Source of the DNA: Phyllobacterium zundukense
Lineage (GTDB): Bacteria; Pseudomonadota; Alphaproteobacteria; Rhizobiales; Rhizobiaceae
Reading direction: 5' to 3'
Assembly: GCF_025452195.1 (NCBI RefSeq)
Contig: NZ_CP104973.1
Coordinates: forward strand, 2,897,001-2,961,000
DNA: 64,000 bases
The position numbers and the translations under genes were made by a program. Every line of letters begins with the position of its first letter. Position 1 is the stretch's first letter. Below are positions 1 to 64,000 of the stretch, one piece after another. The notes below the pieces were generated by a model. The model did no database searches and was not told where the DNA came from. It saw only the letters and a list, made by a program, of their open reading frames with translations.

Positions 1-2390
1 CGATTTTCTGCATCGTCGCCGTCATCGAAGCGCTTGTTCTTCCGCCCGCCGCGGCGTCCCCGCCGGCGCTTCTTGCGCCGTTCGTTTTCCTCTTCGCGCG
101 CCTTGGTTGCCGCTGCGTCTTCGCCTTCGACCGCTGGCTGGTCGGCGTCATCGTCATCGCTAATGACCTGCTGGCCATGCTCGACACCTGCCGATTCCTG
201 GCGATCGCGACCACCGCGCCGCCGCCGCTTGCGCTTGCGTTTGCGCGATGCGTCGTCATTGTCAGCGCTCCGTGCGGTCTCGCTGGTCTGCACCTCGGCG
301 CCGTCATCATCCGCATCTTCGATGACCGGATCGCTTTCGTCGAAATCATCGGCGATGCCGAGAGTTGGTGTCTCGGTCAACGGAACGATCGGGCCAAGGG
401 CTATCGAGCCCTTGTCGATGGCGAAGTGCTGGGCGCCAACGCTGTCGTCGGCTTCAATGCTGATGGTCAGGCCAAAACGTGCTTCGAGATCGGCGAGGTT
501 CTGGCGCTTGTGATTGAGAACATAGAGCGCAGTCGCGACAGTCGTGCGAACAATGATGTTATTCTGCGAATGACGGAGCAGATATTCCTCGATCGAGCGC
601 ATGACGTGCAGCGCGACAGAGGAGGCGGAGCGTACGTGTCCTGTGCCACCGCAAACTGCGCAAACCTGGGTCGTTGATTCCAGAACGCTGGCGCGGATGC
701 GCTGACGCGACATTTCAAGCAGGCCGAAATGGGAAATGCGGCCGACCTGGATGCGGGCCCGATCATCTTTCAGACAATCCTTCATCCGCTTTTCCACCGC
801 CCGGTTGTTGCGGTTTTCTTCCATGTCGATGAAGTCGATGACAATCAGGCCGGCAAGATCGCGCAGACGCAACTGACGCGCGATTTCATCTGCCGCTTCA
901 AGATTTGTCTGCAAAGCAGTGTCTTCAATGGAATGTTCGCGCGTCGAGCGTCCGGAGTTGACGTCTATTGCAACCAGCGCTTCGGTCTGGTTGATTATGA
1001 TATAGCCGCCGGACTTCAAGGTCACTTGCGGCTGCAGCATGCGATCGAGTTGTGCCTCGATGCCATTGCGCGCGAAGATCGGAGTCAGTTCGCGGTAGGG
1101 CTGAACGACTTTCGCGTGGCTCGGCATGAGCATGCGCATAAAGTCCTTGGCCTCGCGATAGCCTTCTTCACCGGCAACTGCAATTTCCGTGATGTCCTTG
1201 TTGTAAAGGTCGCGGATCGAACGCTTGATCAGGCTGCCTTCCTCATAAACGAGAGTCGGTGCAGACGATGCAAGTGTAAGGCTGCGAACATTCTCCCACA
1301 GCCGCATCAGATATTCGTAGTCGCGCTTGACTTCCGGCTTGGTGCGCATGGCGCCGGCGGTGCGCAGGATCACGCCCATGCCTTTCGGCACTTCGAGATC
1401 CTTGACGATGTCCTTCAGGCGCTTGCGATCCTGGATGCTGGTGATCTTGCGCGAAATACCGCCGCCACGTGCGGTGTTTGGCATCAAGACTGAATACCGA
1501 CCGGCGAGCGAGAGATAGGTCGTGAGGGCTGCACCCTTGTTGCCGCGTTCTTCCTTGACCACCTGAACGAGCAGGATCTGACGGCGCTTGATGACGTCCT
1601 GAATATTGTACTGACGGCGCTGGAACCGCTGATGCGTCGGAACTTCTTCCATCGCATCTTCAGCACCGACCGATTCGACTTCATCGAGTTCGTCGTGGAC
1701 CTCGTCTTTGTCCTCGTTCGAGCGACTACGCGATCTCCTCGAATTACCTTCGCCGGCATCATCAGATACCGGCCTTTCATCATCGCTTTCTGTTGCTTCG
1801 TCCGCAGCGCCGGTATTGACGGCTTCCGAAATCACATCCGCTTCAATGGCAGCTGCCATAGTCTGGCTACCACCTTCCGGTGTCGAGTCGTCGTCGCTTG
1901 ATTCGTGCGAAGCGGCCTGTGTGGAGGCTTCGCCCTCGTCATCGGAAGTGGCGACGTCTTCGTCGGAAGCGTCGAGCTTGGATGCGTCGTCTTCCTGCCG
2001 TGGACCACGGCGGCCGCGACGGCGACTACGCGTACCGCGATCATTGCGATCGCGGCTACGCTGTTCGCTGGCGTTCTCCTCGTGATCTTCGTCCTGGCTT
2101 GCGGCTTCCGCCTCGGCATCGATCAGGGCCTGCCGATCGGCGACCGGGATCTGATAGTAATCAGGATGAATTTCGCTGAAAGCGAGAAAGCCATGGCGAT
2201 TACCGCCATACTCGACGAATGCAGCCTGAAGGGAAGGTTCTACACGCGTCACCCGCGCCAGATAGATATTGCCTTTGATTTGTTTTTTATGTTCAGATTC
2301 AAAGTCAAATTCTTCAATTCGATTGCCGCGAACCACGACAACCCGTGTTTCCTCCTGGTGGGAGGCGTCTATTAGCATTTTGTCCGACAT
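1..2390 (-). CDS. rne: Ribonuclease E (partial, C-terminus beyond left edge)
   Basis: Endoribonuclease that initiates mRNA decay and processes rRNA and tRNA precursors, and scaffolds the degradosome. 796 codons are visible from ATG at 2388-2390 and the frame is open to the window edge. The N-terminal S1 domain is split by a long acidic/arginine-rich insert (about residues 85-255), followed by the RNase E/G catalytic core with IVIDFMDM and the zinc-link CxxCxGxG (CAVCGGTG, about 650 on the DNA). The visible end is basic (GRRGGRKNKRF), as expected for the degradosome/RNA-binding tail. Assignment is by recognised core motifs; an S1 insert of this kind is, as I recall, usual in alphaproteobacterial RNase E. 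Confidence 0.96.
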   Translation of the reverse strand, partial: MSDKMLIDASHQEETRVVVVRGNRIEEFDFESEHKKQIKGNIYLARVTRVEPSLQAAFVEYGGNRHGFLAFSEIHPDYYQIPVADRQALIDAEAEAASQDEDHEENASEQRSRDRNDRGTRSRRRGRRGPRQEDDASKLDASDEDVATSDDEGEASTQAASHESSDDDSTPEGGSQTMAAAIEADVISEAVNTGAADEATESDDERPVSDDAGEGNSRRSRSRSNEDKDEVHDELDEVESVGAEDAMEEVPTHQRFQRRQYNIQDVIKRRQILLVQVVKEERGNKGAALTTYLSLAGRYSVLMPNTARGGGISRKITSIQDRKRLKDIVKDLEVPKGMGVILRTAGAMRTKPEVKRDYEYLMRLWENVRSLTLASSAPTLVYEEGSLIKRSIRDLYNKDITEIAVAGEEGYREAKDFMRMLMPSHAKVVQPYRELTPIFARNGIEAQLDRMLQPQVTLKSGGYIIINQTEALVAIDVNSGRSTREHSIEDTALQTNLEAADEIARQLRLRDLAGLIVIDFIDMEENRNNRAVEKRMKDCLKDDRARIQVGRISHFGLLEMSRQRIRASVLESTTQVCAVCGGTGHVRSASSVALHVMRSIEEYLLRHSQNNIIVRTTVATALYVLNHKRQNLADLEARFGLTISIEADDSVGAQHFAIDKGSIALGPIVPLTETPTLGIADDFDESDPVIEDADDDGAEVQTSETARSADNDDASRKRKRKRRRRGGRDRQESAGVEHGQQVISDDDDADQPAVEGEDAAATKAREEENERRKKRRRGRRGGRKNKRFDDGDDAEN

Positions 2391-3016
2391 TATACTTCTT
2401 CTCCCCGGCCGAAACGCTGCCAACGCGAGACAGCCAGGAAACCTGCAAGGTTTCTGGCGCCGCGTCTTCACATTTGCCGGATATATTAAGGTTCGCAGAA
2501 ACAGACAGACACGGCGACACGCGGAGTTGCCCTCGGGCAGCCGCGGCTTGCAAGCCGGTTATATTCACGTCTGTAACAAACATTCCTGTTCCTGACGAAA
2601 CGACCTCTACGAATGGCACGCTTCTCAGCTGTGCCGACACTGTTAATACCCCCGAAAGGGCTGGCTCGATGCGCCTTGGCTGCGCGATCTGCCGTTCACA
2701 AAAAGCGTTGCCGACAATCCCTGTCGGCTCGCGCTAAATTCTTTTTTGGTTACCCCGGCGAATTCGCCGATGCCGCTCCATGTCCCTGTCTTCATTGTCA
2801 GCCGGTTATTTACCGTGACATCAAAGAGCCCGATTCTGGACGGCAGAAAAGTAACCCACCTTTGCTTTTAGGAGGTGCGCCGCGTTATGACAAGGGGGTC
2901 TTCATAATCGTGTCATCGGCACATAACATACCATGACCCCATAAGATAATATTAACCATGCTTCCCTACCTATTGCTTAGACATAGTGTGTTGTCGGCAG
3001 GGTTCCAATGTGAGCC
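2391..3016. promoter_or_regulatory. Divergent rne/amiC intergenic region with long rne leader
   Basis: A 626-bp stretch without a credible gene separates two divergent start codons. It must carry promoters for both genes and probably a long rne 5' leader, which in other bacteria mediates autoregulation by RNase E. On either strand, CCAG(G)AAACCT at 2434-2444 pairs with AGGTTTCTGG at 2448-2457, about 45 nt from the rne start. A second hairpin (GCCGACA/TGTCGGC) lies at about 2710-2728. The short open frames here have no recognisable product. I could not identify convincing -35/-10 boxes. Confidence 0.5.
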
Positions 3017-4300
3017 ATGTCTGATACAACGATGGAGAGGGGAAGCCTGTCCATCGGCGGGCCAAGCGAGATGAGCGTGATCTGTCGGATATTCATGGCT
3101 GCCGTATTCGGCCTTCTTGTCTTCGTACAAGCGGGCAGTGCGTCTCATGCGGCAGGTGAACTGGCCGCGTTGACATATCAAGCTGCCGGCGACGAGTTGC
3201 GTACGCGCGTCGTCATCAATTTCGACCGCGAGCCCGATGTATCGACAATGCTGCTCGATCAACCGCACCGGCTGGCAATCGACATTCCCAAAGCGGTTTT
3301 TGCCTTTGACAAGAAGTCTGTGGAGCCACGCGGACTGATAACAGATGTGCGCTACGGACTGATCGACGATCAGCGTTCGCGCCTGATCTTTACGCTCAAG
3401 GGGCCCTTTGTGGTCGAGCAGCTCAACGTCATCAAGAATGACAATAGTCCTGGTTACCGGCTGGTGGCGGATTTCGTCGCTGCGTCGGACCGTGCATTTG
3501 CGGAAGCATTGAAGACACAAAATGCAACCACTGCGTCAACGAATGCCGCTCCAAAGGGCGACCGGCTCGCGGTCGCGGCGCCAGATGAGGCGAGCAAGGG
3601 ACCGAAGCCATTTACTATCGTCATCGATCCCGGTCACGGCGGTATCGACAGTGGCGCGGAAAGTGCAAGCGGCATCATGGAAAAGAACGTAACCTTGATG
3701 TTTGCCCAGCAATTGCGCGACGAGCTCGCCAAGCTGCCGGGTCTGCGGGTGGAGATGACCCGTAGTGCCGATACTTTTCTGCGGCTGACCGAACGGGTTC
3801 GTATCGCCCGCCAATACGAAGCAAACCTCTTCATTTCGATTCATGCGGATACGATCAATCGCGGCAGTATACGCGGGGCTACCGTCTATACCGTTTCGGA
3901 CAAGGCGTCGGACGCGGAATCGCGCGCCATGGCCGATCGTGAAAACCGTTCCGATGCGGTGGCGGGTATCGCCTACGACAACGAGACACCGGAGATTGCC
4001 GATATTCTCATGGACCTGACACGGCGTGAAACCCACACGTTCTCCTTGAGCTTTGCCAAGACTGTGGTGAAGTCGCTCAAGAAAGACGTCACCATGATCA
4101 ACAACCCGCATCGTTTTGCAGGGTTTCAGGTACTGCGGGCGCCGGATGTGCCGTCTGTTCTGGTCGAGATTGGCTATCTTTCCAACGCCGAAGACGAAAA
4201 GCTCATGCTTGATCCGGCGTGGCGAACCCATGTAGCGGAGAGACTTGCCTCGGCTGTCGGCGAATTTGCCAACATGAAAACGGCCGGAGCGCTGAACTAG
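3017..4300 (+). CDS. amiC: N-acetylmuramoyl-L-alanine amidase (AmiC type)
   Basis: Periplasmic zinc amidase that cleaves the peptide stem from N-acetylmuramic acid during septal peptidoglycan splitting. 427 aa: a signal peptide (ICRIFMAAVFGLLVFVQAGSA), an AMIN domain (about residues 50-155) that targets the septum, a linker, and Amidase_3 (about 198-420). Zinc and catalytic residues are visible: H207 in DPGHGG, E222 in MEKN, H276 in SIHAD and E384 in LVEIGYLSN. ATG at 3071 (MSVICRIF) would give a tighter signal peptide and is an equally good start. In many rhizobia mrcA (PBP1a) follows; here an alpha/beta hydrolase starts 14 bp downstream. Confidence 0.93.
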   Translation: MSDTTMERGSLSIGGPSEMSVICRIFMAAVFGLLVFVQAGSASHAAGELAALTYQAAGDELRTRVVINFDREPDVSTMLLDQPHRLAIDIPKAVFAFDKKSVEPRGLITDVRYGLIDDQRSRLIFTLKGPFVVEQLNVIKNDNSPGYRLVADFVAASDRAFAEALKTQNATTASTNAAPKGDRLAVAAPDEASKGPKPFTIVIDPGHGGIDSGAESASGIMEKNVTLMFAQQLRDELAKLPGLRVEMTRSADTFLRLTERVRIARQYEANLFISIHADTINRGSIRGATVYTVSDKASDAESRAMADRENRSDAVAGIAYDNETPEIADILMDLTRRETHTFSLSFAKTVVKSLKKDVTMINNPHRFAGFQVLRAPDVPSVLVEIGYLSNAEDEKLMLDPAWRTHVAERLASAVGEFANMKTAGALN

Positions 4301-4314
4301 ATCAGGTTTCTTCA

Positions 4315-5121
4315 ATGCTGCCGAACGACGACGACCTTGAGAATTTCGAAGCGCATGGCGCCGCGCCGTTGCCGGTCACAAGCGATCAAGGTTACGTGGA
4401 TCACGATGGCGCGCGGATCTGGTTCGCCACATACGGCGCCGGTTCGCCCGTAATCCTGCTGCATGGAGGCCTCGGCCATAGCGGTAATTGGGGTTATCAA
4501 GTTCCAATGGTGGTCGGCTTGGGCCGTCGCGTTATACTCATTGACAGCCGGGGTCATGGGCGTAGCACGCGCAATTTGCGGCCGTTTACCTATGAGTTGA
4601 TGGCGTCCGATGTTCTAGCTGTGATGGATGCACTGCACCTCGAAAAGGCGGCCGTCGTAGGTTGGAGCGACGGCGCGTGCATAGCCCTCGTCCTTGCCAT
4701 GCAAGCTCCTGCACGAATTGCTGGTGTATTCTTCTTTGGTTGCAACATGGATCCCAGCGGCACAAAGGAAATCATACCCAGCCCGACCATCGACCGATGT
4801 TTCAGCCGCCACGCCAAGGACTACGCCGCGCTGTCGGCCACGCCGGATCAATTCATGGCGTTTGTCGATGCGGTTGGTCTGATGATGAAAACCGAACCCA
4901 ACTATACTGCGAGCGATTTAGCTGACATCCATACACCCGTCGCGATCGTACAAAGCGAGCATGATGAGTTTATCAAGCTCGAACACGCCAAATATCTCGC
5001 CGGGAGTATTCCGGGGGCGGAGTTGTTCCTCTTGCCTGGCGTGAGCCATTTCGCACCGCTGCAAAGACCAGAGCAATTCAACGGCGTAATGCGGTCTTTC
5101 CTCGACAAGGTTCTGGCCTGA
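4315..5121 (+). CDS. Alpha/beta-fold hydrolase
   Basis: 268-aa hydrolase of unknown substrate. It shows the oxyanion loop HGG (residues 50-52), the nucleophile elbow G-W-S-D-G with Ser118, the acid Asp217 (SEHDEF) and His245 (GVSHFAPLQ), so the catalytic triad is complete. The frame is open further upstream, but ATG 4315 lies just past the amiC stop and starts the conserved region sensibly. It may be cotranscribed with amiC (14-bp gap). No signal peptide is seen, so it is probably cytoplasmic. Family assignment is secure; a specific function cannot be given. Confidence 0.85.
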   Translation: MLPNDDDLENFEAHGAAPLPVTSDQGYVDHDGARIWFATYGAGSPVILLHGGLGHSGNWGYQVPMVVGLGRRVILIDSRGHGRSTRNLRPFTYELMASDVLAVMDALHLEKAAVVGWSDGACIALVLAMQAPARIAGVFFFGCNMDPSGTKEIIPSPTIDRCFSRHAKDYAALSATPDQFMAFVDAVGLMMKTEPNYTASDLADIHTPVAIVQSEHDEFIKLEHAKYLAGSIPGAELFLLPGVSHFAPLQRPEQFNGVMRSFLDKVLA

Positions 5122-5449
5122 AGAACGAGAATGCTCGCGTCATGGCTCAACCAGGACCGCGGCAGTTAGTTGCCGTTTGCGTAATTTACGCAAAGTTTTT
5201 TACACACGAGAGCATGAGTATTGCGCTGCAGCATGACGATTCTAAACGGATAGCTATTTTATGCACTGGTGAAGGAACCTTTTACCAATCCATTGGTTTC
5301 ATTCAAATACAAGTCAAAATCCGATACAAATAGTGATTTGTTAAATCGGTTTAGTTCTCGTACATAGTGTGCAGTGCAACGGAATATAAATCCGGTTGCG
5401 GTAAGGATTGCTCGCGTAAAGAGCGGCTTTAATGGAGGGTGTTCGAATA
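5122..5449. other. AT-rich intergenic region
   Basis: Gap between the alpha/beta hydrolase and the small reading frame at 5450. It becomes clearly AT-rich from about 5250 to 5420 and probably holds the promoter of the small gene. No hairpin, repeat or RNA gene was recognised. Confidence 0.4.
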
Positions 5450-5629
5450 ATGATAACAATAACCAAAGACACATCATCATCAAATGAAACAAATGTATTG
5501 AAGATGGCACAAGTGGCCGCTGCCAAGACGATCGTCAAGGCGACCAAGAAGCTAAGCGAGCCTTGCGACAAGCGCACGATTTCCCAGATTTTACGGGAAT
5601 CCAATGGTGGTTTCAGCTTCCGTCGCTGA
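5450..5629 (+). CDS. Small hypothetical protein (59 aa)
   Basis: Unrecognised small protein, MITITKDTSSSNETNVLKMA at the N-terminus, then a Lys/Ala-rich helix-prone middle (AAAKTIVKATKKL) and a basic end. ATG 5450 is preceded by GGAGGG at 5434-5439, a strong ribosome-binding site at good spacing; an in-frame ATG at 5432 lies upstream of that site and is less likely. The stop codon lies inside a 10-bp inverted repeat (5608-5634). The upstream region is AT-rich, as for a promoter. Isolated gene, no partner; could still be a chance frame. Confidence 0.45.
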   Translation: MITITKDTSSSNETNVLKMAQVAAAKTIVKATKKLSEPCDKRTISQILRESNGGFSFRR

Positions 5630-5634
5630 AACCA
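5608..5634. terminator. Hairpin overlapping stop codon of the small gene
   Basis: TGGTTTCAGC (5608-5617) and GCTGAAACCA (5625-5634) are perfect inverted repeats with a 7-nt loop; the TGA stop of the preceding small gene is in the right arm. No clear T-run follows on either strand, so it is terminator-like rather than a classical intrinsic terminator. It sits between convergent genes (small ORF and pccB). Confidence 0.5.
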
Positions 5635-5661
5635 TAGTTCAATTCAGATCATAACATACTG

Positions 5662-7194
5662 TCAGAGCGGGATATTATCGTGCTTCTTCCAGGGATTTTC
5701 GAGATCCTTGTTGCGTAACATGCGAAGTGCCCTCGAGATCCGCTTGCGGGTTGAATGGGGCATGATGACTTCGTCGACATAACCCCGCTCTGCAGCGACA
5801 AATGGCGAAAGAAAACGATCCTCGTAGCGCTTCGTATGCGCTGCGATCTTTTCTGCGTCGCCAATATCCTTTCGGTAGATGATTTCAACCGCGCCCTTGG
5901 CGCCCATCACGGCGATTTGAGCCGAGGGCCATGCGTAATTGATATCGCCACGCAAATGCTTTGACGCCATGACGTCATAGGCGCCACCATAGGCTTTGCG
6001 GGTGATCAGGGTGATCTTCGGCACAGTTGCCTCGGCATAGGCAAAGAGCAGCTTGGCACCGTGTTTGATCAAGCCGCCATATTCCTGCGCTGTTCCCGGA
6101 AGAAAGCCTGGAACGTCGACAAAGGTCACGATCGGGATATTGAAACAATCGCAGAAGCGGACGAAGCGCGCTGCCTTGCGCGAGGCATCACTGTCGAGAA
6201 CGCCCGCAAGGACCATCGGCTGGTTGCCGACGATGCCGACCGTGCTGCCTTCGACGCGGCCAAACCCGACAACGATGTTTTTGGCAAAATTTTCCTGTAT
6301 CTCGAAGAAATCGGCCTCATCGACGGTTTTGCGGATCAGCTCCTTGATATCGTATGGCTTGTTGGCATTGTCCGGCACCAGCCGATCCAACGAAAAATCC
6401 ATTTCATCCGTTGACTGATAGCACTCGACCGCGGGAATTTCGGCCGTGTTCGACGCAGGCAGGAAATCGATCAGCCGGCGCATCTGCAGGAGCGCGGCGA
6501 CATCATTGTCGTAGGCGCCGTCGGCAATCGAGGACTTGGTCGTATGGATCGATGCGCCTCCGAGCTGCTCTGCCGTCACTGTTTCATTGGTGACAGTCTT
6601 TACAACGTCGGGGCCGGTGACGAACATATAGGACGTGTCGCGCACCATGAAGATGAAATCGGTCATGGCTGGCGAGTAAACGTCGCCGCCGGCGCAAGGC
6701 CCCATGATGACAGAGATTTGCGGGATGACGCCGGAGGCGAGCACGTTGCGCTGGAAAATCTCCGCATAGCCGCCAAGAGCTGCCACGCCTTCCTGAATAC
6801 GGGCACCGCCGGCGTCGTAGAGCCCTATGACAGGGGCACGGTTGCGCAGCGCCATATCCTGGATTTTTTGAACCTTCTCCGCATGGGCTTCGGAAAGCGA
6901 GCCGCCGAAAACCGTAAAATCCTTGGCGAAGACGAAAACTGTGCGGCCATTGATAGTGCCCCACCCGGTGACGACCCCATCGCCGGCGAATTTTGTCTCT
7001 TCCATGCCGAAATCGGTCGAGCGGTGTTCGACGAAGGTGTCGAACTCCTCGAATGAGCCTTCGTCGAGAAAAATGTCGATGCGTTCGCGCGCTGTGAGCT
7101 TGCCGCGCTTATGCTGCGCTTCGATCCGCACCTTGCCGCCGCCTTCGCGCGCAACGTTCCTGCGACGCTCAAGCTCGATCAGCACATCCTTCAT
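5662..7194 (-). CDS. pccB: Propionyl-CoA carboxylase beta subunit
   Basis: Carboxyltransferase subunit that moves the carboxyl group from biotin to propionyl-CoA, giving (S)-methylmalonyl-CoA. 510 aa, normal for the family. It has the carboxyltransferase N and C domains with the glycine-rich acyl-CoA loop ([13 protein letters not shown]), the oxyanion segment [15 protein letters not shown], and the C-terminal [15 protein letters not shown]. The start is supported by GAGGAGG just upstream. The biotin-bearing alpha subunit pccA is about 32 kb away instead of adjacent. A glyoxalase gene lies upstream on the same strand. Confidence 0.95.
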
Positions 7195-7258
7195 GGCGTC
7201 CTCCTCGTTTTGTCGTTTGATAACAGGAGAGGGCAGCGCGGGGAAGGGATTTGTCTTG

Positions 7259-7295
7259 GCGTACCCGACCGCCGCAGAGCGGCGCTCGGATACGC
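7259..7295. terminator. Inverted repeat between gloA and pccB
   Basis: 16-nt arms GCGTACCCGACCGCCG (7259-7274) and CGGCGCTCGGATACGC (7280-7295) pair at 14 of 16 positions with a 5-nt loop. It lies downstream of gloA and upstream of pccB on the minus strand. There is no T-run, so it may be a terminator, an attenuating hairpin or an RNA-processing site. Confidence 0.4.
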
Positions 7296-7323
7296 GTTTA
7301 AGTTGTGTTCGCGAGCTAAGGTT

Positions 7324-7764
7324 TTACCAGGTGCCGGTGTTCGGCATCGACAGCCAAGGCTCCTGTGGCGGTAGCGCAGGGCCCTTCTGGATGAGCTCGA
7401 TCGAGATGCCATCGGGCGAGCGGATGAAGGCCATGTTGCCGTCGCGTGGCGGCCGGTTGATCACGACGCCTTTGTCTGCCAGGTTTTGGCAAGTCTCGTA
7501 GATGTTGTCGACGACATAGGCAAGGTGTCCGAAATTACGCCCGCCTGTATACTCCTCCGGATCCCAATTATAGGTCAATTCGAGCTCAGGAGCTCGTTCC
7601 GCGGCCGATCTTGCCTTGTCTTTCGAGGCCGCGAGGAAGATCAGGGTGAAGCGTCCCTTCTCATTTTCGGTACGGCGAACCTCTTCCAAGCCGAATTTGT
7701 TGCAATAGAAATCCAGTGACTCATCGATGTCACGGATACGGACCATTGTGTGAAGATAGCGCAT
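7324..7764 (-). CDS. gloA: Lactoylglutathione lyase (glyoxalase I)
   Basis: Converts the methylglyoxal-glutathione hemithioacetal to S-lactoylglutathione. 146 aa from ATG 7764 ([10 protein letters not shown]), which fits the family; the frame stays open upstream but without similarity. Expected metal ligands are present: H5, E62 (in LELTYNW), H80 (GHLAYVV) and E123 (SIELIQK). VOC fold with two beta-alpha-beta-beta-beta modules. It lies upstream of pccB on the same strand, with a 129-bp gap carrying a hairpin, so cotranscription is uncertain. Confidence 0.92.
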
Positions 7765-8031
7765 CTTTTGCCTTTGATTTCTTTCATGGGGTTGAAAGTC
7801 GACGGCAACCGGCAATTTGCACAGGTTGAACGCCGTCCAGTTTTCGTAACACTTCCTGTCTAGCTCCACAAACTTGTGATTTAGCCGAAAGGAACACCGC
7901 TGAGGATAAACACGCGTTTTGCGTGTGGTTTTCAACAAAACATGCAGATGATACTTGCTCTTCGGTGTTGGACAGGTGTTATTCTTCAAGCAGAGAATCA
8001 GTACCTCGCAGGAGAGGAGGGGCTTCGCTTC

Positions 8032-8613
8032 ATGTCTGACCGAACAGTATCAGCCCGGCAGTCCCCCGCCGACGAAGGCATAAGCGACAGTTTGGACCTT
8101 ATCGAAGTTTCGGGCGCGATTAAATGGTTTGATGTGGCCAAGGGATACGGGTTCATCGTTCCCGACAATTCTGATCTACCTGACATCCTTCTCCATGTTA
8201 CCTGCCTGCGCCGGGACGGCTTCCAGACGGCGCTGGAAGGCGCCCGTGTCGTTTGCGAGGTCAAGCAGGGCGAGCGTGGCATGCAGTGCTTCCGCGTCAA
8301 ATCCATGGACAACGCGACTGCCGTTCATCCGACCGAAATGCCACCCGTCCGCACGCATGTGACCGTCACACCCTCAAGCGGACTTGAGCGCGTGCTGGTA
8401 AAGTGGTTCAACCGGACGAAGGGCTTCGGATCCCTGACGCGCGGCGAGGGAACAGAGGATATTTTCATTCACATGGAAACGCTGCGGCACTTTGGCTTGA
8501 CCGAACTGCGTCCGGGACAAGTTGTGCTGATCCGCTTCGGCCATGGTGAGAAGGGGCTGATGGCCTCCGAAATTCATCCCGACATTGGTACCCAACTGCC
8601 GTCGTCCCACTAG
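8032..8613 (+). CDS. Double cold-shock-domain protein
   Basis: 193-aa nucleic-acid-binding protein with two cold-shock domains, about residues 28-90 ([18 protein letters not shown]) and 120-185 ([17 protein letters not shown]). Both keep the RNP1-like KGYGF/KGFGS and the RNP2-like LLHVT/IFIHM. ATG 8032 has GGAGAGGAGG at 8011-8020 upstream. Two-domain CspA-family proteins of this size are, as I recall, common in rhizobia and Brucella; the likely role is RNA chaperoning or stress adaptation. A palindromic repeat starts 6 bp after the stop. Confidence 0.88.
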
Positions 8614-8618
8614 GGTAT

Positions 8619-8756
8619 GTTGATATTCACGCCATGACGGTCTGCAAACGGCACTTTTCTGTGCTTCCGGTGCTCACGTACTTCAAGTACGCTCCGCTCG
8701 CCGCAAGTGCGGCCCCAAAACCACCGTTTTGCCTTGTCATGATCGCGAATCTCAAC
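8619..8756. repeat. Palindromic element, family 1, copy 1
   Basis: 138-bp imperfect palindrome. The ends GTTGATATTC and GAATCTCAAC pair, followed by CATGAC/GTCATG. The centre carries the family core TTTCTGTGCTTCCGGTGCTC then ACGTACTT, mirrored by AAGTACGC. Copies 2-4 are at 24176, 28327 and 41266. It begins 6 bp after the cold-shock gene stop and ends 17 bp before the DUF192 start. Confidence 0.75.
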
Positions 8757-8773
8757 GCACTCTGGAGCAATTG

Positions 8774-9262
8774 ATGTATCGCCTGAAATCTGTTCTCGCC
8801 GTCGTTGTTTTCCTGCTGTTTTCAGCGATCCCTGTTCTGGCGCTCGATCAGACGCCGCCTATGCATCTTCCCATCGACCACACGGCGCTGACGATCAATA
8901 GTGCCAAGGGCGACATTCCGTTCCAGGTAGAAATTGCCGACACCGACGAAGAGCGCGAGCGCGGCCTGATGTTCCGCACCGATTTGAAAGACAACAGCGC
9001 CATGCTGTTTGTTTTCGACGACACCCGTCTTGTCACCATGTGGATGGAGAACACGCCCTCCGCGCTCGACATGCTCTTTCTGGACGATAATGGCCGTATT
9101 TCCGCTGTTCGCGAAAATGCGGTGCCATTTTCCCGCTCAATCATTTCGTCTGGTGGTCCGGTGCGTTTCGTTGTCGAGGTCAAGGCCGGCACCGCGAAGC
9201 GTCTCGGCTTGACAACTGGCGACAAGGTGCGGCATCCCGCTATCGAGGCGATTGCGCACTAA
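8774..9262 (+). CDS. DUF192 family secreted protein
   Basis: 162-aa protein of unknown biochemical role. Signal peptide MYRLKSVLAVVVFLLFSA with cleavage after about residue 22, then one DUF192 domain: QVEIADTDEERERGLMFR, MLFVFDD, MWMENTPSALDMLFLD, and FVVEVKAGTAKRLGL. ATG 8774 is chosen over an upstream start at 8729, which lies inside the palindromic element and lacks a signal peptide; GGAG precedes it. It is 11 bp upstream of an alpha/beta hydrolase gene, so the two are probably cotranscribed. Confidence 0.85.
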   Translation: MYRLKSVLAVVVFLLFSAIPVLALDQTPPMHLPIDHTALTINSAKGDIPFQVEIADTDEERERGLMFRTDLKDNSAMLFVFDDTRLVTMWMENTPSALDMLFLDDNGRISAVRENAVPFSRSIISSGGPVRFVVEVKAGTAKRLGLTTGDKVRHPAIEAIAH

Positions 9263-9273
9263 CGGACCTGACA

Positions 9274-10029
9274 ATGCAGTTTTTCCACAATGACGGACTG
9301 AAGCTTGCTTATCTGGACGAGGGCGAGGGCGAGCCGATCCTGCTCATCCATGGCTTTGCTTCATCCTCCTTCTACAATTGGGTTCAACCCGGCTGGATGC
9401 AAACGCTGACGTCCGCCGGATACCGCGCCATCGCCATTGACAATCGTGGTCATGGCCAATCGGACAAGCCGCACGACAAGGCGGTCTATACGCCGACGCT
9501 CATGGCGGGCGACGCCGCCGCGCTGCTGGATCACCTTGGCATTCCGACGGCGCATGTCATGGGTTACTCCATGGGTGCGCGCATCAGTGCGTTCCTGGCG
9601 CTCGAACATCCTGCTCGCGTTCATGATCTTGTTTTTGGCGGTCTTGGCATTGGCATGGTCGAAGGTGCAGGAGACTGGTCGCCAATCGCCGAAGCGCTTA
9701 TGTCCACCGATCCGGAGGCGATTACACATCCGCGCGGAAAAATGTTCCGGATGTTTGCCGACAAGACCAAGAGTGACAAAATCGCGTTGGCGGCCTGCGT
9801 TATCACCTCCAAGGAAGAAATCAGCGCAGAAAACATGGCCCGGATAACCCAGCCAACTCTCGTCGCTGTCGGCAGCAAAGACGACATCGGCGGAAACCCG
9901 CATGATCTTGCGGCATTGATGCCGCATGGTGAGGCGATCGATATCCCTGGCCGGGACCATATGCTCGCGGTCGGCGACAAAGTGTTCAAGCAGGCCGTTC
10001 TGGATTTCCTCAAACGCCACAGCATCTAA
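9274..10029 (+). CDS. Alpha/beta-fold hydrolase
   Basis: 251-aa hydrolase with a complete triad: Ser99 in GYSMGA, Asp203 in GSKDDI and His229 in GRDHML; the HGF oxyanion loop is at residues 26-28. No signal peptide. It resembles esterase/peroxidase-type hydrolases but no substrate can be named. It follows the DUF192 gene by 11 bp. Confidence 0.85.
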   Translation: MQFFHNDGLKLAYLDEGEGEPILLIHGFASSSFYNWVQPGWMQTLTSAGYRAIAIDNRGHGQSDKPHDKAVYTPTLMAGDAAALLDHLGIPTAHVMGYSMGARISAFLALEHPARVHDLVFGGLGIGMVEGAGDWSPIAEALMSTDPEAITHPRGKMFRMFADKTKSDKIALAACVITSKEEISAENMARITQPTLVAVGSKDDIGGNPHDLAALMPHGEAIDIPGRDHMLAVGDKVFKQAVLDFLKRHSI

Positions 10030-10240
10030 CGAAGCGCGTGCTTCCGGACGTTCATTGCTTGCGGGACAAGGCCGCATAAGCTAAGGCGATCTTGAAATAA
10101 CAGGGTCTGACATCAGCCAAATCAATCGCAGGTTCAAAATTTCTTGCGCAATCGATCTGGAAATCAGCGTGTCAAGCAACCAATTTTGCCTTATGCTCGT
10201 TGTTTGAGAAATATTATTGGCCGAATGCCTGGAGTAGGAA

Positions 10241-11065
10241 ATGTCCGCAAGCAGTCCGATAAAGATGACCGGATCGGTCAAGCAGATGGACCCGATCTGG
10301 CTCGCAATCCGCGCCGAAGCCGAGGAGGCTGTCCGCAGCGAACCGCTTTTGGCGACGTTCCTTTATACGACAATTCTCAACCATCAATCGCTGGAAGAAG
10401 CGGTCATTCATCGCATTTCGCAACGGCTCGATCACCCGGATGTGGAATCGGAATTGCTACGCCAGACCTTTACGGCGATGGTTGAGGCAACGCCGTCCTG
10501 GTCACAGATCCTGCGCGTCGATATCCAGGCCGTTTATGATCGTGACCCGGCTTGCGACCGGTTCATGGAACCCGTGCTGTATTTCAAGGGTTTCCAGGCA
10601 ATCCAGACGCATCGGCTTGCCCATTGGCTATGGAAGGAAGGGCGGAGAGATTTTGCGCTCTACCTGCAAAGCCGTTCCTCCTCGGTTTTCCAGACCGATA
10701 TCCACCCGCAGGTTCCCATGGGACAGGGAGTGTTCTTCGACCACGCCACCGGTATTGTCGTCGGCATGACCGCTGTCATCGAAGACAATGTCTCGATCCT
10801 TCAGGGTGTCACGCTCGGCGGTACGGGCAAGGAAACCGGCGACCGGCATCCCAAGATACGTCATGGCGTTCTCATCGGCGCCGGCGCCAATATTCTCGGT
10901 AACATCGAGATTGGCCATTGCTCCAAGGTTGCCTCAGGCTCCGTCGTGCTAAAACCCGTTCCGCACAATGTCACTGTTGCCGGCGTTCCTGCTCGTATTG
11001 TGGGTGAAACAGGCTGTGCCGAACCCTCGCGCGCCATGGACCAGCTGATCACAAATTTTGACTGA
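10241..11065 (+). CDS. cysE: Serine O-acetyltransferase
   Basis: Acetylates L-serine with acetyl-CoA to O-acetylserine, the carbon precursor of cysteine. 274 aa: N-terminal alpha-helical SATase domain (about residues 15-130) and a left-handed parallel beta-helix of hexapeptide repeats (about 150-250). The catalytic His/Asp context FFDHATGIVVG and the acetyl-CoA region GGTGKETGDRHPKI are visible. ATG 10241 has GGAGTAGG upstream. The DUF3126 gene follows, a pairing I recall from other rhizobia. Confidence 0.94.
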   Translation: MSASSPIKMTGSVKQMDPIWLAIRAEAEEAVRSEPLLATFLYTTILNHQSLEEAVIHRISQRLDHPDVESELLRQTFTAMVEATPSWSQILRVDIQAVYDRDPACDRFMEPVLYFKGFQAIQTHRLAHWLWKEGRRDFALYLQSRSSSVFQTDIHPQVPMGQGVFFDHATGIVVGMTAVIEDNVSILQGVTLGGTGKETGDRHPKIRHGVLIGAGANILGNIEIGHCSKVASGSVVLKPVPHNVTVAGVPARIVGETGCAEPSRAMDQLITNFD

Positions 11066-11173
11066 ATCGCGGCTCTACGGGTCTCGGCGCTCCAAGGCGA
11101 TCGCAATCAACCCTTTACAGGGGCGACTCTCGCATGCCAAAAGCGCCTGAATTTCATATGACAGGAGACCTCC

Positions 11174-11380
11174 GTGAAACCCGAAGAACTGAAGAAACTC
11201 GACAGCTATTTCAAGCGGACATTCAGAAATACGGAACTCACTGTAAAGGCTCGTCCACGCAAGGATGATTCTGCCGAACTCTATCTCGGCGACGAATTTC
11301 TTGGTTTGATCTACAAGGATGAGGACGAGGGTGAACTCTCCTACAATTTCTCGATGGCCATCCTCGAGATGGATCTCTGA
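11174..11380 (+). CDS. DUF3126 family protein
   Basis: 68-aa conserved small acidic protein of unknown function (starts MKPEELKKLDSYFKRTF; contains LYLGDEFLGLIYKDEDEGE). GTG start at 11174 with GGAGACC upstream. It lies 108 bp after cysE, and the linkage may reflect cotranscription, but no role is known to me. Confidence 0.85.
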   Translation: MKPEELKKLDSYFKRTFRNTELTVKARPRKDDSAELYLGDEFLGLIYKDEDEGELSYNFSMAILEMDL

Positions 11381-11411
11381 GTCTCTTGATCGAGTGACGC
11401 TGTTGGAGGCG

Positions 11412-12137
11412 TCACTTCTGCCCTTTGAGATGGGCTTCGGCAAATGTTCGTATTTGCTGATCCAGCTTTTGCCAGTCTCCAAGTATTTCCCTTGGAAAGC
11501 GATAGGTTAGCTGCAAATCCTCACCAAGAAATATATCCCGCTGGCACGATGCAAGGTTGGTCTTCGAGGTTTGCTCGTCAAGACATCGGGCAACGAATGG
11601 CAACCGGCCTGCCTGTTCCGCCGAAACCATCAGTTCCTCATTTACAAAGCCACTGTCGGCTCGTAACTTCTGTGTCGTCAAACCAGCCGGACCCTTCGAG
11701 CCGGGACCCTCGGTCAGGGTGCTATAGATCGGACCGTATCGCCCCGACATATCCTGCGAGGTGGCGCGCGGCTCGAAGGTCAGGAATAGGAGCCGCTTTT
11801 CCGGCCCCGCACTATTGAAATCCGACAGGAACGCCGGCTGGTAACCCAGCATGTCCGGCCAATGCAGGTATAGGTCGACGCGTTCGGCATCGCCGTTTCG
11901 GCGCTGCCTTTCGAAGCGGATCGTGTTTGCCGGAACCTCAAGCACATTGTTGCCAATGACGATCTCCCGAGGCTTTGTGTCTTCCGTATGGCCGCCAAGC
12001 GAGATCGTGTGGCCGAGGTAATGGCCGGCGATGGTCAAACACAATGATACGAGCGCCAGCGTTGCGATGGCATAAAAGACGCGTCGCAGCAGCGCGCTGC
12101 CAAAAATTGGCTCTATTCTCTGCGCTCGATACTGCAT
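11412..12137 (-). CDS. Conserved hypothetical membrane-anchored protein
   Basis: 241 aa from ATG 12137. The N-terminal helix LLRRVFYAIATLALVSLCLTIAGHYLG anchors it in the inner membrane, with the remainder probably periplasmic. It contains ten-odd beta-rich stretches and two cysteines (VARCLDEQ, LASCQRD) that could form a disulfide. I do not recognise a domain; it looks like an uncharacterised protein conserved in Rhizobiales. GTG at 12164 is an alternative start. Divergent from the carbonic-anhydrase-like gene. Confidence 0.7.
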   Translation of the reverse strand: MQYRAQRIEPIFGSALLRRVFYAIATLALVSLCLTIAGHYLGHTISLGGHTEDTKPREIVIGNNVLEVPANTIRFERQRRNGDAERVDLYLHWPDMLGYQPAFLSDFNSAGPEKRLLFLTFEPRATSQDMSGRYGPIYSTLTEGPGSKGPAGLTTQKLRADSGFVNEELMVSAEQAGRLPFVARCLDEQTSKTNLASCQRDIFLGEDLQLTYRFPREILGDWQKLDQQIRTFAEAHLKGQK

Positions 12138-12271
12138 GACTTTCGGGCCCCGCCTTGAGTGCACTCAACTTAACGCGACATGTGCTGATTTATGGTTAAT
12201 CGAAAGTGAAGGTGGCCTCGCCAAGCCTTCCGCCCTTCGCTAAGCTTGCCGAGCGAATCCAGGGAGAAGCC

Positions 12272-12799
12272 ATGCCGATTTTCACGCTTGACGGACATTC
12301 ACCGGAATTTGAGCATCGGGCGTCCAATTGGATAGCGCCTGACGCTACCATTGTCGGCAAGGTATTCCTGGGTGAGAACGCCAATATCTGGTTCGGTGTG
12401 GTCCTGCGCGGCGACAACGAGTTGATCCGCATCGGTCGCGACACCAATGTTCAGGAACATACCGCCATGCACACTGATATGGGCTATCCGCTGACTGTTG
12501 GCGAGGGCTGCACGATTGGACATCGCGCCATGCTGCATGGTTGTACCATCGGCGATAATTCGCTGGTCGGCATTGGCGCTATCGTCCTGAATGGCGCAAG
12601 GATTGGCAAGAATTCCTTTGTCGGCGCGGGCGCACTCGTTACCGAGCGCAAAGAGTTTCCCGACAACTCACTCATTGTCGGTTCGCCGGCGAGGGTCATA
12701 CGGACGTTAGACGAGGCGGCGATTGAGGGCCTCAGGCTTTCGGCAGCGCATTATGTCGAGAATGGCCGACGCTTCATGCGAGGCCTGGAAATAGACTGA
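12272..12799 (+). CDS. Gamma-carbonic anhydrase family protein
   Basis: 175-aa left-handed beta-helix protein. Hexapeptide repeats run through residues 25-140, with the three zinc histidines expected for the family at H67 (AMHTD), H84 (TIGHRAM) and H89 (LHG). Homologues (YrdA/PaaY/CaiE group) bind metal; some are carbonic anhydrases or thioesterases, others inactive, so activity is not assured. ATG 12272 is preceded by GGGAGAA. An intrinsic terminator follows immediately. Confidence 0.88.
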
Positions 12800-12803
12800 C
12801 AGC

Positions 12804-12832
12804 AAAAAGCCGCCTCCAGAGCCGGCTTTTTT
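12804..12832. terminator. Bidirectional intrinsic terminator
   Basis: AAAAAGCCG (12804-12812) pairs with CGGCTTTTT (12823-12831), with T-runs on both strands. It lies between convergent genes (carbonic-anhydrase-like on plus and the cysteine-protease gene on minus), so it can serve both. Confidence 0.85.
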
Positions 12833-12844
12833 GTGTCGGAGTTC

Positions 12845-13441
12845 CTATTTGATACTGCCGACCAGGAGCTGGCGCTCGTCATTGATCGAGACCCACGCGC
12901 CGGTATTGTTCGCGGCCTGACGCTTCAGATAGTCGTAGCTAGTTTCGTTCCACGGCTTTATGCGCAGTTCAAGGTTGTCGAGAACGTAATCGCCGCGATC
13001 CGTGCGAACGGTGAGAACCGCATGGCCTTCGCCGTTCATCTGGCGAACGACAGTGATCAGGAGATCACTGATTGGCACACCGCTCTCGTTCAGCAGCTTC
13101 CGCTTCAGAAGGACGTAGTCTTCGCAATCGCCGACGCTCGTCGGATATGACCAGACTTCCGCCTTGCCCCAGATATCCATATCTGTCGCGGGCTGGATCT
13201 GTGCATTCACCTGGCTGTTGATCTGAACCATGAGATTCCAGATCTTCGGCGTTAAATGAGCAGGGCTGTCATCGCTGCTCTTTATATTGCACTCGTTTCT
13301 GTAGGCCTGACAAAATTCGTAATGTCCGATCGGCTGAGACGTACGTCCGCCTGTCTTCATGAATGCCATGCTCGAATCGGCTTGTGCGGTCATGCACATC
13401 AAAAAGAAGGCCGCTCCAAGCAAGATTGTACGTTTTATCAT
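12845..13441 (-). CDS. Transglutaminase-like cysteine peptidase (BTLCP family)
   Basis: 198-aa periplasmic papain-fold protease candidate. Signal peptide MIKRTILLGAAFFLMCMTAQA, then the BTLCP domain with catalytic C106 (VGDCEDYVLLKR), H140 (GEGHAVLTV) and D155 (YVLDNL). The family includes LapG-type proteases that cut surface adhesins; no adhesin or LapD homologue is seen here, so the substrate is unknown. ATG 13441 is preferred because it begins the signal peptide. Confidence 0.88.
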   Translation of the reverse strand: MIKRTILLGAAFFLMCMTAQADSSMAFMKTGGRTSQPIGHYEFCQAYRNECNIKSSDDSPAHLTPKIWNLMVQINSQVNAQIQPATDMDIWGKAEVWSYPTSVGDCEDYVLLKRKLLNESGVPISDLLITVVRQMNGEGHAVLTVRTDRGDYVLDNLELRIKPWNETSYDYLKRQAANNTGAWVSINDERQLLVGSIK

Positions 13442-13811
13442 TTCCCGTCGTCTCCCCGGTTGAGGCGACAATGGCAGAGAGAGTTTGACCGAGCGGAAAT
13501 GTCGATGAGTAAATATGAATCAAGTTAGTAGCAAAAAATAAACTAATTAGACTATAACTTAGTATTAAGATATATTACTGTTTTATTTAAATGTGATATA
13601 TATTGTATTTATAGAAATATAATAGGATTAAGCATTCATTGATGCGAATATTTAGTGATTTATAATGGCTTAATGCCTCATCGACCATTGGCGATGTTTC
13701 GCCAGCTTTCGGTGGCAATTTCGTCAAAAAAATATCCGGGATGTAAAAAATCACAACGAAATGCAGTCGATTGCATCGGGCTGGACGAATTTATCAAGAG
13801 AATAGAGGGAT
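13442..13811. other. AT-rich intergenic region
   Basis: About 370 bp between two minus-strand genes. The part from roughly 13500 to 13660 is strikingly A/T-dense compared with everything around it (runs such as TTTATTTAAATGTGATATAT). It probably contains the promoter of the protease gene and may be a nucleoid-protein binding site or recently acquired DNA. No gene, tRNA or clear repeat was recognised. Confidence 0.5.
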
Positions 13812-14420
13812 TTACCCTTCAAAAGCGATATCGATCGCTTCGCGGCTTTGCACTGTCGCGAATTCGATTGCGATGCCTTCTTCGAAATGACGCACCACGC
13901 GGCCACGCATGGAACCGAGGATAACCTGGCTGTTCAGGGCAGGGCGCATGCGCAATTCAACGGCCGCTCCCGATATGGAAAGATCGAGGATACGGCAAGG
14001 ATATTGCCTGCCATCGGCCATAGATAGCGTCGAGATGGGGTTGCGCGGCGCGATGCGCTGGTGACGCCGGTCTTCCGGCATGTCCAGTTCATGTTTATTG
14101 GCGAGCCACGTCAGTTGCGCGGCGATCTTGTTCTTCTTGCGATCCGAAGCGGTCAGCGAAACCTGAAATCCGCCATTGACCATGCGCTCGATGGTGCCTT
14201 CTACGCGGCCGATATGATCAATGTAGGCAACAACCCGCTCTCCATTATTCGCCATCACATCCGTGGTGATAATGACATCGCCGGGGGACATTTCATCGAT
14301 CTGGCAGACATGCTCGGTACGATCCTCCAGCATGAAGCGACCGTATAGTTGCACTTTCACGCTATAGTACTTGCCCGCGGCGGCAAGATTGGGGCTCGAA
14401 ACGTCACGGTATATTTGCAT
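13812..14420 (-). CDS. Tandem PilZ-type protein
   Basis: 202 aa. The C-terminal half is a canonical PilZ domain with the c-di-GMP signature R118xxxR122 (RRHQR) and D146xSxxG151 (DLSISG). The N-terminal half (about residues 17-105) has a similar layout (GRFMLEDRTEHVCQIDEMSPGDVII) but lacks the RxxxR pair, so it looks like a degenerate second PilZ module. No membrane segment. Likely a cytoplasmic c-di-GMP receptor acting on motility or exopolysaccharide, but the neighbours do not show which. Confidence 0.85.
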   Translation of the reverse strand: MQIYRDVSSPNLAAAGKYYSVKVQLYGRFMLEDRTEHVCQIDEMSPGDVIITTDVMANNGERVVAYIDHIGRVEGTIERMVNGGFQVSLTASDRKKNKIAAQLTWLANKHELDMPEDRRHQRIAPRNPISTLSMADGRQYPCRILDLSISGAAVELRMRPALNSQVILGSMRGRVVRHFEEGIAIEFATVQSREAIDIAFEG

Positions 14421-14526
14421 GAAGGCTGTCCAGATATGGGAATCGACAGTGTTTGATGGTGAAAGATTACGTCACAAGTCTTAACGCGAAGGTAACGATG
14501 ACGACCGTTGCTTAGAAATTGCTAAC

Positions 14527-15159
14527 CTAGTCGCTGGTTCTTCCGCCATCGAATACGAGCAGATGCCCGACCTTGCGGCTGATGATCGTCCGCGCGGCGG
14601 GCAGGGTTGTGGATGCCGTATTCTCCGGAGCCGTGAGAATGGAATCACCGGGCAAACCGCGTGCCGGGTAACGCGGATCGATGATCGAAATCGATTGGAG
14701 GCGGTTTTCGACAACAGGATCGGATTCGAGCCAGAAAGGCCTGCCAAGGGAAATGACCATCCCGATTAGATGCCGTTCATTGGCTTCGCTGGCGAGTGGC
14801 AAAAGAATCAACTCGAACAGGGCTCTGCGGCCACGAGTACTTTTACCTTCGTAAGTCAGCTGCACGACCGACTTGTTCGTCATGCTGTTCTTGATAAGGC
14901 GTACGATATTGCTGCGGTCTTTTAACTGCCAGAACGAGGCAAACGATGCGCCCCTCAATTCCCGGCCATAGACCGAACATATGCGTGTTCCGGCGAGGCG
15001 GAAGCGCGGCTCGCCCGGTCCGATTGCCTGGACGATAAAGGTATCGGCAAGATATTTTCTGATCGAGGCGGGTGCTATCTCCCGGCGCTCCGGCGCGGCG
15101 CGAGTGCCGCGCAGCCTGTTCCAATAAGCAAAAAGCTCGCTTGTTCCATCATGCCGCAT
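14527..15159 (-). CDS. PAS domain protein (PAS_5 type)
   Basis: 210-aa cytoplasmic protein whose first 150 residues match the rhizobial PAS_5 family (WNRLRG near the start, SIRKYLADTFIV, FRLAGTRICSVYGRELRG, FELILLPL). No output domain is attached, so it may act as a free-standing sensor or partner. The C-terminal 50 residues are divergent. The next minus-strand gene is a PilZ protein 106 bp downstream; cotranscription is possible. Function unknown. Confidence 0.82.
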   Translation of the reverse strand: MRHDGTSELFAYWNRLRGTRAAPERREIAPASIRKYLADTFIVQAIGPGEPRFRLAGTRICSVYGRELRGASFASFWQLKDRSNIVRLIKNSMTNKSVVQLTYEGKSTRGRRALFELILLPLASEANERHLIGMVISLGRPFWLESDPVVENRLQSISIIDPRYPARGLPGDSILTAPENTASTTLPAARTIISRKVGHLLVFDGGRTSD

Positions 15160-15468
15160 AGGATCATCTGCTTTCGGCGCTCAACGCGATTCTTCTTGTC
15201 GTCCCGACTCTGTCACTGACAATCCGCTGACGCCACCAAAGATGACATGCTCTCCACCGCGGCAGTCGATTAAGGTTAACAAGTGGTTTCGATTGAGTCG
15301 TGGGCGGCGCTGTGAGACAGTGCTTTCACTAGAGTTTGCATGATCAACTATCCTGAAATTCGAGGCTGCCCAGACCCACTGGGTGGCCTTTTTTCTGTTC
15401 ATGGGCTTTGCACCCGAGACCCGAACCAGATAGCGTTCCGCAACTAGCAATAAAGGCCATGAACAAGC
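15160..15468. other. Intergenic region with orphan plus-strand terminator
   Basis: 309 bp between the divergent PAS and rhomboid genes. It contains a plus-strand intrinsic terminator (15364-15394) with no annotated plus-strand gene upstream, so it may encode a small RNA or an attenuated leader of the rhomboid gene. A minus-strand open frame at 15181-15402 (73 aa, starts MNRKKATQWVWAAS) ends 21 bp before the PAS gene, but it lacks a ribosome-binding site and is unrecognised; I do not call it. Confidence 0.5.
15364..15394 (+). terminator. Orphan intrinsic terminator
   Basis: GGCTGCCCAG (15364-15373) pairs with CTGGGTGGCC (15379-15388), all ten positions including two G-T wobbles, with a 5-nt loop and TTTTTT at 15389-15394. 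No recognised plus-strand gene precedes it; the nearest plus-strand gene (rhomboid) starts 74 bp downstream. Confidence 0.7.
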
Positions 15469-16203
15469 ATGAACGATTCAGCGGATATCCGGAACCGGTC
15501 CACCAAGGGCGAGCCGATCTTCAATATTCCGGGTGTCATACTGGCCATCATGGCCGTGTGCGGCATTGTGTTCGTTCTGGAGACCTATGTCCTGAGTGAC
15601 GAGCAGACCAACGCATTTCTTTTGAATTTTGCGTTCATTCCGGCGCGTTTTTCAGAATATGGCGGGTTCGCGTCGCCGGCCGCCTGGCTGACAACCGTGA
15701 CCTACTCACTGATGCATGGGAGCATCGCCCATATAGCGCTTAATATGATTTGGCTGGCCGCCTTCGGGTCACCACTGGCGGCGCGGATCGGTCCGCTGCG
15801 GACGGCGCTGTTCTGGATCGTAACGTCGATCGCTGCTGTGATGACGCATTTTGCGGTCCATCCGGACAGCATCGCGCCCTTGGTCGGCGCTTCAGGTGCC
15901 GTTTCCGGCATGATGGGCGCGGCGGCGCGTTTCGGTTTCCGCCGCTCTCCCTTGCGCAATTCAGCTGCCTTTATGGGCGATATCCTGCCAATCGGGGAGG
16001 CGCTTCGCATGCGAACCGTACTGACCTTTCTCGGTGTGTGGTTTGTCACCAACATTCTTACCGGAATGCTCTCCGTCGGCGTCGATAGTACTGCGACAAT
16101 TGCCTGGGAAGCGCATATTGGCGGCTTTCTTGTCGGCTTCCTTGGCATTTCCTTGTTCGACAAAAGTGACAGCGGTCGAATGGATCCGGAATTGATGGTA
16201 TAA
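15469..16203 (+). CDS. Rhomboid family intramembrane serine protease
   Basis: 244-aa inner-membrane protease with at least six predicted helices. Catalytic Ser142 lies in GASGAVSG and His215 in AHIGGF. The conserved helix with LMHGSIAHIALNMIWL supplies the oxyanion-region His/Asn. Length is normal. Substrate unknown. The CBS-domain gene follows at 107 bp on the same strand. Confidence 0.92.
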   Translation: MNDSADIRNRSTKGEPIFNIPGVILAIMAVCGIVFVLETYVLSDEQTNAFLLNFAFIPARFSEYGGFASPAAWLTTVTYSLMHGSIAHIALNMIWLAAFGSPLAARIGPLRTALFWIVTSIAAVMTHFAVHPDSIAPLVGASGAVSGMMGAAARFGFRRSPLRNSAAFMGDILPIGEALRMRTVLTFLGVWFVTNILTGMLSVGVDSTATIAWEAHIGGFLVGFLGISLFDKSDSGRMDPELMV

Positions 16204-16309
16204 TTGCAAAATAGTTGCAATAGGCAGCGCATACGCGCACCATGAACTAGATCATCGGACGTATCCGGGGGATGCGATGGTCGAGAAGCAATGTGCAAGG
16301 AGGATGTAC

Positions 16310-16741
16310 ATGACTGTCAAACTGATTCTCGAACGAAAAGGCTATGACGTATTCAGCACGGCGCCGGAGACGACGCTCGGCGATGCAATTACGATCCTCG
16401 CAAAGCACAAGATCGGCGCAATTGTCGTTTGTGACGGGAACAATGCCATCAAGGGCATTTTGTCCGAGCGCGATGTTGTCAGGCAGCTTGCCGCACAGGG
16501 TGCCGATGCCTTGTGGAAGCCGATTTCGGAAAGCATGACCATGAAGGTCAAGGTCTGCAGTGAGAAGCACACGATCAATCAGGTCATGGAAATCATGACG
16601 CAAGGCCGGTTTCGCCACCTGCCCGTGGAAAAGGACGGGCGTCTGCACGGAATTGTCTCGATCGGTGACGTCGTCAAACTTCGCATCGAGGAAGTGGAGC
16701 GTGAGTCGGAAGAGATCCGCAGCTATATCGCTACTGCCTGA
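16310..16741 (+). CDS. CBS domain-pair protein
   Basis: 143 aa made of two CBS motifs (about residues 8-62 and 76-130), a Bateman module that usually binds adenine nucleotides. It has no catalytic partner domain. ATG 16310 is selected because AAGGAGG precedes it at 16298-16303; an upstream ATG at 16277 overlaps that site. Probably a cytoplasmic energy-state sensor; target unknown. Confidence 0.88.
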   Translation: MTVKLILERKGYDVFSTAPETTLGDAITILAKHKIGAIVVCDGNNAIKGILSERDVVRQLAAQGADALWKPISESMTMKVKVCSEKHTINQVMEIMTQGRFRHLPVEKDGRLHGIVSIGDVVKLRIEEVERESEEIRSYIATA

Positions 16742-16747
16742 AGCGGT

Positions 16748-17716
16748 TCAAAAAACGAGTTTTTGCATGCGCTCCAGTTCGCCGAGGCGAGCCATGGTCT
16801 CTTCATAACCGAGTTTGATCGCCTCGTCGGCACGATGGAATTCGGCGAGGCCAACATGACCGATCTTCGGCATCAGCATGATGTCAGGCGGATCGCCTGC
16901 CATGCGTGCACGTGAAATGCGGTCCTGGATGATGTTGAACGATTCCATCATGACACCGGTGATGCCCAGCCGCTTAGAGTAGGAAGGGTGGGAGCGCACT
17001 GCTTCGCCATCGCCTGAGCCAGGATTGGGCGCCTCCGCTGCGTGCTTGATGACAGCGGCACGGCCAAACTGGTCATAATGCAGGTTGACGGCGACAACCA
17101 GCGGATGTTCGTAAGACCGGCAGACCGCGACGGGAACCGGGTTTACCAGCGCACCATCGACGAGTGTCCTGCCATTGCATTCAACAGGCTCGAACACGCC
17201 GGGCAGGGCATAGGAAGCCCGCATCGCGGTTATCAGGCTGCCGCGTGTCAACCAGATTTCATGACCGGTGTTGATCTCGGTGCACACGGCGATAAAGCGC
17301 TTTGGCAGATCTTCAATAGCCAGTTCTTCCAGGTGTTCGCGCAGGCGGCGATCGAGTTTCATGCCGCCGAAAAGGCCATTGCCCCGAAAGCGCAGGTCAA
17401 GCAGGCTGAAAAGGCCCCGCTTGGTCAGGCTGCGGGCAAAATCCTCAAGCTGGTCAAGCTTGCCACCCAGATAGCAACCGCCAACAAGGGCGCCGATCGA
17501 TGTTCCGGCAATCATCGAAATTTCTATGCCAGCCTCATCAAGGGCGCGCAGTACGCCGATATGAGCCCAACCGCGAGCAGCACCGCCACCAAGCGCGAGC
17601 GCAATCGGTGTCTTGCTGTCGCGAGGCTTTTCCGGTGTGATTACTGGCACATCCGGAGTGTTATCAATACCGATCGGTTCTGCCGCGCGCATCCGGCGCG
17701 ATGCCCATTCGAGCAT
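16748..17716 (-). CDS. Patatin-like phospholipase (RssA type)
   Basis: 322-aa patatin-fold acyl hydrolase. Oxyanion loop GGGAARGW (residues 43-50), catalytic Ser73 in GTSIGA and Asp187 in the DGA motif form the dyad. No signal peptide, so it is probably cytoplasmic or membrane-peripheral. Convergent with the CBS gene (6 bp between stops). Substrate lipid unknown. Confidence 0.9.
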   Translation of the reverse strand: MLEWASRRMRAAEPIGIDNTPDVPVITPEKPRDSKTPIALALGGGAARGWAHIGVLRALDEAGIEISMIAGTSIGALVGGCYLGGKLDQLEDFARSLTKRGLFSLLDLRFRGNGLFGGMKLDRRLREHLEELAIEDLPKRFIAVCTEINTGHEIWLTRGSLITAMRASYALPGVFEPVECNGRTLVDGALVNPVPVAVCRSYEHPLVVAVNLHYDQFGRAAVIKHAAEAPNPGSGDGEAVRSHPSYSKRLGITGVMMESFNIIQDRISRARMAGDPPDIMLMPKIGHVGLAEFHRADEAIKLGYEETMARLGELERMQKLVF

Positions 17717-18007
17717 AGCATATACTCCTGAAACACTGCTCTTTCACTATTCCTATGTATTGGTATCCAAAGGATGAATATTGCGGATTTGTGACCCCTT
17801 AGCCAACCAATGAAATGGGATTACAAAAGACGATGATGGCGGTTGCGAGGCATAAAGGTTTTCCTGACCATTATTGTCCGTATGGCTAGGTCGTGAACTC
17901 ATTGTGGGGTCGAAATGGTGTGGGGCCATCTTTTCGGATAGAAGGAGCTGAGGTGATGGAGGCGCCATTGTCGATTTCTGTGGTGAGTTCATGGCCCAAG
18001 AAGGCCT

Positions 18008-18430
18008 CTATTTGGTCTCTAACTGCATTACCAATGATGATGTTCCATCCGTCGTGACAATCTGACGATAAAAACAAGAGCGGCGTCCGGTATGGCAGGT
18101 TGGGCCATCGCCGGCGACGGTTACTTTCAGCCACAGGGCATCCTGATCGCAGTCGGTGCGCATTTCGACTACCGTCTGCAAATTTCCGGATGTCTCGCCC
18201 TTTTTCCAGAGGGATTTGCGCGAGCGCGACCAATAATGGGCGATGCCGGTTTCCAGAGTCAGCTTCAGCGCATCGGCATTCATGTGCGCGACCATCAGCA
18301 GTTGGCCGTCACGGGCATCTGTAACGACCGTTGTTATCAACCCAGACGTATCGAAGCGCGGTGCGAACACCGCGCCTTCTTCATTGTCATGTTTGTCGCT
18401 CAGGGAAGCGGAGAACAAATCGTTCGGCAT
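18008..18430 (-). CDS. hisI: Phosphoribosyl-AMP cyclohydrolase
   Basis: Third step of histidine synthesis: opens the adenine ring of phosphoribosyl-AMP. 140 aa, monofunctional as in other alphaproteobacteria (no fused HisE). Signature segments [16 protein letters not shown], the metal-binding DCDQD, and zinc cysteines in [14 protein letters not shown] are present. It lies 16 bp downstream of folE in the same direction, so the two are probably cotranscribed. Confidence 0.94.
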
Positions 18431-18446
18431 AATACCAATTCTGGAA

Positions 18447-19073
18447 CTACCGGCCCCTGACGAGTGTCATGAACCGTACCTGCTCGTTGATTTCAGTCTT
18501 GAACGATCCGGTAAAGGTCGTCGTGGTGGTCGTCGAACCGGCTTTACGGATGCCGCGCATAGCCATGCACATGTGTTCTGCCTCGATCATGACCGCAACA
18601 CCGCGCGGGCGCAGCGATTCCTGGATTGCATTGGCAATCTGCGCCGTCATGCTTTCCTGCGTCTGCAGGCGATGCGCGAACATGTCGACCACACGGGCGA
18701 TTTTCGACAAGCCAACGACCTTTTCTCCGTCGGGCAGGTAGGCTACATGCGCCTTGCCGATGATCGGCACCATATGATGTTCACAGTGCGAGAAGAAAGG
18801 AATATCCTGAATGAGGATCATGTCCTCATATCCGGCGACTTCCTCGAAGGTACGGCCGAGCACGTCGGCCGGATCCTGCGCATAGCCGGAGAACAATTCC
18901 TTGTATGTGTTGGCCACTCGTTGCGGCGTATCCAGCAGACCTTCGCGGTCCGGATTGTCGCCAGCCCAAAGCAGTAGCGTACGAACGGCTGCTTCGGCTT
19001 CTTCCTGGGTGGGGCGTCGATTATTATCCTGCTTGGCGGCTGCCGATTGCAGGACTTTGATTATAGCATCCAT
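18447..19073 (-). CDS. folE: GTP cyclohydrolase I
   Basis: Converts GTP to 7,8-dihydroneopterin triphosphate, first step of folate synthesis. 208 aa; zinc and active-site motifs include [24 protein letters not shown] and [14 protein letters not shown] 19073 is preceded by GGGAG. Followed by hisI. Confidence 0.95.
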
Positions 19074-19347
19074 CGCGATCTCCCGTAGCCGCCCTCAAAG
19101 GAGCGACGAGTTAAACGGCAATACACGATAGTCGCTCCATGGGAACGGACGGTGTATTGAAGGCAAGCTGGAAGACGTTTCCAGCCCCGACTAACACAAT
19201 ATAACGCGTCGCGAAAATTTAATACATGCGACTTTGTGCTAGTGCGCTTCAATACTATATAGAGATTGAAATCGGGATTCATAGGGTCAAAACGATGCAC
19301 AATGGCGCGTTCGCGTTAAACACTGTGTCGAATAACGGGCATTCATC

Positions 19348-19794
19348 ATGATCAATGACGTCTACAATACGCGTATTCTGGAGTTTGCCGGAAATATCCA
19401 GCGGCTCGGGCGCCTCGATCAGCCGGACGCGTCAGCCACCGCTCACTCAAAGCTTTGCGGCTCGACTGTTACCGTCGACCTGAAGGTGAACGATGGCGTC
19501 GTTTCAGATTTCGCCCATGATGTGAAGGCTTGTGCGTTGGGGCAGGCTTCGTCATCGATCATGGCGCGGCATGTCATCGGCGCGACGGCACAGGAACTGC
19601 GCGACGTCAGGGACCGAATGTTCAAGATGCTGAAGGAAAACGGTACGCCGCCGGAAGGCAGGTTCGAAGATCTGAAGTTTCTTGAGCCGGTGCGCGATTA
19701 TAAAGCGCGTCATAATTCCACGATGCTGACCTTTGACGCCGTGGTGGATTGCCTTGATCAGATCGAGAAGAAAAACGCCGAAGCCGCAGCGTAG
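19348..19794 (+). CDS. IscU/NifU-like iron-sulfur scaffold protein
   Basis: 148-aa protein of the IscU-like N-terminal NifU fold. Cysteines lie in SKLCGST, VKACALGQASSS and near the end in VVDCLDQ, matching the three-cysteine scaffold pattern. It is not part of an isc/suf operon; instead it precedes yidD and thrS, a linkage I recall from other rhizobia. It may supply or shuttle Fe-S clusters, but its client is not known from context. Confidence 0.85.
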   Translation: MINDVYNTRILEFAGNIQRLGRLDQPDASATAHSKLCGSTVTVDLKVNDGVVSDFAHDVKACALGQASSSIMARHVIGATAQELRDVRDRMFKMLKENGTPPEGRFEDLKFLEPVRDYKARHNSTMLTFDAVVDCLDQIEKKNAEAAA

Positions 19795-19798
19795 ACCA

Positions 19799-20164
19799 AT
19801 GTCTGAAGACCCTGCACACGATCATACAACAAAAATTGTCAGCAAATATTCGCGTAACTGGCAAGGATCCTGGCAGAAAACGCCCGGACGTCTGTTGGGG
19901 ACAGGGCTGATCAGGCTCTATCAACTTACCTTGTCCGGATTTGTTGGAAATTCCTGCCGCCATATTCCAACCTGCTCGGAATATGCTTACGAATCCGTCG
20001 CCCGATATGGCCTGTGGACAGGAGGCTGGATGGGTCTCTTCCGGTTTGTCCGCTGCGGCCCCGGCGGTACGCATGGGCTCGATCCGGTGCCGGCCGAACT
20101 GGACGGGCGGTTTGTATGGTATATGCCCTGGCGTTTTTGGAGCCTTCACCGCCCTCAGTCTTGA
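19799..20164 (+). CDS. yidD: Membrane protein insertion efficiency factor YidD
   Basis: Small inner-membrane-associated protein that helps YidC insert membrane proteins. 121 aa from ATG 19799, 5 bp after the IscU-like stop. Typical residues: IRLYQLTLSGFVGNSCRHIPTCS, then EYAYESVARYG and the RCGPGGTHGLDPVP end. Three conserved cysteines are present. Confidence 0.92.
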   Translation: MSEDPAHDHTTKIVSKYSRNWQGSWQKTPGRLLGTGLIRLYQLTLSGFVGNSCRHIPTCSEYAYESVARYGLWTGGWMGLFRFVRCGPGGTHGLDPVPAELDGRFVWYMPWRFWSLHRPQS

Positions 20165-20279
20165 AGGTTAGGCACTTTACGCCGGACAAAACAGCATTTA
20201 GAAGTGCGCCCGCCGGAGCGGTTTCCGGCAAGCTAGATACCACCCGCAATCGTTGGCGGGACTGGATAGGAGAAAATTG

Positions 20280-22268
20280 ATGTCACAAACAGTTGCCAAA
20301 ACTGTATCCATGCAATTCCCCGATGGCTCAAAGCGCGAATATGACGCTGCCATGACCGGCGCGGAACTTGCTGAATCCATTTCCAAATCACTTGCCAAGA
20401 AAGCTGTCGCCTATGCGGTGGATGGCACTGTGCGCGATCTATCCGATCCGTTGCAGGCTTCAGGTGCGATCGAGATACTGACGCGGGAAGATCCGCGCGC
20501 GCTGGAATTGATCCGGCATGATTGCGCCCATGTTCTCGCCGAGGCCGTGCAGGAGTTGTTTCCGGGAACGCAGGTCACTATCGGCCCGGTGATCGAGAAT
20601 GGCTTTTACTACGATTTCGCCAAGAACGAACCATTTACTCCGGATGATCTGCCGGTGATCGAGAAGAAGATGCGGGAGATCATTGCCCGCAACAAGCCGT
20701 TCACGAAGGAAATCTGGTCACGCGAGAAAGCGCGCAAGGTTTTCGCCGAGAAGGGCGAGGCGTATAAGGTGGAACTCGTCGATGCCATTCCCGAAGGCCA
20801 GGATCTGAAGATCTATCGCCAAGGTGATTGGTACGATCTTTGCCGCGGCCCGCACATGGTCTCGACCGGCCAAATTGGCAATTCCTTCAAACTGATGAAG
20901 GTTGCGGGAGCCTACTGGCGCGGCGACAGCAACAATCCGATGCTGAGCCGTATCTATGGGACGGCTTTCACCAACGATGCCGATCTGAACTCCTATCTGC
21001 ATATGCTGGAGGAGGCGGAGAAGCGCGACCACCGACGTCTCGGGCGTGAAATGGACCTGTTCCACTTCCAGGAAGAGGGTCCGGGCGTCGTATTCTGGCA
21101 TCCGAAAGGCTGGAAGATGTTCCAAAGCCTCGTCAGCTACATGCGGCGCCGGCTGGACAGTCATGGTTACAGCGAAGTCAATGCACCGCAGGTGCTCGAC
21201 AAATCGCTGTGGGAAACGTCCGGTCATTGGGGATGGTACCGTGACAATATGTTCAAGGTCACGGTCGCCGGCGATGAAACTGATGACGAGCGGGTATTCG
21301 CGCTGAAGCCGATGAACTGCCCCGGCCACGTCATGATCTTCAAGCATGGTCTGAAGTCATACCGCGATCTGCCGGTAAAGCTCGCGGAATTCGGCAACGT
21401 ACATCGCTATGAGCCATCAGGCGCGCTGCACGGTCTGATGCGGGTGCGTGGATTCACCCAGGACGATGCGCACATCTTCTGCACGGATGAGCAGATGGCT
21501 GCGGAATGCCTGCGGATCAACGATCTGATTCTCACGACTTATGCCGACTTTGGCTTCGAAGGCATCACGGTCAAGCTCTCAACGCGTCCCGACAAACGTG
21601 TCGGTTCGGATGAGTTGTGGGATCGTGCCGAAGAAGTCATGGGCCAGGTGCTCAAGACGATCGAGCAACAGTCTGGCGGCAAGATCAAGACGTCGATCAA
21701 CCCGGGCGAGGGCGCATTTTATGGTCCCAAGTTCGAATATGTGCTGCGCGATGCTATCGGGCGTGACTGGCAATGCGGCACGACGCAGGTGGATTTCAAC
21801 CTTCCGGAACGTTTCGGCGCTTTCTACATCGACTCCACATCGGAAAAGAAGCAGCCGGTGATGATCCATCGCGCCATATGCGGTTCGATGGAACGTTTTC
21901 TCGGCATCCTGATCGAGAACTATTCGGGTCATATGCCGCTGTGGTTTGCACCTGTGCAAGTCGTGGTCGCAACGATCACCTCCGAAGCCGATGAATATGG
22001 CAAGCAGGTCGCCAAGGAGCTGAAGGCAGCCGGTCTGCAAGTCATCACCGACTTCCGGAACGAGAAGATCAACTACAAGGTGCGCGAGCATTCCTTGCAG
22101 AAGGTGCCGGTCATACTTGTTTGCGGGATGCGCGAAGCCGAGGAGCGTTCGGTCAATATGCGCCGCCTCGGTTCGCAGAACCAGACGTCGCTGAAGCTGG
22201 ACGAGGCGATCCAGCAGCTTAGAAGCGAAGCGACGCCGCCAGACTTGTTACGAGCAGCTGCCGAATAG
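20280..22268 (+). CDS. thrS: Threonyl-tRNA synthetase
   Basis: Charges tRNA-Thr. 662 aa in the usual order: TGS domain (about residues 1-65), editing/SAD domain ([10 protein letters not shown] ... IENGFYYDF), class II catalytic core with zinc ligands in [12 protein letters not shown], motif 3 near [12 protein letters not shown], and the anticodon-binding domain at the C-terminus. ATG 20280 has AGGAGA upstream. No T-box or similar leader was seen. Confidence 0.97.
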
Positions 22269-22285
22269 CGAGTGTGTAAGCAAAC

Positions 22286-22317
22286 ATGACAGCGTGGTGG
22301 CTTCATCACGCTGTCAT
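22286..22317. terminator. Strong hairpin after thrS
   Basis: ATGACAGCGTG pairs with CACGCTGTCAT and the stem continues inward (GTG/CAT), leaving a GCTT loop. It sits 18 bp after the thrS stop. No T-run follows, so it could be a terminator of another class or an mRNA-stabilising stem. Confidence 0.55.
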
Positions 22318-22364
22318 ATAGTGTTGAGAAAATCCAGCCCGTTTCAATATTCTGCGGAGTCCGC

Positions 22365-23183
22365 GTGCAGTTTCCAGAGCTTTCTTATGCCAACGACACG
22401 CAGACCCGCCTGACCCAATGGCTCATTCGGGCCATCGAAGGCCTTTCCGGTCGCAACTATTATGCCGGGCTCTATAATACTTGGCGGAGCGACATCGTTC
22501 CCGCGGGTATCGATGTTTTCTGTCGCATGATGGATCTGATCAACATCCGGCTCGATGTTCAGGACCAGTGGCCACCGCAAAATCTGCCCGATACACCCTT
22601 GGTGATCATCGCCAACCATCCCTTTGGCATCGGCGACGGCATCGCGTCTCTGGCATTGGCCGAGCAACTCGGCCGGCCGTTCCGTGTTCTCATCAACAAT
22701 GATCTGATGAAGGTGCCGGAAATTCGCCCCTATGCGCTTCCTGTTTGTTTCGACGAAACCAAGGAAGCAGTGACGATGAACATGGCGACCCGTCACGAGG
22801 CTGTGCGGCTTTTGAAACAAGGCGTGACGATCGTCGTCTTTCCTGCCGGCGGAGTTGCGACAGCGCCCAAGGGCTTTGGCCGGGCAGAGGATTTGCCCTG
22901 GAAGATTTTTCCGGCAAAGCTTGTACAGCAAGCCAAGGCATCGGTAATTCCGGTCTATTTTGGCGGACAGAACGGGCGCTTCTTCCACCTCGCGAGCAAA
23001 GTTTCGATGACCTTGCGTATTTCGCTGCTGATACGCGAATTTCGCAGATTGTCCGGTAAGGCAATCAATGTGCGGATCGGCCGGGTTATCGGCTGGGAGG
23101 AATTGAAGCCGCTGGAAGACCGCAAGCTATTGCTCGAACATCTTTACAATGCGGTTTTCTCGCTGCAGCCCAAGACTTCTTGA
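22365..23183 (+). CDS. 1-acyl-glycerol-3-phosphate acyltransferase family protein
   Basis: 272 aa, PlsC-like acyltransferase. Acceptor motif NHPFGIGDG matches the H-x4/5-D signature, and FPAGGVATAPKGFG corresponds to motif III. No clear membrane segment; such proteins are often membrane-peripheral. GTG start at 22365 with GCGGAG upstream. The acyl acceptor is uncertain. Confidence 0.83.
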   Translation: MQFPELSYANDTQTRLTQWLIRAIEGLSGRNYYAGLYNTWRSDIVPAGIDVFCRMMDLINIRLDVQDQWPPQNLPDTPLVIIANHPFGIGDGIASLALAEQLGRPFRVLINNDLMKVPEIRPYALPVCFDETKEAVTMNMATRHEAVRLLKQGVTIVVFPAGGVATAPKGFGRAEDLPWKIFPAKLVQQAKASVIPVYFGGQNGRFFHLASKVSMTLRISLLIREFRRLSGKAINVRIGRVIGWEELKPLEDRKLLLEHLYNAVFSLQPKTS

Positions 23184-23189
23184 TAGCGA

Positions 23190-24362
23190 TCAATCGAGCG
23201 GCTCTTCGCCCTCGGCCGGTTGGTTCGTCGTTGCTGGTGAGCTTGCAGCTTCGGATGCGATCACTTCAACATCCTGATTGCGGCCTGCAACGACCTTGTA
23301 ATCGCGCTGGTAGATGCGGTCCTTGTTCTTGGCGATGATGACATACTCGCCTTCCGCCAAGACGATCGAAGCAAAGGCGCCGACGCTTTCCCGCACGATA
23401 TCGCCGGATGTGGTCAGGACGGACCAGGCAGTATCGGCCAGCGCCTCGCCACCAGCCTCGCGCACGAGCTTCATCGTCAGCAATGCGGCGCGGTGTTCCA
23501 CGTTGGCTTCGGTGATCTTGCCGGCCTCGACACGGATATCCGAGCGGATCACAGCGTTCGCGGTGCCGTAGTTGGAGACGATCTGGTAGGTGCCGGTATT
23601 GAGTCGCACCACGCTATCGGGTTTTACGTCGGGGATGATCAGCGCACGTTCACCGCTCTGGTCAGCATGATCTTCATAGATGGAAAACCGCAGCTGATCG
23701 GGCGGTATGCGCCCGCCGCCTGAAAGGGTCGCGTTGAGTTTCACTCCGCCCGCATCGAGGATCATCGTTTCCGTGCGCTTGGCGCGCGTCATGGTGATGC
23801 GCTTCGTCGCGCCTGCACGCCCGAAAGCTACGTGCACCAGATAGCTGCCGGGAGCCAGGTTGAACGAGGTTGTTCCGCCCTTGGCGGTCGCCAGCAATGC
23901 GAGCTTGCCGTCGCCGCTCGGCTCCGGCGAGAATACACGCCAAACGAGGCCACGCGGGATTGCCTGGCCCTTGTCGGAAAGCTTGGCTGACAACACGAGT
24001 TCCGGTTCGTTGGCAAACGGGTTGTTCTCGGGAGCCTTCGGATTGGCGTACCCTTTAAGATTGGGAATATTGGGAATATCGAGGGCCGGGACATCGGGCA
24101 AGGCAGGTGCAAGCGCCTGCGCCGATGCGCCGGAGATGCTGGCAAACCCCATGGTCACAAGCAGCAGCGCACATTTAAGAGCCCGAACGAAAATTCGCCG
24201 CGAAGGGCTGCAAATGGCGTTTTTCTGCGCTCCGATGCTCACGTACCAAATGTACGCCGTGCGCCGGTGCTCAAAAACCACCATTTTCGCCGCTTCCTGA
24301 CGAATTTTCGTTTGGGCTCTTAGGGACTTGCCGCCCGTTGAAATAAACTGGAATACACCCAT
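23190..24362 (-). CDS. Secreted protein of unknown function with repeat inserted in N-terminal coding region
   Basis: Conserved exported protein with no recognised domain. The mature part is beta-rich: repeated segments such as APGSYLVHVAFG, NTGTYQIVSNYG and AEGEYVIIAKNK resemble carboxypeptidase-regulatory or Ig-like modules. A signal-peptide core (CALLLVTMGFASISGASAQA) is visible, but a 147-bp palindromic element lies directly upstream of it, in frame, adding 49 codons. If the element is removed, ATG 24362 gives a continuous normal signal peptide. Alternative starts are 24446, 24284 (GGAAG upstream) and 24152. The start, and whether export still works, are uncertain. Confidence 0.65.
   Translation of the reverse strand: MGVFQFISTGGKSLRAQTKIRQEAAKMVVFEHRRTAYIWYVSIGAQKNAICSPSRRIFVRALKCALLLVTMGFASISGASAQALAPALPDVPALDIPNIPNLKGYANPKAPENNPFANEPELVLSAKLSDKGQAIPRGLVWRVFSPEPSGDGKLALLATAKGGTTSFNLAPGSYLVHVAFGRAGATKRITMTRAKRTETMILDAGGVKLNATLSGGGRIPPDQLRFSIYEDHADQSGERALIIPDVKPDSVVRLNTGTYQIVSNYGTANAVIRSDIRVEAGKITEANVEHRAALLTMKLVREAGGEALADTAWSVLTTSGDIVRESVGAFASIVLAEGEYVIIAKNKDRIYQRDYKVVAGRNQDVEVIASEAASSPATTNQPAEGEEPLD
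24176..24322. repeat. Palindromic element, family 1, copy 2
   Basis: 147 bp with 22-bp terminal inverted repeats (24176-24197 and 24301-24322) that differ at one position; outer bases TAAGAGCCC/GGGCTCTTA. The centre holds the family core (TTTCTGCGCTCCGATGCTCA, then CGTAC). It lies inside the reading frame of the secreted protein and has no stop in that frame. TA flanks both ends if AGAGCCC is taken as the terminus. Confidence 0.8.
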
Positions 24363-24496
24363 GAAACGGTTTGATCCGAAGCCGATGGCAATTTCAAGGC
24401 TTTTTCTTAGCGTGCTACCTTTACTTGGGCGGCGAAACCACCACATTGTCCGCGCAAACGAGTATACGACTTAAATCAGGATCGCCGTTTTAAAAC

Positions 24497-25090
24497 ATGG
24501 ATACATCTGCTCCCAATTCGATCATAGAATTCCTGTCAACCCGCAGTTCAACACCCATCTCGGCCATTGGTCTTCCGGGGCCCTCGGATGATGAAATCCA
24601 GACCATGATTCGTATCGCCTCGCGGGTGCCCGATCATGGCCGGCTCACCCCTTGGCGCTTTATTTTGTACCGGGGAGAAGCGCGCGTTCAGATTGGTAAA
24701 TATCTTGCCGCTCTTGCCGAAGAGCGCGAAGGCCCGCTGACAGAACAACGCCGCGACCAGGAACTCAAGCGCTTTGCCCGCGCGCCATTGGTGATTGGCG
24801 TGGTTTTCTCGCCGGTCGAGCATCATATTCCGGAATGGGAGCAGTTCTTGTCTTCGGGTGCTGCGGCGATGAAGCTCGTCCTTGCGGCCAACGCTCTTGG
24901 CTATGCCACCAACTGGATCAGCAACTGGTACGCGTCCGATGAAAAGGGCCGCGCACTGCTTGGTCTGGCGCCGCATGAGCGCGTCACCGGCTTCGTCCAT
25001 ATAGGTACTTGCGCCCAGAAGGTGCCGGAACGTCCGCGACCGGAGATCAAGGATATATTGACTGAATATTCGGGCCCGTGGGAAGGCTAG
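24497..25090 (+). CDS. Nitroreductase family protein
   Basis: 197-aa FMN-dependent oxidoreductase of the YdjA-like branch. FMN-contact segment SRVPDHGRLTPWRF near residues 43-56, and the C-terminal GFVHIGTCAQKVPERPRP. Probably uses NAD(P)H to reduce nitro or other electrophilic compounds; substrate unknown. It lies 8 bp upstream of a flavin reductase gene, suggesting a two-gene flavin-enzyme operon. Confidence 0.9.
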   Translation: MDTSAPNSIIEFLSTRSSTPISAIGLPGPSDDEIQTMIRIASRVPDHGRLTPWRFILYRGEARVQIGKYLAALAEEREGPLTEQRRDQELKRFARAPLVIGVVFSPVEHHIPEWEQFLSSGAAAMKLVLAANALGYATNWISNWYASDEKGRALLGLAPHERVTGFVHIGTCAQKVPERPRPEIKDILTEYSGPWEG

Positions 25091-25098
25091 GACCCTAA

Positions 25099-25713
25099 AT
25101 GTTTTACAAATACGAGGACGGCCACGGCCTGCCGCATGATCCATTGAAGGCTATCGTTGCCCCGCGACCGATTGGATGGATCTCAAGCCGCTCGAAGGAA
25201 GGCAAGGTCAATCTTGCGCCATACTCCTTTTTCAACATGATCAGCACCAAGCCCTGTCTCATCATGTTTTGTTCTGAAGGCCACAAGGACAGCGTGTCGT
25301 TTATCGAGGAGACAGGCGAGTTCGCCGCCAATCTGGTCAGCGCGAACCTCTCCGTTGCCATGAACGCAACGTCGGTGAATGCACCGCGCGGTGTCAGCGA
25401 GTTCGAATATTCCGGACTGACGCCGGTCGACTGCACGTTAATCGATGCGCCGCGTGTGGCTGAAGCCTTTTCGACGCTCGAATGCGTCGTGACTGAAATC
25501 CGCAATCCGAAAGATCGCCACGGTAACCCGGTGGCTTCGATCATGGTCATCGGCGAAGTGGTTGGCGTGCATATCAGCGAAGACATCCTGACCAACGGCC
25601 TCGTGGACATGACAAAAGCCCAGCCGGTTTCACGCCTCGGCTATATGGATTTCGCGTCTGTTTCCGAGACGTTCCAGATGTTTCGCCCAAGGTGGGATGA
25701 ATCAGCCGGCTGA
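25099..25713 (+). CDS. Flavin reductase-like FMN-binding protein
   Basis: 204-aa flavin-reductase-like split-barrel protein (DIM6/NTAB group). Typical features are the early PLKAIVAPRPIGWISS and NLAPYSFFN. Expected to bind FMN and reduce free flavin or act as an oxidoreductase. It follows the nitroreductase by 8 bp and its 3' end overlaps the convergent CoA-ester lyase gene by 12 bp. Confidence 0.88.
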   Translation: MFYKYEDGHGLPHDPLKAIVAPRPIGWISSRSKEGKVNLAPYSFFNMISTKPCLIMFCSEGHKDSVSFIEETGEFAANLVSANLSVAMNATSVNAPRGVSEFEYSGLTPVDCTLIDAPRVAEAFSTLECVVTEIRNPKDRHGNPVASIMVIGEVVGVHISEDILTNGLVDMTKAQPVSRLGYMDFASVSETFQMFRPRWDESAG

Positions 25714-26568
25714 ACGAGCAATAAGCCGCTCCGCCCGTCGCAGATGCGGAAGGTCGACCATCTCGCCATCGATACCGATCACACCGGCAGCCGGATCAGC
25801 GGCGAACGCGTCTACTATCCGCCGGGCTTGCGCTACGGACTCCGGTGACGGTGTAAACGCGTGATTGATGATCGGTACCTGTGCCGGATGAATGGCAAGC
25901 TTGGCGGTGAACCCGTCGCGTTCAGCTTCGGTGCACTCACGCGCGAGCCCTTCATTATCGCGGTAGTTGATATAGACCGTGTCAATCGACGCAACATCTG
26001 CTGCCGATGCGCCGAGGATTGTCACTGCCCGAGCCATCCGGAAGACATCCGTATAACATCCGGACTCATCGCGGGCGGTACGGGCACCAATCGCGGCGGA
26101 CAAGTCTTCCGCCCCCCAGCTCAAGCCAATCAAACGGGTTGATGCGCCAGGATAACTCGCCGCCGAAAGTGTCCCGATCGCAGTTTCGGTGATGATGGCG
26201 ATTATCTTTGTCGAGCCTTCCGCGACGCCGGCACGCGCTTCGTGAACGTTGAGTTTGGCCGAGAGCCGCGTCACATCCTTGCCGCTGTTGGATTTTGGCA
26301 GGAGAATGCCATGGGGCAGGGATGGCATGACGACCGCTAGATCGTCATCGGCCAGACCGCTGGCGAGGTCATTGATGCGAACGAACAGGCGCGGCGAGGG
26401 CCTGTCTCGGTTTGCAGCAAGAAACTCGGCGGCTATCTTTCGTGCCGCTTCCTTGCGCTCGTTGCTCACCGAATCCTCGAGGTCGATCAGCAACACGTCG
26501 GCCCCGCTGGTCAAGCCCTTCTCCAGCTTCTTTTCCGAATCGCCCGGAACGAACAAGAGCGAGCGCAT
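25702..26568 (-). CDS. HpcH/HpaI aldolase family CoA-ester lyase
   Basis: 288-aa CitE-like beta-barrel lyase. MRSLLFVPGDSEKKLEKGL at the start, LLIDLEDSV for the metal site, and ITETAIG plus GLSWGAEDLSAAIG for CoA and metal binding. The ATG at 26568 overlaps the stop of the upstream MaoC gene (ATGA), a sign of translational coupling. Candidates are malyl-, methylmalyl- or citramalyl-CoA lyase; the sequence alone does not decide. Confidence 0.87.
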   Translation of the reverse strand: MRSLLFVPGDSEKKLEKGLTSGADVLLIDLEDSVSNERKEAARKIAAEFLAANRDRPSPRLFVRINDLASGLADDDLAVVMPSLPHGILLPKSNSGKDVTRLSAKLNVHEARAGVAEGSTKIIAIITETAIGTLSAASYPGASTRLIGLSWGAEDLSAAIGARTARDESGCYTDVFRMARAVTILGASAADVASIDTVYINYRDNEGLARECTEAERDGFTAKLAIHPAQVPIINHAFTPSPESVAQARRIVDAFAADPAAGVIGIDGEMVDLPHLRRAERLIARSAG

Positions 26569-27023
26569 CAGGCGGCGGCCTTCGATTTCATCATGGCTTG
26601 CCGTGTGCATTTCGCGACAAGTACACCGAATTGATTGAAAGCCCGGTGCTCGAATTCGACGATGCCCCGATCCGGCTTTGATTTGGATTTCCTGGCCGAG
26701 ATCACCTGGGTTTCGACCCGCACCGTATCGCCATGAAACAGCGGGGCAGGGAATGTCACGTCGGTCATGCCAAGATTGGCAATCGTCGTGCCAACCGTTG
26801 TATCGTTGACCGAAATTCCGATCATCAAGCCGAGCGTGAACAACGAATTCACCAGCGGCTTGCCCCATTCTGTCTTGCTGGCATATTCGAAATCGATATG
26901 CAGTGGCTGCGGATTGAGGGTCATGACCGAAAACAGCATGTTGTCGCTCTCGGTGACAGTCTTGTGCAGCGGGTGCTGGAATACATGTCCGATTTCAAAG
27001 TCTTCCAGATATAGCCCTGCCAT
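26568..27023 (-). CDS. MaoC family dehydratase
   Basis: 151-aa hotdog-fold enoyl-CoA hydratase-type enzyme. The conserved hydratase stretch appears as FSVMTLNPQPLHIDFEYA, with the usual D/H arrangement partly altered (N-P-x-H). Coupled by a 1-bp overlap to the CoA-ester lyase, so the two probably act on the same CoA intermediate, for example mesaconyl-CoA type chemistry (inference). Confidence 0.87.
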   Translation of the reverse strand: MAGLYLEDFEIGHVFQHPLHKTVTESDNMLFSVMTLNPQPLHIDFEYASKTEWGKPLVNSLFTLGLMIGISVNDTTVGTTIANLGMTDVTFPAPLFHGDTVRVETQVISARKSKSKPDRGIVEFEHRAFNQFGVLVAKCTRQAMMKSKAAA

Positions 27024-27184
27024 GATCTCTCTCGTCTCCTCTTTTGCAGGAGTCTAGGTCGGCTTTACCGGGATCGCAACACGTGCGTGCTGCCGCCTTG
27101 TTATGGTTAATCGACATGGTGAACCGTTCGTAAACCTTTTGCTACTAAAGTCTATTGTAACAAAGACTGTGGGGCGCAAGATAA

Positions 27185-28327
27185 ATGTCGGTACAGCACT
27201 ATCTGAAAATGATCGATAATGTTTCGGTTGCGCAGCGTTGCCATGCGGCGGCTGCGTTGGCCCATATCTACCTGCATTCCGACCTCGATTTTGACGAACG
27301 TTGTGCCACAGAGACTGTACTGACGCTGCTCCTGGACGATCCTTCGCCAAAAGTGCGGTTGGCGCTGGCCGATGTGTTTTCCACAAGCGCTCACGCACCG
27401 ATCCACATCGTTGCAGGTCTTGCCCGCGATCAGATAGAGATCGCCACCTATATGCTTGCGCGATCCGTCCTTCTCAGCGATGCCGATCTGATCGATTGTG
27501 TTGCTGGCGGAAGTGGCGACGCACAGAAAGTCATAGCGGCGAGGCCGAGGGTATCAATTGCGGTCAGCGCTGCAATCATTGAGATCGGCGAGACCATTGC
27601 TGTGCTGGAACTTCTGGCCAACACCCAGGCGCAGATAGCCGACATCAGCTTTCGCCGCTTGATCGAGCGCCTTGGTCATGTGGCTGAAATTCGTGCGCTC
27701 CTTGTCGACAATGAGCGACTGCCCGCAGATTGCCGCCATGCCTTGGCAATCTGCATTGCTGAGGCGCTGTGCCAGATGGACATTGTCGTGGCATTGATGG
27801 GCGAGCGGCGGGCCAGGCGCGTCACGCAGGAAGCTTGCGTCAAAGCATCGATAAGCCTTGTGGCGGAGACCCGCGTTGAGGAATATCCGGCACTGATCGA
27901 GCACCTGCAGTTGCGCGGTGACCTCACGACTGCATTCGTCATCAGGATCGTTGCATGCGGAAAGATCGATTTCTTCGGTGCGATCCTTGTTATGCTCTCG
28001 GGCTATAGCCTACCGCGGGTGCGAAGCCTTTTGATCGATGGCCGGGCCACGGCACTGTGTGCATTGTTCAGTGCTGCAGGGCTTCCCGCGACCACGCATC
28101 AGCCGCTGCGAGTGGCGCTCAACAGTTGGCACGGCGTTGCCAATGGCAAGCTGGTTATCAATTCCCAGGAAATTGTGCGCAGAATGATCGAGCAGGTCGC
28201 ACCGGCTACCAATGGCACTGTTCCTGCCGCCGCGAATGATGACATGCTATCGCTGCTCAAGAGGATATATCTTGAGGCAATTCGGGAAGATGCGCGCGAT
28301 CATGCAACGGCAATTGCCGCCGCTTAA
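27185..28327 (+). CDS. DUF2336 family protein
   Basis: 380-aa all-helical protein of the DUF2336 group found in alphaproteobacteria. The repeated helical pairs (for example LLDDPSPKVRLALADVF) resemble HEAT-like repeats. No catalytic motif, signal peptide or membrane segment. Some homologues are tied to c-di-GMP or cell-cycle signalling, which cannot be judged here. Its stop codon coincides with the start of palindromic element copy 3. Confidence 0.83.
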   Translation: MSVQHYLKMIDNVSVAQRCHAAAALAHIYLHSDLDFDERCATETVLTLLLDDPSPKVRLALADVFSTSAHAPIHIVAGLARDQIEIATYMLARSVLLSDADLIDCVAGGSGDAQKVIAARPRVSIAVSAAIIEIGETIAVLELLANTQAQIADISFRRLIERLGHVAEIRALLVDNERLPADCRHALAICIAEALCQMDIVVALMGERRARRVTQEACVKASISLVAETRVEEYPALIEHLQLRGDLTTAFVIRIVACGKIDFFGAILVMLSGYSLPRVRSLLIDGRATALCALFSAAGLPATTHQPLRVALNSWHGVANGKLVINSQEIVRRMIEQVAPATNGTVPAAANDDMLSLLKRIYLEAIREDARDHATAIAAA

Positions 28328-28470
28328 GAGCCCATTTTGAAACTCTACTGCGGCGGTCATCTGACGCGGTTTTCTGCGCTTCCGGTGCTCACGTACTTAA
28401 TGTACGCTGTGCTCCGGTTCTCGAAAACCACGCCATCTGGCTCACCGCAGCGACTTTCCAGACGGGCTCT
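28327..28470. repeat. Palindromic element, family 1, copy 3
   Basis: 144-bp imperfect palindrome with outer AGAGCCC (28327-28333) and GGGCTCT (28464-28470), inner CTGCGG/CCGCAG arms and the core TTTCTGCGCTTCCGGTGCTC, ACGTACTTAATGTACGC and a mirrored CTCCGGTTCTC. It begins at the last base of the DUF2336 stop codon. Confidence 0.8.
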
Positions 28471-30003
<1,533 letters not shown>

Positions 30004-30006
30004 TCC

Positions 30007-31020
30007 ATGTCACGCAAGACGATGATCGAGGCCATTCGCGACGCGATGGATATCATGATGGAACGCGACGACAACGTTGTCGTGTTCGGTGAAGATGTGG
30101 GCTTTTTCGGTGGTGTTTTCCGCTGTACCCAAGGTCTTCAGGCCAAATATGGCAAGACGCGTTGTTTCGATGCGCCGATCAGCGAGGCGGGTATTGTTGG
30201 CGCGGCGATCGGCATGGCCGCGTATGGGCTGAAGCCCTGCATCGAGATCCAGTTCGCCGACTATGTTTATCCCGCCTATGATCAGATCGTCTCGGAGGCG
30301 GCACGCCTGCGCTACAGGTCCAATGGCGATTTTACCTGTCCGATCGTCGTGCGCATGCCGGTTGGCGGTGGTATTTTTGGTGGTCAGACCCACAGTCAGA
30401 GCCCTGAAGCGCTGTTTACGCACGTTTCCGGCCTGAAAGTGGTCGTTCCCTCCAATCCGCATGACGCGAAGGGTCTGCTTATCTCAGCGATCGAAGACCC
30501 TGACCCGGTGATCTTCCTCGAACCCAAGCGGCTCTATAATGGGCCGTTCGACGGTCATTATGACAGGCCGGTAACGCCTTGGTCGAAGCACGACCTCGGC
30601 GAGGTTCCGGACGGTCATTATACGGTACCGCTTGGCAAGGCGATCAAGCGCCGTGAAGGTTCGAAGCTGACGATTCTTGCTTATGGCACAATGGTTTACG
30701 TGGCCGAAGCCGCTGCAGAGGAACATGGCATAGACGCCGAAATCATCGATCTTCGCACGCTTTTACCACTCGATCTCGAAACCATCATCGAATCCGTTTC
30801 AAAGACCGGCCGCTGCGTCGTCGTCCATGAAGCGACATTGACCTCGGGTTTTGGCGCGGAACTCGCGGCATTGGTCCAGGAACATTGTTTCTACAAGCTC
30901 GAAGCGCCGGTAGCGCGGGTAACCGGGTGGGACACGCCTTATCCGCATGCGCAGGAGTGGGACTATTTCCCGGGGCCCGTGCGTCTTGGACGCGCGCTTG
31001 TCGAAACGCTGGAGGGATAG
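30007..31020 (+). CDS. bkdA2: Branched-chain 2-oxoacid dehydrogenase E1 beta
   Basis: 337-aa partner of E1 alpha forming the alpha2-beta2 heterotetramer. Transketolase pyrimidine domain (GEDVGFFGGVFRCTQGLQ, EAGIVGAAIGMA) and C-terminal transketolase domain (EIIDLRTLLPLDLE). Separated by 3 bp from E1 alpha and 4 bp from E2. Confidence 0.95.
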   Translation: MSRKTMIEAIRDAMDIMMERDDNVVVFGEDVGFFGGVFRCTQGLQAKYGKTRCFDAPISEAGIVGAAIGMAAYGLKPCIEIQFADYVYPAYDQIVSEAARLRYRSNGDFTCPIVVRMPVGGGIFGGQTHSQSPEALFTHVSGLKVVVPSNPHDAKGLLISAIEDPDPVIFLEPKRLYNGPFDGHYDRPVTPWSKHDLGEVPDGHYTVPLGKAIKRREGSKLTILAYGTMVYVAEAAAEEHGIDAEIIDLRTLLPLDLETIIESVSKTGRCVVVHEATLTSGFGAELAALVQEHCFYKLEAPVARVTGWDTPYPHAQEWDYFPGPVRLGRALVETLEG

Positions 31021-31024
31021 CGCT

Positions 31025-32296
31025 ATGGGTGAGTATATCATCAAGCTGCCGGATGTCGGTGAAGGCGTTGCGGAAGCTGAACTCGTTGAATGGAATGTGA
31101 AAATTGGCGATCTGGTGCGCGAGGACACGGTGCTTGCCGCTGTGATGACCGACAAGGCAACGGTCGAGATTCCGTCGCCAGTGGACGGCGAGATCATCTG
31201 GCTCGGCGGCGAGATTGGTCAGATCCTTGCGATCGGTTCGCCGCTGGTCCGCTTGAAGATTGAAGGTGAAGGCCACGTGGTCGAGGCCGTGCCAGCCAAA
31301 CCGGTGAAGGCCGAGGCACCAGCAGCAGAGGCGGAGAAAAAGGCCGAAGTGCCAAAAGCTCCAGCCGAAAAACCAAAGCCAATAGCAGCTCTTACAGCGC
31401 CAAAAACGCCGGTTGTAACAAGTCCTTTTAGCGCCAACGCGCCGCGCGATGAAGGCGAGAAGCCGCTTGCGTCTCCGGCCGTTCGGTTGCGCGCAAAGGA
31501 GGCAGGCGTGGACCTTCGTCAGGTCAGCGGCACGGGCCCGGCCGGGCGCATTAGCCATGAAGATCTCGAAGCCTTCTTCGCGCGCGGTTCGCAAAAGCCC
31601 GGTGCCACGGCACTTGCTCCCGACAATTCCGTCAAGGAAATCAAGGTTGTAGGCTTGCGCCGCAAGATCGCGGAGAAGATGGCGATCGCCAAATCGCACA
31701 TTCCGCACATCACCTATGTCGAGGAAATCGATGTCACCTCCCTGGAGGAATTGCGCGCAACACTCAATGCCAACAAGCGCGCCGAGCAGTCAAAACTGAC
31801 CATTTTGCCTTTTCTGATGCGGGCGATGGTGCGGGCAATTGCCGATCAGCCGCAACTCAATGCGCTTTACGACGACGAAGCCAATGTTATCCATCAGCAT
31901 GGCGGCGTTCACATCGGCATAGCGGCGCAAACGCCGAACGGCTTGGTGGTTCCAGTGGTCAAGCACGCCGAGGCGCGTACGCTCTGGGATTGCGCCGCAG
32001 AGGTCAATTTGCTGGCAGATGCGGCCAAAACCGGTACGGCAACGCGCGAACAGTTGAGCGGATCGACGATCACGATCACGTCGCTCGGCAGCATGGGCGG
32101 GGTGGTAACGACGCCGGTGATCAATTACCCTGAGGTTGCGATCATCGGCGTCAACAAGATCATGACACGGCCGATGTGGGACGGAACGAACTTTATCCCC
32201 CGCAAGATGATGAACCTGTCCTCGAGTTTCGACCATCGCGTTATCGACGGCTGGGATGCTGCTGTTTTCATTCAGCGAGATCAAGACGCTGCTTGA
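31025..32296 (+). CDS. bkdB: Branched-chain 2-oxoacid dehydrogenase E2 (3' frameshift)
   Basis: Dihydrolipoyl acyltransferase core. One lipoyl domain (lysine in VMTDKATVEIPS), an Ala/Pro-rich linker, the E1/E3-binding domain (SPAVRLRAKEAGVDL) and the catalytic domain with FDHRVIDG. After FIQR the frame reads DQDAA and stops at 32296. Dropping one base in CGAGATC at 32276-32282 restores IKTLLETPALIFVEG and moves the stop to 32327, 3 bp before the E3 gene, matching the operon spacing. The active-site motif is kept, but the last residues that pack the E2 core are lost if the shift is real. Confidence 0.9.
   Translation: MGEYIIKLPDVGEGVAEAELVEWNVKIGDLVREDTVLAAVMTDKATVEIPSPVDGEIIWLGGEIGQILAIGSPLVRLKIEGEGHVVEAVPAKPVKAEAPAAEAEKKAEVPKAPAEKPKPIAALTAPKTPVVTSPFSANAPRDEGEKPLASPAVRLRAKEAGVDLRQVSGTGPAGRISHEDLEAFFARGSQKPGATALAPDNSVKEIKVVGLRRKIAEKMAIAKSHIPHITYVEEIDVTSLEELRATLNANKRAEQSKLTILPFLMRAMVRAIADQPQLNALYDDEANVIHQHGGVHIGIAAQTPNGLVVPVVKHAEARTLWDCAAEVNLLADAAKTGTATREQLSGSTITITSLGSMGGVVTTPVINYPEVAIIGVNKIMTRPMWDGTNFIPRKMMNLSSSFDHRVIDGWDAAVFIQRDQDAA
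32276..32282 (+). other. Frameshift site in E2 gene
   Basis: Heptamer CGAGATC. Removing the third-from-left G, to read CGAATC (a GANTC site), restores the expected E2 C-terminus. The same heptamer marks the RND permease frameshift at 49757-49763. No slippery heptamer for programmed frameshifting is present. Confidence 0.7.
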
Positions 32297-32330
32297 AACG
32301 CCGGCGCTGATTTTTGTGGAAGGTTGAGCG

Positions 32331-33728
32331 ATGAAGGATATTTCCTGCAAACTGCTGGTCATCGGCGCGGGTCCCGGCGGCTATATCTGCGCCATTCGGG
32401 CTGGTCAGCTGAATGTCGATACGGTGATTGTCGAAGCGGCAAAGGTTGGCGGCACCTGCCTGATGGTCGGGTGCATTCCGTCCAAAGCACTGATCCATGC
32501 CGCGCAAGAGTTTGAAAAGGTTGCACATTTCGCCGCCAATCGGACACCTCTCGGTATTTCCGTGGGTGAACCGGCGATCGACTTTTCAAAGACTATCGCC
32601 TGGAAAGACGGGATCGTCAGCCGACTGAACAATGGCGTTGCCGGACTGCTCAAGAAGGCCAATGTCAAGATCGTCACCGGCAAGGCGAAATTCCGCGATG
32701 GCAAGACCGTGGAGGTCGAAACACTGACGGGCCAGCAGATCATCAGGGCAGAAAACGTAGTGATTGCAACGGGTTCGGCTCCTGTCGAGATTCCGTCGCT
32801 GCCGTTTGGCGGCAATGTCATTTCTTCGACCGAGGCGCTGGCTCTGAATAAAATCCCGGAGAACCTGGTCGTTGTCGGAGGCGGTTATATCGGTCTTGAA
32901 CTCGGGACAGCCTTTGCCAAACTCGGCTCCAAAGTGACGGTTGTCGAGGCCTTGCCCAAGATACTGCCGCAATACGATGCGGAGCTGACCCGGCCAATCG
33001 TCAAGCATATCAATGAGTTAGGTATGACGATACTAACCGGAGCCAAGGCCAAGGGCATGAGCACCAAGGGCGATGCGCTGCTGATCGAAACCGTGGACGA
33101 CCAGGATGAAAGAATCCCGGCTGACAAAGTGCTGGTGACCGTCGGCCGCAAGCCGGTGACGACCGGCTGGGGTCTTGAGGAAATCGACCTCGACATGGAC
33201 GGAAAGTTCGTCAGAATCGATGATAAGTGCCGCACCTCGATGCGGGGCGTTTATGCCATCGGCGACGTGACAGGCGAACCCATGCTCGCACACCGTGCCA
33301 TGGCGCAGGGCGAAATGGTGGCGGAAATCATTGCCGGCGAGAACCGCAGCTGGGACAAACGCGCCATTGCCGCGGTGTGTTTTACCGATCCCGAGATTGT
33401 TTCTGTTGGCTTTTCTCCCGAAGAGGCGAAGCAAGCCGGCCACGAAATCAAGATCGGCCTGTTTCCCTTCGCCGCCAATGGCCGCGCCATGACACAGGAG
33501 GGCGAGGAGGGATTCGTCCGCGTCGTCGCCGCTGCCGGCAACCATCTTATCCTCGGAATCCAGGCGGTCGGGCAGGGCGTATCGGAGCTCTCGGCCTCCT
33601 TTGCCCTTGCCCTGGAGATGGGTGCGCGACTGGAGGATATCGCCGGGACGATCCACGCCCACCCGACGCAGAGCGAAGGTTTTCAGGAAGCCGCCCTCAA
33701 GGCGCTGGGACACGCGCTGCATATTTGA
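32331..33728 (+). CDS. lpdV: Dihydrolipoyl dehydrogenase (E3)
   Basis: 465-aa FAD enzyme that reoxidises lipoyl groups of E2 using NAD+. FAD-binding [18 protein letters not shown], redox disulfide [16 protein letters not shown]-binding [12 protein letters not shown], and the C-terminal [12 protein letters not shown]. Last gene of the bkd operon, hence the branched-chain-specific isoform is likely, though sharing with other complexes cannot be excluded. Confidence 0.95.
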
Positions 33729-33914
33729 GCGCAACTCAACGCAATCAGATTGAAGCTCCAGGTTGAAAATCCTGCGCCAGTTTCGCGGATTCTTGCATCA
33801 GAATCGGGAGTCCCTGCGCAGGAATGACTCCAACTTGCATCAAAAAAGTTTTGGAATGGCGGTTCATGGGGCCGAAATGCCGAAAAAACGCCCGGAAGAA
33901 GGCATCTCGCCGCA

Positions 33915-33944
33915 GAATTAATTGAACGATCGTTCAATTAATTC
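33915..33944. promoter_or_regulatory. 30-bp perfect palindrome, TetR-operator-like
   Basis: Left half GAATTAATTGAACGA and right half TCGTTCAATTAATTC are exact reverse complements. The inner TTGAACGATCGTTCAA has the size and symmetry of TetR-family operators. Both flanking genes point towards it, so no known promoter is nearby, and no TetR gene is adjacent. It could alternatively act as an RNA stem. Confidence 0.55.
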
Positions 33945-33962
33945 TCGGGGTGCTTCGGGTCT

Positions 33963-33989
33963 AAAAAATAGCCGGACTTGCGTCCGGCT
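33963..33989 (-). terminator. Intrinsic terminator of the RidA gene
   Basis: On the minus strand AGCCGGAC, loop GCAA, GTCCGGCT is followed by ATTTTTT. It is about 110 bp after the RidA stop and fits a rho-independent terminator for that gene. Confidence 0.8.
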
Positions 33990-34101
33990 TAATGGGGGGA
34001 ACCAGGCGCGCGCCAAAATTCGGGGAGGAGGAGCCGCGCCTAGTCTTTATGATGTACTCCTGTTGGAGCCATACTTCAAGGACTAATACTTTTGATGTAT
34101 A

Positions 34102-34497
34102 TCACTCTAATACCGCCACTGCGTCAACTTCCAGCATATAATCGGGGTCGGTCAACGCCGCTACGCCGACCAGCGTGTCGGTTGGCTTGTGATCGTTGAA
34201 CAAGGAAATGCGTCCTTCTTCGATCATGGCCAAGTGCTCGCGCTGATAATTGGCGACCAAGATTGTCAGCTTCGTAACCTGTCGAGGCTCCGCGCCCGCA
34301 GCGGCAAGCGCCCTGCCGATGTTTGCAAACACCTGACGGGCCTGAGCCGTCATATCGCCGCGACCGACAAGGTTGCCCTGGCTGTCTTCAGCCACCTGTC
34401 CAGCGATAAAAATCATTCGGCTGCCCGTAGCAACGATCACATGGCTGTAGGTCTGCGGGGTGGAGATGCCGTCAGGATTGATACATTTCAATGTCAT
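34102..34497 (-). CDS. RidA family protein
   Basis: 131-aa member of the YjgF/YER057c/UK114 family; archetypal RidA hydrolyses reactive enamine/imine intermediates from PLP enzymes. Segments GQVAEDSQGNLVGRGDM, QVFANIGRALAAAGAE and the C-terminal YMLEVDAVAVLE fit the fold. The usual catalytic arginine position near the IxxxR stretch of canonical RidA is not obvious, so it may belong to another Rid subgroup. ATG 34497 follows GAGG. Confidence 0.87.
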   Translation of the reverse strand: MTLKCINPDGISTPQTYSHVIVATGSRMIFIAGQVAEDSQGNLVGRGDMTAQARQVFANIGRALAAAGAEPRQVTKLTILVANYQREHLAMIEEGRISLFNDHKPTDTLVGVAALTDPDYMLEVDAVAVLE

Positions 34498-34520
34498 GGT
34501 TTTGTCCTCGCGTTGTTCGA

Positions 34521-34692
34521 AAAAAACCCCCCTCCCTGCTGCTACGCAGCCTCCCTCCCCACAAGGGGGAGGACAAGACCCTAGCAGGCCTTCGCCTCTG
34601 TCCAAATTAAACCATTACTCTACAAGACATGGCACCATTACCCTCCCCCTTGTGGGGAGGGACAGAGCGAAGCGACAGGGAGGGGTGTTTTG
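34521..34692. repeat. Long imperfect palindrome upstream of the RidA gene
   Basis: Arms of nearly 50 bp: CCCCCCTCCCTG...CCTCCCTCCCCACAAGGGGGAGG on the left, and its inverted counterpart (CCTCCCCCTTGTGGGGAGGG...CAGGGAGGGGTGTTT) on the right, separated by about 60 bp. The sections between the C-rich blocks differ (CTGCTACGCAG against TCGCTTCGCTC). It lies between the parE 3' side and the RidA start and would be part of the RidA leader. Confidence 0.7.
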
Positions 34693-34756
34693 AAAGCCGT
34701 GCAATGCGCGGCACGCATAGTAAGCTAGTCGAGCGACGCAAGTTGAGGCAGAAGCC

Positions 34757-36832
34757 CTAAATATCCAGTTCCTCAACGAACGCGGCGCGATCCTGGATGA
34801 AGCGGAAGCGCGCGTCGGGGCGGGTGCCCATCAGATCGTCCACGGCAAGCTTGGTTTCGTTGGCCCATTCCTCGTCGATCTGGACACGCAGCAGGGTGCG
34901 CTTCTTGCGGTCCATCGTGGTTTCCTTGAGCTGGTCGGCGCGCATTTCGCCAAGGCCCTTGAACCGGCCGATCTCAACCTTGCCCTTGCCGGTAAACAGC
35001 GTCTTCAGGAGCTCGTCCTTATGGGCATCGTTGCGGGCATAGGCGACCTTGCCGCCCTGCGCGAGACGGTAGAGTGGCGGTACACCAAGGAAGAGGTGGC
35101 CGTTGCGGATCAGCTCGGGCATTTCCTGGTAGAAGAAGGTGATGAGCAGCGATGCGATATGCGCGCCATCGACGTCGGCGTCGGTCATGATGATGATGCG
35201 GTCGTAGCGCAAATCCTCGTCGCGGTATTTCGAGCGGGTGCCGCAACCGAGCGCCAGGATGAGATCGCCGATCTGCTGGTTGGCCGTCATCTTTTCGCGT
35301 CCGGCACTGACCACATTCAAAATCTTGCCGCGCAGCGGCAGCACAGCCTGTGTGGCGCGATCGCGCGCCTGTTTGGCCGAACCGCCAGCGCTGTCGCCCT
35401 CCACGATGAAGAGCTCGGCGCCCAGCGCCCCGGTCTGGCTGCAATCGGCAAGCTTGCCCGGCAGGCGCAGCTTCTTGACGGCGGATTTGCGATTGACCTC
35501 TTTTTCCTGGCGGCGTTTGACGCGCTCTTCAGCCCGGTCCACCACCCAGTCGAGCAACTTCGATGCTTCCTGCGGCGAGGCGGCGAGCCAATGATCGAAT
35601 GGATCGCGAATGACATTTTCAACGATGCGCTGTGCTTCGACCGTCGCCAGCTTGTCCTTGGTCTGGCCAACGAACTCCGGCTCGCGGATGAACACCGAAA
35701 GCATGGCGGCAGCGGAGATCATGACGTCATCGGTGGTGATGATCGAGGCGCGCTTGTTGCCGGTGAGTTCCGCATAGGCCTTGAGGCCGCGGGTGAGCGC
35801 GATGCGCAGCCCCGCTTCATGGGTGCCGCCTTCGCCTGTCGGAATGGTATTGCAATAGGAATTGACGAAACCATCGCCGCCATACCAGGCGACAGCCCAT
35901 TCCATGGCGCCATGGCCGCTGGTTTTCTCCGTCTTTCCTGCAAACATTTCGCGCGTGATCTGAAAATCCTTGCCGAGCGAGGCGCCGAGATAATCCTTGA
36001 GGCCGCCCGGGAAATGGAAGACGGCCTTGTCCGGCGTCGGATCCTTCGGATCGAGCAGCGACGGCGCGCAATTCCACCGGATTTCGACGCCACCGAAGAG
36101 ATAGGCTTTCGAGCGCGCCATCTTGTAAAGCCGCGCGGGGTCGAACTTGGCGCCCTGACCGAAGATCTCGGCATCGGGATGGAAGGTCACACGCGTTCCG
36201 CGCCGGTTCTGCACTTCGCCGACTTCTTCAAGCGGTCCAAGCGCCTTGCCGCGCGAAAAGCGCTGGCGATAAAGGCGGCGGTTGCGCGCGACCTCGACTT
36301 CAACGTGGTCCGAGAGCGCGTTGACGACCGAAACACCGACGCCATGCAGGCCGCCGGAGGTTTCGTAGACTTTGGAGTCGAACTTGCCGCCGGCGTGCAG
36401 CATCGTCATGATGACTTCGAGCGCGGATTTGTCCTTGAATTTCGGATGCGGATCGACCGGCATGCCGCGACCATTGTCCGTGACCGACAGATAGCCGTTT
36501 TCGTCGAGATCGATATCGATGAAATTGGCGTGACCGGCAACGGCCTCGTCCATGGAATTATCGATGACTTCAGCGAACAGATGATGCAGCGCGCGCTCGT
36601 CCGTGCCACCAATATACATGCCCGGACGGCGGCGAACCGGCTCCAGCCCTTCCAGAACCTCGATATCGGCGGCATTGTAATTGCCGCTGGCTTCGGGCGC
36701 GGTGCGCGCGGATTTGACAGGCAGGGCGGGGGCAGGCTTGGCAACTTGATCAGAACGTGCGGGTTCGCTCGCCGCCTGCCGCTCGCGCGCGGTTTTTACG
36801 ATCGCTGAAAAGAGGTCGTTATTGTCATCCAT
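34757..36832 (-). CDS. parE: DNA topoisomerase IV subunit B
   Basis: ATPase subunit of topoisomerase IV, which decatenates daughter chromosomes. 691 aa. GHKL ATPase site (EVIDNSMDEAVAG, DNGRGMPVD, GGLHGVGVSVVNAL), transducer domain, and TOPRIM (VEGDSAGGSAKQARDR, DADVDGAHI). An N-terminal extension of about 50 residues precedes the ATPase domain. It is shorter than typical GyrB and lacks its insert, which favours ParE. Confidence 0.95.
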   Translation of the reverse strand: MDDNNDLFSAIVKTARERQAASEPARSDQVAKPAPALPVKSARTAPEASGNYNAADIEVLEGLEPVRRRPGMYIGGTDERALHHLFAEVIDNSMDEAVAGHANFIDIDLDENGYLSVTDNGRGMPVDPHPKFKDKSALEVIMTMLHAGGKFDSKVYETSGGLHGVGVSVVNALSDHVEVEVARNRRLYRQRFSRGKALGPLEEVGEVQNRRGTRVTFHPDAEIFGQGAKFDPARLYKMARSKAYLFGGVEIRWNCAPSLLDPKDPTPDKAVFHFPGGLKDYLGASLGKDFQITREMFAGKTEKTSGHGAMEWAVAWYGGDGFVNSYCNTIPTGEGGTHEAGLRIALTRGLKAYAELTGNKRASIITTDDVMISAAAMLSVFIREPEFVGQTKDKLATVEAQRIVENVIRDPFDHWLAASPQEASKLLDWVVDRAEERVKRRQEKEVNRKSAVKKLRLPGKLADCSQTGALGAELFIVEGDSAGGSAKQARDRATQAVLPLRGKILNVVSAGREKMTANQQIGDLILALGCGTRSKYRDEDLRYDRIIIMTDADVDGAHIASLLITFFYQEMPELIRNGHLFLGVPPLYRLAQGGKVAYARNDAHKDELLKTLFTGKGKVEIGRFKGLGEMRADQLKETTMDRKKRTLLRVQIDEEWANETKLAVDDLMGTRPDARFRFIQDRAAFVEELDI

Positions 36833-37012
36833 GGTCTTGTTCGGCCAACTTCATAGAGATTCTGAATCACCCTTGATATTTGCACGCTTCATGGCGAAAC
36901 GCGATGGGAGTTCGCTGTCTGTTCCGGTGTTCACCCACAGAACTATACGCCCGAGCGCTTACATTCAAGTGTGGCTGAAAAACTGACGCAAAGCATCGTG
37001 GAGAGTAAAACG
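36833..37012. promoter_or_regulatory. parE upstream region
   Basis: 180 bp between the parE start and the first palindromic element. It should carry the parE promoter on the minus strand. No distinct motif was recognised. Confidence 0.4.
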
Positions 37013-37185
37013 TGGCAAAACCGCCATGTGCGTGGTTCGTCGTTCGACAAGCTCACGATGAGGGAGGTTGAGTGCTGCAAGATTAATCACCAACGTTTGA
37101 GCCATCCCAGCATTCAAGCTCCCCTGCAATCAACCCACCTCCCTCATGGTGAGCTTGTCGAACCACGCACATGGCGGTTTTGCCA
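37013..37185. repeat. Palindromic element, family 2, copy A
   Basis: 173 bp with about 50-bp arms: left TGGCAAAACCGCCATGTGCG then TGGTTCG...ACAAGCTCAC...ATGAGGGAGGT; right is the inverted ACCTCCCTCATGGTGAGCTT...GTTTTGCCA. The left arm carries an extra TCGTTCG. The central part holds AATCACCAACGTTTGAGCCA. Confidence 0.8.
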
Positions 37186-37211
37186 AGCCTACCACCCAGT
37201 AACTATACAAA

Positions 37212-37508
37212 TTATTCTGAGCGCTTTGAGCGATTCCTGGAGAGCTCGGGAAGTCCTTCATAGTTCATGGCAATAAGTGCTTGCTTCTTCACACGCGACC
37301 ATCCTTTGATTTGCCGTTCGCGCGCGATCGCATCCAAAATGCGATCGTAGGTCTCGGTAAAAACAAGTTCAACAGGAAGCCGCGAGCGTGTGTAACCATT
37401 GTAGATCGCCGCGTTGTGCTCCCACACCCGGCCTTCGACTTCCTGCTTCGTGAGTCCTGTGTAATATGAACCATCCGCACAACGAAGAATATAAACGGTT
37501 ACTTCCAT
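37212..37508 (-). CDS. GIY-YIG nuclease family protein (UPF0213)
   Basis: 98-aa single-domain GIY-YIG protein. The motif is present as VYILRCADGSYYTGLT near the start, followed by the conserved arginine region EGRVWEHNAA and a late ARERQIKGWSRVKKQALI. Such stand-alone proteins are of unknown role; some family members nick DNA. The gene sits between copies A and B of palindrome family 2. ATG 37508 follows GAGG. Confidence 0.88.
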   Translation of the reverse strand: MEVTVYILRCADGSYYTGLTKQEVEGRVWEHNAAIYNGYTRSRLPVELVFTETYDRILDAIARERQIKGWSRVKKQALIAMNYEGLPELSRNRSKRSE

Positions 37509-37597
37509 AAGGACCTCGCCCAACCTGCGACACCGTAGAAACGATAGTCAGTTCGGGCAATTCAACCAAAGTTTGAACAACGCAATTGCATCGATTC

Positions 37598-37743
37598 CAT
37601 GTGCGTGGTTCGACAAGCTCACCATGAGGGAGGTAGGGTATTGCAATAACAATCACCAACGTTTGGCTGTCGACAACTGTTGAGCAATCCCAGCGTTTCA
37701 AACTCCCCCGCAATCAACACACCTCCCTCATGGTGAGCTTGTC
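37598..37743. repeat. Palindromic element, family 2, copy B (truncated)
   Basis: Left arm CATGTGCGTGGTTCGACAAG then CTCACCATGAGGGAGGT; right arm ACCTCCCTCATGGTGAGCTT ends abruptly after GTC, where the sequence departs from the other copies. Outer bases of the arms are missing. Confidence 0.75.
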
Positions 37744-37775
37744 TTTGAGGTTCATTGTGGACGTGGAGAGTACCT

Positions 37776-37983
37776 TGGCAAAACCGCCATGTGCGTGGTT
37801 CGACAAGCTCACCATGAGGGAGGTAGAGTATTGCAACGTTAATCACCAACGTTTGAGCCATCCCAGTTAATCACCAACGTTGGAGCCATCCCAGTTAATC
37901 ACCAACGTTTGAGCCATCCCAGCTTCAAGCTCCCCTGCAATCAACCCACCTCCCTCATGGTGAGCTTGTCGAACCATGGCGGG
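37776..37983. repeat. Palindromic element, family 2, copy C
   Basis: Complete left arm (TGGCAAAACCGCC...GAGGGAGGT). The right arm has lost the CGCACA stretch (CGAACCATGGCGGGA). The centre is expanded by a 28-bp tandem repeat, making it longer than copy A. It ends about 50 bp before the EamA start. Confidence 0.78.
37838..37921. repeat. 28-bp tandem repeat, three units
   Basis: Units at 37838-37865, 37866-37893 and 37894-37921, each starting GTTAATCACCAACGTT and ending GAGCCATCCCA; the second differs by one base. Contiguous, no spacers, so not CRISPR. A single similar unit sits in the centre of copy A. Confidence 0.85.
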
Positions 37984-38034
37984 AGCGATATTCCAGCAAG
38001 CCACGTCGCCGCGGCGTCCAGAGGAATGATGAGC

Positions 38035-38958
38035 ATGGAAAATACAACCGCACAGCAGGTGCAGGGTGTGTCGATGATGGCGGCGGCCATGTTCTTCCTG
38101 CCCGTGATGGACGCCATTGCCAAATGGCTTTCGACGGTGGACAGCGTCTCGCCGGCAACCGTAACGCTCTTCCGTTTTGGATTTCAGGCCATGCTTGCCG
38201 CGATGATCATCATTGCCATGACCGGGGTCAAATCCTTAAGGCCCGTCAAGCTATGGGGTAATCTGTTTCGCGGCGTTCTCATGGGTGTCGGAGGGCTCTG
38301 TTTCTATGCGGCGATCAAATACATGCCGTTGGCGGACGCCATAGCCGTGTTCTTCGTTGAACCGTTGATGCTGACGACCCTTTCGGCAATCCTGCTGAAG
38401 GAACATGTCGGCTGGCGCAGGTGGATGGCCGTCGCCATCGGGTTCATCGGCACACTGATCGTTATTCAGCCCAGCTGGGAACTCTTCGGCTGGGTTTCGC
38501 TTTTGCCTCTGGGCACGGCAGCATCCTTTGCCTTCTATCTTATCCTGAACCGACGGTATGGCACCGCCGACACAACGCTTGTCATGCAGTTATATGCGGG
38601 AGTAGGCGGTACGCTGACGACTCTCGTCGCGCTGTTCTTCGGCGCAGCCTTCGAGGTCAGCGATATGACATTCGGACTTCCCGCCAATGCCCTGTCGTGG
38701 TCTTTGCTCTTCGCAATGGGCGTCATTGCGACAACCGGACACCAGCTGATCACCAACGCCTCGCGCCTTGCCCCCGCCTCGCTGCTGGCGCCGTTTCAAT
38801 ATCTCGAAATCGTCATGGCAGTGCTCATCGGGCTCTTTGTCTTCAACGAATTCCCTACCGCATCGAAGTGGCTGGGAATCGCCATCATCGTCGCTTCCGG
38901 CGCCTATCTGATCTGGCGAGAGGGCAAACGCAAAGCGAGCGAGCCTGCGTATAACTAG
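38035..38958 (+). CDS. EamA/DMT family transporter
   Basis: 307-aa inner-membrane protein with two EamA repeats and about ten predicted helices. Conserved tracts include FYAAIKYMPLADAIAVFFVEP and LIQPSWELFG-type loops. Drug/metabolite exporters of this family move amino acids, nucleosides or other metabolites; the substrate is not predictable. ATG 38035 is chosen from several close ATGs because GAGG lies 10 bp upstream. Confidence 0.88.
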   Translation: MENTTAQQVQGVSMMAAAMFFLPVMDAIAKWLSTVDSVSPATVTLFRFGFQAMLAAMIIIAMTGVKSLRPVKLWGNLFRGVLMGVGGLCFYAAIKYMPLADAIAVFFVEPLMLTTLSAILLKEHVGWRRWMAVAIGFIGTLIVIQPSWELFGWVSLLPLGTAASFAFYLILNRRYGTADTTLVMQLYAGVGGTLTTLVALFFGAAFEVSDMTFGLPANALSWSLLFAMGVIATTGHQLITNASRLAPASLLAPFQYLEIVMAVLIGLFVFNEFPTASKWLGIAIIVASGAYLIWREGKRKASEPAYN

Positions 38959-39254
38959 GAACTACAGATTTTTAACAGTTGAGCGAAACGAGCTTTGGCA
39001 ATAGAAACAAAGGCATATTTCGGGAGGTGAGAAAACTGTTTTCGATCGGGCAACACCATTGTGCGTGGTTCGACGGGGCTCACCATGAGGGTAGTGGGTT
39101 GATTGCAGGGAGCCAGGAGCTGCAACGCTGGTGATTGTCATTGCAATCCACGTGTCCCCCTCATGGTGAGCCCCGTCGAACCACGCACAATGCATTCTGC
39201 CAGCTCGTTCACTCATCCCCTCAATCTATTTGACCAGGGGCAGGAGATCATCGC
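38959..39254. other. Intergenic region with palindromic copy D
   Basis: 296 bp between the transporter and pccA, occupied by palindromic copy D (39058-39191) and the pccA ribosome-binding site (GGGGCAGGAG). No gene recognised. Confidence 0.5.
39058..39191. repeat. Palindromic element, family 2, copy D
   Basis: Perfect 34-bp inverted repeats (39058-39091 and 39158-39191) around a 66-bp centre. Relative to copies A-C both arms carry the same change: GACAAGCTCAC becomes GACGGGGCTCAC on the left, and GTGAGCTTGTC becomes GTGAGCCCCGTC on the right, so pairing is kept. Confidence 0.85.
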
Positions 39255-41267
39255 GTGTTCAAAAAGATACTGATTGCCAACCGTGGCGAGATTGCCTGCC
39301 GGGTCATTAAAACTGCGCGCAGGATGGGGATTGCCACGGTTGCGGTTTATTCCGATGCGGATCGCGATGCTGTGCATGTGGAGATGGCCGACGAGGCAGT
39401 GCATATCGGGCCGGCTGCTGCTGCCGAAAGCTATCTGGTGGCGGACAAGATCATCGCCGCATGCAAGGAGACCGGCGCGGAAGCCGTTCACCCCGGCTAC
39501 GGGTTTCTCTCCGAGCGGGCTTCCTTTTGCGAGGCGCTGGAAGAGCAGGGCATCATCTTCGTCGGGCCGAAGCCCAAGGCGATCATCGCCATGGGCGACA
39601 AGATCGAATCGAAAAAATTCGCCAACGCGGCCAAGGTGAGCACTGTTCCGGGCTTTCTCGACGTCATCACCGACCCGGCCCATGCGGAGCGGATCGCCGG
39701 CGAGATCGGCTACCCGGTGATGATCAAGGCTTCAGCAGGCGGCGGCGGCAAGGGCATGCGCATCGCCTGGAACAAATCGGAAGTGCGCGACGGTTTCGAG
39801 CGTGCGACCTCCGAAGCGCGCAATTCCTTCGGTGATGAGCGGGTTTTCATCGAGAAGTTCATCGTCGACCCGCGCCATATCGAAATTCAGGTGCTGGCCG
39901 ATGCTTTCGGCAACTCCATCTATCTGGGCGAGCGCGAATGTTCGGTACAGCGACGCAACCAGAAGGTGGTGGAGGAAGCGCCGTCACCCTTTCTGGACGA
40001 GGCGACGCGCAAGGCCATGGGCGAGCAGGCGGTGGCGCTGGCCAAGGCGGTGGACTACCAGAGTGCCGGAACGGTGGAGTTCATCGTCGACAAGGACCGC
40101 AATTTCTATTTCCTCGAGATGAATACGCGGCTGCAGGTGGAACACCCGGTGACCGAACTGATCACCGGGATCGATCTGGTCGAGCAGATGATCCGCATTG
40201 CCGCTGGCGAAAAGCTGGCGATCAAGCAGGCCGATGTGAAGCTCAATGGCTGGGCTGTCGAAAGCCGGCTCTACGCGGAAGACCCGTATCGCAACTTCCT
40301 GCCGTCGATCGGACGGCTGACGCGCTATCGCCCGCCGGCGGAGGGGCCGGTGGGCAAGGCGATCATCCGCAACGACACGGGCGTGACCGAGGGCTCGGAA
40401 ATCTCGATGTTCTACGACCCGATGGTCGCCAAGCTCTGCACCTGGGCACCGACGAGGCTCGAAGCCATCGATGCGATGGCGGACGCGCTGGATACGTTCG
40501 TCGTCGACGGTATCGCGCACAACATCCCGTTTCTCGCCGCGCTGATGCAGCACACGCGCTGGCGCGAGGGCAGGCTTTCGACCGCCTTCATCGCCGAGGA
40601 ATTTCCCGATGGGTTCAAGCCGATTTCGCCGTCACCGGACGATCTGGATATATTGGCGGCGGTCGCGCTGGCAGTCGAACTGGTGCGCAAGGAGCGGCTG
40701 GATCGATTGTCGGATCGTTTGCGGCCGCATACGGGCAAGATGCGCACCGAATGGGAAGTGCGGATCAAGGACGATTATGTGCCGATCACGATTGCAAACT
40801 GTGTGGCCAAACCGCCTGTGAAGATCGAGCTTTCAATTCGTGGCGGCGATGTCGTTACCGTTCGCAGCGACTGGCAGCCCGGCGACGCCGTATGGAGCGG
40901 CTATATCGACAAGCGGGCGGTGAAGGCGCAACTGCGCCCGGTGCTCAATGGCATGCGCATCGACTGGAGGGGCATGTCGATCATCGCCCACGCCATGCAG
41001 AAGCACGTGGCGGCGCTGGAAAAGCTGATGCCGGTGAAGATACCGCCGGATACGTCGAAGCTGTTGCTATGCCCGATGCCGGGGCTGATCGTGTCGATCA
41101 ATGTGACAGAGGGGCAGGAGGTCAAGGCGGGGGAAACGCTTGCCATCGTCGAGGCGATGAAGATGGAGAATGTCTTGCGTGCCGACCGCGATCTGACAGT
41201 GTCGGCGATCAACGCCAAGCAGGGCGACAGCCTGGCTGTGGACGCGGTGATCATGGAGTTCATCTAG
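39255..41267 (+). CDS. pccA: Propionyl-CoA carboxylase alpha subunit
   Basis: Biotin carboxylase/biotin carrier subunit; carboxylates its own biotin using ATP and bicarbonate. 670 aa: biotin carboxylase N domain (LIANRGEIACRV), ATP-grasp with KASAGGGGKGMR, biotin carboxylase C domain, a BT linker, and the C-terminal biotinyl domain with lysine in EAMKMEN. GTG start with CAGGAG upstream. Partner pccB is at 5662-7194. The TAG stop overlaps palindromic element copy 4. Confidence 0.95.
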   Translation: MFKKILIANRGEIACRVIKTARRMGIATVAVYSDADRDAVHVEMADEAVHIGPAAAAESYLVADKIIAACKETGAEAVHPGYGFLSERASFCEALEEQGIIFVGPKPKAIIAMGDKIESKKFANAAKVSTVPGFLDVITDPAHAERIAGEIGYPVMIKASAGGGGKGMRIAWNKSEVRDGFERATSEARNSFGDERVFIEKFIVDPRHIEIQVLADAFGNSIYLGERECSVQRRNQKVVEEAPSPFLDEATRKAMGEQAVALAKAVDYQSAGTVEFIVDKDRNFYFLEMNTRLQVEHPVTELITGIDLVEQMIRIAAGEKLAIKQADVKLNGWAVESRLYAEDPYRNFLPSIGRLTRYRPPAEGPVGKAIIRNDTGVTEGSEISMFYDPMVAKLCTWAPTRLEAIDAMADALDTFVVDGIAHNIPFLAALMQHTRWREGRLSTAFIAEEFPDGFKPISPSPDDLDILAAVALAVELVRKERLDRLSDRLRPHTGKMRTEWEVRIKDDYVPITIANCVAKPPVKIELSIRGGDVVTVRSDWQPGDAVWSGYIDKRAVKAQLRPVLNGMRIDWRGMSIIAHAMQKHVAALEKLMPVKIPPDTSKLLLCPMPGLIVSINVTEGQEVKAGETLAIVEAMKMENVLRADRDLTVSAINAKQGDSLAVDAVIMEFI

Positions 41268-41407
41268 AGACCTTTGCCAATCCACCCCGACGGTCATCTG
41301 ATGCGACTTTCTGCGCTTCCGGTGCTCACGGACCAATACGTCCGCTGCCCGCCGGTTCTCGAAAATCACACCAGCTGACCGTCGGGCTGAATTCTCAAAA
41401 GGTCTCT
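41266..41407. repeat. Palindromic element, family 1, copy 4
   Basis: 142 bp with AGAGACCTTT (41266-41275) pairing with AAAGGTCTCT (41398-41407), inner CCCGACGGTCA/TGACCGTCGGG arms and the core TTTCTGCGCTTCCGGTGCTC. The spacing at the centre is changed (ACGGACCAATACGTCCGC), but the palindrome is preserved. It starts inside the pccA stop codon. Confidence 0.8.
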
Positions 41408-41536
41408 GCCGCCATTCACGCTTCTTCTTGCATCTTTTTGCCGTTTCAGGCGCCATTTTCGATCATATTAACAGGTCCTGCCCCTTGCCGATTACCGACC
41501 ATTGAAAGCGCGCAGCAAAACGGTTAGGACACGCTC

Positions 41537-42031
41537 ATGACAATCGCGATCTATGCAGGATCATTTGATCCTATTACCAACGGTCATATGGATGTCCTGC
41601 AGGGGTCGCTCCGGCTTGCGGACAAGGTTTTCGTGGCGATCGGCGTTCACCCGGGCAAAGCCCCGCTGTTTTCGTTCGAAGAACGCGTCAATCTGATCAA
41701 GCGCGTCGCGACTGATGTTTTCGGCAAGGATGGCGAGCGGATCGACGTTGTCGAATTTGATGGTTTGCTGATCGACGCAGCGCGCAAATACGGGGCGTCC
41801 CTGATGGTTCGCGGCTTGCGTGATGGTACCGATCTCGACTATGAGATGCAGATGGCCGGGATGAACGGCAAGATGGCGCCAGAGCTGCAAACGGTATTCC
41901 TGCCGGCCGATCCGGCGGTTCGCACCATTACCGCCACATTGGTTCGCCAGATTGCAGCTATGGGCGGCGACGTCCGGCATTTTGTTCCCGCTCTTGTGGC
42001 CGACGCGCTCAAGACAAAATTCAAATCCTGA
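41537..42031 (+). CDS. coaD: Phosphopantetheine adenylyltransferase
   Basis: Makes dephospho-CoA from 4'-phosphopantetheine and ATP. 164 aa, nucleotidyltransferase fold with [13 protein letters not shown] (T/HxGH signature), [14 protein letters not shown], and the C-terminal [16 protein letters not shown]. First gene of a plus-strand run ending with tgt. Confidence 0.95.
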
Positions 42032-42044
42032 TCTGGAGACTTTC

Positions 42045-42623
42045 ATGTCCGTATTCCGCACAGCACTGCTTGTTGCTGCCGTCTCGTCCCTGTCATTCGC
42101 AAGTATAGCGCGTGCGGACGACGCCAATACCATGACGATCAAGCTCAAGGACGGCGACGTCAAGGTCGAGCTGCGTCCCGACCTGGCGCCGAAACATGTC
42201 GAGCAGATCAAGGCGCTCGCCAAGGAAGGCGGCTATAACAATGTCGTCTTCCACCGGGTCATTCCAGGCTTCATGGCACAGACCGGTGATGTCCAGTACG
42301 GCAATACGGAAAAAGGCTTCAATCCGCAGGCTGCAGGCACTGGCGGTTCGACGCGGCCCGATCTGCCCGCAGAGTTCTCGAAGGAACCTTTCGTGCGCGG
42401 AACAGTTGGCATGGCACGTGCCCAGAGTCCAAATTCTGCAAACTCGCAGTTTTTCATAATGTTCACCGAGTACCCCTCGCTGAATGGCCAATATACAGTC
42501 GTTGGCAAGGTCACGAGCGGCATGGATATCGTCGACAAGATCAAGAAGGGCTCGGAGGCAGACAATGGCGCTGTCGAAAACCCCGACAAGATGCTCAAGG
42601 TCACCGTTGGCGCGGGCAAGTAA
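42045..42623 (+). CDS. ppiA: Periplasmic peptidyl-prolyl cis-trans isomerase (cyclophilin)
   Basis: 192 aa. Signal peptide MSVFRTALLVAAVSSLSFAS with cleavage near ARA, then a short bacterial cyclophilin domain: VVFHRVIPGFMAQTGD, GMARAQSPNSANSQFFI. Active-site Arg and Phe of that loop are retained. Lies 13 bp after coaD and 35 bp before a second, cytoplasmic cyclophilin, a tandem duplication. Confidence 0.93.
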   Translation: MSVFRTALLVAAVSSLSFASIARADDANTMTIKLKDGDVKVELRPDLAPKHVEQIKALAKEGGYNNVVFHRVIPGFMAQTGDVQYGNTEKGFNPQAAGTGGSTRPDLPAEFSKEPFVRGTVGMARAQSPNSANSQFFIMFTEYPSLNGQYTVVGKVTSGMDIVDKIKKGSEADNGAVENPDKMLKVTVGAGK

Positions 42624-42658
42624 TCACGCAATTCAATAAAATCAGGAGATTGCCGGAT

Positions 42659-43168
42659 ATGGCTTACAAAGATCCAGAAAACACCATCCTTCTCGAAACC
42701 ACAAAGGGCGATGTCGTTATCGAACTTTATCCGGACCTTGCGCCCGGACATGTGGAGCGTATCAAGGAGCTCGCACGGGAAGGCGCCTATGATGGCGTCG
42801 TCTTTCATCGCGTAATCGATGGCTTCATGGCGCAAACCGGCGATGTCAAATTCGGCAAGCAGGGCGGAAGTTCCTTCAACCCGGGACGCGCCGGAATGGG
42901 TGGCTCGGACAAGCCGGACCTCAAAGCTGAATTCTCCAATGCCAACCATGGCCGCGGCGCTTGCTCGATGGCTCGTTCACAGAGCCCGAATTCTGCCAAT
43001 TCGCAGTTCTTCATCTGCTTTGACGATGCGGCATTCCTCAACCGCCAGTACACGGTATGGGGCCAGGTCATTGAAGGCATGGACAATGTCGACAAGATCA
43101 AGCGCGGCGAGCCGGTGCAGGATCCGGACTCCATCGTTTCCATGCGCGTTGCCGCAGACGCCGAATAA
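42659..43168 (+). CDS. ppiB: Cytoplasmic peptidyl-prolyl cis-trans isomerase (cyclophilin)
   Basis: 169-aa cyclophilin without a signal peptide. VVFHRVIDGFMAQTGDVKFG and CSMARSQSPNSANSQFFICF match the catalytic strands. AGGAGA precedes ATG 42659. Clearly paralogous to the secreted protein just upstream; the pair provides prolyl isomerase activity on both sides of the inner membrane. Confidence 0.94.
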   Translation: MAYKDPENTILLETTKGDVVIELYPDLAPGHVERIKELAREGAYDGVVFHRVIDGFMAQTGDVKFGKQGGSSFNPGRAGMGGSDKPDLKAEFSNANHGRGACSMARSQSPNSANSQFFICFDDAAFLNRQYTVWGQVIEGMDNVDKIKRGEPVQDPDSIVSMRVAADAE

Positions 43169-43180
43169 TATTGATGCACT

Positions 43181-44260
43181 ATGCGAGTTGATCTTTTCGA
43201 TTTCGACCTGCCCGAGGAGAGCATCGCATTGAGACCTGCAGAGCCGCGCGATTCAGCGCGGCTTTTGCTTGTGCGGGCGGACGGTTCCGAGTTCGAGGAC
43301 AGCAGCGTTCGCAATCTCGGTGATTTTCTAAAAGCAGGCGACGCTCTGGTATTCAATGATACCAAAGTGATACCGGCGCAACTTGAAGGCTTTCGTGAGC
43401 GCGAAGGTGTGAAAGCACAAATCGGTGCGACGCTGCACATGCGGACTGGACCCGACCGCTGGAAGGTCTTCCTGCGCCCGGCAAAGCGCATCAAGGCGGG
43501 GGAGCGGATCGACTTCGGCCACGGCAACAATGCCTGCCTGCTTGGATCTTTGCAGGCGACTGTCACTGAGAAAGGCGATGCCGGCGAAGCACTGCTGGTT
43601 TTCGATTTCAGCGGTGCCGATCTGGATCAGGCAATTGCCGCAGTCGGGCACATTCCGCTGCCACCCTACATTGCTTCAAAGCGTGCGGATGATGTTCGTG
43701 ATCGAGAGGACTACCAGACCGTCTACGCCCGGGAAGAAGGTGCCGTTGCCGCGCCCACTGCTGGGCTGCATTTCACACCCGAACTGCTGGATGATCTGAA
43801 GAAATGCGGGATCGAAGAGCATTTCGTTACGCTGCATGTGGGGGCGGGCACCTTTCTTCCCGTCAAGGTCGACGATACCGCCGATCACAAGATGCACGCG
43901 GAGATCGGGACGGTCGATCAACGCACGGCAGATGCCCTCAATGCGGTAAAAGCGCGAGGCGGGAGGATCGTTTCCGTCGGAACGACATCGCTGCGCCTGC
44001 TTGAAAGTGCAACCGGCGAAGACGGCGTTATCAAGCCATGGTCGGGCCCGACGGATATTTTCATTACTCCGGGGTATCGGTTCCGCGCAGTCGATATGCT
44101 GATGACGAATTTTCATCTGCCGCGCTCGACACTGTTCATGCTGGTGTCGGCATTCAGCGGGTTCGAGCGGATGCATGCAGCCTATGAATATGCCATCAAG
44201 AATAACTACCGCTTCTATTCCTATGGCGATGCAAGCCTGTTATGGCGATCCGCATCATGA
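43181..44260 (+). CDS. queA: tRNA preQ1(34) S-adenosylmethionine ribosyltransferase-isomerase
   Basis: Transfers ribose from SAM to preQ1 in tRNA, giving epoxyqueuosine. 359 aa; [21 protein letters not shown] at the N-terminus, [24 protein letters not shown] and [13 protein letters not shown] are signature segments. Its stop overlaps the tgt start (ATGA), so the two queuosine genes are translationally coupled. Confidence 0.96.
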
Positions 44261-45390
44261 GCGAAAATTTCGAATTCAAACTGACTGCCACGGATGGCAG
44301 AGCGCGACGCGGCGAAATTACAATGCCGCGCGGGACAGTGCGGACGCCGGCCTTCATGCCGGTGGGCACCGGTGGAACAGTCAAGGCCATGTATATGGAC
44401 CAGGTGCGTGACCTTGGTGCCGATATCATCCTCGGTAATACCTACCATCTGATGCTGAGGCCGGGCGCCGAGCGCGTGGCAAAGCTTGGTGGATTGCATG
44501 AATTTGCCCGTTGGCAGCCGCCAATCCTGACGGATTCCGGCGGGTTTCAGGTCATGTCGCTGGCACAATTGCGCAAGCTGACAGAAAGCGGCGTGACGTT
44601 TCGCTCGCATATCGATGGCCGCGCGTATGAGATGACGCCAGAACGCTCGATCGAGATTCAAGGGCTGCTGGATTCAGACATCCAGATGCAGCTCGACGAA
44701 TGCGTGGCCCTGCCATCGACACCGAAAGACATCCAGCGGGCCATGGAATTGTCGCTGCGCTGGGCGGAACGCTGCAAGACCGCCTTTGGCAATCAGCCCG
44801 GCAAAGCCATGTTCGGCATCGTGCAGGGCGGTGATGTCGCCGATCTGCGTATTCGCTCGGCGCAGGCGCTTAAGGGCATGGATCTGAAAGGCTATGCCGT
44901 TGGCGGCCTCGCGGTTGGAGAGCCACAAGACGTCATGCTGGAAATGCTCGACGTCACCTGTCCGGAACTGCCGGATGACAAGCCGCGCTATCTCATGGGC
45001 GTGGGCACGCCTGACGATATCCTGAAATCGGTAGCGCGCGGCATCGATATGTTCGATTGTGTGATGCCAACGCGGGCAGGGCGCCACGGCCTCGCCTTCA
45101 CCAGGCGCGGCAAGGTCAACCTGCGCAATGCACGACATGCGGATGATCCGCGTCCTTTGGACGAGGAATCGTCCTGTCCGGCGGCGCGCGACTACAGCCG
45201 CGCCTATTTGCACCATCTGGTCAAGTCAGGCGAAGCGCTTGGCGCCATGCTTCTGACGTGGAACAATCTTTCCTATTACCAGCAACTGATGCAGGGTATT
45301 CGCGGCGCTATCGAAGCCAGCAATTTCAATGGCTTCACGGAAGAAACGCAAGTCGCATGGGCACAGGGCGATATACCCCTATTTGCGTGA
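44257..45390 (+). CDS. tgt: tRNA-guanine transglycosylase
   Basis: Exchanges guanine-34 for preQ1 in tRNAs with GUN anticodons. 377 aa from ATG 44257, which overlaps the queA stop; ATG 44242 is possible. TIM-barrel enzyme with catalytic Asp in [12 protein letters not shown], Asp nucleophile region [16 protein letters not shown], and zinc ligands in the C-terminal [15 protein letters not shown] region. Confidence 0.96.
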
Positions 45391-45993
45391 TCACGCTGTA
45401 ACGGGTACCTCTGCCGTTTGAGCATCAGCCGGTTCGAACAGGTTCTTCAACCGGTCGATGGCGGCGATTTGTTCTTCCTTGCTGAGCAGACCCATCTCGA
45501 ACAGTTTCAGACTGCGTAGCCCCTCGATCGTCAAGAATACCATCATTGCCAGCGTAGGATCTTCTGCGTTCTCGCGCATGCGCTGCAGTAGCTGCTTGTT
45601 GTACCGCCGGATTGGCTCAAGAAATCCCGGATCGTTGGCGATGGCCGCAAGAATACCGGAAGGCTCCGGTTCGTTGCAAAGAAACTCCGCCCGATAAACG
45701 GCTATGCACGCCAGAACGACGCTGTTTGGGCCGTGATTTCGGGCCGCCTCTTCCTTGCGCAGTGATTCGTCAAATTCCGAAACGTGCTGTTCAACGAGTG
45801 CTTCCAGCAGTTTGGCCTTGGTCGGAAACGTATAGAGCAATCCCCCTTTTGAAAGACCCGCTCGCCGCGCCACGGCATCGAGTGACAGGTGCACAGGCCC
45901 GACTTCCTTGGCGATTTCGGCCGCCGCTTGCAGGATCTTGTCTTTCGTAGATAGGGTATCACTCGCCATTCCAACACTTTCGATGTAGGGCAT
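45391..45993 (-). CDS. TetR/AcrR family regulator of the adjacent RND pump
   Basis: 200 aa. N-terminal helix-turn-helix (KDKILQAAAEIAKE...SLDAVARRAGLSKGGLLYTFPTKAKLLEALV), and a TetR C-terminal ligand domain. Divergent from the adaptor/permease operon; a 16-bp palindrome lies 20 bp upstream of its start, so autorepression and repression of the pump are likely. Stop adjoins the tgt stop. M9 at 45969 is an alternative start. Confidence 0.9.
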   Translation of the reverse strand: MPYIESVGMASDTLSTKDKILQAAAEIAKEVGPVHLSLDAVARRAGLSKGGLLYTFPTKAKLLEALVEQHVSEFDESLRKEEAARNHGPNSVVLACIAVYRAEFLCNEPEPSGILAAIANDPGFLEPIRRYNKQLLQRMRENAEDPTLAMMVFLTIEGLRSLKLFEMGLLSKEEQIAAIDRLKNLFEPADAQTAEVPVTA

Positions 45994-46005
45994 TTATCGC
46001 CCGTA

Positions 46006-46034
46006 TTGACATTACCGTCCGGACGGTACAGTAC
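46006..46034 (+). promoter_or_regulatory. Pump promoter with TetR operator palindrome
   Basis: TTGACA at 46006-46011 is a good -35 box. TACCGTCCGGACGGTA (46013-46028) is a perfect 16-bp palindrome immediately downstream, and TACAGT (46027-46032) is a possible -10 at short spacing. A repressor on this palindrome would occlude the promoter. Position between divergent regulator and pump genes supports the call. Confidence 0.72.
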
Positions 46035-46126
46035 ATTGCGCGTGGTCATCAAGTCCACACGATTCAAATTCATATGACAGGCTGGCAGACTTTTGCTGGC
46101 CATTGTTTTGTTGGAGCCGCCTTTCC

Positions 46127-47500
46127 ATGATTAAGCGCTACATTGCACCCCTGATCGTTCTAATCCTGGTCGCCGTGATCAGTGGATTGGTGTGGACAAA
46201 GGCTCCGGAGTTCAAGGGTTACGTATTGCCCACGGCAATCGGCATCCTGGTCTTCGTTGGATTGATCTGGGCGTTGTTCCCCAAGATCAAGCGCTACATG
46301 ATGCCTGCGATCATTCTAATTCTTGTCGTAGCAGTTGCCGGCGGCCTGGTCTGGTTCAATTTCTTCAGAGATTCGATGATCAAGCAGTTCTTTGCGACCA
46401 TGCAGCAGCCAGCTGCGCCGGTCTCGACCTATACGGTCAAGCCGGGTGAATGGATGCCTGAGATCGAAGCGATCGGTACGGTAAGCGCGATCCAGGGTGT
46501 CGAGCTCTCCGTCGAAGTTGCCGGTATCGTCAAGGACATCCCGTTCAAAGCCAACCAGACAGTCGAGAAGGACGCACCGCTGCTGCAGCTCGACGATGCG
46601 ATCGAGAAAGCCGATATTGTTGCGGCCCGGGCACAAGATGTACTGATGGATCAGACTCTGGCGCGTGCCCGCACGCTCAATACCCGAGGTGTTGGTGCTG
46701 TGTCTGCCGTCGACGAGGCGCAATCTGCATCGCTGGCCAAGAAGGCCGAGATTGCCAAATTGCAGGCCGTTATGGATCAGAAGCTGTTGAAGGCGCCTTT
46801 CAAGGGCACAGTCGGCATCCCGCGCATTGAACTCGGGCAATATCTGCCAATCGGCACGGTGGTCGTTTCCTTGCAGGATCTCACGACGATGCGCGTGGAC
46901 TTTACAGTGAATGAGCAGGTCCTCAGCCAGATCAAGATCGGTCAGCCGATCAGACTTGGCCTGACGGATAGTGACATCAATTATGACGGCAAGATCACGG
47001 CGATCGAACCCAGAATCGATCCGGCCACAAGGCTTGTTTCGGTGCGTGCCCAGGTCGACAATTCCGAAGGAGAATTGCGCCCAGGTCAGTTTTCCCAGGT
47101 CCGGGTGACGCTGCCGAAGGAAGAAAATGTTTTCACACTGCCGCAGACGGCGCTCGTTTCGAGCCTCTATGGCGATTACGTGTACGTCGTTCGTCCTGCT
47201 CCGGATGAAACCAAGCCGGCAGATCCAGCAAAACCTGCGGATGCGCCAAAGCCTGCCGACGAGACCGCGTCAACACAACCAGCTTCTGCTGAGAAAAAAG
47301 AAGAAAAGCTCATCGTCACGCAGGTTTTCGTCAGACCAGGACGTCGCTCCGGCCTTGTCGTCGAAATAACCAAAGGTCTCAAAGAGGGCGACGTTGTCGT
47401 TACGGCGGGCCAGAATCGTTTGAGCCCTGGTGCAGCGGTCAAGATCGCCAATGATGTGAACCCCGCCAGCAAAACAGAATCAGGACTGCCAACAAAATGA
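46127..47500 (+). CDS. RND efflux periplasmic adaptor with duplicated N-terminal membrane segment
   Basis: 457-aa HlyD/AcrA-type membrane fusion protein linking the RND pump to an outer-membrane channel. Barrel-sandwich and beta-barrel domains follow (AIGTVSAIQGVELSVEVAGIV, LLKAPFKGTVG). Unusual N-terminus: MIKRYIAPLIVLILVAVISG recurs at about residues 52-74 as KIKRYMMPAIILILVVAVAG, with a third hydrophobic stretch between, giving about three helices instead of one. A Pro/Ala/Lys-rich insert lies near residues 355-395. ATGA overlap with the permease. Confidence 0.9.
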   Translation: MIKRYIAPLIVLILVAVISGLVWTKAPEFKGYVLPTAIGILVFVGLIWALFPKIKRYMMPAIILILVVAVAGGLVWFNFFRDSMIKQFFATMQQPAAPVSTYTVKPGEWMPEIEAIGTVSAIQGVELSVEVAGIVKDIPFKANQTVEKDAPLLQLDDAIEKADIVAARAQDVLMDQTLARARTLNTRGVGAVSAVDEAQSASLAKKAEIAKLQAVMDQKLLKAPFKGTVGIPRIELGQYLPIGTVVVSLQDLTTMRVDFTVNEQVLSQIKIGQPIRLGLTDSDINYDGKITAIEPRIDPATRLVSVRAQVDNSEGELRPGQFSQVRVTLPKEENVFTLPQTALVSSLYGDYVYVVRPAPDETKPADPAKPADAPKPADETASTQPASAEKKEEKLIVTQVFVRPGRRSGLVVEITKGLKEGDVVVTAGQNRLSPGAAVKIANDVNPASKTESGLPTK

Positions 47501-50500
47501 ATTTCTCAGACATATTCATTCGCCGTCCTGTCCTGTCGACGGTTGTCGCTCTGATGATCATCCTGCTTGGCGCGCAGGGACTTGTGAACCTTTCGGTGCG
47601 CCAGTACCCCAAGGTCGAAGAGACGGTTATCACCATCAAAACCGCCTATGCCGGCGCCAGTGCCGACCTGATGCAGGGCTTTATTTCTGCTCCGATCGCT
47701 AAGGCTGTGACCACCACGGAAAACATCGACTACGTGACATCTTCTTCCGCTCCGTCATCGAGCACGGTGACGGTACAGATGAAGCTTGGCGCAAATCCCG
47801 ATGCGGCGTTGACCGAGGTAATCTCCAAGGTCAACCAGGTGCGCGGGGATTTGCCGGAAGAAGCCGACGATCCTGTCATCACCAAGGGTACCGGTCAGGA
47901 CTTCGCAACGATGTATCTGGCCGTGCAAAACCCGAACATGACGAGCGAGCAGATCACCGAATATCTGGAACGCGTTATCCAGCCGCGCATGTCGACCATT
48001 CAAGGTGTCGCCGACGCCCAAATTCTGGGCGGTCAGGTATTCTCCATGCGCGTTTGGATCGATCCGATCAAGCTGGCGGCCCGCAAGACGACGGCGTCTG
48101 AAGTATTGACGGCGATCAACCAGTCGAACTTCCTGTCTGCGCCGGGCAAGATCGAAAATCTTTACACGGCTTCTCCTATCACGTTGAAGACGACGTTGCA
48201 GACGCCTGAAGCTTTTGGCGCGATGCCGATCAAATCTGACGGCGACAATATCATCCGTCTGCGCGATGTGGCGCGGGTTGAGCTCGGCGCCGTGAACAAG
48301 GACACGATCGTCAGCTTCAATGGAGCCAGTGGTACGTTCCTTGGGATATTCCCGACACCTGCTGCCAATCCCATCGATATGACAGCTGCTGTTCGCAAGG
48401 AATTGCCCTCGATTCAGGCGACCCTGCCCGAAGGCATGCAGCTTTACATGGTTTACGACTCGACGGAGCAGATCAGCTCATCGATCGAGGAGGTGTTCAA
48501 GACCATCGGCGAGGCGGTGTTGATCGTCGTTGCCGTGATTCTGCTCTTCCTTGGATCTTTCCGTTCGGTCATCATTCCGGTCGTAACCATCCCGATATCG
48601 CTGATTGGCGTGTGCTTCTTCCTGTTCATGCTCGGTTATTCGATCAACCTGCTCTCGCTTCTGGCGATGGTTCTGGCCATCGGTCTCGTGGTCGACGATG
48701 CGATTGTGGTCCTGGAGAATATCCACCGACATATCGAGGAGGGGCTGAGACCGCTTGATGCCGCATTGAAAGGCATGAAGGAAATCACCGGACCCATCGT
48801 GGCAATGACAATTACGCTTGCCGCCGTGTTCGCCCCGCTCGGATTTACCGGCGGCCTCACTGGCTCGTTGTTTCGTGAGTTTGCGTTCACGCTTGCCGGC
48901 GCCGTGATCATCTCCGGTGTGGCCGCTCTGACCGTCTCGCCGATGATGTGCGCGCTTTTGCTGCGGGCAGGCGGGCACAGCCGGTTTCAGCGGATTGTTG
49001 ACAATAGTTTTGGCTGGCTTGAAAGCGCCTATGAACGACGTGTCGCGGGCTCGCTCAACTTTCGGTTCGTGACCTTGTTCATAGTCGTCGCGCTTGTCGC
49101 GTTGACCGGATTTCTCCTTACCAAGACCAATTCGGAACTTGCTCCTGAAGAAGATTCGGGCGCTCTCTTTGCCATCGTCAATGGTCCGCAATATGCGACG
49201 TCGCAATACACCAAGCTCTATGCGGATCAGATCGATGCCTTGACCAAGGATTTGCCGGAGTTGAAAACACGCTTCAACATCCTCGGCTTCGGCACAACGA
49301 ATTCTGCCTTCGCCATCTGGGTGTTCAAGGATTGGTCCGAGCGCACCAAGTCGCAAGCACAGCTTAAAGAGGAATTGCAAGGCATGATCGGCCCGCTTGC
49401 CGGCGTCGAAGCCTTCATCTTCGCGCCTCCGGACTTGCCGGGTACCGGTGGTGGGCTGCCGATTTCAATCATTATCCAGTCGACAGGCCCGGCGGACAAG
49501 GTGTTCGAAGTTGCCGAAGAGATCAAGAACAAGGCGCAAGCCTCGGGGCAGTTCATCATCGTGCAAAACTCGCTCTCGTTCAATGCACCGCAAGTGACGG
49601 TGACGATCGATCGCGATCGTGCCTCGGCGTTGGGCGTGCCCGTAAGCGATATTGGCCAGACACTTGGGCTGTTGGTCGGTGGCGGCAAGATCTCGAAATT
49701 CGATCGGGATTCCAATAGCTACGACATCATCCCCCAGGTGCCGCAGGACTACAGGTCGAGATCCTGAAAATCTGGGTCAGTATTTCGTCAAGAGTGCATC
49801 TGGCGAGATGGTTCCGTTGTCGGCGGTCATCAAGGTCACCGAAAACGCTTCACCGGCCGCCATCGAGCAGTTCAATCAGCTGAACTCGGCGACGATTTCG
49901 GCTCTGCCGCTGCCGGGTGTTACGACCGGTCAAGGGTTGCAGACGGTTATCGATACGGCTAGGCCTTTGATGCCGGATGGGTTCTTCATGGATTATTCCG
50001 GCCAGTCGCGTCTGGAAATCGAGCAGGGAAGCACGATCCTTATTGCCTTCCTGCTGGCCGTGGTGGTGATCTATCTGGTGCTGGCGGCGCAGTTCGAAAG
50101 CTTCCGCGATCCGTTTATCATCATGATGTCGGTACCGCTTTCGATCTTCGGTGCGATCGTGCCGCTCAACCTGGGACTCGGCACACTCAACATCTATACG
50201 CAGGTGGGTCTGATCACACTGGTGGGACTGATTACCAAACACGGTATTCTGATGGTGGAATTTGCCAATCAGCAGCGTGAACTGCATGGTATATCGCGGC
50301 ATGACGCGATCATCCTTGCGGCGAAGACCCGGCTTCGTCCGATTCTGATGACCACTGCGGCCATGGCGCTCGGTGTCATACCGCTCATCACAGCCACTGG
50401 TGCCGGTGCCGCAGCACGCTATTCGATTGGTCTGGTGATTTTCTCCGGCATTCTTGTCGGGACAGTCTTCACCCTGTTCGTCGTGCCGATGTTCTACACG

Positions 50501-50587
50501 TTCATTTCCAAGAAGGACGTAAAAGCTGAAGCAACGACGGGGATTCCCGACGCGGGAGGCGCCGCTCCGCAGGTGAGCCACACCTAG
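47497..50587 (+). pseudogene. RND efflux permease, single-base frameshift
   Basis: Inner-membrane proton-driven drug exporter of the AcrB/MexB family, about 1030 residues in total. The first frame runs 47497-49767 (756 codons, ends ...PQDYRSRS); the second continues to 50587 from SNPENLGQYFVKSASGEMV. Joining by removing G49760 in CGAGATC restores a full-length permease with both large loops and 12 helices (GLVVDDAIVVLENIHRH for helix 4, proton-relay acids). Whether the cell has a working pump depends on whether this base is real. No outer-membrane component is adjacent. Confidence 0.85.
49757..49763 (+). other. Frameshift site in RND permease gene
   Basis: CGAGATC; reading CGAATC restores the downstream frame as ...DYRSNPENLG. 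The same heptamer and the same correction explain the E2 frameshift at 32276-32282. Confidence 0.7.
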
Positions 50588-50607
50588 CAAGGTCTTCAAA
50601 GCCAAAT

Positions 50608-50645
50608 AAAAAAGCCTCCGAACTGTCAGTTCGGAGGCTTTTTTT
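50608..50645. terminator. Bidirectional intrinsic terminator
   Basis: AAAAAAGCCTCCGAACT (50608-50624), 3-nt loop, AGTTCGGAGGCTTTTTTT. A 17-bp stem with T-runs on both strands, between the pump operon (plus) and the GlsB-like gene (minus). Confidence 0.92.
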
Positions 50646-50658
50646 GTACCAACTGAAA

Positions 50659-50913
50659 TCAGGCCCGTTTAACGGCGCGAAGGATAAAGAGAAGAATGAC
50701 CGCTCCGACCGTCGCGGCGATGATTGCACCTATGATGCCGCTGCCGAGCGAGATGCCGAGCCTCGGAAAGAGATATCCTGCAATAAAGGCGCCGATAACG
50801 CCTACCACCAGGTCACCCACGAGGCCAAAACCGCCTCCGCGCACGAGCTGGCTCGCGAGCCATCCCGCTATCAATCCCACCAAAAGAAAAATAAGAAGGC
50901 TTTCTCCGCCCAT
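50659..50913 (-). CDS. GlsB/YeaQ/YmgE family stress-response membrane protein
   Basis: 84-aa Gly-rich protein with two to three membrane helices (LLIFLLVGLIAGWLASQLVRG, GAFIAGYLFPRLG, GAIIAATVGAVILLFILR). Belongs to the transglycosylase-associated/YeaQ family of small stress proteins; molecular function unknown. ATG 50913 is favoured over TTG 50919 because GGAGAA lies at good distance. Confidence 0.88.
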   Translation of the reverse strand: MGGESLLIFLLVGLIAGWLASQLVRGGGFGLVGDLVVGVIGAFIAGYLFPRLGISLGSGIIGAIIAATVGAVILLFILRAVKRA

Positions 50914-51211
50914 AGCCAATTCTCCATAAAACCGGTTTGCCGGAGCACAATCCCGAGAGGACTATGTTCCATTCAATGTTGTGCGTCCGATTTGAACGCA
51001 CGGCGCAGTAAGATGCTCCACCGGCCCCGGATTCTTGATCCATGCATTGGCCAAGAGAATCACCAAGTCGATTTTACGATGGGATGGGGGATTTGAATAA
51101 CGAAAGTTTGCAAATGAAATTTAGACTTTGGCACTATCAAAAACTATGCCGGCTATGGTTTCCCACGACCGGCACAGTGTCTGTTACTAACTGATCTTTT
51201 GTTTGCAGAAA
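50914..51211. other. Intergenic region between small minus-strand genes
   Basis: 298 bp. It contains the promoter side of the GlsB-like gene and, next to the small secreted protein, a likely minus-strand terminator (51139-51174). No further gene was recognised. Confidence 0.4.
51139..51174 (-). terminator. Probable terminator of the small secreted protein gene
   Basis: TGCCGG (51147-51152) and CCGGCA (51169-51174) pair around a 16-nt loop; on the minus strand the stem is followed by ATAGTTTTTG. It lies 38 bp after the stop of the small gene at 51212. Confidence 0.5.
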
Positions 51212-51442
51212 TTATTGTGCAGGAGCAGGAGCAGTTGACTCAGCAGGCTTCACGGCCTTCTTCTTGGCGGACATCTTGTGCACCTTCTTAACAGGCTTGT
51301 GAGCCTTTTTTACTGTCGTCGTCGTATCCGGGGTAGTTGCCGTTGTTGCAGCAGGGGCGGCGTTGGCGCTGGAAGCGATAACCGGAGCCGAAACAGCGAG
51401 GGCAACGGCAAGACCGAGAGCTGTATAGAGGGACTTTTTCAT
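51212..51442 (-). CDS. Small secreted Ala/Lys/Pro-rich protein
   Basis: 76 aa. Signal peptide MKKSLYTALGLAVALAVSAP... with cleavage after about residue 28 (ANA), leaving a Thr-rich then Lys-rich tail (KKAHKPVKKVHKMSAKKKAVK). Low-complexity cationic; no domain. Could be a periplasmic nucleic-acid or envelope-binding peptide, or a filler protein; function unknown. ATG with GGAAAC upstream. Confidence 0.65.
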   Translation of the reverse strand: MKKSLYTALGLAVALAVSAPVIASSANAAPAATTATTPDTTTTVKKAHKPVKKVHKMSAKKKAVKPAESTAPAPAQ

Positions 51443-51484
51443 TGGTCAGTTTCCTTTCGATGCGGGCCTGTGTGAAACAGTCGG

Positions 51485-51787
51485 TCAGTCGTCAACCGGC
51501 TGCACACCAAGCAGCTTCAAAGCCTGGGCATACGATCTGATCCCCTGCGCCTGCTTGTTGCTTGCACAGAATCTCGTTCCCGTTTTCTGAAGTGCTTTCG
51601 CCTTGGCTGCCCGTTTTGCCTCGGCGTGTTCCGTCATTGCGTGTTGAACTTGTTGCTGGAGTTTGCCGCACAACTCTGTGCGGGTGAGTGTCTCTGCTGC
51701 CATTGACTGCTCTATTGGTACGATGGATACGATCGCACCGGTCAGGACGATTGTCGAAATGGTCAATATGTTCCGCATAAGAGCCAT
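51485..51787 (-). CDS. Small exported protein of unknown function
   Basis: About 100 aa. Hydrophobic signal segment MRNILTISTIVLTGAIVSIV, then a mature part with two cysteines (TELCGKL, TRFCASN) probably disulfide-bonded, and a Lys/Ala-rich helix. No recognised domain. ATG 51787 (MALMRN) or 51778 are possible starts; the frame is open further upstream. It precedes the Lys-rich secreted gene on the same strand. Confidence 0.62.
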   Translation of the reverse strand: MALMRNILTISTIVLTGAIVSIVPIEQSMAAETLTRTELCGKLQQQVQHAMTEHAEAKRAAKAKALQKTGTRFCASNKQAQGIRSYAQALKLLGVQPVDD

Positions 51788-52071
51788 TTGAGTTACGAAG
51801 AAATCCTGTTTCGACCAGTCAACCACGAGTTGACGGGCCTTTATCGGACGTGAGTGTTGCCTGAGTTTTTCTGTTTTGTGGTGTTTTGTTTCTGCATTGT
51901 AACAAGACACCAAACGACAGAATTTTGCCCGGTTCGCCAGTCATTGGATGTTGCGAGTTTGCTGTTCGATCCAAAGAATTACATGGCTTCCACAATGGAT
52001 CGTGCGTAAAAACAACGGGTTGAACCGCGCCGTATGGCTGGGCGCAAAACGATCGCCATCAGGAATTGAGC

Positions 52072-52788
52072 ATGAAATCTGAAGCGCATATTCTGATTGT
52101 CGACGACGATGAAGCCATTCGCGATCTCCTGCATGAATTTTTGAAGAAGCGGGGAATGCATGTCTCGGTTGCACGAGACAGCGAGGAAATGCAGGAAGTC
52201 CTTTCCCGTACGCCCATAGATCTTCTCATTCTCGATGTGATGCTTCCTGGCAAAAGCGGTATGGAAATTTGCAGGGATATCCGGATGCATTCGCGTATCC
52301 CGATCATCATGCTGACTGCCGTCACAGAAACCACCGACCGGGTGGTGGGGCTCGAAATGGGTGCGGATGATTATGTTTCCAAGCCATTCGATCCGAGGGA
52401 GCTACTGGCGCGGGTCAGGGCAGTGCTGCGCCGGCTCGATACATCCGGTCCTGACCGGCGCCTCGAACCGACGGTCTACAAATTCGCCGGCTGGACGATG
52501 GACTGCTCGCGACGGCGGCTTGTGTCTCCAGATGCAGTGCGCGTGGAACTGACGACGGCAGAATTCAATCTTCTGGAAACATTGGTCAAAAGCGCCCAGC
52601 GCATGTTGAGCCGCGACCAGCTCCTGGAATTGGTCGGCAACAACGCCGCCTATGGTTATGACCGCAGCATCGATATTTTGATCAGCCGCCTTCGCCGCAA
52701 GATGGAAGACGATTCCCGTTCGCCGAAGTTGATCCTGACGATCCGTGGCGGCGGCTATCAATTCGTTCCCGAAGTCAGCGCGGAATGA
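52072..52788 (+). CDS. OmpR-family response regulator
   Basis: 238 aa. Receiver domain with phosphoacceptor D55 (LLILDVMLPG), acid pair D11-D12-D13, and a C-terminal winged helix (TTAEFNLLETLVKSAQRMLSRDQL, DRSIDILISRLRRKM). ATG 52072 has AGGA upstream; TTG 52066 is a weaker option. Coupled by ATGA to the histidine kinase. Target genes unknown. Confidence 0.92.
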   Translation: MKSEAHILIVDDDEAIRDLLHEFLKKRGMHVSVARDSEEMQEVLSRTPIDLLILDVMLPGKSGMEICRDIRMHSRIPIIMLTAVTETTDRVVGLEMGADDYVSKPFDPRELLARVRAVLRRLDTSGPDRRLEPTVYKFAGWTMDCSRRRLVSPDAVRVELTTAEFNLLETLVKSAQRMLSRDQLLELVGNNAAYGYDRSIDILISRLRRKMEDDSRSPKLILTIRGGGYQFVPEVSAE

Positions 52789-54197
52789 AACGGTTTCTGC
52801 CCCAGTCACTGCCAAGCTGGGTCCTGCTCATCCTGATTGCCAGCCTGCTGACGACGCAGGTTGCAACATTATCGATCGTGTCGCGTGATCGCGCCGAAAA
52901 CAACAATGTGCTCGAACTGTTCCGCTTGAGCGAACGCGCTTATACGCTCGTCAAGGTGCTCTATGCCGCGCCGCCATCCGAGCGATCAATTCTTGCGAGC
53001 GCCTTGTCGAACACTGCCAACCCTCTCTCCATGTCCGACGAGCCGGCTGTGACATCGGCCATCGCTTCGGACGATAGTCTTGCCGAGCTCGAAGATGTGC
53101 TGGTGGCGCGATTGTCAGCGTTCGGAGTAACCGACGCCCGGATTCGCCGCGCATCGAACCGGCCACCTAGCAGACCTGCAACAAACCCCAGCGCACCTGA
53201 TCCCGATGTCGGCATTGTCGAGCGTCAGCTTTCCGATATCGCGGAGGATTTCAGCCAGAGTGACGGGCTCGCGGCCTCGATCAAGTTCAAGGATGGCCAG
53301 TGGCTGAACTTCGTCACACCGATCGCGCCGGAGCCCCCGATCTTTACCGCACAGACGGTACCTCTGTTTGGCTCCGTTGCGGCGGTGGTCATTGCAATGA
53401 CGATCTGGGCGATGCGCCGGTTGACGGCGCCATATCGAGCGCTGGAGAGAGCGGTCAAGCGCATCGGCGACGATGTAAAGTCGCCGCCACTGCCCGAATT
53501 TGGCAGCAGCGAATATAAATCGGCAGCGCGAGCGGTGAACACCATGCAGGCGCAATTGAGGGAATATGTAGCCGACCGTGAGCAGCTGGCGGCCGCGCTG
53601 GCGCACGACCTGCGCACGCCGTTGACCCGCATTCGCCTGCGCCTCGAACTGTTGCGGAAATCACCGTTGCGCCAATCGCTCACCCACGATCTGAACGATA
53701 TCGAAGCGATATCCCGATCCGTCATTGATTTTGCCACCTATGAAATCGTCGATGAAGAGCAGGAGAAGATTGATTTCTGGTCGTTGGTCGACTCGGTTGC
53801 CGATGGTTTTCCGCAGGCCTCATTCGACAAAACCAGCCATGCGTCGCGCGGGTTGATCTGCATGGGGCGTCCAATCGCGCTGCGGCGCTGTGTAACGAAC
53901 CTCGTGAACAACGCCGTAACCTATGGCGAAAAAGCCCATATCAGCCTCGCGCAGAGTGGCGCCGACATTTTGCTGACAATCCGTGACGAAGGGCCGGGCA
54001 TTCCACAGGCCAAGCTCGACGAGGTGTTCCAGCCGTTCCGGCGGGTCGAAGGCTCGCGTAACCGGCAGACTGGTGGATTTGGTCTGGGCCTGACCATCGC
54101 GCGCAATATCGCGCGACGCAGCGGCGGTGATATCACGCTCGCGAATGACACAGACGGCGGCCTAAGAGCCGAATTGCGGATTCCGCGCGCAGTCTGA
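52785..54197 (+). CDS. Sensor histidine kinase
   Basis: 470 aa, inner membrane. N-terminal helix (WVLLILIASLLTTQVATL), a periplasmic sensor of about 160 residues, second helix (GSVAAVVIAMTIWAM), HAMP-like linker, HisKA (LAAALAHDLRTPLTRIRLRL, phospho-His) and HATPase_c (NLVNNAVTYG, DEGPGIP, GFGLGLTIA). OmpR/EnvZ architecture. Signal unknown; the Ser/Pro/Ala-rich periplasmic stretch has no recognised ligand fold. Confidence 0.92.
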   Translation: MKRFLPQSLPSWVLLILIASLLTTQVATLSIVSRDRAENNNVLELFRLSERAYTLVKVLYAAPPSERSILASALSNTANPLSMSDEPAVTSAIASDDSLAELEDVLVARLSAFGVTDARIRRASNRPPSRPATNPSAPDPDVGIVERQLSDIAEDFSQSDGLAASIKFKDGQWLNFVTPIAPEPPIFTAQTVPLFGSVAAVVIAMTIWAMRRLTAPYRALERAVKRIGDDVKSPPLPEFGSSEYKSAARAVNTMQAQLREYVADREQLAAALAHDLRTPLTRIRLRLELLRKSPLRQSLTHDLNDIEAISRSVIDFATYEIVDEEQEKIDFWSLVDSVADGFPQASFDKTSHASRGLICMGRPIALRRCVTNLVNNAVTYGEKAHISLAQSGADILLTIRDEGPGIPQAKLDEVFQPFRRVEGSRNRQTGGFGLGLTIARNIARRSGGDITLANDTDGGLRAELRIPRAV

Positions 54198-54220
54198 TGC
54201 GCCGAAAGGCGGCCAGAAAT

Positions 54221-55225
54221 TCAGTCGACAGTGCCTACAACTGCCACACAGTCACCCGGTTTGACCAAGCCCGGAAAATGCCGTGCGGCAAGCAGCCCGG
54301 TAAGCTTCGTCCGGATTTCAGCCGGAGCAACGCCGGTACGACCGATTGGATGGATGCGAGCGATCACTTGTCCCTCTTTAACGGAATCGCCCAAATCGAC
54401 CATCGTTTCGATCAGCCCTTCATCCTCGGCGAAGGAGAAGCAATCACCCGATGGCATATCGAGCCAGCGCGTGTCGCGATGGTCGATCTTGCCGCTAACG
54501 ATGCCCGCATGGCGCAAGACATTCATCGCGCCCCGTTTGGCGATGGCGACTGTTTCGGCTCGGGCCGTACCGCCGCCGCCAAGTTCGGTGGTGACGAAAA
54601 CCTTGCCCATTTCCTCCACCGTCGTGTCATACATGCCGACCGCGTCGATTTCGAGCATGCGCATCGACCATGGCGCCGAGAATGCCGTGACGGCGTCGAA
54701 GCCTTTGGCCTCCTGCACTTTGTCAGGCAGGATATGGGCGGCCGCGAAGGGTACGAAATCGAGTGTCCTGCCACCGGAATGGAAATCGAGCACGACATCA
54801 GCACGCGGCAACAATTCGCGGGTGAAATAGTCAGCGATTTTCTGGGTTACCGTGCCATCCGGTTTTCCCGGATAGCTGCGATTCATATTACCCTTGTCGA
54901 TCGGCGACGTACGCGTGCCGGCGCGAAACGCCGGATAATTCATCGCCGGAACAATGATAACCGTACCGCTTACATTGCCGACATCGAGGGTGCGGGCGAG
55001 GTCAAAAAGGGCGATCGGTCCTTCATATTCATCGCCATGATTGCCGCCAGTCAAGAGCGCAGTCGGCCCGTTGCCATTGCGGATGACTGCAATGGGTATC
55101 ATGACAGATCCCCAGGCGGAATCATCACGGCTATAAGGCAGCCGCAAAAAACCATGCTGCACGCCTTGTTTGTCCAGATCGACGGTAGGTGTGATGGGCG
55201 ACGGCCGGAGGATTTCTGATTGCAT
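54221..55225 (-). CDS. doeB: N2-acetyl-L-2,4-diaminobutanoate deacetylase (ectoine catabolism)
   Basis: Zinc hydrolase of the succinylglutamate desuccinylase/aspartoacylase family; removes acetate from N-alpha-acetyl-diaminobutyrate formed from ectoine. 334 aa; metal motif LLTGGNHGDEYEGP, DFHSGG and TTELGGGG are visible. It is the last gene of the ectoine run; called eutE in rhizobial literature. ATG 55225 follows GAGG. The stop faces the histidine kinase stop at a 23-bp gap. Confidence 0.9.
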   Translation of the reverse strand: MQSEILRPSPITPTVDLDKQGVQHGFLRLPYSRDDSAWGSVMIPIAVIRNGNGPTALLTGGNHGDEYEGPIALFDLARTLDVGNVSGTVIIVPAMNYPAFRAGTRTSPIDKGNMNRSYPGKPDGTVTQKIADYFTRELLPRADVVLDFHSGGRTLDFVPFAAAHILPDKVQEAKGFDAVTAFSAPWSMRMLEIDAVGMYDTTVEEMGKVFVTTELGGGGTARAETVAIAKRGAMNVLRHAGIVSGKIDHRDTRWLDMPSGDCFSFAEDEGLIETMVDLGDSVKEGQVIARIHPIGRTGVAPAEIRTKLTGLLAARHFPGLVKPGDCVAVVGTVD

Positions 55226-55232
55226 GACGGCC

Positions 55233-56414
55233 TCAGTTTTTGACGAACAGCTTGCGCGGCACATTGGCGAGGCATTCGACGCCAGTGTCGGTGATCAGGA
55301 TGCTTTCGGTGATTTCAAGTCCCATGGTTTCGAGCCACAAACCGGTCATGAAATGGAAAGTCATGCCTGGCTTGAGTTCGGTCTTGTCGCCCGGTCGCAG
55401 GCTCATGGTGCGCTCACCCCAATCCGGCGGATAGGAAATGCCGATTGGATAGCCGGTGCGGTTATCCTTGACGATGCCGTATTTCTTCAGGATGCCAAAG
55501 AACGCGTTGGCGATATCCTCGCAGGCATTGCCGGGCTTTGCCGCAGCAAGACCGGCTTCCATGCCTTCCAGCGTGGCTTTCTCTGCGTCCAGAAACTCCT
55601 GAGTGGGCTTGCCCAGAAACACTGTGCGCGACAGCGGAACGTGGTAGCGATTGTAGCATCCGGCGATCTCAAAAAAGGTACCTTCACCGACCTTCATCGG
55701 CTTGTCGTCCCAGGTAAGATGGGGCGCCGAGGCGTCCGCACCAGATGGAAGCAACGGCACGATGGCGGGATAATCACCACCGAAATCATCGGTTCCGCGA
55801 ATGCCAGCATCATAAATCTCGGCGACCAGATCGCATTTGCGCATGCCCGGCTCGATTTTGTCGACAATACGCTGATGCATAAGCTCAACGATGCGCGCTG
55901 CCTTGCGCATATATTCAATCTCAGTCGGGCTTTTCACGGCGCGCTGCCAGTTTACGAGTGCAGTGCCATCAACGAAGCGAGCGTTCGGCAGATGTTTCTG
56001 CAGTGATGCAAATGCGGCGGCGGAGAACCAGTAATTGTCCATCTCGACCGCAATGGTCAGCTTGTCCCAACCACGCTCTGCAATGATTTTCGACAGATAA
56101 TCCATAGGATGGCGTTCGGTGGACTGAACATAATTATCCGGGTAACCAACGATGTTGTCGTTGGAGAGATAAGCCGTGCGCTTCGCACCGTTGGCGTCCT
56201 GGCTGCGGCCATACCAGATCGGTTCGCCCTCCGGGGGTACCAAGACAGCCTGATGCACGTAGAAAGACCAGCCATCATATCCCGTCAGCCACGCCATATT
56301 GGACGGATCGCTGCAGATCAGAAGATCAATGCCGCGCTTTTGCATCGCCGCGCGGGTCTTCTTCAATCTTTCGGCGAATTCCTGCCGCGTGAATTTGAGA
56401 TTTGGCTCTGTCAT
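55233..56414 (-). CDS. doeA: Ectoine hydrolase (M24 peptidase family)
   Basis: Opens the ectoine ring to N-alpha-acetyl-diaminobutyrate. 393 aa: creatinase/prolidase N-terminal domain, then the pita-bread M24 domain (GGDYPAIVPLLPSG, GTFFEIAGCYNRYHVPLSR, ELKPGMTFHFMTGLW). Assigned from family and from its place between eutC and doeB, an order typical of ectoine clusters (eutD in rhizobia). Confidence 0.9.
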   Translation of the reverse strand: MTEPNLKFTRQEFAERLKKTRAAMQKRGIDLLICSDPSNMAWLTGYDGWSFYVHQAVLVPPEGEPIWYGRSQDANGAKRTAYLSNDNIVGYPDNYVQSTERHPMDYLSKIIAERGWDKLTIAVEMDNYWFSAAAFASLQKHLPNARFVDGTALVNWQRAVKSPTEIEYMRKAARIVELMHQRIVDKIEPGMRKCDLVAEIYDAGIRGTDDFGGDYPAIVPLLPSGADASAPHLTWDDKPMKVGEGTFFEIAGCYNRYHVPLSRTVFLGKPTQEFLDAEKATLEGMEAGLAAAKPGNACEDIANAFFGILKKYGIVKDNRTGYPIGISYPPDWGERTMSLRPGDKTELKPGMTFHFMTGLWLETMGLEITESILITDTGVECLANVPRKLFVKN

Positions 56415-56447
56415 ATCAGTTTCCTCATGCTTGGGCCGAAGTCCATA

Positions 56448-57440
56448 TCAACTTTCGAAATTGGTTCCAGCGTTCGACTGTCTGGCGCGATCACGGGCAA
56501 GTGTTGCGATGGCGGTATCCTGCACGCCGGTGCCGGTCAGATCGGCGATAGTGATTGCCTCTCGTGACGGCCTGCCTTTTACCGAACCGGCGATGATGGA
56601 GCCGAGCTCGGAGAAGATCGCGTCGGCCTCTACCAGTCCGGATTCGATGGCGTGATGCAGCTCGCCGAGGCGGCGTGTCTGTTTGAGGCTATCTGCGACA
56701 TAAAGATCGGCTTTGGTGATGATGGCGGGATCGAGCTCGTTCTTGTGCTCGGCATCAGAACCCGTGGCGGTGACATGCTGGCCTGGCTGCAGCCAGGTCG
56801 ATCGCAGGATTGGCTCGGAAGAGGGCGTTGTCGTCACGACGATATCCGCGTCGCGAACAGCCCTTTCCGGATCCTGTACGGCGCGGACGGGGATACCAAG
56901 CTTTTCAGTGAGTTCGTTTGCCACCGATTGAGCTTTGTCGATGTCGCGGGCCCAGATACGCGCCTGCTTGATTGGACGAACCAAGGTCAGGGCCTCGAGT
57001 TGCAGGCGCGCCTGAACACCGGCCCCGAATATAGCGGCGACACTGGATTCGGGCCGCGACAGGTGTTTTGCCGCAACCGCGCCCGCAGCTGCCGTGCGTA
57101 TATCGGTGAGATAGCCATTGTCGAGCAACAGGGCTTCGACCAGACCTGTGCGGCTGCTGAGCAGAACCATCATGCCGTTCACGCTGGGCAGGCCGAGCTT
57201 GGGATTGTCAAAGAAACCGGGGCTGATCTTGATGGCAAAACCATCGATACCCGGAACATAGGCGGTCTTCACATCGACTTCACCGCGATGTTCGGGAATG
57301 TCGAGGCGCAGTATGGGTGGCATGGCGACAGCCTTGGTCGCCAAGGCCGCGAACGCAGATTCCACGCAAGCAATAGCGTCGAGATCGAGTGACACGACCT
57401 TGCGCAAATCTGCTTCGGTAAGAATCGTCATGCTGGGCAT
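56448..57440 (-). CDS. eutC: Ornithine cyclodeaminase family protein (ectoine cluster)
   Basis: 330-aa NAD-dependent cyclodeaminase/alanine-dehydrogenase-like enzyme. AKHLSRPESSVAAIFGAGVQARLQ is the dinucleotide-binding region. The ectoine-cluster position indicates EutC. The N-terminus overlaps the eutB stop by 13 bp; a second ATG at 57431 overlaps it by only 4 bp. Exact reaction in ectoine use is not established to my knowledge. Confidence 0.87.
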   Translation of the reverse strand: MPSMTILTEADLRKVVSLDLDAIACVESAFAALATKAVAMPPILRLDIPEHRGEVDVKTAYVPGIDGFAIKISPGFFDNPKLGLPSVNGMMVLLSSRTGLVEALLLDNGYLTDIRTAAAGAVAAKHLSRPESSVAAIFGAGVQARLQLEALTLVRPIKQARIWARDIDKAQSVANELTEKLGIPVRAVQDPERAVRDADIVVTTTPSSEPILRSTWLQPGQHVTATGSDAEHKNELDPAIITKADLYVADSLKQTRRLGELHHAIESGLVEADAIFSELGSIIAGSVKGRPSREAITIADLTGTGVQDTAIATLARDRARQSNAGTNFES

Positions 57441-58429
57441 GGTTTAGCCCTTTCGTTGATGTCCGCACAGACGATGCGCCGGTGCTGGTTCATGTCGACA
57501 TTGCGGCCGGAAAGAATGGCGACGACAGGCCCCTTTGCCCTGATTTTTCCGGCGAGCAGCGCACCTATGCCGACGGCCGCAGCGCCTTCGATGATTTCAC
57601 GCTCATGCATGTAGGCGTGAGCCATGCCGGCAGCGATTTCATCCTCGGACAGCAGGATCAAATCATCGAGCAGGTCGCGCACCATCGCGAAGGTGAACCG
57701 GTTATCAATGCCGATTCCGCCGCCAAGCGAATCCGCCAGGCTCTCACTTTCTTCGACAAGAACCGGCTTGCCCGCATCAAGGCTGGCCCGCATGGCGGCG
57801 CCGCGATCCATCGAAATACCGATGATCTTCGCAGCGGAACGTTTGGCTTTTACCGCCGCCGCAACGCCCGAGGCCAGACCGCCGCCCGACACCGGAACGA
57901 GGACGGTGTCGACATCCGGAACGGCGTCGATGATCTCTAGACCGAGTGTTCCTTGCCCGGCAATGATCGAAGCATTGTCAAAAGGCGGCACCATGGTGAG
58001 GCCGCTTTCCTGCACGAGCCTGTCTACTTCTTCCTGCGCATCATCCTGCGATTTACCGATGATGCGGATCTCGGCGCCAAGACGGCGGATCTCATCCACT
58101 TTGTTCTGCGGGACAAGCCGCGACATGCAAATGATAGCGCGTACGCCTTCCAGATGGGCGGCATAGGCGAGGGCCCGGCCATGGTTTCCCGTTGATGCTG
58201 CCACCACGCCGCGCTGCTTTTCGCTTGTTGAAAGCCGGCTCAACGCATTGGACGCACCACGCAGCTTGAAACTGCCGGTAGTTTGGTGGTGTTCGAGCTT
58301 GAGAAACACCGGCAGGCCTGTCATTTCCGACAACGATACCGAGTTGACGGTAGGGGTGTGCACCACCTTGCCCGCAAGCGCGTCGCGTGCCTTTTCAATC
58401 TCAGCGATGGTCACCAATTTGTCGGTCAT
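57428..58429 (-). CDS. eutB: Threonine dehydratase-like PLP enzyme (ectoine cluster)
   Basis: 333-aa fold type II PLP enzyme. PLP lysine in TTGSFKLRGA, phosphate loop TGNHG (ASTGNHGRALAYAA) and the Gly-rich VSGGGLASG are visible. No ACT domain, so not the allosteric biosynthetic IlvA. In ectoine clusters the homologue is EutB. Follows eutA by 3 bp. Confidence 0.88.
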   Translation of the reverse strand: MTDKLVTIAEIEKARDALAGKVVHTPTVNSVSLSEMTGLPVFLKLEHHQTTGSFKLRGASNALSRLSTSEKQRGVVAASTGNHGRALAYAAHLEGVRAIICMSRLVPQNKVDEIRRLGAEIRIIGKSQDDAQEEVDRLVQESGLTMVPPFDNASIIAGQGTLGLEIIDAVPDVDTVLVPVSGGGLASGVAAAVKAKRSAAKIIGISMDRGAAMRASLDAGKPVLVEESESLADSLGGGIGIDNRFTFAMVRDLLDDLILLSEDEIAAGMAHAYMHEREIIEGAAAVGIGALLAGKIRAKGPVVAILSGRNVDMNQHRRIVCADINERAKPCPA

Positions 58430-58432
58430 GGC

Positions 58433-59212
58433 TCACCAACCGGCCATGGATTGGGTCATCAGGCTGCCCCATTCCGGACGAGGCGTAAGATCGTCACATA
58501 TGCGCAGTGTCGCCCAGGCAGTCGCAAGATTGCTGCTGACGACAGGCTTTCCGATTGCCTGTTCTATTGCGAGCGCAACGCCAGCCGCCCGCACCGCCGT
58601 ACACGAAATGAACAGCGCGTCAGCGTCGCTCGCCATCGCTTCTCGAGCAGCGGAAATCAGCGATTGCGGGCTAATCCGCGCCATCTCGCGATCATCGTCG
58701 AGACCGAAACAGGTGAAACTCGCAATGTCGAAGCCCTTGGCCGCGAAGTAGCCCGCCATGGGCGTGCTGGTCTCGATCGTATAGGGCGTGAGAATGCTGA
58801 TGCGTTTTGCTCCGAGCGCCTGTAATCCCCGCACGGCTGCCAGCGGCGGCGTCACAACCGGCACGCCGGGCTTGGCAAGGTTGATTGCGGCTTCGATCTC
58901 GTCGTCGCCGATCACGACAGAAGCCGAGGTACAAGAATAGCAAATCACATCAAGATCTTCATCCGGCAGGAGGAGGCTTGCGCCTTCGGTAAGCGACGGC
59001 TGCATGCGCCGCAGATTGTCTGGCGTTGTCGGGTTCGCATAGGGAATGCGTGCCGTATAAAGACCAATACGATCACTCGCTACCATGCGCTGAAAATCTG
59101 GTTCTGTAGTGTGATCGGTAGCGAGGATGACAAGCCCGACGCGTTTGCTGAGCGGGCGTTCGTCAAAATCCAGTGCCATGGCAGTTTGGCGGATCGCAGG
59201 GAAGGCGTCCAT
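58433..59212 (-). CDS. eutA: Asp/Glu racemase/arylmalonate decarboxylase family protein (ectoine cluster)
   Basis: 259 aa with the two catalytic cysteines of the racemase/maleate isomerase superfamily, in CYSCTSAS and ISCTAVRA. First catabolic gene after the permeases. ATG 59212 is 9 bp past GAGG; ATG 59218 is closer to it. Precise substrate in the pathway is unsettled. Confidence 0.86.
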   Translation of the reverse strand: MDAFPAIRQTAMALDFDERPLSKRVGLVILATDHTTEPDFQRMVASDRIGLYTARIPYANPTTPDNLRRMQPSLTEGASLLLPDEDLDVICYSCTSASVVIGDDEIEAAINLAKPGVPVVTPPLAAVRGLQALGAKRISILTPYTIETSTPMAGYFAAKGFDIASFTCFGLDDDREMARISPQSLISAAREAMASDADALFISCTAVRAAGVALAIEQAIGKPVVSSNLATAWATLRICDDLTPRPEWGSLMTQSMAGW

Positions 59213-59223
59213 GATCATAATCC

Positions 59224-59883
59224 TCAGTCGATCCTGCCGTAGCGCCGTTCCAGCCAGCGCAGCCCGACGACGGAAATCAGGCTGATGACGAGGAAGAACG
59301 CTCCGACGAGCGTGATCGGCTCAATATAGCGGTAGTTGTAGTTGGCGATGCTGCGCGCCTGGTTCATCAGTTCAAGTACCGTAATTGCAGACAGAAGCGG
59401 CGTTTCCTTGAACATCGCAATGAAGTAATTGGCGAGAGCGGGGATCATGGGCGGCAGCGCTTGTGGCAGGATGACCTGCGTCCATGTCTGCCAGGCGTTG
59501 AGATTGCATGCCTTGGCTGCTTCCCACTGACCGCGCGCAACATTGTCGATCCCGGCGCGATAGACTTCAGCAGTATAGGTTCCGTAGTGGAGACCGAGAC
59601 CGATTACGCCGGCCACGAGGGGCGAGAGCGTCAGTCCGAGATCCGGCAGCACGTAAAAGATGAAATAAAGCTGCACCAGCAGAGGCGTTCCGCGAATGAA
59701 CTCAGCAACGAAGCCCATTGGCCTCGAAATCAGTTTGTTCTTTGATCGGCGAACGATAGCGATGGCAAGACCAACAATCGCAGACAGTATGTATCCAAGC
59801 ACCGTCGCGAGGATTGTGATCTTCGCGCCCTCGATGAGGGTCGGAAGAATTTGAATGACGAAAGCCCAATCCCATTCCATCAC
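59224..59883 (-). CDS. ehuD: Ectoine ABC transporter permease EhuD
   Basis: 219-aa polar-amino-acid-type ABC permease (HisM/GlnP family) with about five helices and the EAA loop in EAAKACNLNAWQTWTQVILPQA. Partner of EhuC 6 bp upstream. Ectoine/5-hydroxyectoine specificity is inferred from the cluster. Confidence 0.9.
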   Translation of the reverse strand: MMEWDWAFVIQILPTLIEGAKITILATVLGYILSAIVGLAIAIVRRSKNKLISRPMGFVAEFIRGTPLLVQLYFIFYVLPDLGLTLSPLVAGVIGLGLHYGTYTAEVYRAGIDNVARGQWEAAKACNLNAWQTWTQVILPQALPPMIPALANYFIAMFKETPLLSAITVLELMNQARSIANYNYRYIEPITLVGAFFLVISLISVVGLRWLERRYGRID

Positions 59884-59889
59884 TGCCTC

Positions 59890-60549
59890 CTACGACCTGA
59901 TGCCGTCAAGGCCGCGCGTCAGATGACGCTCAAGGCCGCGAATGGCGAAGGAGATCACGCAGGCGATGGCAAAATAGAGAATGAGAATTGTCAGGAACGG
60001 AAACAGCGTGCTGCCAGTCTGTGCCCGTACAACTTGTGCCTGAAATGTCATGTCTGACAGCGAGATGAGCGAGACCACGGCCGATGCTTTCAAGAGTTCG
60101 ATGGCGTTGTTGCCGAAGGTAGGGAGCATCAGCACGAAGGCCTGCGGCAAGATCACGTGACGAAGACCCTGCCAGCGATTGAAATTGAGCGCGGTGCAGG
60201 CCTCATATTGTTCCTTGCCAATGGATTTGACAGCGCCGCGCACCACTTCAGCAGCATAAGCCCCCACATTGAGGCCAAGCGCGAGGACGCCGGCTTGCAA
60301 GGGTGTCAGCGTGAAGCCAAAGAGCGGGAGCACGAAATAGGCCCAGAACAGCTGAACGAAGATCGACGTGCCACGGAAGAATTCGATATAGGCGGTCGCA
60401 AGCCAGCGGATCGGTGCAAAGCGCGACAAACGCCCGAGACCCGCCAGGAATGCCATGACGAGCGCCAGCGCCGAGCCCATCAGCGTCAGCTTGATGGTTA
60501 CGACAGCGCCGTCGAGAATGAGTTGCAGATAGCCGGCCCATTGGCCCAT
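59890..60549 (-). CDS. ehuC: Ectoine ABC transporter permease EhuC
   Basis: 219 aa from ATG 60549 (MGQWAGYLQ); an upstream start at 60582 adds 11 residues. Same permease family as ehuD, with the EAA loop QYEACTALNFNRWQGLRHVILPQA. Forms the heterodimeric channel with EhuD. Confidence 0.9.
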   Translation of the reverse strand: MGQWAGYLQLILDGAVVTIKLTLMGSALALVMAFLAGLGRLSRFAPIRWLATAYIEFFRGTSIFVQLFWAYFVLPLFGFTLTPLQAGVLALGLNVGAYAAEVVRGAVKSIGKEQYEACTALNFNRWQGLRHVILPQAFVLMLPTFGNNAIELLKASAVVSLISLSDMTFQAQVVRAQTGSTLFPFLTILILYFAIACVISFAIRGLERHLTRGLDGIRS

Positions 60550-60628
60550 CGCTACGCCACCTTTGCTGGAATTGCAGAACATGGGACCGCTTCGCTGCTA
60601 AACGAAGCGGTCGAAGCCTCGCGCGTAA

Positions 60629-61477
60629 CTACTTGGCTGCGCAGAGCTTTTCGCGGGTGGTGGACATTGCTGCCTGTGCCGAGAAACCGTAGGGCTCGAT
60701 GATCTTGGCGAACTCGCCCGACGTCTTCATCTCAGCGAGAACCTTGTCGAACTCATCGCGAAGCGCCGTGTCACCCTTGCGGAAGGCAGCGCCATCGCAA
60801 TAGACCGGAGCGCCCTGCACGGGAGCGATAACTTCGAGATTCGGGTCATTGGCTTTCTTGACCAGATCATTGATCGACAAGACCGGCAGCGAGTAGGTAT
60901 CGATACGGCCGTCTTGCAGCATTTTCAGGCCGCTCTGGCCATCCGGAACAACAATCACGCGCTCACGCGGTACACCGGCCTCGAGTGCAAGACGTTCTTC
61001 GGTGCCGCCGCCCGGCGCGCCGATGGTTGCCTTCTCATCCTTGGCAATATCGGCATAGCTCTTGAAGCCTTTTGGATTGCCCTTCTTCACCAGGAATGCT
61101 TCCGCATCGCAAAGGATCGGCTCGGAATAGGCCACGGCATTGCAGCGCTCCGGCTTCATGAAAAGACCGGCAGTGACGACATCATGACGTCCAGCCTGAA
61201 GGCCAGGGATCATTGCACCATACTCAGAGATAGACGCCACGACGTCGTTGACGCCGAGCTTCTTGAACACTGCCCGTGCAACGTCCGGGGCGGCGCCAGA
61301 TACGGTGCCGTCGGCCTTGACGGCTGTGAATGGTGGTTCGTTGGCAATGGCGATACGGGCAAAGCCCTGCGCTTTCAGCTTGTCGAGCGCTTCGTCCGCC
61401 TTGGCAGGCAAGGACGAGACGAGGGCCGAAAGTGCCACCGCTCCAAGCAATGCGTTGATGGTTAGTAGTTTGGTCAT
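60629..61477 (-). CDS. ehuB: Ectoine-binding periplasmic protein EhuB
   Basis: 282-aa type 3 solute-binding protein. Signal peptide MTKLLTINALLGAVALSALV ending PAKA. Binding-domain segments FARIAIANEPPFTAVKADG and VVTAGLFMKPERCNAVAYSEP fit amino-acid/ectoine-binding proteins. Located between the ATPase and permeases, the ehuABCD order known from Sinorhizobium meliloti. Confidence 0.92.
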   Translation of the reverse strand: MTKLLTINALLGAVALSALVSSLPAKADEALDKLKAQGFARIAIANEPPFTAVKADGTVSGAAPDVARAVFKKLGVNDVVASISEYGAMIPGLQAGRHDVVTAGLFMKPERCNAVAYSEPILCDAEAFLVKKGNPKGFKSYADIAKDEKATIGAPGGGTEERLALEAGVPRERVIVVPDGQSGLKMLQDGRIDTYSLPVLSINDLVKKANDPNLEVIAPVQGAPVYCDGAAFRKGDTALRDEFDKVLAEMKTSGEFAKIIEPYGFSAQAAMSTTREKLCAAK

Positions 61478-61531
61478 GTTCCCAGCTCCTTTGGTTTTTC
61501 TTGTGTTGCTAATCGTCGGGGGTTCCCGTCT

Positions 61532-62329
61532 TCAGACGCGGTGACCGGCGGCGATGATCTTCTTCAGGAAGGCCTGCGTCCTTTCCTGTTTGGGATGGCG
61601 GAAGATTTCGTCTGGTTTGCCGTCTTCAACAATGCGTCCACGATCGAAGAAAAGAACGCGATCGGCAAAGTCGTGGGCAAAGCCCATTTCATGGGTTACC
61701 AGAAGCATCGTCATGTCGGTTTCCCTACAAAGCTTCCAGAGAACGTTCAGCACTTCCTCGACCAGTTCAGGATCGAGCGCGGACGTGACCTCGTCGAAGA
61801 GCATGATTTTTGGCTTGAGTGCGAGCGCGCGTGCAATGGCGACACGCTGCTTCTGGCCACCGGACAATTGCGACGGCATGGATTTTGCCTTGTCGGCAAG
61901 ACCGACCATATCCAGCAATTCCATGGCGTGGTGCTCGGCATCCTTGCGCGACACGCCTTTCGTCAGCATCGGCGCGAGAGTGACATTGTCGAGAACGCAT
62001 TTATGCGGGAAAAGATTGAACAGCTGAAAGACCATGCCAATCTTTTCGCGCATCTTGTGCAGATGAGCATCGTCGGCTGGCTGCAACTTGCCGTTGCGTT
62101 TCATCTGATAGAGACTGTCTCCATCGACAAGGATCTCGCCGCTGTCGATGCCTTCCAGCGTCATCAGGATGCGCAGGATCGTCGTCTTGCCCGACCCCGA
62201 TGGGCCGATCAAAGCAAGCTTTTCGCGCGGCGCAACGCTAAACGACAGGTCGTTCAGGACTTTGAACGCGCCGAAGCTCTTGTTGATGCCGTTGATCTCG
62301 ATGATCGGCGCGGTATTCGTTGGGGGCAT
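61532..62329 (-). CDS. ehuA: Ectoine ABC transporter ATPase EhuA
   Basis: 265-aa ABC ATPase. Walker A GPSGSGKTT, signature LSGGQKQRV, Walker B IMLFDEVTSALDPE, H-loop LLVTHEMGFA. First gene of the minus-strand ehu-eut operon; upstream region carries two direct repeats that may be regulator sites. Confidence 0.93.
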   Translation of the reverse strand: MPPTNTAPIIEINGINKSFGAFKVLNDLSFSVAPREKLALIGPSGSGKTTILRILMTLEGIDSGEILVDGDSLYQMKRNGKLQPADDAHLHKMREKIGMVFQLFNLFPHKCVLDNVTLAPMLTKGVSRKDAEHHAMELLDMVGLADKAKSMPSQLSGGQKQRVAIARALALKPKIMLFDEVTSALDPELVEEVLNVLWKLCRETDMTMLLVTHEMGFAHDFADRVLFFDRGRIVEDGKPDEIFRHPKQERTQAFLKKIIAAGHRV

Positions 62330-62384
62330 GCATGTCTCCTTCTGGTTGAGACAGCCTCATGCCCCTAACGATGGGAGACTTATG

Positions 62385-62420
62385 AAATCATGTCAATTAT
62401 AAAAATTAAATCATGACAAT
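62385..62420 (-). promoter_or_regulatory. Direct-repeat operator and -10-like box upstream of ehuA
   Basis: AAATCATGTCAAT (62385-62397) and AAATCATGACAAT (62408-62420) match at 12 of 13 positions with a 23-bp period, placing them on the same DNA face. TATAAT reads on the minus strand at 62401-62396, between the repeats. Candidate binding site for EnuR, whose gene starts the other side of the region (inference). Confidence 0.6.
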
Positions 62421-62454
62421 ATAGATGATCGTGCTGAATTTTCAGGCGAGACGA

Positions 62455-63840
62455 TTAAATCGCGAGCAACAGATGTTCGAGATCACCACGCAGCAAGTTG
62501 GCCACGACCCCGAGGCCGGAACGCAATTCCGCTTCTGTTGTCGAGCCGAGCGAAATGCGCACGGCCGGATGCCAGGGGTGGTTTGATATGCGAAACGAGG
62601 CGCCCGTGGCGATCGCCACACCCTGCAGCCTTGCATGGGCGACAAAGGCATCCTCGGTTCGCTCCCCCGTCAACGGCAACCAGATGTGAAGGCTTTGCGG
62701 ATGCGACAGAAACGGAATACCGGACAGGACTTCCGATGCTGTAGCATGCCTTGTGCGAAGCGCTTCGCGTTGCCAATTCACCAATTCGAGCGCCGTACCG
62801 TCGGAAACCCAGCGCGTTGCGATCTCGGCAACGATCGGCGTTGCCATCCAGTTCGACACAAGATGACGATTGGCGACGGCAGCCACATAACGGTCCGGCG
62901 CGGCCAGGTAGCCGATGCGTAGTCCCGGCACGACGATCTTTGTGAAGCTGGTGAAATAAAGCGTCCGCTCTGGCGCCAGCGTTGCGATCGGAGGCGGGCG
63001 ATTCTCGACAAGTGGACCCAGTATATCGCTTTCGATGATCGCAATGTCGTGTCGGCGTGCGACCTCGACAATGGCGGCGCGCCGCTCGATACCCATCAGG
63101 GTTGCGGTAGGATTGATCACGGATGGCTGCACGAAAACCGCGCGAATACCGCTCTCGCGGCAGCAGGCGTCCAGTGCTTCCGGAACAATCCCTTGATCGT
63201 CGATCGCCAGTCCTTCGAGCGTCAGGCCAAGATAGGAAGCGAGTGGCGTCAGTGTGTGATGGCCAATGCCTTCGGTTGCGACCTTCGAGCCGGGTGGCGC
63301 AGCGCTCATCAGCGCCACGCTCATGGCGGCAGTGGCGCCGTTGGTCAGGCTGATATTCGAAGCCGGAACATCCAGCCCGCAGGTGCGCAGCCATTCGACC
63401 GCAACAGCGCGATGGCGTGGAAACACCACATTGGGGCGAAAGGAGAGTGCCGAACTTGCAGGCAGGTTCTCGGCAAGCCAGCCAAGCGCCTTTTTCATGC
63501 GATCCAGATGCATGGGCTCGCAGATCGGTTTCAGAATCGAGAGATCGATGACCTCACCAAGCCGCTCCGGCAGATAGGGCGGATCCGGTTCGCGGCGCAG
63601 CGAGCGCACGAATGTACCGCGTCCGGTTTCACCGGAAATAAGATTGCGCCGGATCAATTCTTCATAAGCGCGGCTCACGGTTTGCACCGAGAGGTGCAGA
63701 TCATCAGCCATTTGCCGGTGGGTCTGCAGGCGTGCACCGCTCTCAAGTTTGCCATCGGCGATTGCACGTGCAATCTGTTCGGCCAGCGAGAGGTAGGCCG
63801 GACGGCGGAGGGTTGTCGGATCGGGGCGCCAAAATGTCAT
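62455..63840 (-). CDS. enuR: MocR/GabR-type regulator of ectoine utilisation
   Basis: 461 aa. N-terminal GntR winged helix (LSLAEQIARAIADGKLESGAR, LHLSVQTVSRAYEELIRRNLI), linker, and a class I aminotransferase-like domain with PLP lysine K301 (TSFTKIVVPGLRIGY). EnuR proteins bind ectoine-derived diaminobutyrates through the PLP and relieve repression of ectoine genes; assigned here from fold and position. Transcribed towards ehuA, with a 125-bp gap. Confidence 0.9.
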   Translation of the reverse strand: MTFWRPDPTTLRRPAYLSLAEQIARAIADGKLESGARLQTHRQMADDLHLSVQTVSRAYEELIRRNLISGETGRGTFVRSLRREPDPPYLPERLGEVIDLSILKPICEPMHLDRMKKALGWLAENLPASSALSFRPNVVFPRHRAVAVEWLRTCGLDVPASNISLTNGATAAMSVALMSAAPPGSKVATEGIGHHTLTPLASYLGLTLEGLAIDDQGIVPEALDACCRESGIRAVFVQPSVINPTATLMGIERRAAIVEVARRHDIAIIESDILGPLVENRPPPIATLAPERTLYFTSFTKIVVPGLRIGYLAAPDRYVAAVANRHLVSNWMATPIVAEIATRWVSDGTALELVNWQREALRTRHATASEVLSGIPFLSHPQSLHIWLPLTGERTEDAFVAHARLQGVAIATGASFRISNHPWHPAVRISLGSTTEAELRSGLGVVANLLRGDLEHLLLAI

Positions 63841-63926
63841 GATTTATAAGTGATCCAAGTCAGTGCAATTGACAATCGAAAAATCACAACGTCATGGTTA
63901 TTGGATTAATTTTAAACAGGCGGGAC
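63841..63926. promoter_or_regulatory. enuR/asnR divergent promoter region
   Basis: 86-bp A/T-rich gap between divergent regulator genes. Contains AATTGACAATC, which resembles the ATTGAC/ATTGTC part of the ehuA repeats, and so may be another site for EnuR or the Lrp-type protein. No further feature. Confidence 0.4.
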
Positions 63927-64000
63927 ATGACACCACTCAAGCTTGATCCGATCGATATTCGCATCCTTGACGAGATTCAGCGCGAGGGCCGGATTACCAA
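63927..64000 (+). CDS. asnR: Lrp/AsnC family regulator (partial, runs off right edge)
   Basis: 24 codons are visible: MTPLKLDPIDIRILDEIQRE then GRIT. This is the start of an AsnC-type helix-turn-helix (LDxxDxxIL). Ectoine clusters often include such a gene (asnR) next to enuR, which fits the context. C-terminal ligand domain not in the window. Confidence 0.8.
   Translation, partial: MTPLKLDPIDIRILDEIQREGRIT

Follow-up and report, generated by a model that had tools for sequence, protein, structure and literature searches.

Mobile palindromic elements of Phyllobacterium with one polarity relative to replication and a preference for stop codons

How small palindromic repeats such as ERIC, Bru-RS, RIME, and CIR move is, to our knowledge, an unsettled matter. 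As far as the available text of one account goes, the ERIC/IRU sequence of Enterobacteria is a dispersed palindrome with TA at its ends, and the CIR of Caulobacter and Brucella is an element of ~110 bp in which a linker connects two separate stem-loops, a loop carries GANTC, and no terminal inverted repeat is present (PMC2229807). Single-strand transposition has been proposed for REP/REPIN elements in the accessible portion of another article (PMC3116915). QMITE2 of Coxiella is presented, in the available parts of its report, as a stem element of 150–190 bp that is mainly 3′ untranslated and intergenic, with C-terminal overlaps of 1–10 bp at named genes (PMC5896051).

The family described here came from a 64-kb stretch of Phyllobacterium DNA (the window, 64,000 nt in all). 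Its members have the terminal inverted repeats, small size, and lack of genes expected of MITEs; they typically measure 143–150 nt, and a few short variants measure 115–123 nt. ERIC/IRU is likewise a dispersed palindrome of similar size, but its arms are unrelated. A covariance model (R1) built from 43 copies was run on a single ERIC locus of E. coli, 1244 bases long. Its top match was the ERIC center in the register of our conserved hairpin tip (UCACUUACUUAUGUAAGCUCC; E 0.056), a weak alignment of 8.2 bits that covers only the 21-nt tip rather than the whole element. Bru-RS1 and Bru-RS2 of Brucella are also palindromic, intergenic, and alphaproteobacterial, but their published sizes are 103–106 and 118 bp; typical copies here fall outside the range of 103–118 bp, beside the few variants of 115–123 bp. 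CIR shares with the present family its alphaproteobacterial and intergenic occurrence, conservation between species, and, in part of the copies, TA ends. GANTC is usual in our subfamily B (21 of 29 copies) and is found in 9 of 22, 8 of 20, and 1 of 16 copies of subfamilies A, C, and D. However, CIR is set apart by its description, which gives two stem-loops and a linker rather than a single long hairpin with terminal inverted repeats. REP/REPIN elements are palindromic and dispersed as well but consist, with RAYT, of two short REPs instead of one 145-nt hairpin. Moreover, Y1 transposase genes were found in none of 13 genomes of the genus, whereas 5 of 14 control genomes were positive, which speaks against a RAYT/IS200-type Y1 transposase as the driver. 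QMITE2 resembles the family as a stem element at gene 3′ ends and differs, according to the available text, in its long direct repeats of 7–11 nt (PMC5896051). RIME, the mosaic repeats of rhizobial chromosomes, are similarly intergenic. Literature searches for an established name for such palindromes led to no more than the names CIR, Bru-RS, and RIME.

The preliminary description had reported four palindromic copies in the window, and all are present as judged by their folds, a 26-nt core pattern, and R1. They are one member each of four subfamilies. Folding of the copies at 8619, 24176, 28327, and 41266 gave z-scores of −2.7, −7.8, −6.4, and −8.8, respectively, relative to 200 shuffles. The core pattern has three matches in the window with up to three mismatches versus none expected by chance, and R1 recovers all four copies on the + strand, plus antisense echoes of three. 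The first copy, originally placed at 8619–8756, is real but was delimited too narrowly, and extends over about 8612–8763 (+ strand; R1 match 8607–8768, 87.3 bits). It has the GGGTCTGTTGATATTC-type arms of subfamily B, an additional small hairpin in its 3′ half, and a conserved hairpin tip, TGCTCACGTAC N5 GTACGC, at 8671–8692 (+). The near-perfect palindrome of subfamily D (24176–24322, +; R1 match 24173–24325, 117.5 bits; tip by pattern match at 24236–24257, +) is a ~144-nt insert, in antisense, inside the ORF at 23190–24446 (−). Subfamily A, with AGAGCCCGTTTTG-type arms, is represented at 28327–28470 (+; R1 match 28323–28475, 144.7 bits; tip by pattern match at 28386–28407, +), and this site carries another arm subtype in the congeners G002, G008, and G010. 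Subfamily C, with AGAGACCTTTG-type arms, is represented at 41266–41407 (+; R1 match 41260–41412, 103.6 bits); its tip at 41323–41345 (+) matches the pattern with one mismatch. The core, previously held to be common to the copies, is conserved at the tip but is not identical in all four: the copy at 8619 has TGTGC, that at 24176 has one T fewer and GATGC, and that at 41266 has GGAC...GTCC for GTAC...GTAC, a compensated change. Three copies do lie at or just after a stop codon, as had been noted; these are TAG at 8611–8613, TAA at 28325–28327, and TAG at 41265–41267. The only Rfam match in the window at gathering score is a THF-II riboswitch, and the palindromes match no Rfam family.

Genome-wide collection with the covariance model, a check suggested at the outset, yielded further copies, for a total of 101 loci of the ~145-bp palindrome in the Phyllobacterium genome (G000), 97 of them on contig C5 (after merging of the antisense echoes among 133 rows at E ≤ 0.01). 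Clustering of the 90 full-length C5 copies gave subfamilies B (29), A (22), C (20), and D (16) and three singletons; seven short copies (90–123 nt) were omitted here and from the within-subfamily change and strand-stability counts (n = 90). In 62 of the 97 copies, an arm near the ends has at least eight of nine bases paired; in some of these copies, the arm begins slightly inside the termini. The proposal of a dispersed family with covarying arms was thus borne out, in that 44 of 50 stem pairs have changed on both sides among 109 aligned rows. Three of these rows are antisense duplicates, kept in this covariation count and dropped from the cross-genus stop-codon, GANTC and TA-flank, strand-fold, G-T/A-C, and concordance counts. 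The covariation score is 0.347 versus 0.137 for shuffled and at most 0.108 for slid versions, although derivation of the structure from the same alignment favors it over the slid versions. Since each of the four outer-arm types characterizes a subfamily of its own, the joint change of the arms largely reflects how the subfamilies differ from one another. MAFFT alignments analyzed with RNAalifold alone showed weak covariation; among 14 subfamily A copies, none of 29 pairs had changed on both sides.

The element is mobile, given that orthologous empty sites exist and that matches in congeners range from 0 to 141 rows. The 12 congeners gave 141, 124, 114, 62, 31, 21, 8, 6, 4, 1, 0, and 0 rows, antisense echoes included. 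Both empty and filled orthologous sites were found for window copy 24176 (absent from G002 and G008 but present in G010) and for the C5 copies at 3706126, 3715047, and 3698837; one further polymorphic site is filled in G002, G006, and G010 and empty in G000 and G008. Several empty sites are compatible with a target duplication of 0–3 nt, these duplications being weak and the junctions often untidy. Identical flanking 3-mers occur in 8 of 34 GAG/CTC-anchored copies (mean of 2.9 expected, p 0.005). Of 89 cross-genus copies, 23 are flanked by TA at either end, an uncontrolled count. Because the elements have TNA flanks and GAG ends, a signature of the IS1031 group, a DUF4096-type IS5 transposase was considered as the driver. 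This candidate was rejected: no such gene was found in G000, G002, or G008, though 4 of the 13 genus genomes carry one, high-copy G010 among them. A search of 1.26 Mb of C5 for an autonomous relative with the same ends gave five short partial matches outside elements, the transposase families covered being Y1 and DUF4096. Likewise, 1.26 Mb of C5 held no abundance of half-elements and no large population of short-core copies.

In three genera, the elements are oriented consistently with respect to replication. Their strand matches the local GC skew for 85 of 97 C5 copies, for 19 of 25 sampled copies from Mesorhizobium AR07 (44 kept in all), and for 14 of 16 sampled copies from Sphingobium SYK-6 (19 kept in all); for the latter two, skew was taken from 20 sampled 20-kb stretches each, and one partial AR07 match was dropped. 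Adjacent copies share a strand in 85 of 96 cases on C5 and in 124 of 147 cases among the copies listed for contigs of 23 other genomes, counting all contigs with at least two listed copies. On the + replichore, where predicted genes are divided 328:236, standard polarity is shown by 25 of the 27 copies that lie at co-oriented stops, by 5 of 5 that lie at opposite ones, and by 18 of 20 in other contexts. Gene orientation was rejected as the cause of the strand bias, since polarity is independent of gene context. Twelve of the 97 copies run contrary to local skew, and blocks of copies at 24–240 kb and 3.40–3.63 Mb have weak or contrary skew. These findings suggest an influence of replication on the sites at which such repeats insert or persist, and the polarity could help to trace inversions that alphaproteobacterial chromosomes underwent in the past.

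The association with stop codons is far stronger than four copies could reveal. On C5, 54 of 97 copies have their start at the stop codon of a gene in the same orientation, compared with 1.8% of random intergenic points and 4.0% of YTNAG sites, and 14 of 97 end at the stop of an opposite gene. In other genera, the copies starting at stop codons number 40 of 59 and 9 of 16, counted among the 75 for which 700 flanking bases were available at either end. Note that genes are predictions of a home-made codon-usage script rather than annotation. The target motif alone is insufficient for this ~30-fold preference for co-oriented stops, and a function could lie behind it. The strength of the bias and the replication polarity both go beyond the preliminary description.

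One such function would be that of a 3′-UTR RNA element, in which the stem after the stop stabilizes or ends the mRNA and is retained by selection. The stop-codon counts and the strong folds speak for it. Stop-adjacent copies also seemed, by eye in a small sample, more widely common to G000, G002, G008, and G010, and among the papers that a search for the tip sequence returned, the one on bacteria concerns Thalassospira small RNAs, with reads that match the tip according to the available part of that report (PMC6413936). Nevertheless, we consider this explanation, which includes the role in 3′-end stability or termination advanced earlier, unlikely. RNA in the gene-sense direction is more stable than its complement in no more than 2 of 90 copies, and the opposite strand folds better in 104 of 106 with RNA and DNA parameters alike. 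One-sided changes within subfamilies favor A-C (235) over G-U (174). The cross-genus evidence is mixed, with G-T at 441 versus A-C at 224 when the structure is fitted with G-U as a pair, and 228 versus 386 when it is fitted with Watson–Crick pairs only. The strand, within-subfamily, and Watson–Crick-only counts do not support selection for RNA structure in the gene-sense direction, the one contrary ratio coming from the G-U-permitting fit. An intrinsic terminator was rejected because a T-run follows the stem in just 5 of 90 copies in the sense direction (6 of 90 in antisense). Furthermore, orientation tracks replication away from stops, both neighboring genes are on the opposite strand for 15 of 97 copies, and R1 matches nothing in 2 of 12 congeners.

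Orientation might instead arise through survival only, with unbiased insertion followed by loss, via hairpin cleavage or slippage, of copies whose stronger hairpin lies on the lagging-strand template. The stronger-folding strand is indeed found on the leading-strand template. However, standard polarity is already seen in every one of a small set of polymorphic copies (those at 24176, 3706126, 3715047, and 3698837, plus a copy in relatives), and survival leaves the stop-codon preference unexplained, so we regard this account as doubtful. A polar chromosome-architecture motif of the KOPS/AIMS type, its orientation under selection, would fit the consistent polarity in three genera. It is highly improbable for a 145-bp palindrome, as opposed to a short oligomer, whose copies are clustered, uneven, and number from 0 to about 100 among congeners.

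Mobility, a shared polarity across three genera, and the bias toward stop codons of co-oriented genes are observations; polarity and stop-codon landing in several genera make the question of movement testable and point to DNA that is single-stranded at forks or at the ends of genes. Most likely, the family consists of non-autonomous elements of the ERIC/MITE kind that would depend on such DNA for their insertion or survival. Each subfamily would spread as an entire palindrome around the highly conserved tip TGCTCACGTAC N5 GTACGCTGCGCT, which is probably the recognition target of a trans-acting enzyme and offers a handle for pulling that enzyme down. Insertion would be into short targets with T/A (roughly YTNAG or TA), in many cases precisely at a stop codon, which the first bases of the element would keep or recreate. 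Polarity may reflect the single-stranded state of the lagging-strand template at the fork and of the coding strand at the 3′ ends of genes; where genes are co-directional, these two are the same physical strand. The strand effect could act at insertion, survival, or both, the weaker-folding strand sitting on the lagging-strand template. Arms would covary because each lineage was founded by a complete palindrome, long-term mismatch being selected against or corrected, and an RNA function need not be assumed. We give this explanation as a whole, a mobile, gene-free ~145-bp palindrome family with tip recognition and fork and gene-end polarity, an even chance of being right.

Mesorhizobium, Brucella/Ochrobactrum, Devosia, Sphingomonadales, and other taxa contain relatives that have the same hairpin tip with covarying arms of their own. 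The tip is kept, compensated changes included, in distant hosts. Weaker look-alikes extend beyond Alphaproteobacteria. Matches were obtained in 27 of 289 genomes of the class and 34 of 299 of the phylum, G000 being counted in both; 10 candidates were scored per genome, making copy numbers lower bounds. Because R1 itself selects for the tip, out-of-class matches share it partly by construction, and the independent evidence is their palindromic arms, length, and copy number, for which 17 stretches from 12 of 19 such genomes were inspected. Tentatively, there may be a very widespread class of palindromes, extending to non-alphaproteobacterial Pseudomonadota and possibly to ERIC, united only by a ~27-nt tip (roughly TGCTCAC[AG]TAC N5 GTA[CT]GCT[GC]CGCT). 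Its members might be moved as single-stranded DNA by a host or phage enzyme into whichever strand lies exposed at the ends of genes, coding or lagging-template, and both polarity and stop targeting would follow from this. Among the matches listed, 24 of the 25 genomes sampled from the genus to which Brucella tritici belongs carry the family.

Palindromes are present at the four places in the window given in the preliminary description, which are named here by their start positions (8619, 24176, 28327 and 41266), and each has a more stable fold than shuffled versions of its sequence (z = -2.7, -7.8, -6.4 and -8.8). By using a covariance model of the family (R1) built from 43 diverse copies, we collected copies throughout the 6.41-Mb, five-contig genome of P. 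zundukense, and the 133 rows recovered (E <= 0.01) correspond to 101 loci. Contig C5, which includes the window at 2897001-2961000, carries 97 of these loci, with three more on C1 and one on C3. Contigs C1-C4 represent about 40% of the genome, yet hold only 4 of the 101 loci. Within the window, R1 reported all four copies, three of which also gave antisense echoes. The exact pattern of the conserved central hairpin tip has 24 matches in the whole genome, every one on C5, and the reversed pattern has 0. Clustering of 90 full-length C5 copies yielded four arm subfamilies (B, 29; A, 22; C, 20; D, 16) and three singletons, and each subfamily has one member in the window (8619, B; 24176, D; 28327, A; 41266, C). 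Short variants of 115-123 nt reside at C5:1806609, 1988717, 2682999, 2696537, 2781344 and 2827800, and several look as if they arose by deletion between the pair of TGCGCTtCCGGTGCTC direct repeats on either side of the tip. The sole gathering-level Rfam match in the window is a THF-II riboswitch (RF02977) at 19080-19118 on the minus strand (57.2 bits).

The family is real and mobile. R1 rows, which include antisense echoes, number 141, 124, 114, 62, 31, 21, 8, 6, 4, 1, 0 and 0 in twelve congeners and 129 in P. zundukense by the same search. Filled and empty sites were scored in homologous regions of these congeners. The 24176 site is filled in P. zundukense and congener G010 and empty in G002 and G008; C5:3706126 is filled in P. 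zundukense, G006, G008 and G010 and empty in G002; C5:3715047 is filled in P. zundukense and empty in G002, G008 and G010; and C5:3698837 is filled in P. zundukense, G002 and G010 and empty in G008. One further site is filled in G002, G006 and G010 and empty in P. zundukense and G008. At the site orthologous to 28327, the element of G002, G008 and G010 has different arms, which points to replacement or repeated insertion at one stop codon. The 24176 palindrome lies inside an ORF (23190-24446, minus strand), which it lengthens by about 144 nt (48 codons, none of them a stop) relative to two congeners, near the N-terminus and ahead of a signal-peptide-like stretch. Junctions are compatible with insertion plus a 0-3 nt duplication, and some are untidy. 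Identical 3-mers flank 8 of 34 GAG...CTC-anchored copies versus 2.9 expected (p 0.005), and all eight are TNA.

The earlier impression that copies start at stop codons extends well beyond the window: 54 of the 97 C5 copies have their start at the stop codon of a co-oriented gene, and 14 have their end at that of an opposite gene, compared with 1.8% and 2.6%, respectively, for random intergenic points. Among free YTNAG sites, 106 of 2621 are at a co-oriented stop. Co-oriented-stop starts recur in other genera (40/59 and 9/16). At several junctions, the gene now ends on a stop codon provided by the element, one or a few codons away from its former end. A similar 3'-end preference is seen for Coxiella QMITE2 (PMC5896051).

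Element strands form long blocks along C5. Against local GC skew, computed from the window and 60 further 20-kb stretches, 85 of 97 copies have the matching strand. The positive-skew stretch (1.1-3.05 Mb) carries 48 of 52 copies in plus orientation, and the remainder of C5 carries 31 of 45 in minus. This polarity holds in the positive-skew stretch for copies at a co-oriented stop (25/27), at an opposite stop (5/5) and at neither (18/20); predicted genes there divide 328 to 236 by orientation. The same polarity is evident in Mesorhizobium AR07 (19 of 25 sampled copies, p 0.015) and Sphingobium SYK-6 (14 of 16, p 0.004), and among the matches listed for 23 other genomes, neighbors on one contig share a strand in 124 of 147 cases. 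Plus-strand blocks at C5:24-240 kb and 3.40-3.63 Mb lie in negative or near-zero skew and are possibly past inversions.

The strand after which element orientation is named is the leading, G-rich one and serves as template for the lagging strand. The gene-sense strand gives the better fold in only 2 of 90 C5 copies, and across genera the other strand folds better in 104 of 106 copies with RNA and DNA parameters; shuffled sequences reproduce about a third of the RNA strand difference. Therefore, the weaker-folding element strand is on the lagging-strand template. In superintegrons, the folded attC strand is mostly on the leading-strand template, an arrangement explained as limiting loss (PMC8946536); the stronger-folding strand of the palindromes is on that template too. 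The preliminary description had also proposed that arm complementarity is kept by selection for a stem or by gene conversion or hairpin replication. Complementarity is indeed kept, with strong covariation across 109 rows, although in a palindrome covariation also arises at the level of DNA. Among changes within the four subfamilies, those on one side of a pair produce 174 G-U and 235 A-C, and of the 291 on both sides, 191 pair. A Watson-Crick-only structure yields 228 G-T versus 386 A-C cells, whereas a structure fitted with G-U allowed yields 441 versus 224, which runs against the DNA-level reading. A Thalassospira 'miRNA' pair (TTCGGTGCTCACGTACTTTTAG / TGCGCTCCGATGCGCGTGAACC; PMC6413936) resembles the tip, and such elements may therefore give rise to small RNA reads from their sense strand.

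The family is a variant of a known repeat type, sharing its design with ERIC and other bacterial MITEs, and its replication polarity is the unexpected feature. At one E. coli ERIC locus, the best R1 match is the ERIC center, in register with the tip (8.2 bits), and this possible kinship is a lead, not proof. CIR, as described, differs in architecture, and Bru-RS is shorter by its published sizes. The portions of the alphaproteobacterial palindrome literature covered mention neither replication polarity nor stop-codon landing; key older papers fall outside this scope, and thus such absence is no proof of novelty. Among 13 genus genomes, searches for Y1 and DUF4096 transposases revealed no mobilizing enzyme: Y1 occurs in 0/13 and DUF4096 in 4/13, with none of the latter in P. 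zundukense, G002 or G008. The mechanism we propose for the family is one that we infer.

The family is widespread in the class. An exact-tip scan of genome contigs gave at least 120 stretches, and the matches listed include Mesorhizobium, Phyllobacterium, Agrobacterium, Brucella tritici, Devosia, Stappia, several Sphingomonadales, one Asticcacaulis MAG and others. R1 rows, again including antisense echoes, number 30 in B. tritici, 46 in P. brassicacearum, 29 and 64 in two Mesorhizobium, 17 in Sphingobium xanthum, 13 in Devosia, 14 in Novosphingobium mangrovi and 2 each in two Agrobacterium. Even draws in which only 10 candidates were scored for each genome gave matches in 27 of 289 genomes of the class and in 34 of 299 of the phylum, with 19 of the latter outside the class (28-48 bits); 24 of 25 genomes drawn from the genus of B. 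tritici carry the family. Distant alphaproteobacterial hosts retain element length and tip, with compensated changes. Seventeen stretches from non-alphaproteobacterial Pseudomonadota (L376-L392) contain palindromes of 130-155 nt whose arms are unrelated. Many of these have TAGGGCCTGTT-like ends, visual inspection often shows TA on their flanks, and in 14 of the 17 it is again the other strand that gives the better fold. Their tips are identical or similar, partly by construction because R1 selects for the tip. Tip-only matches lacking arms (30 nt, about model positions 64-93) comprise several of those in one drawn genome (G178) and all listed in another (G373).
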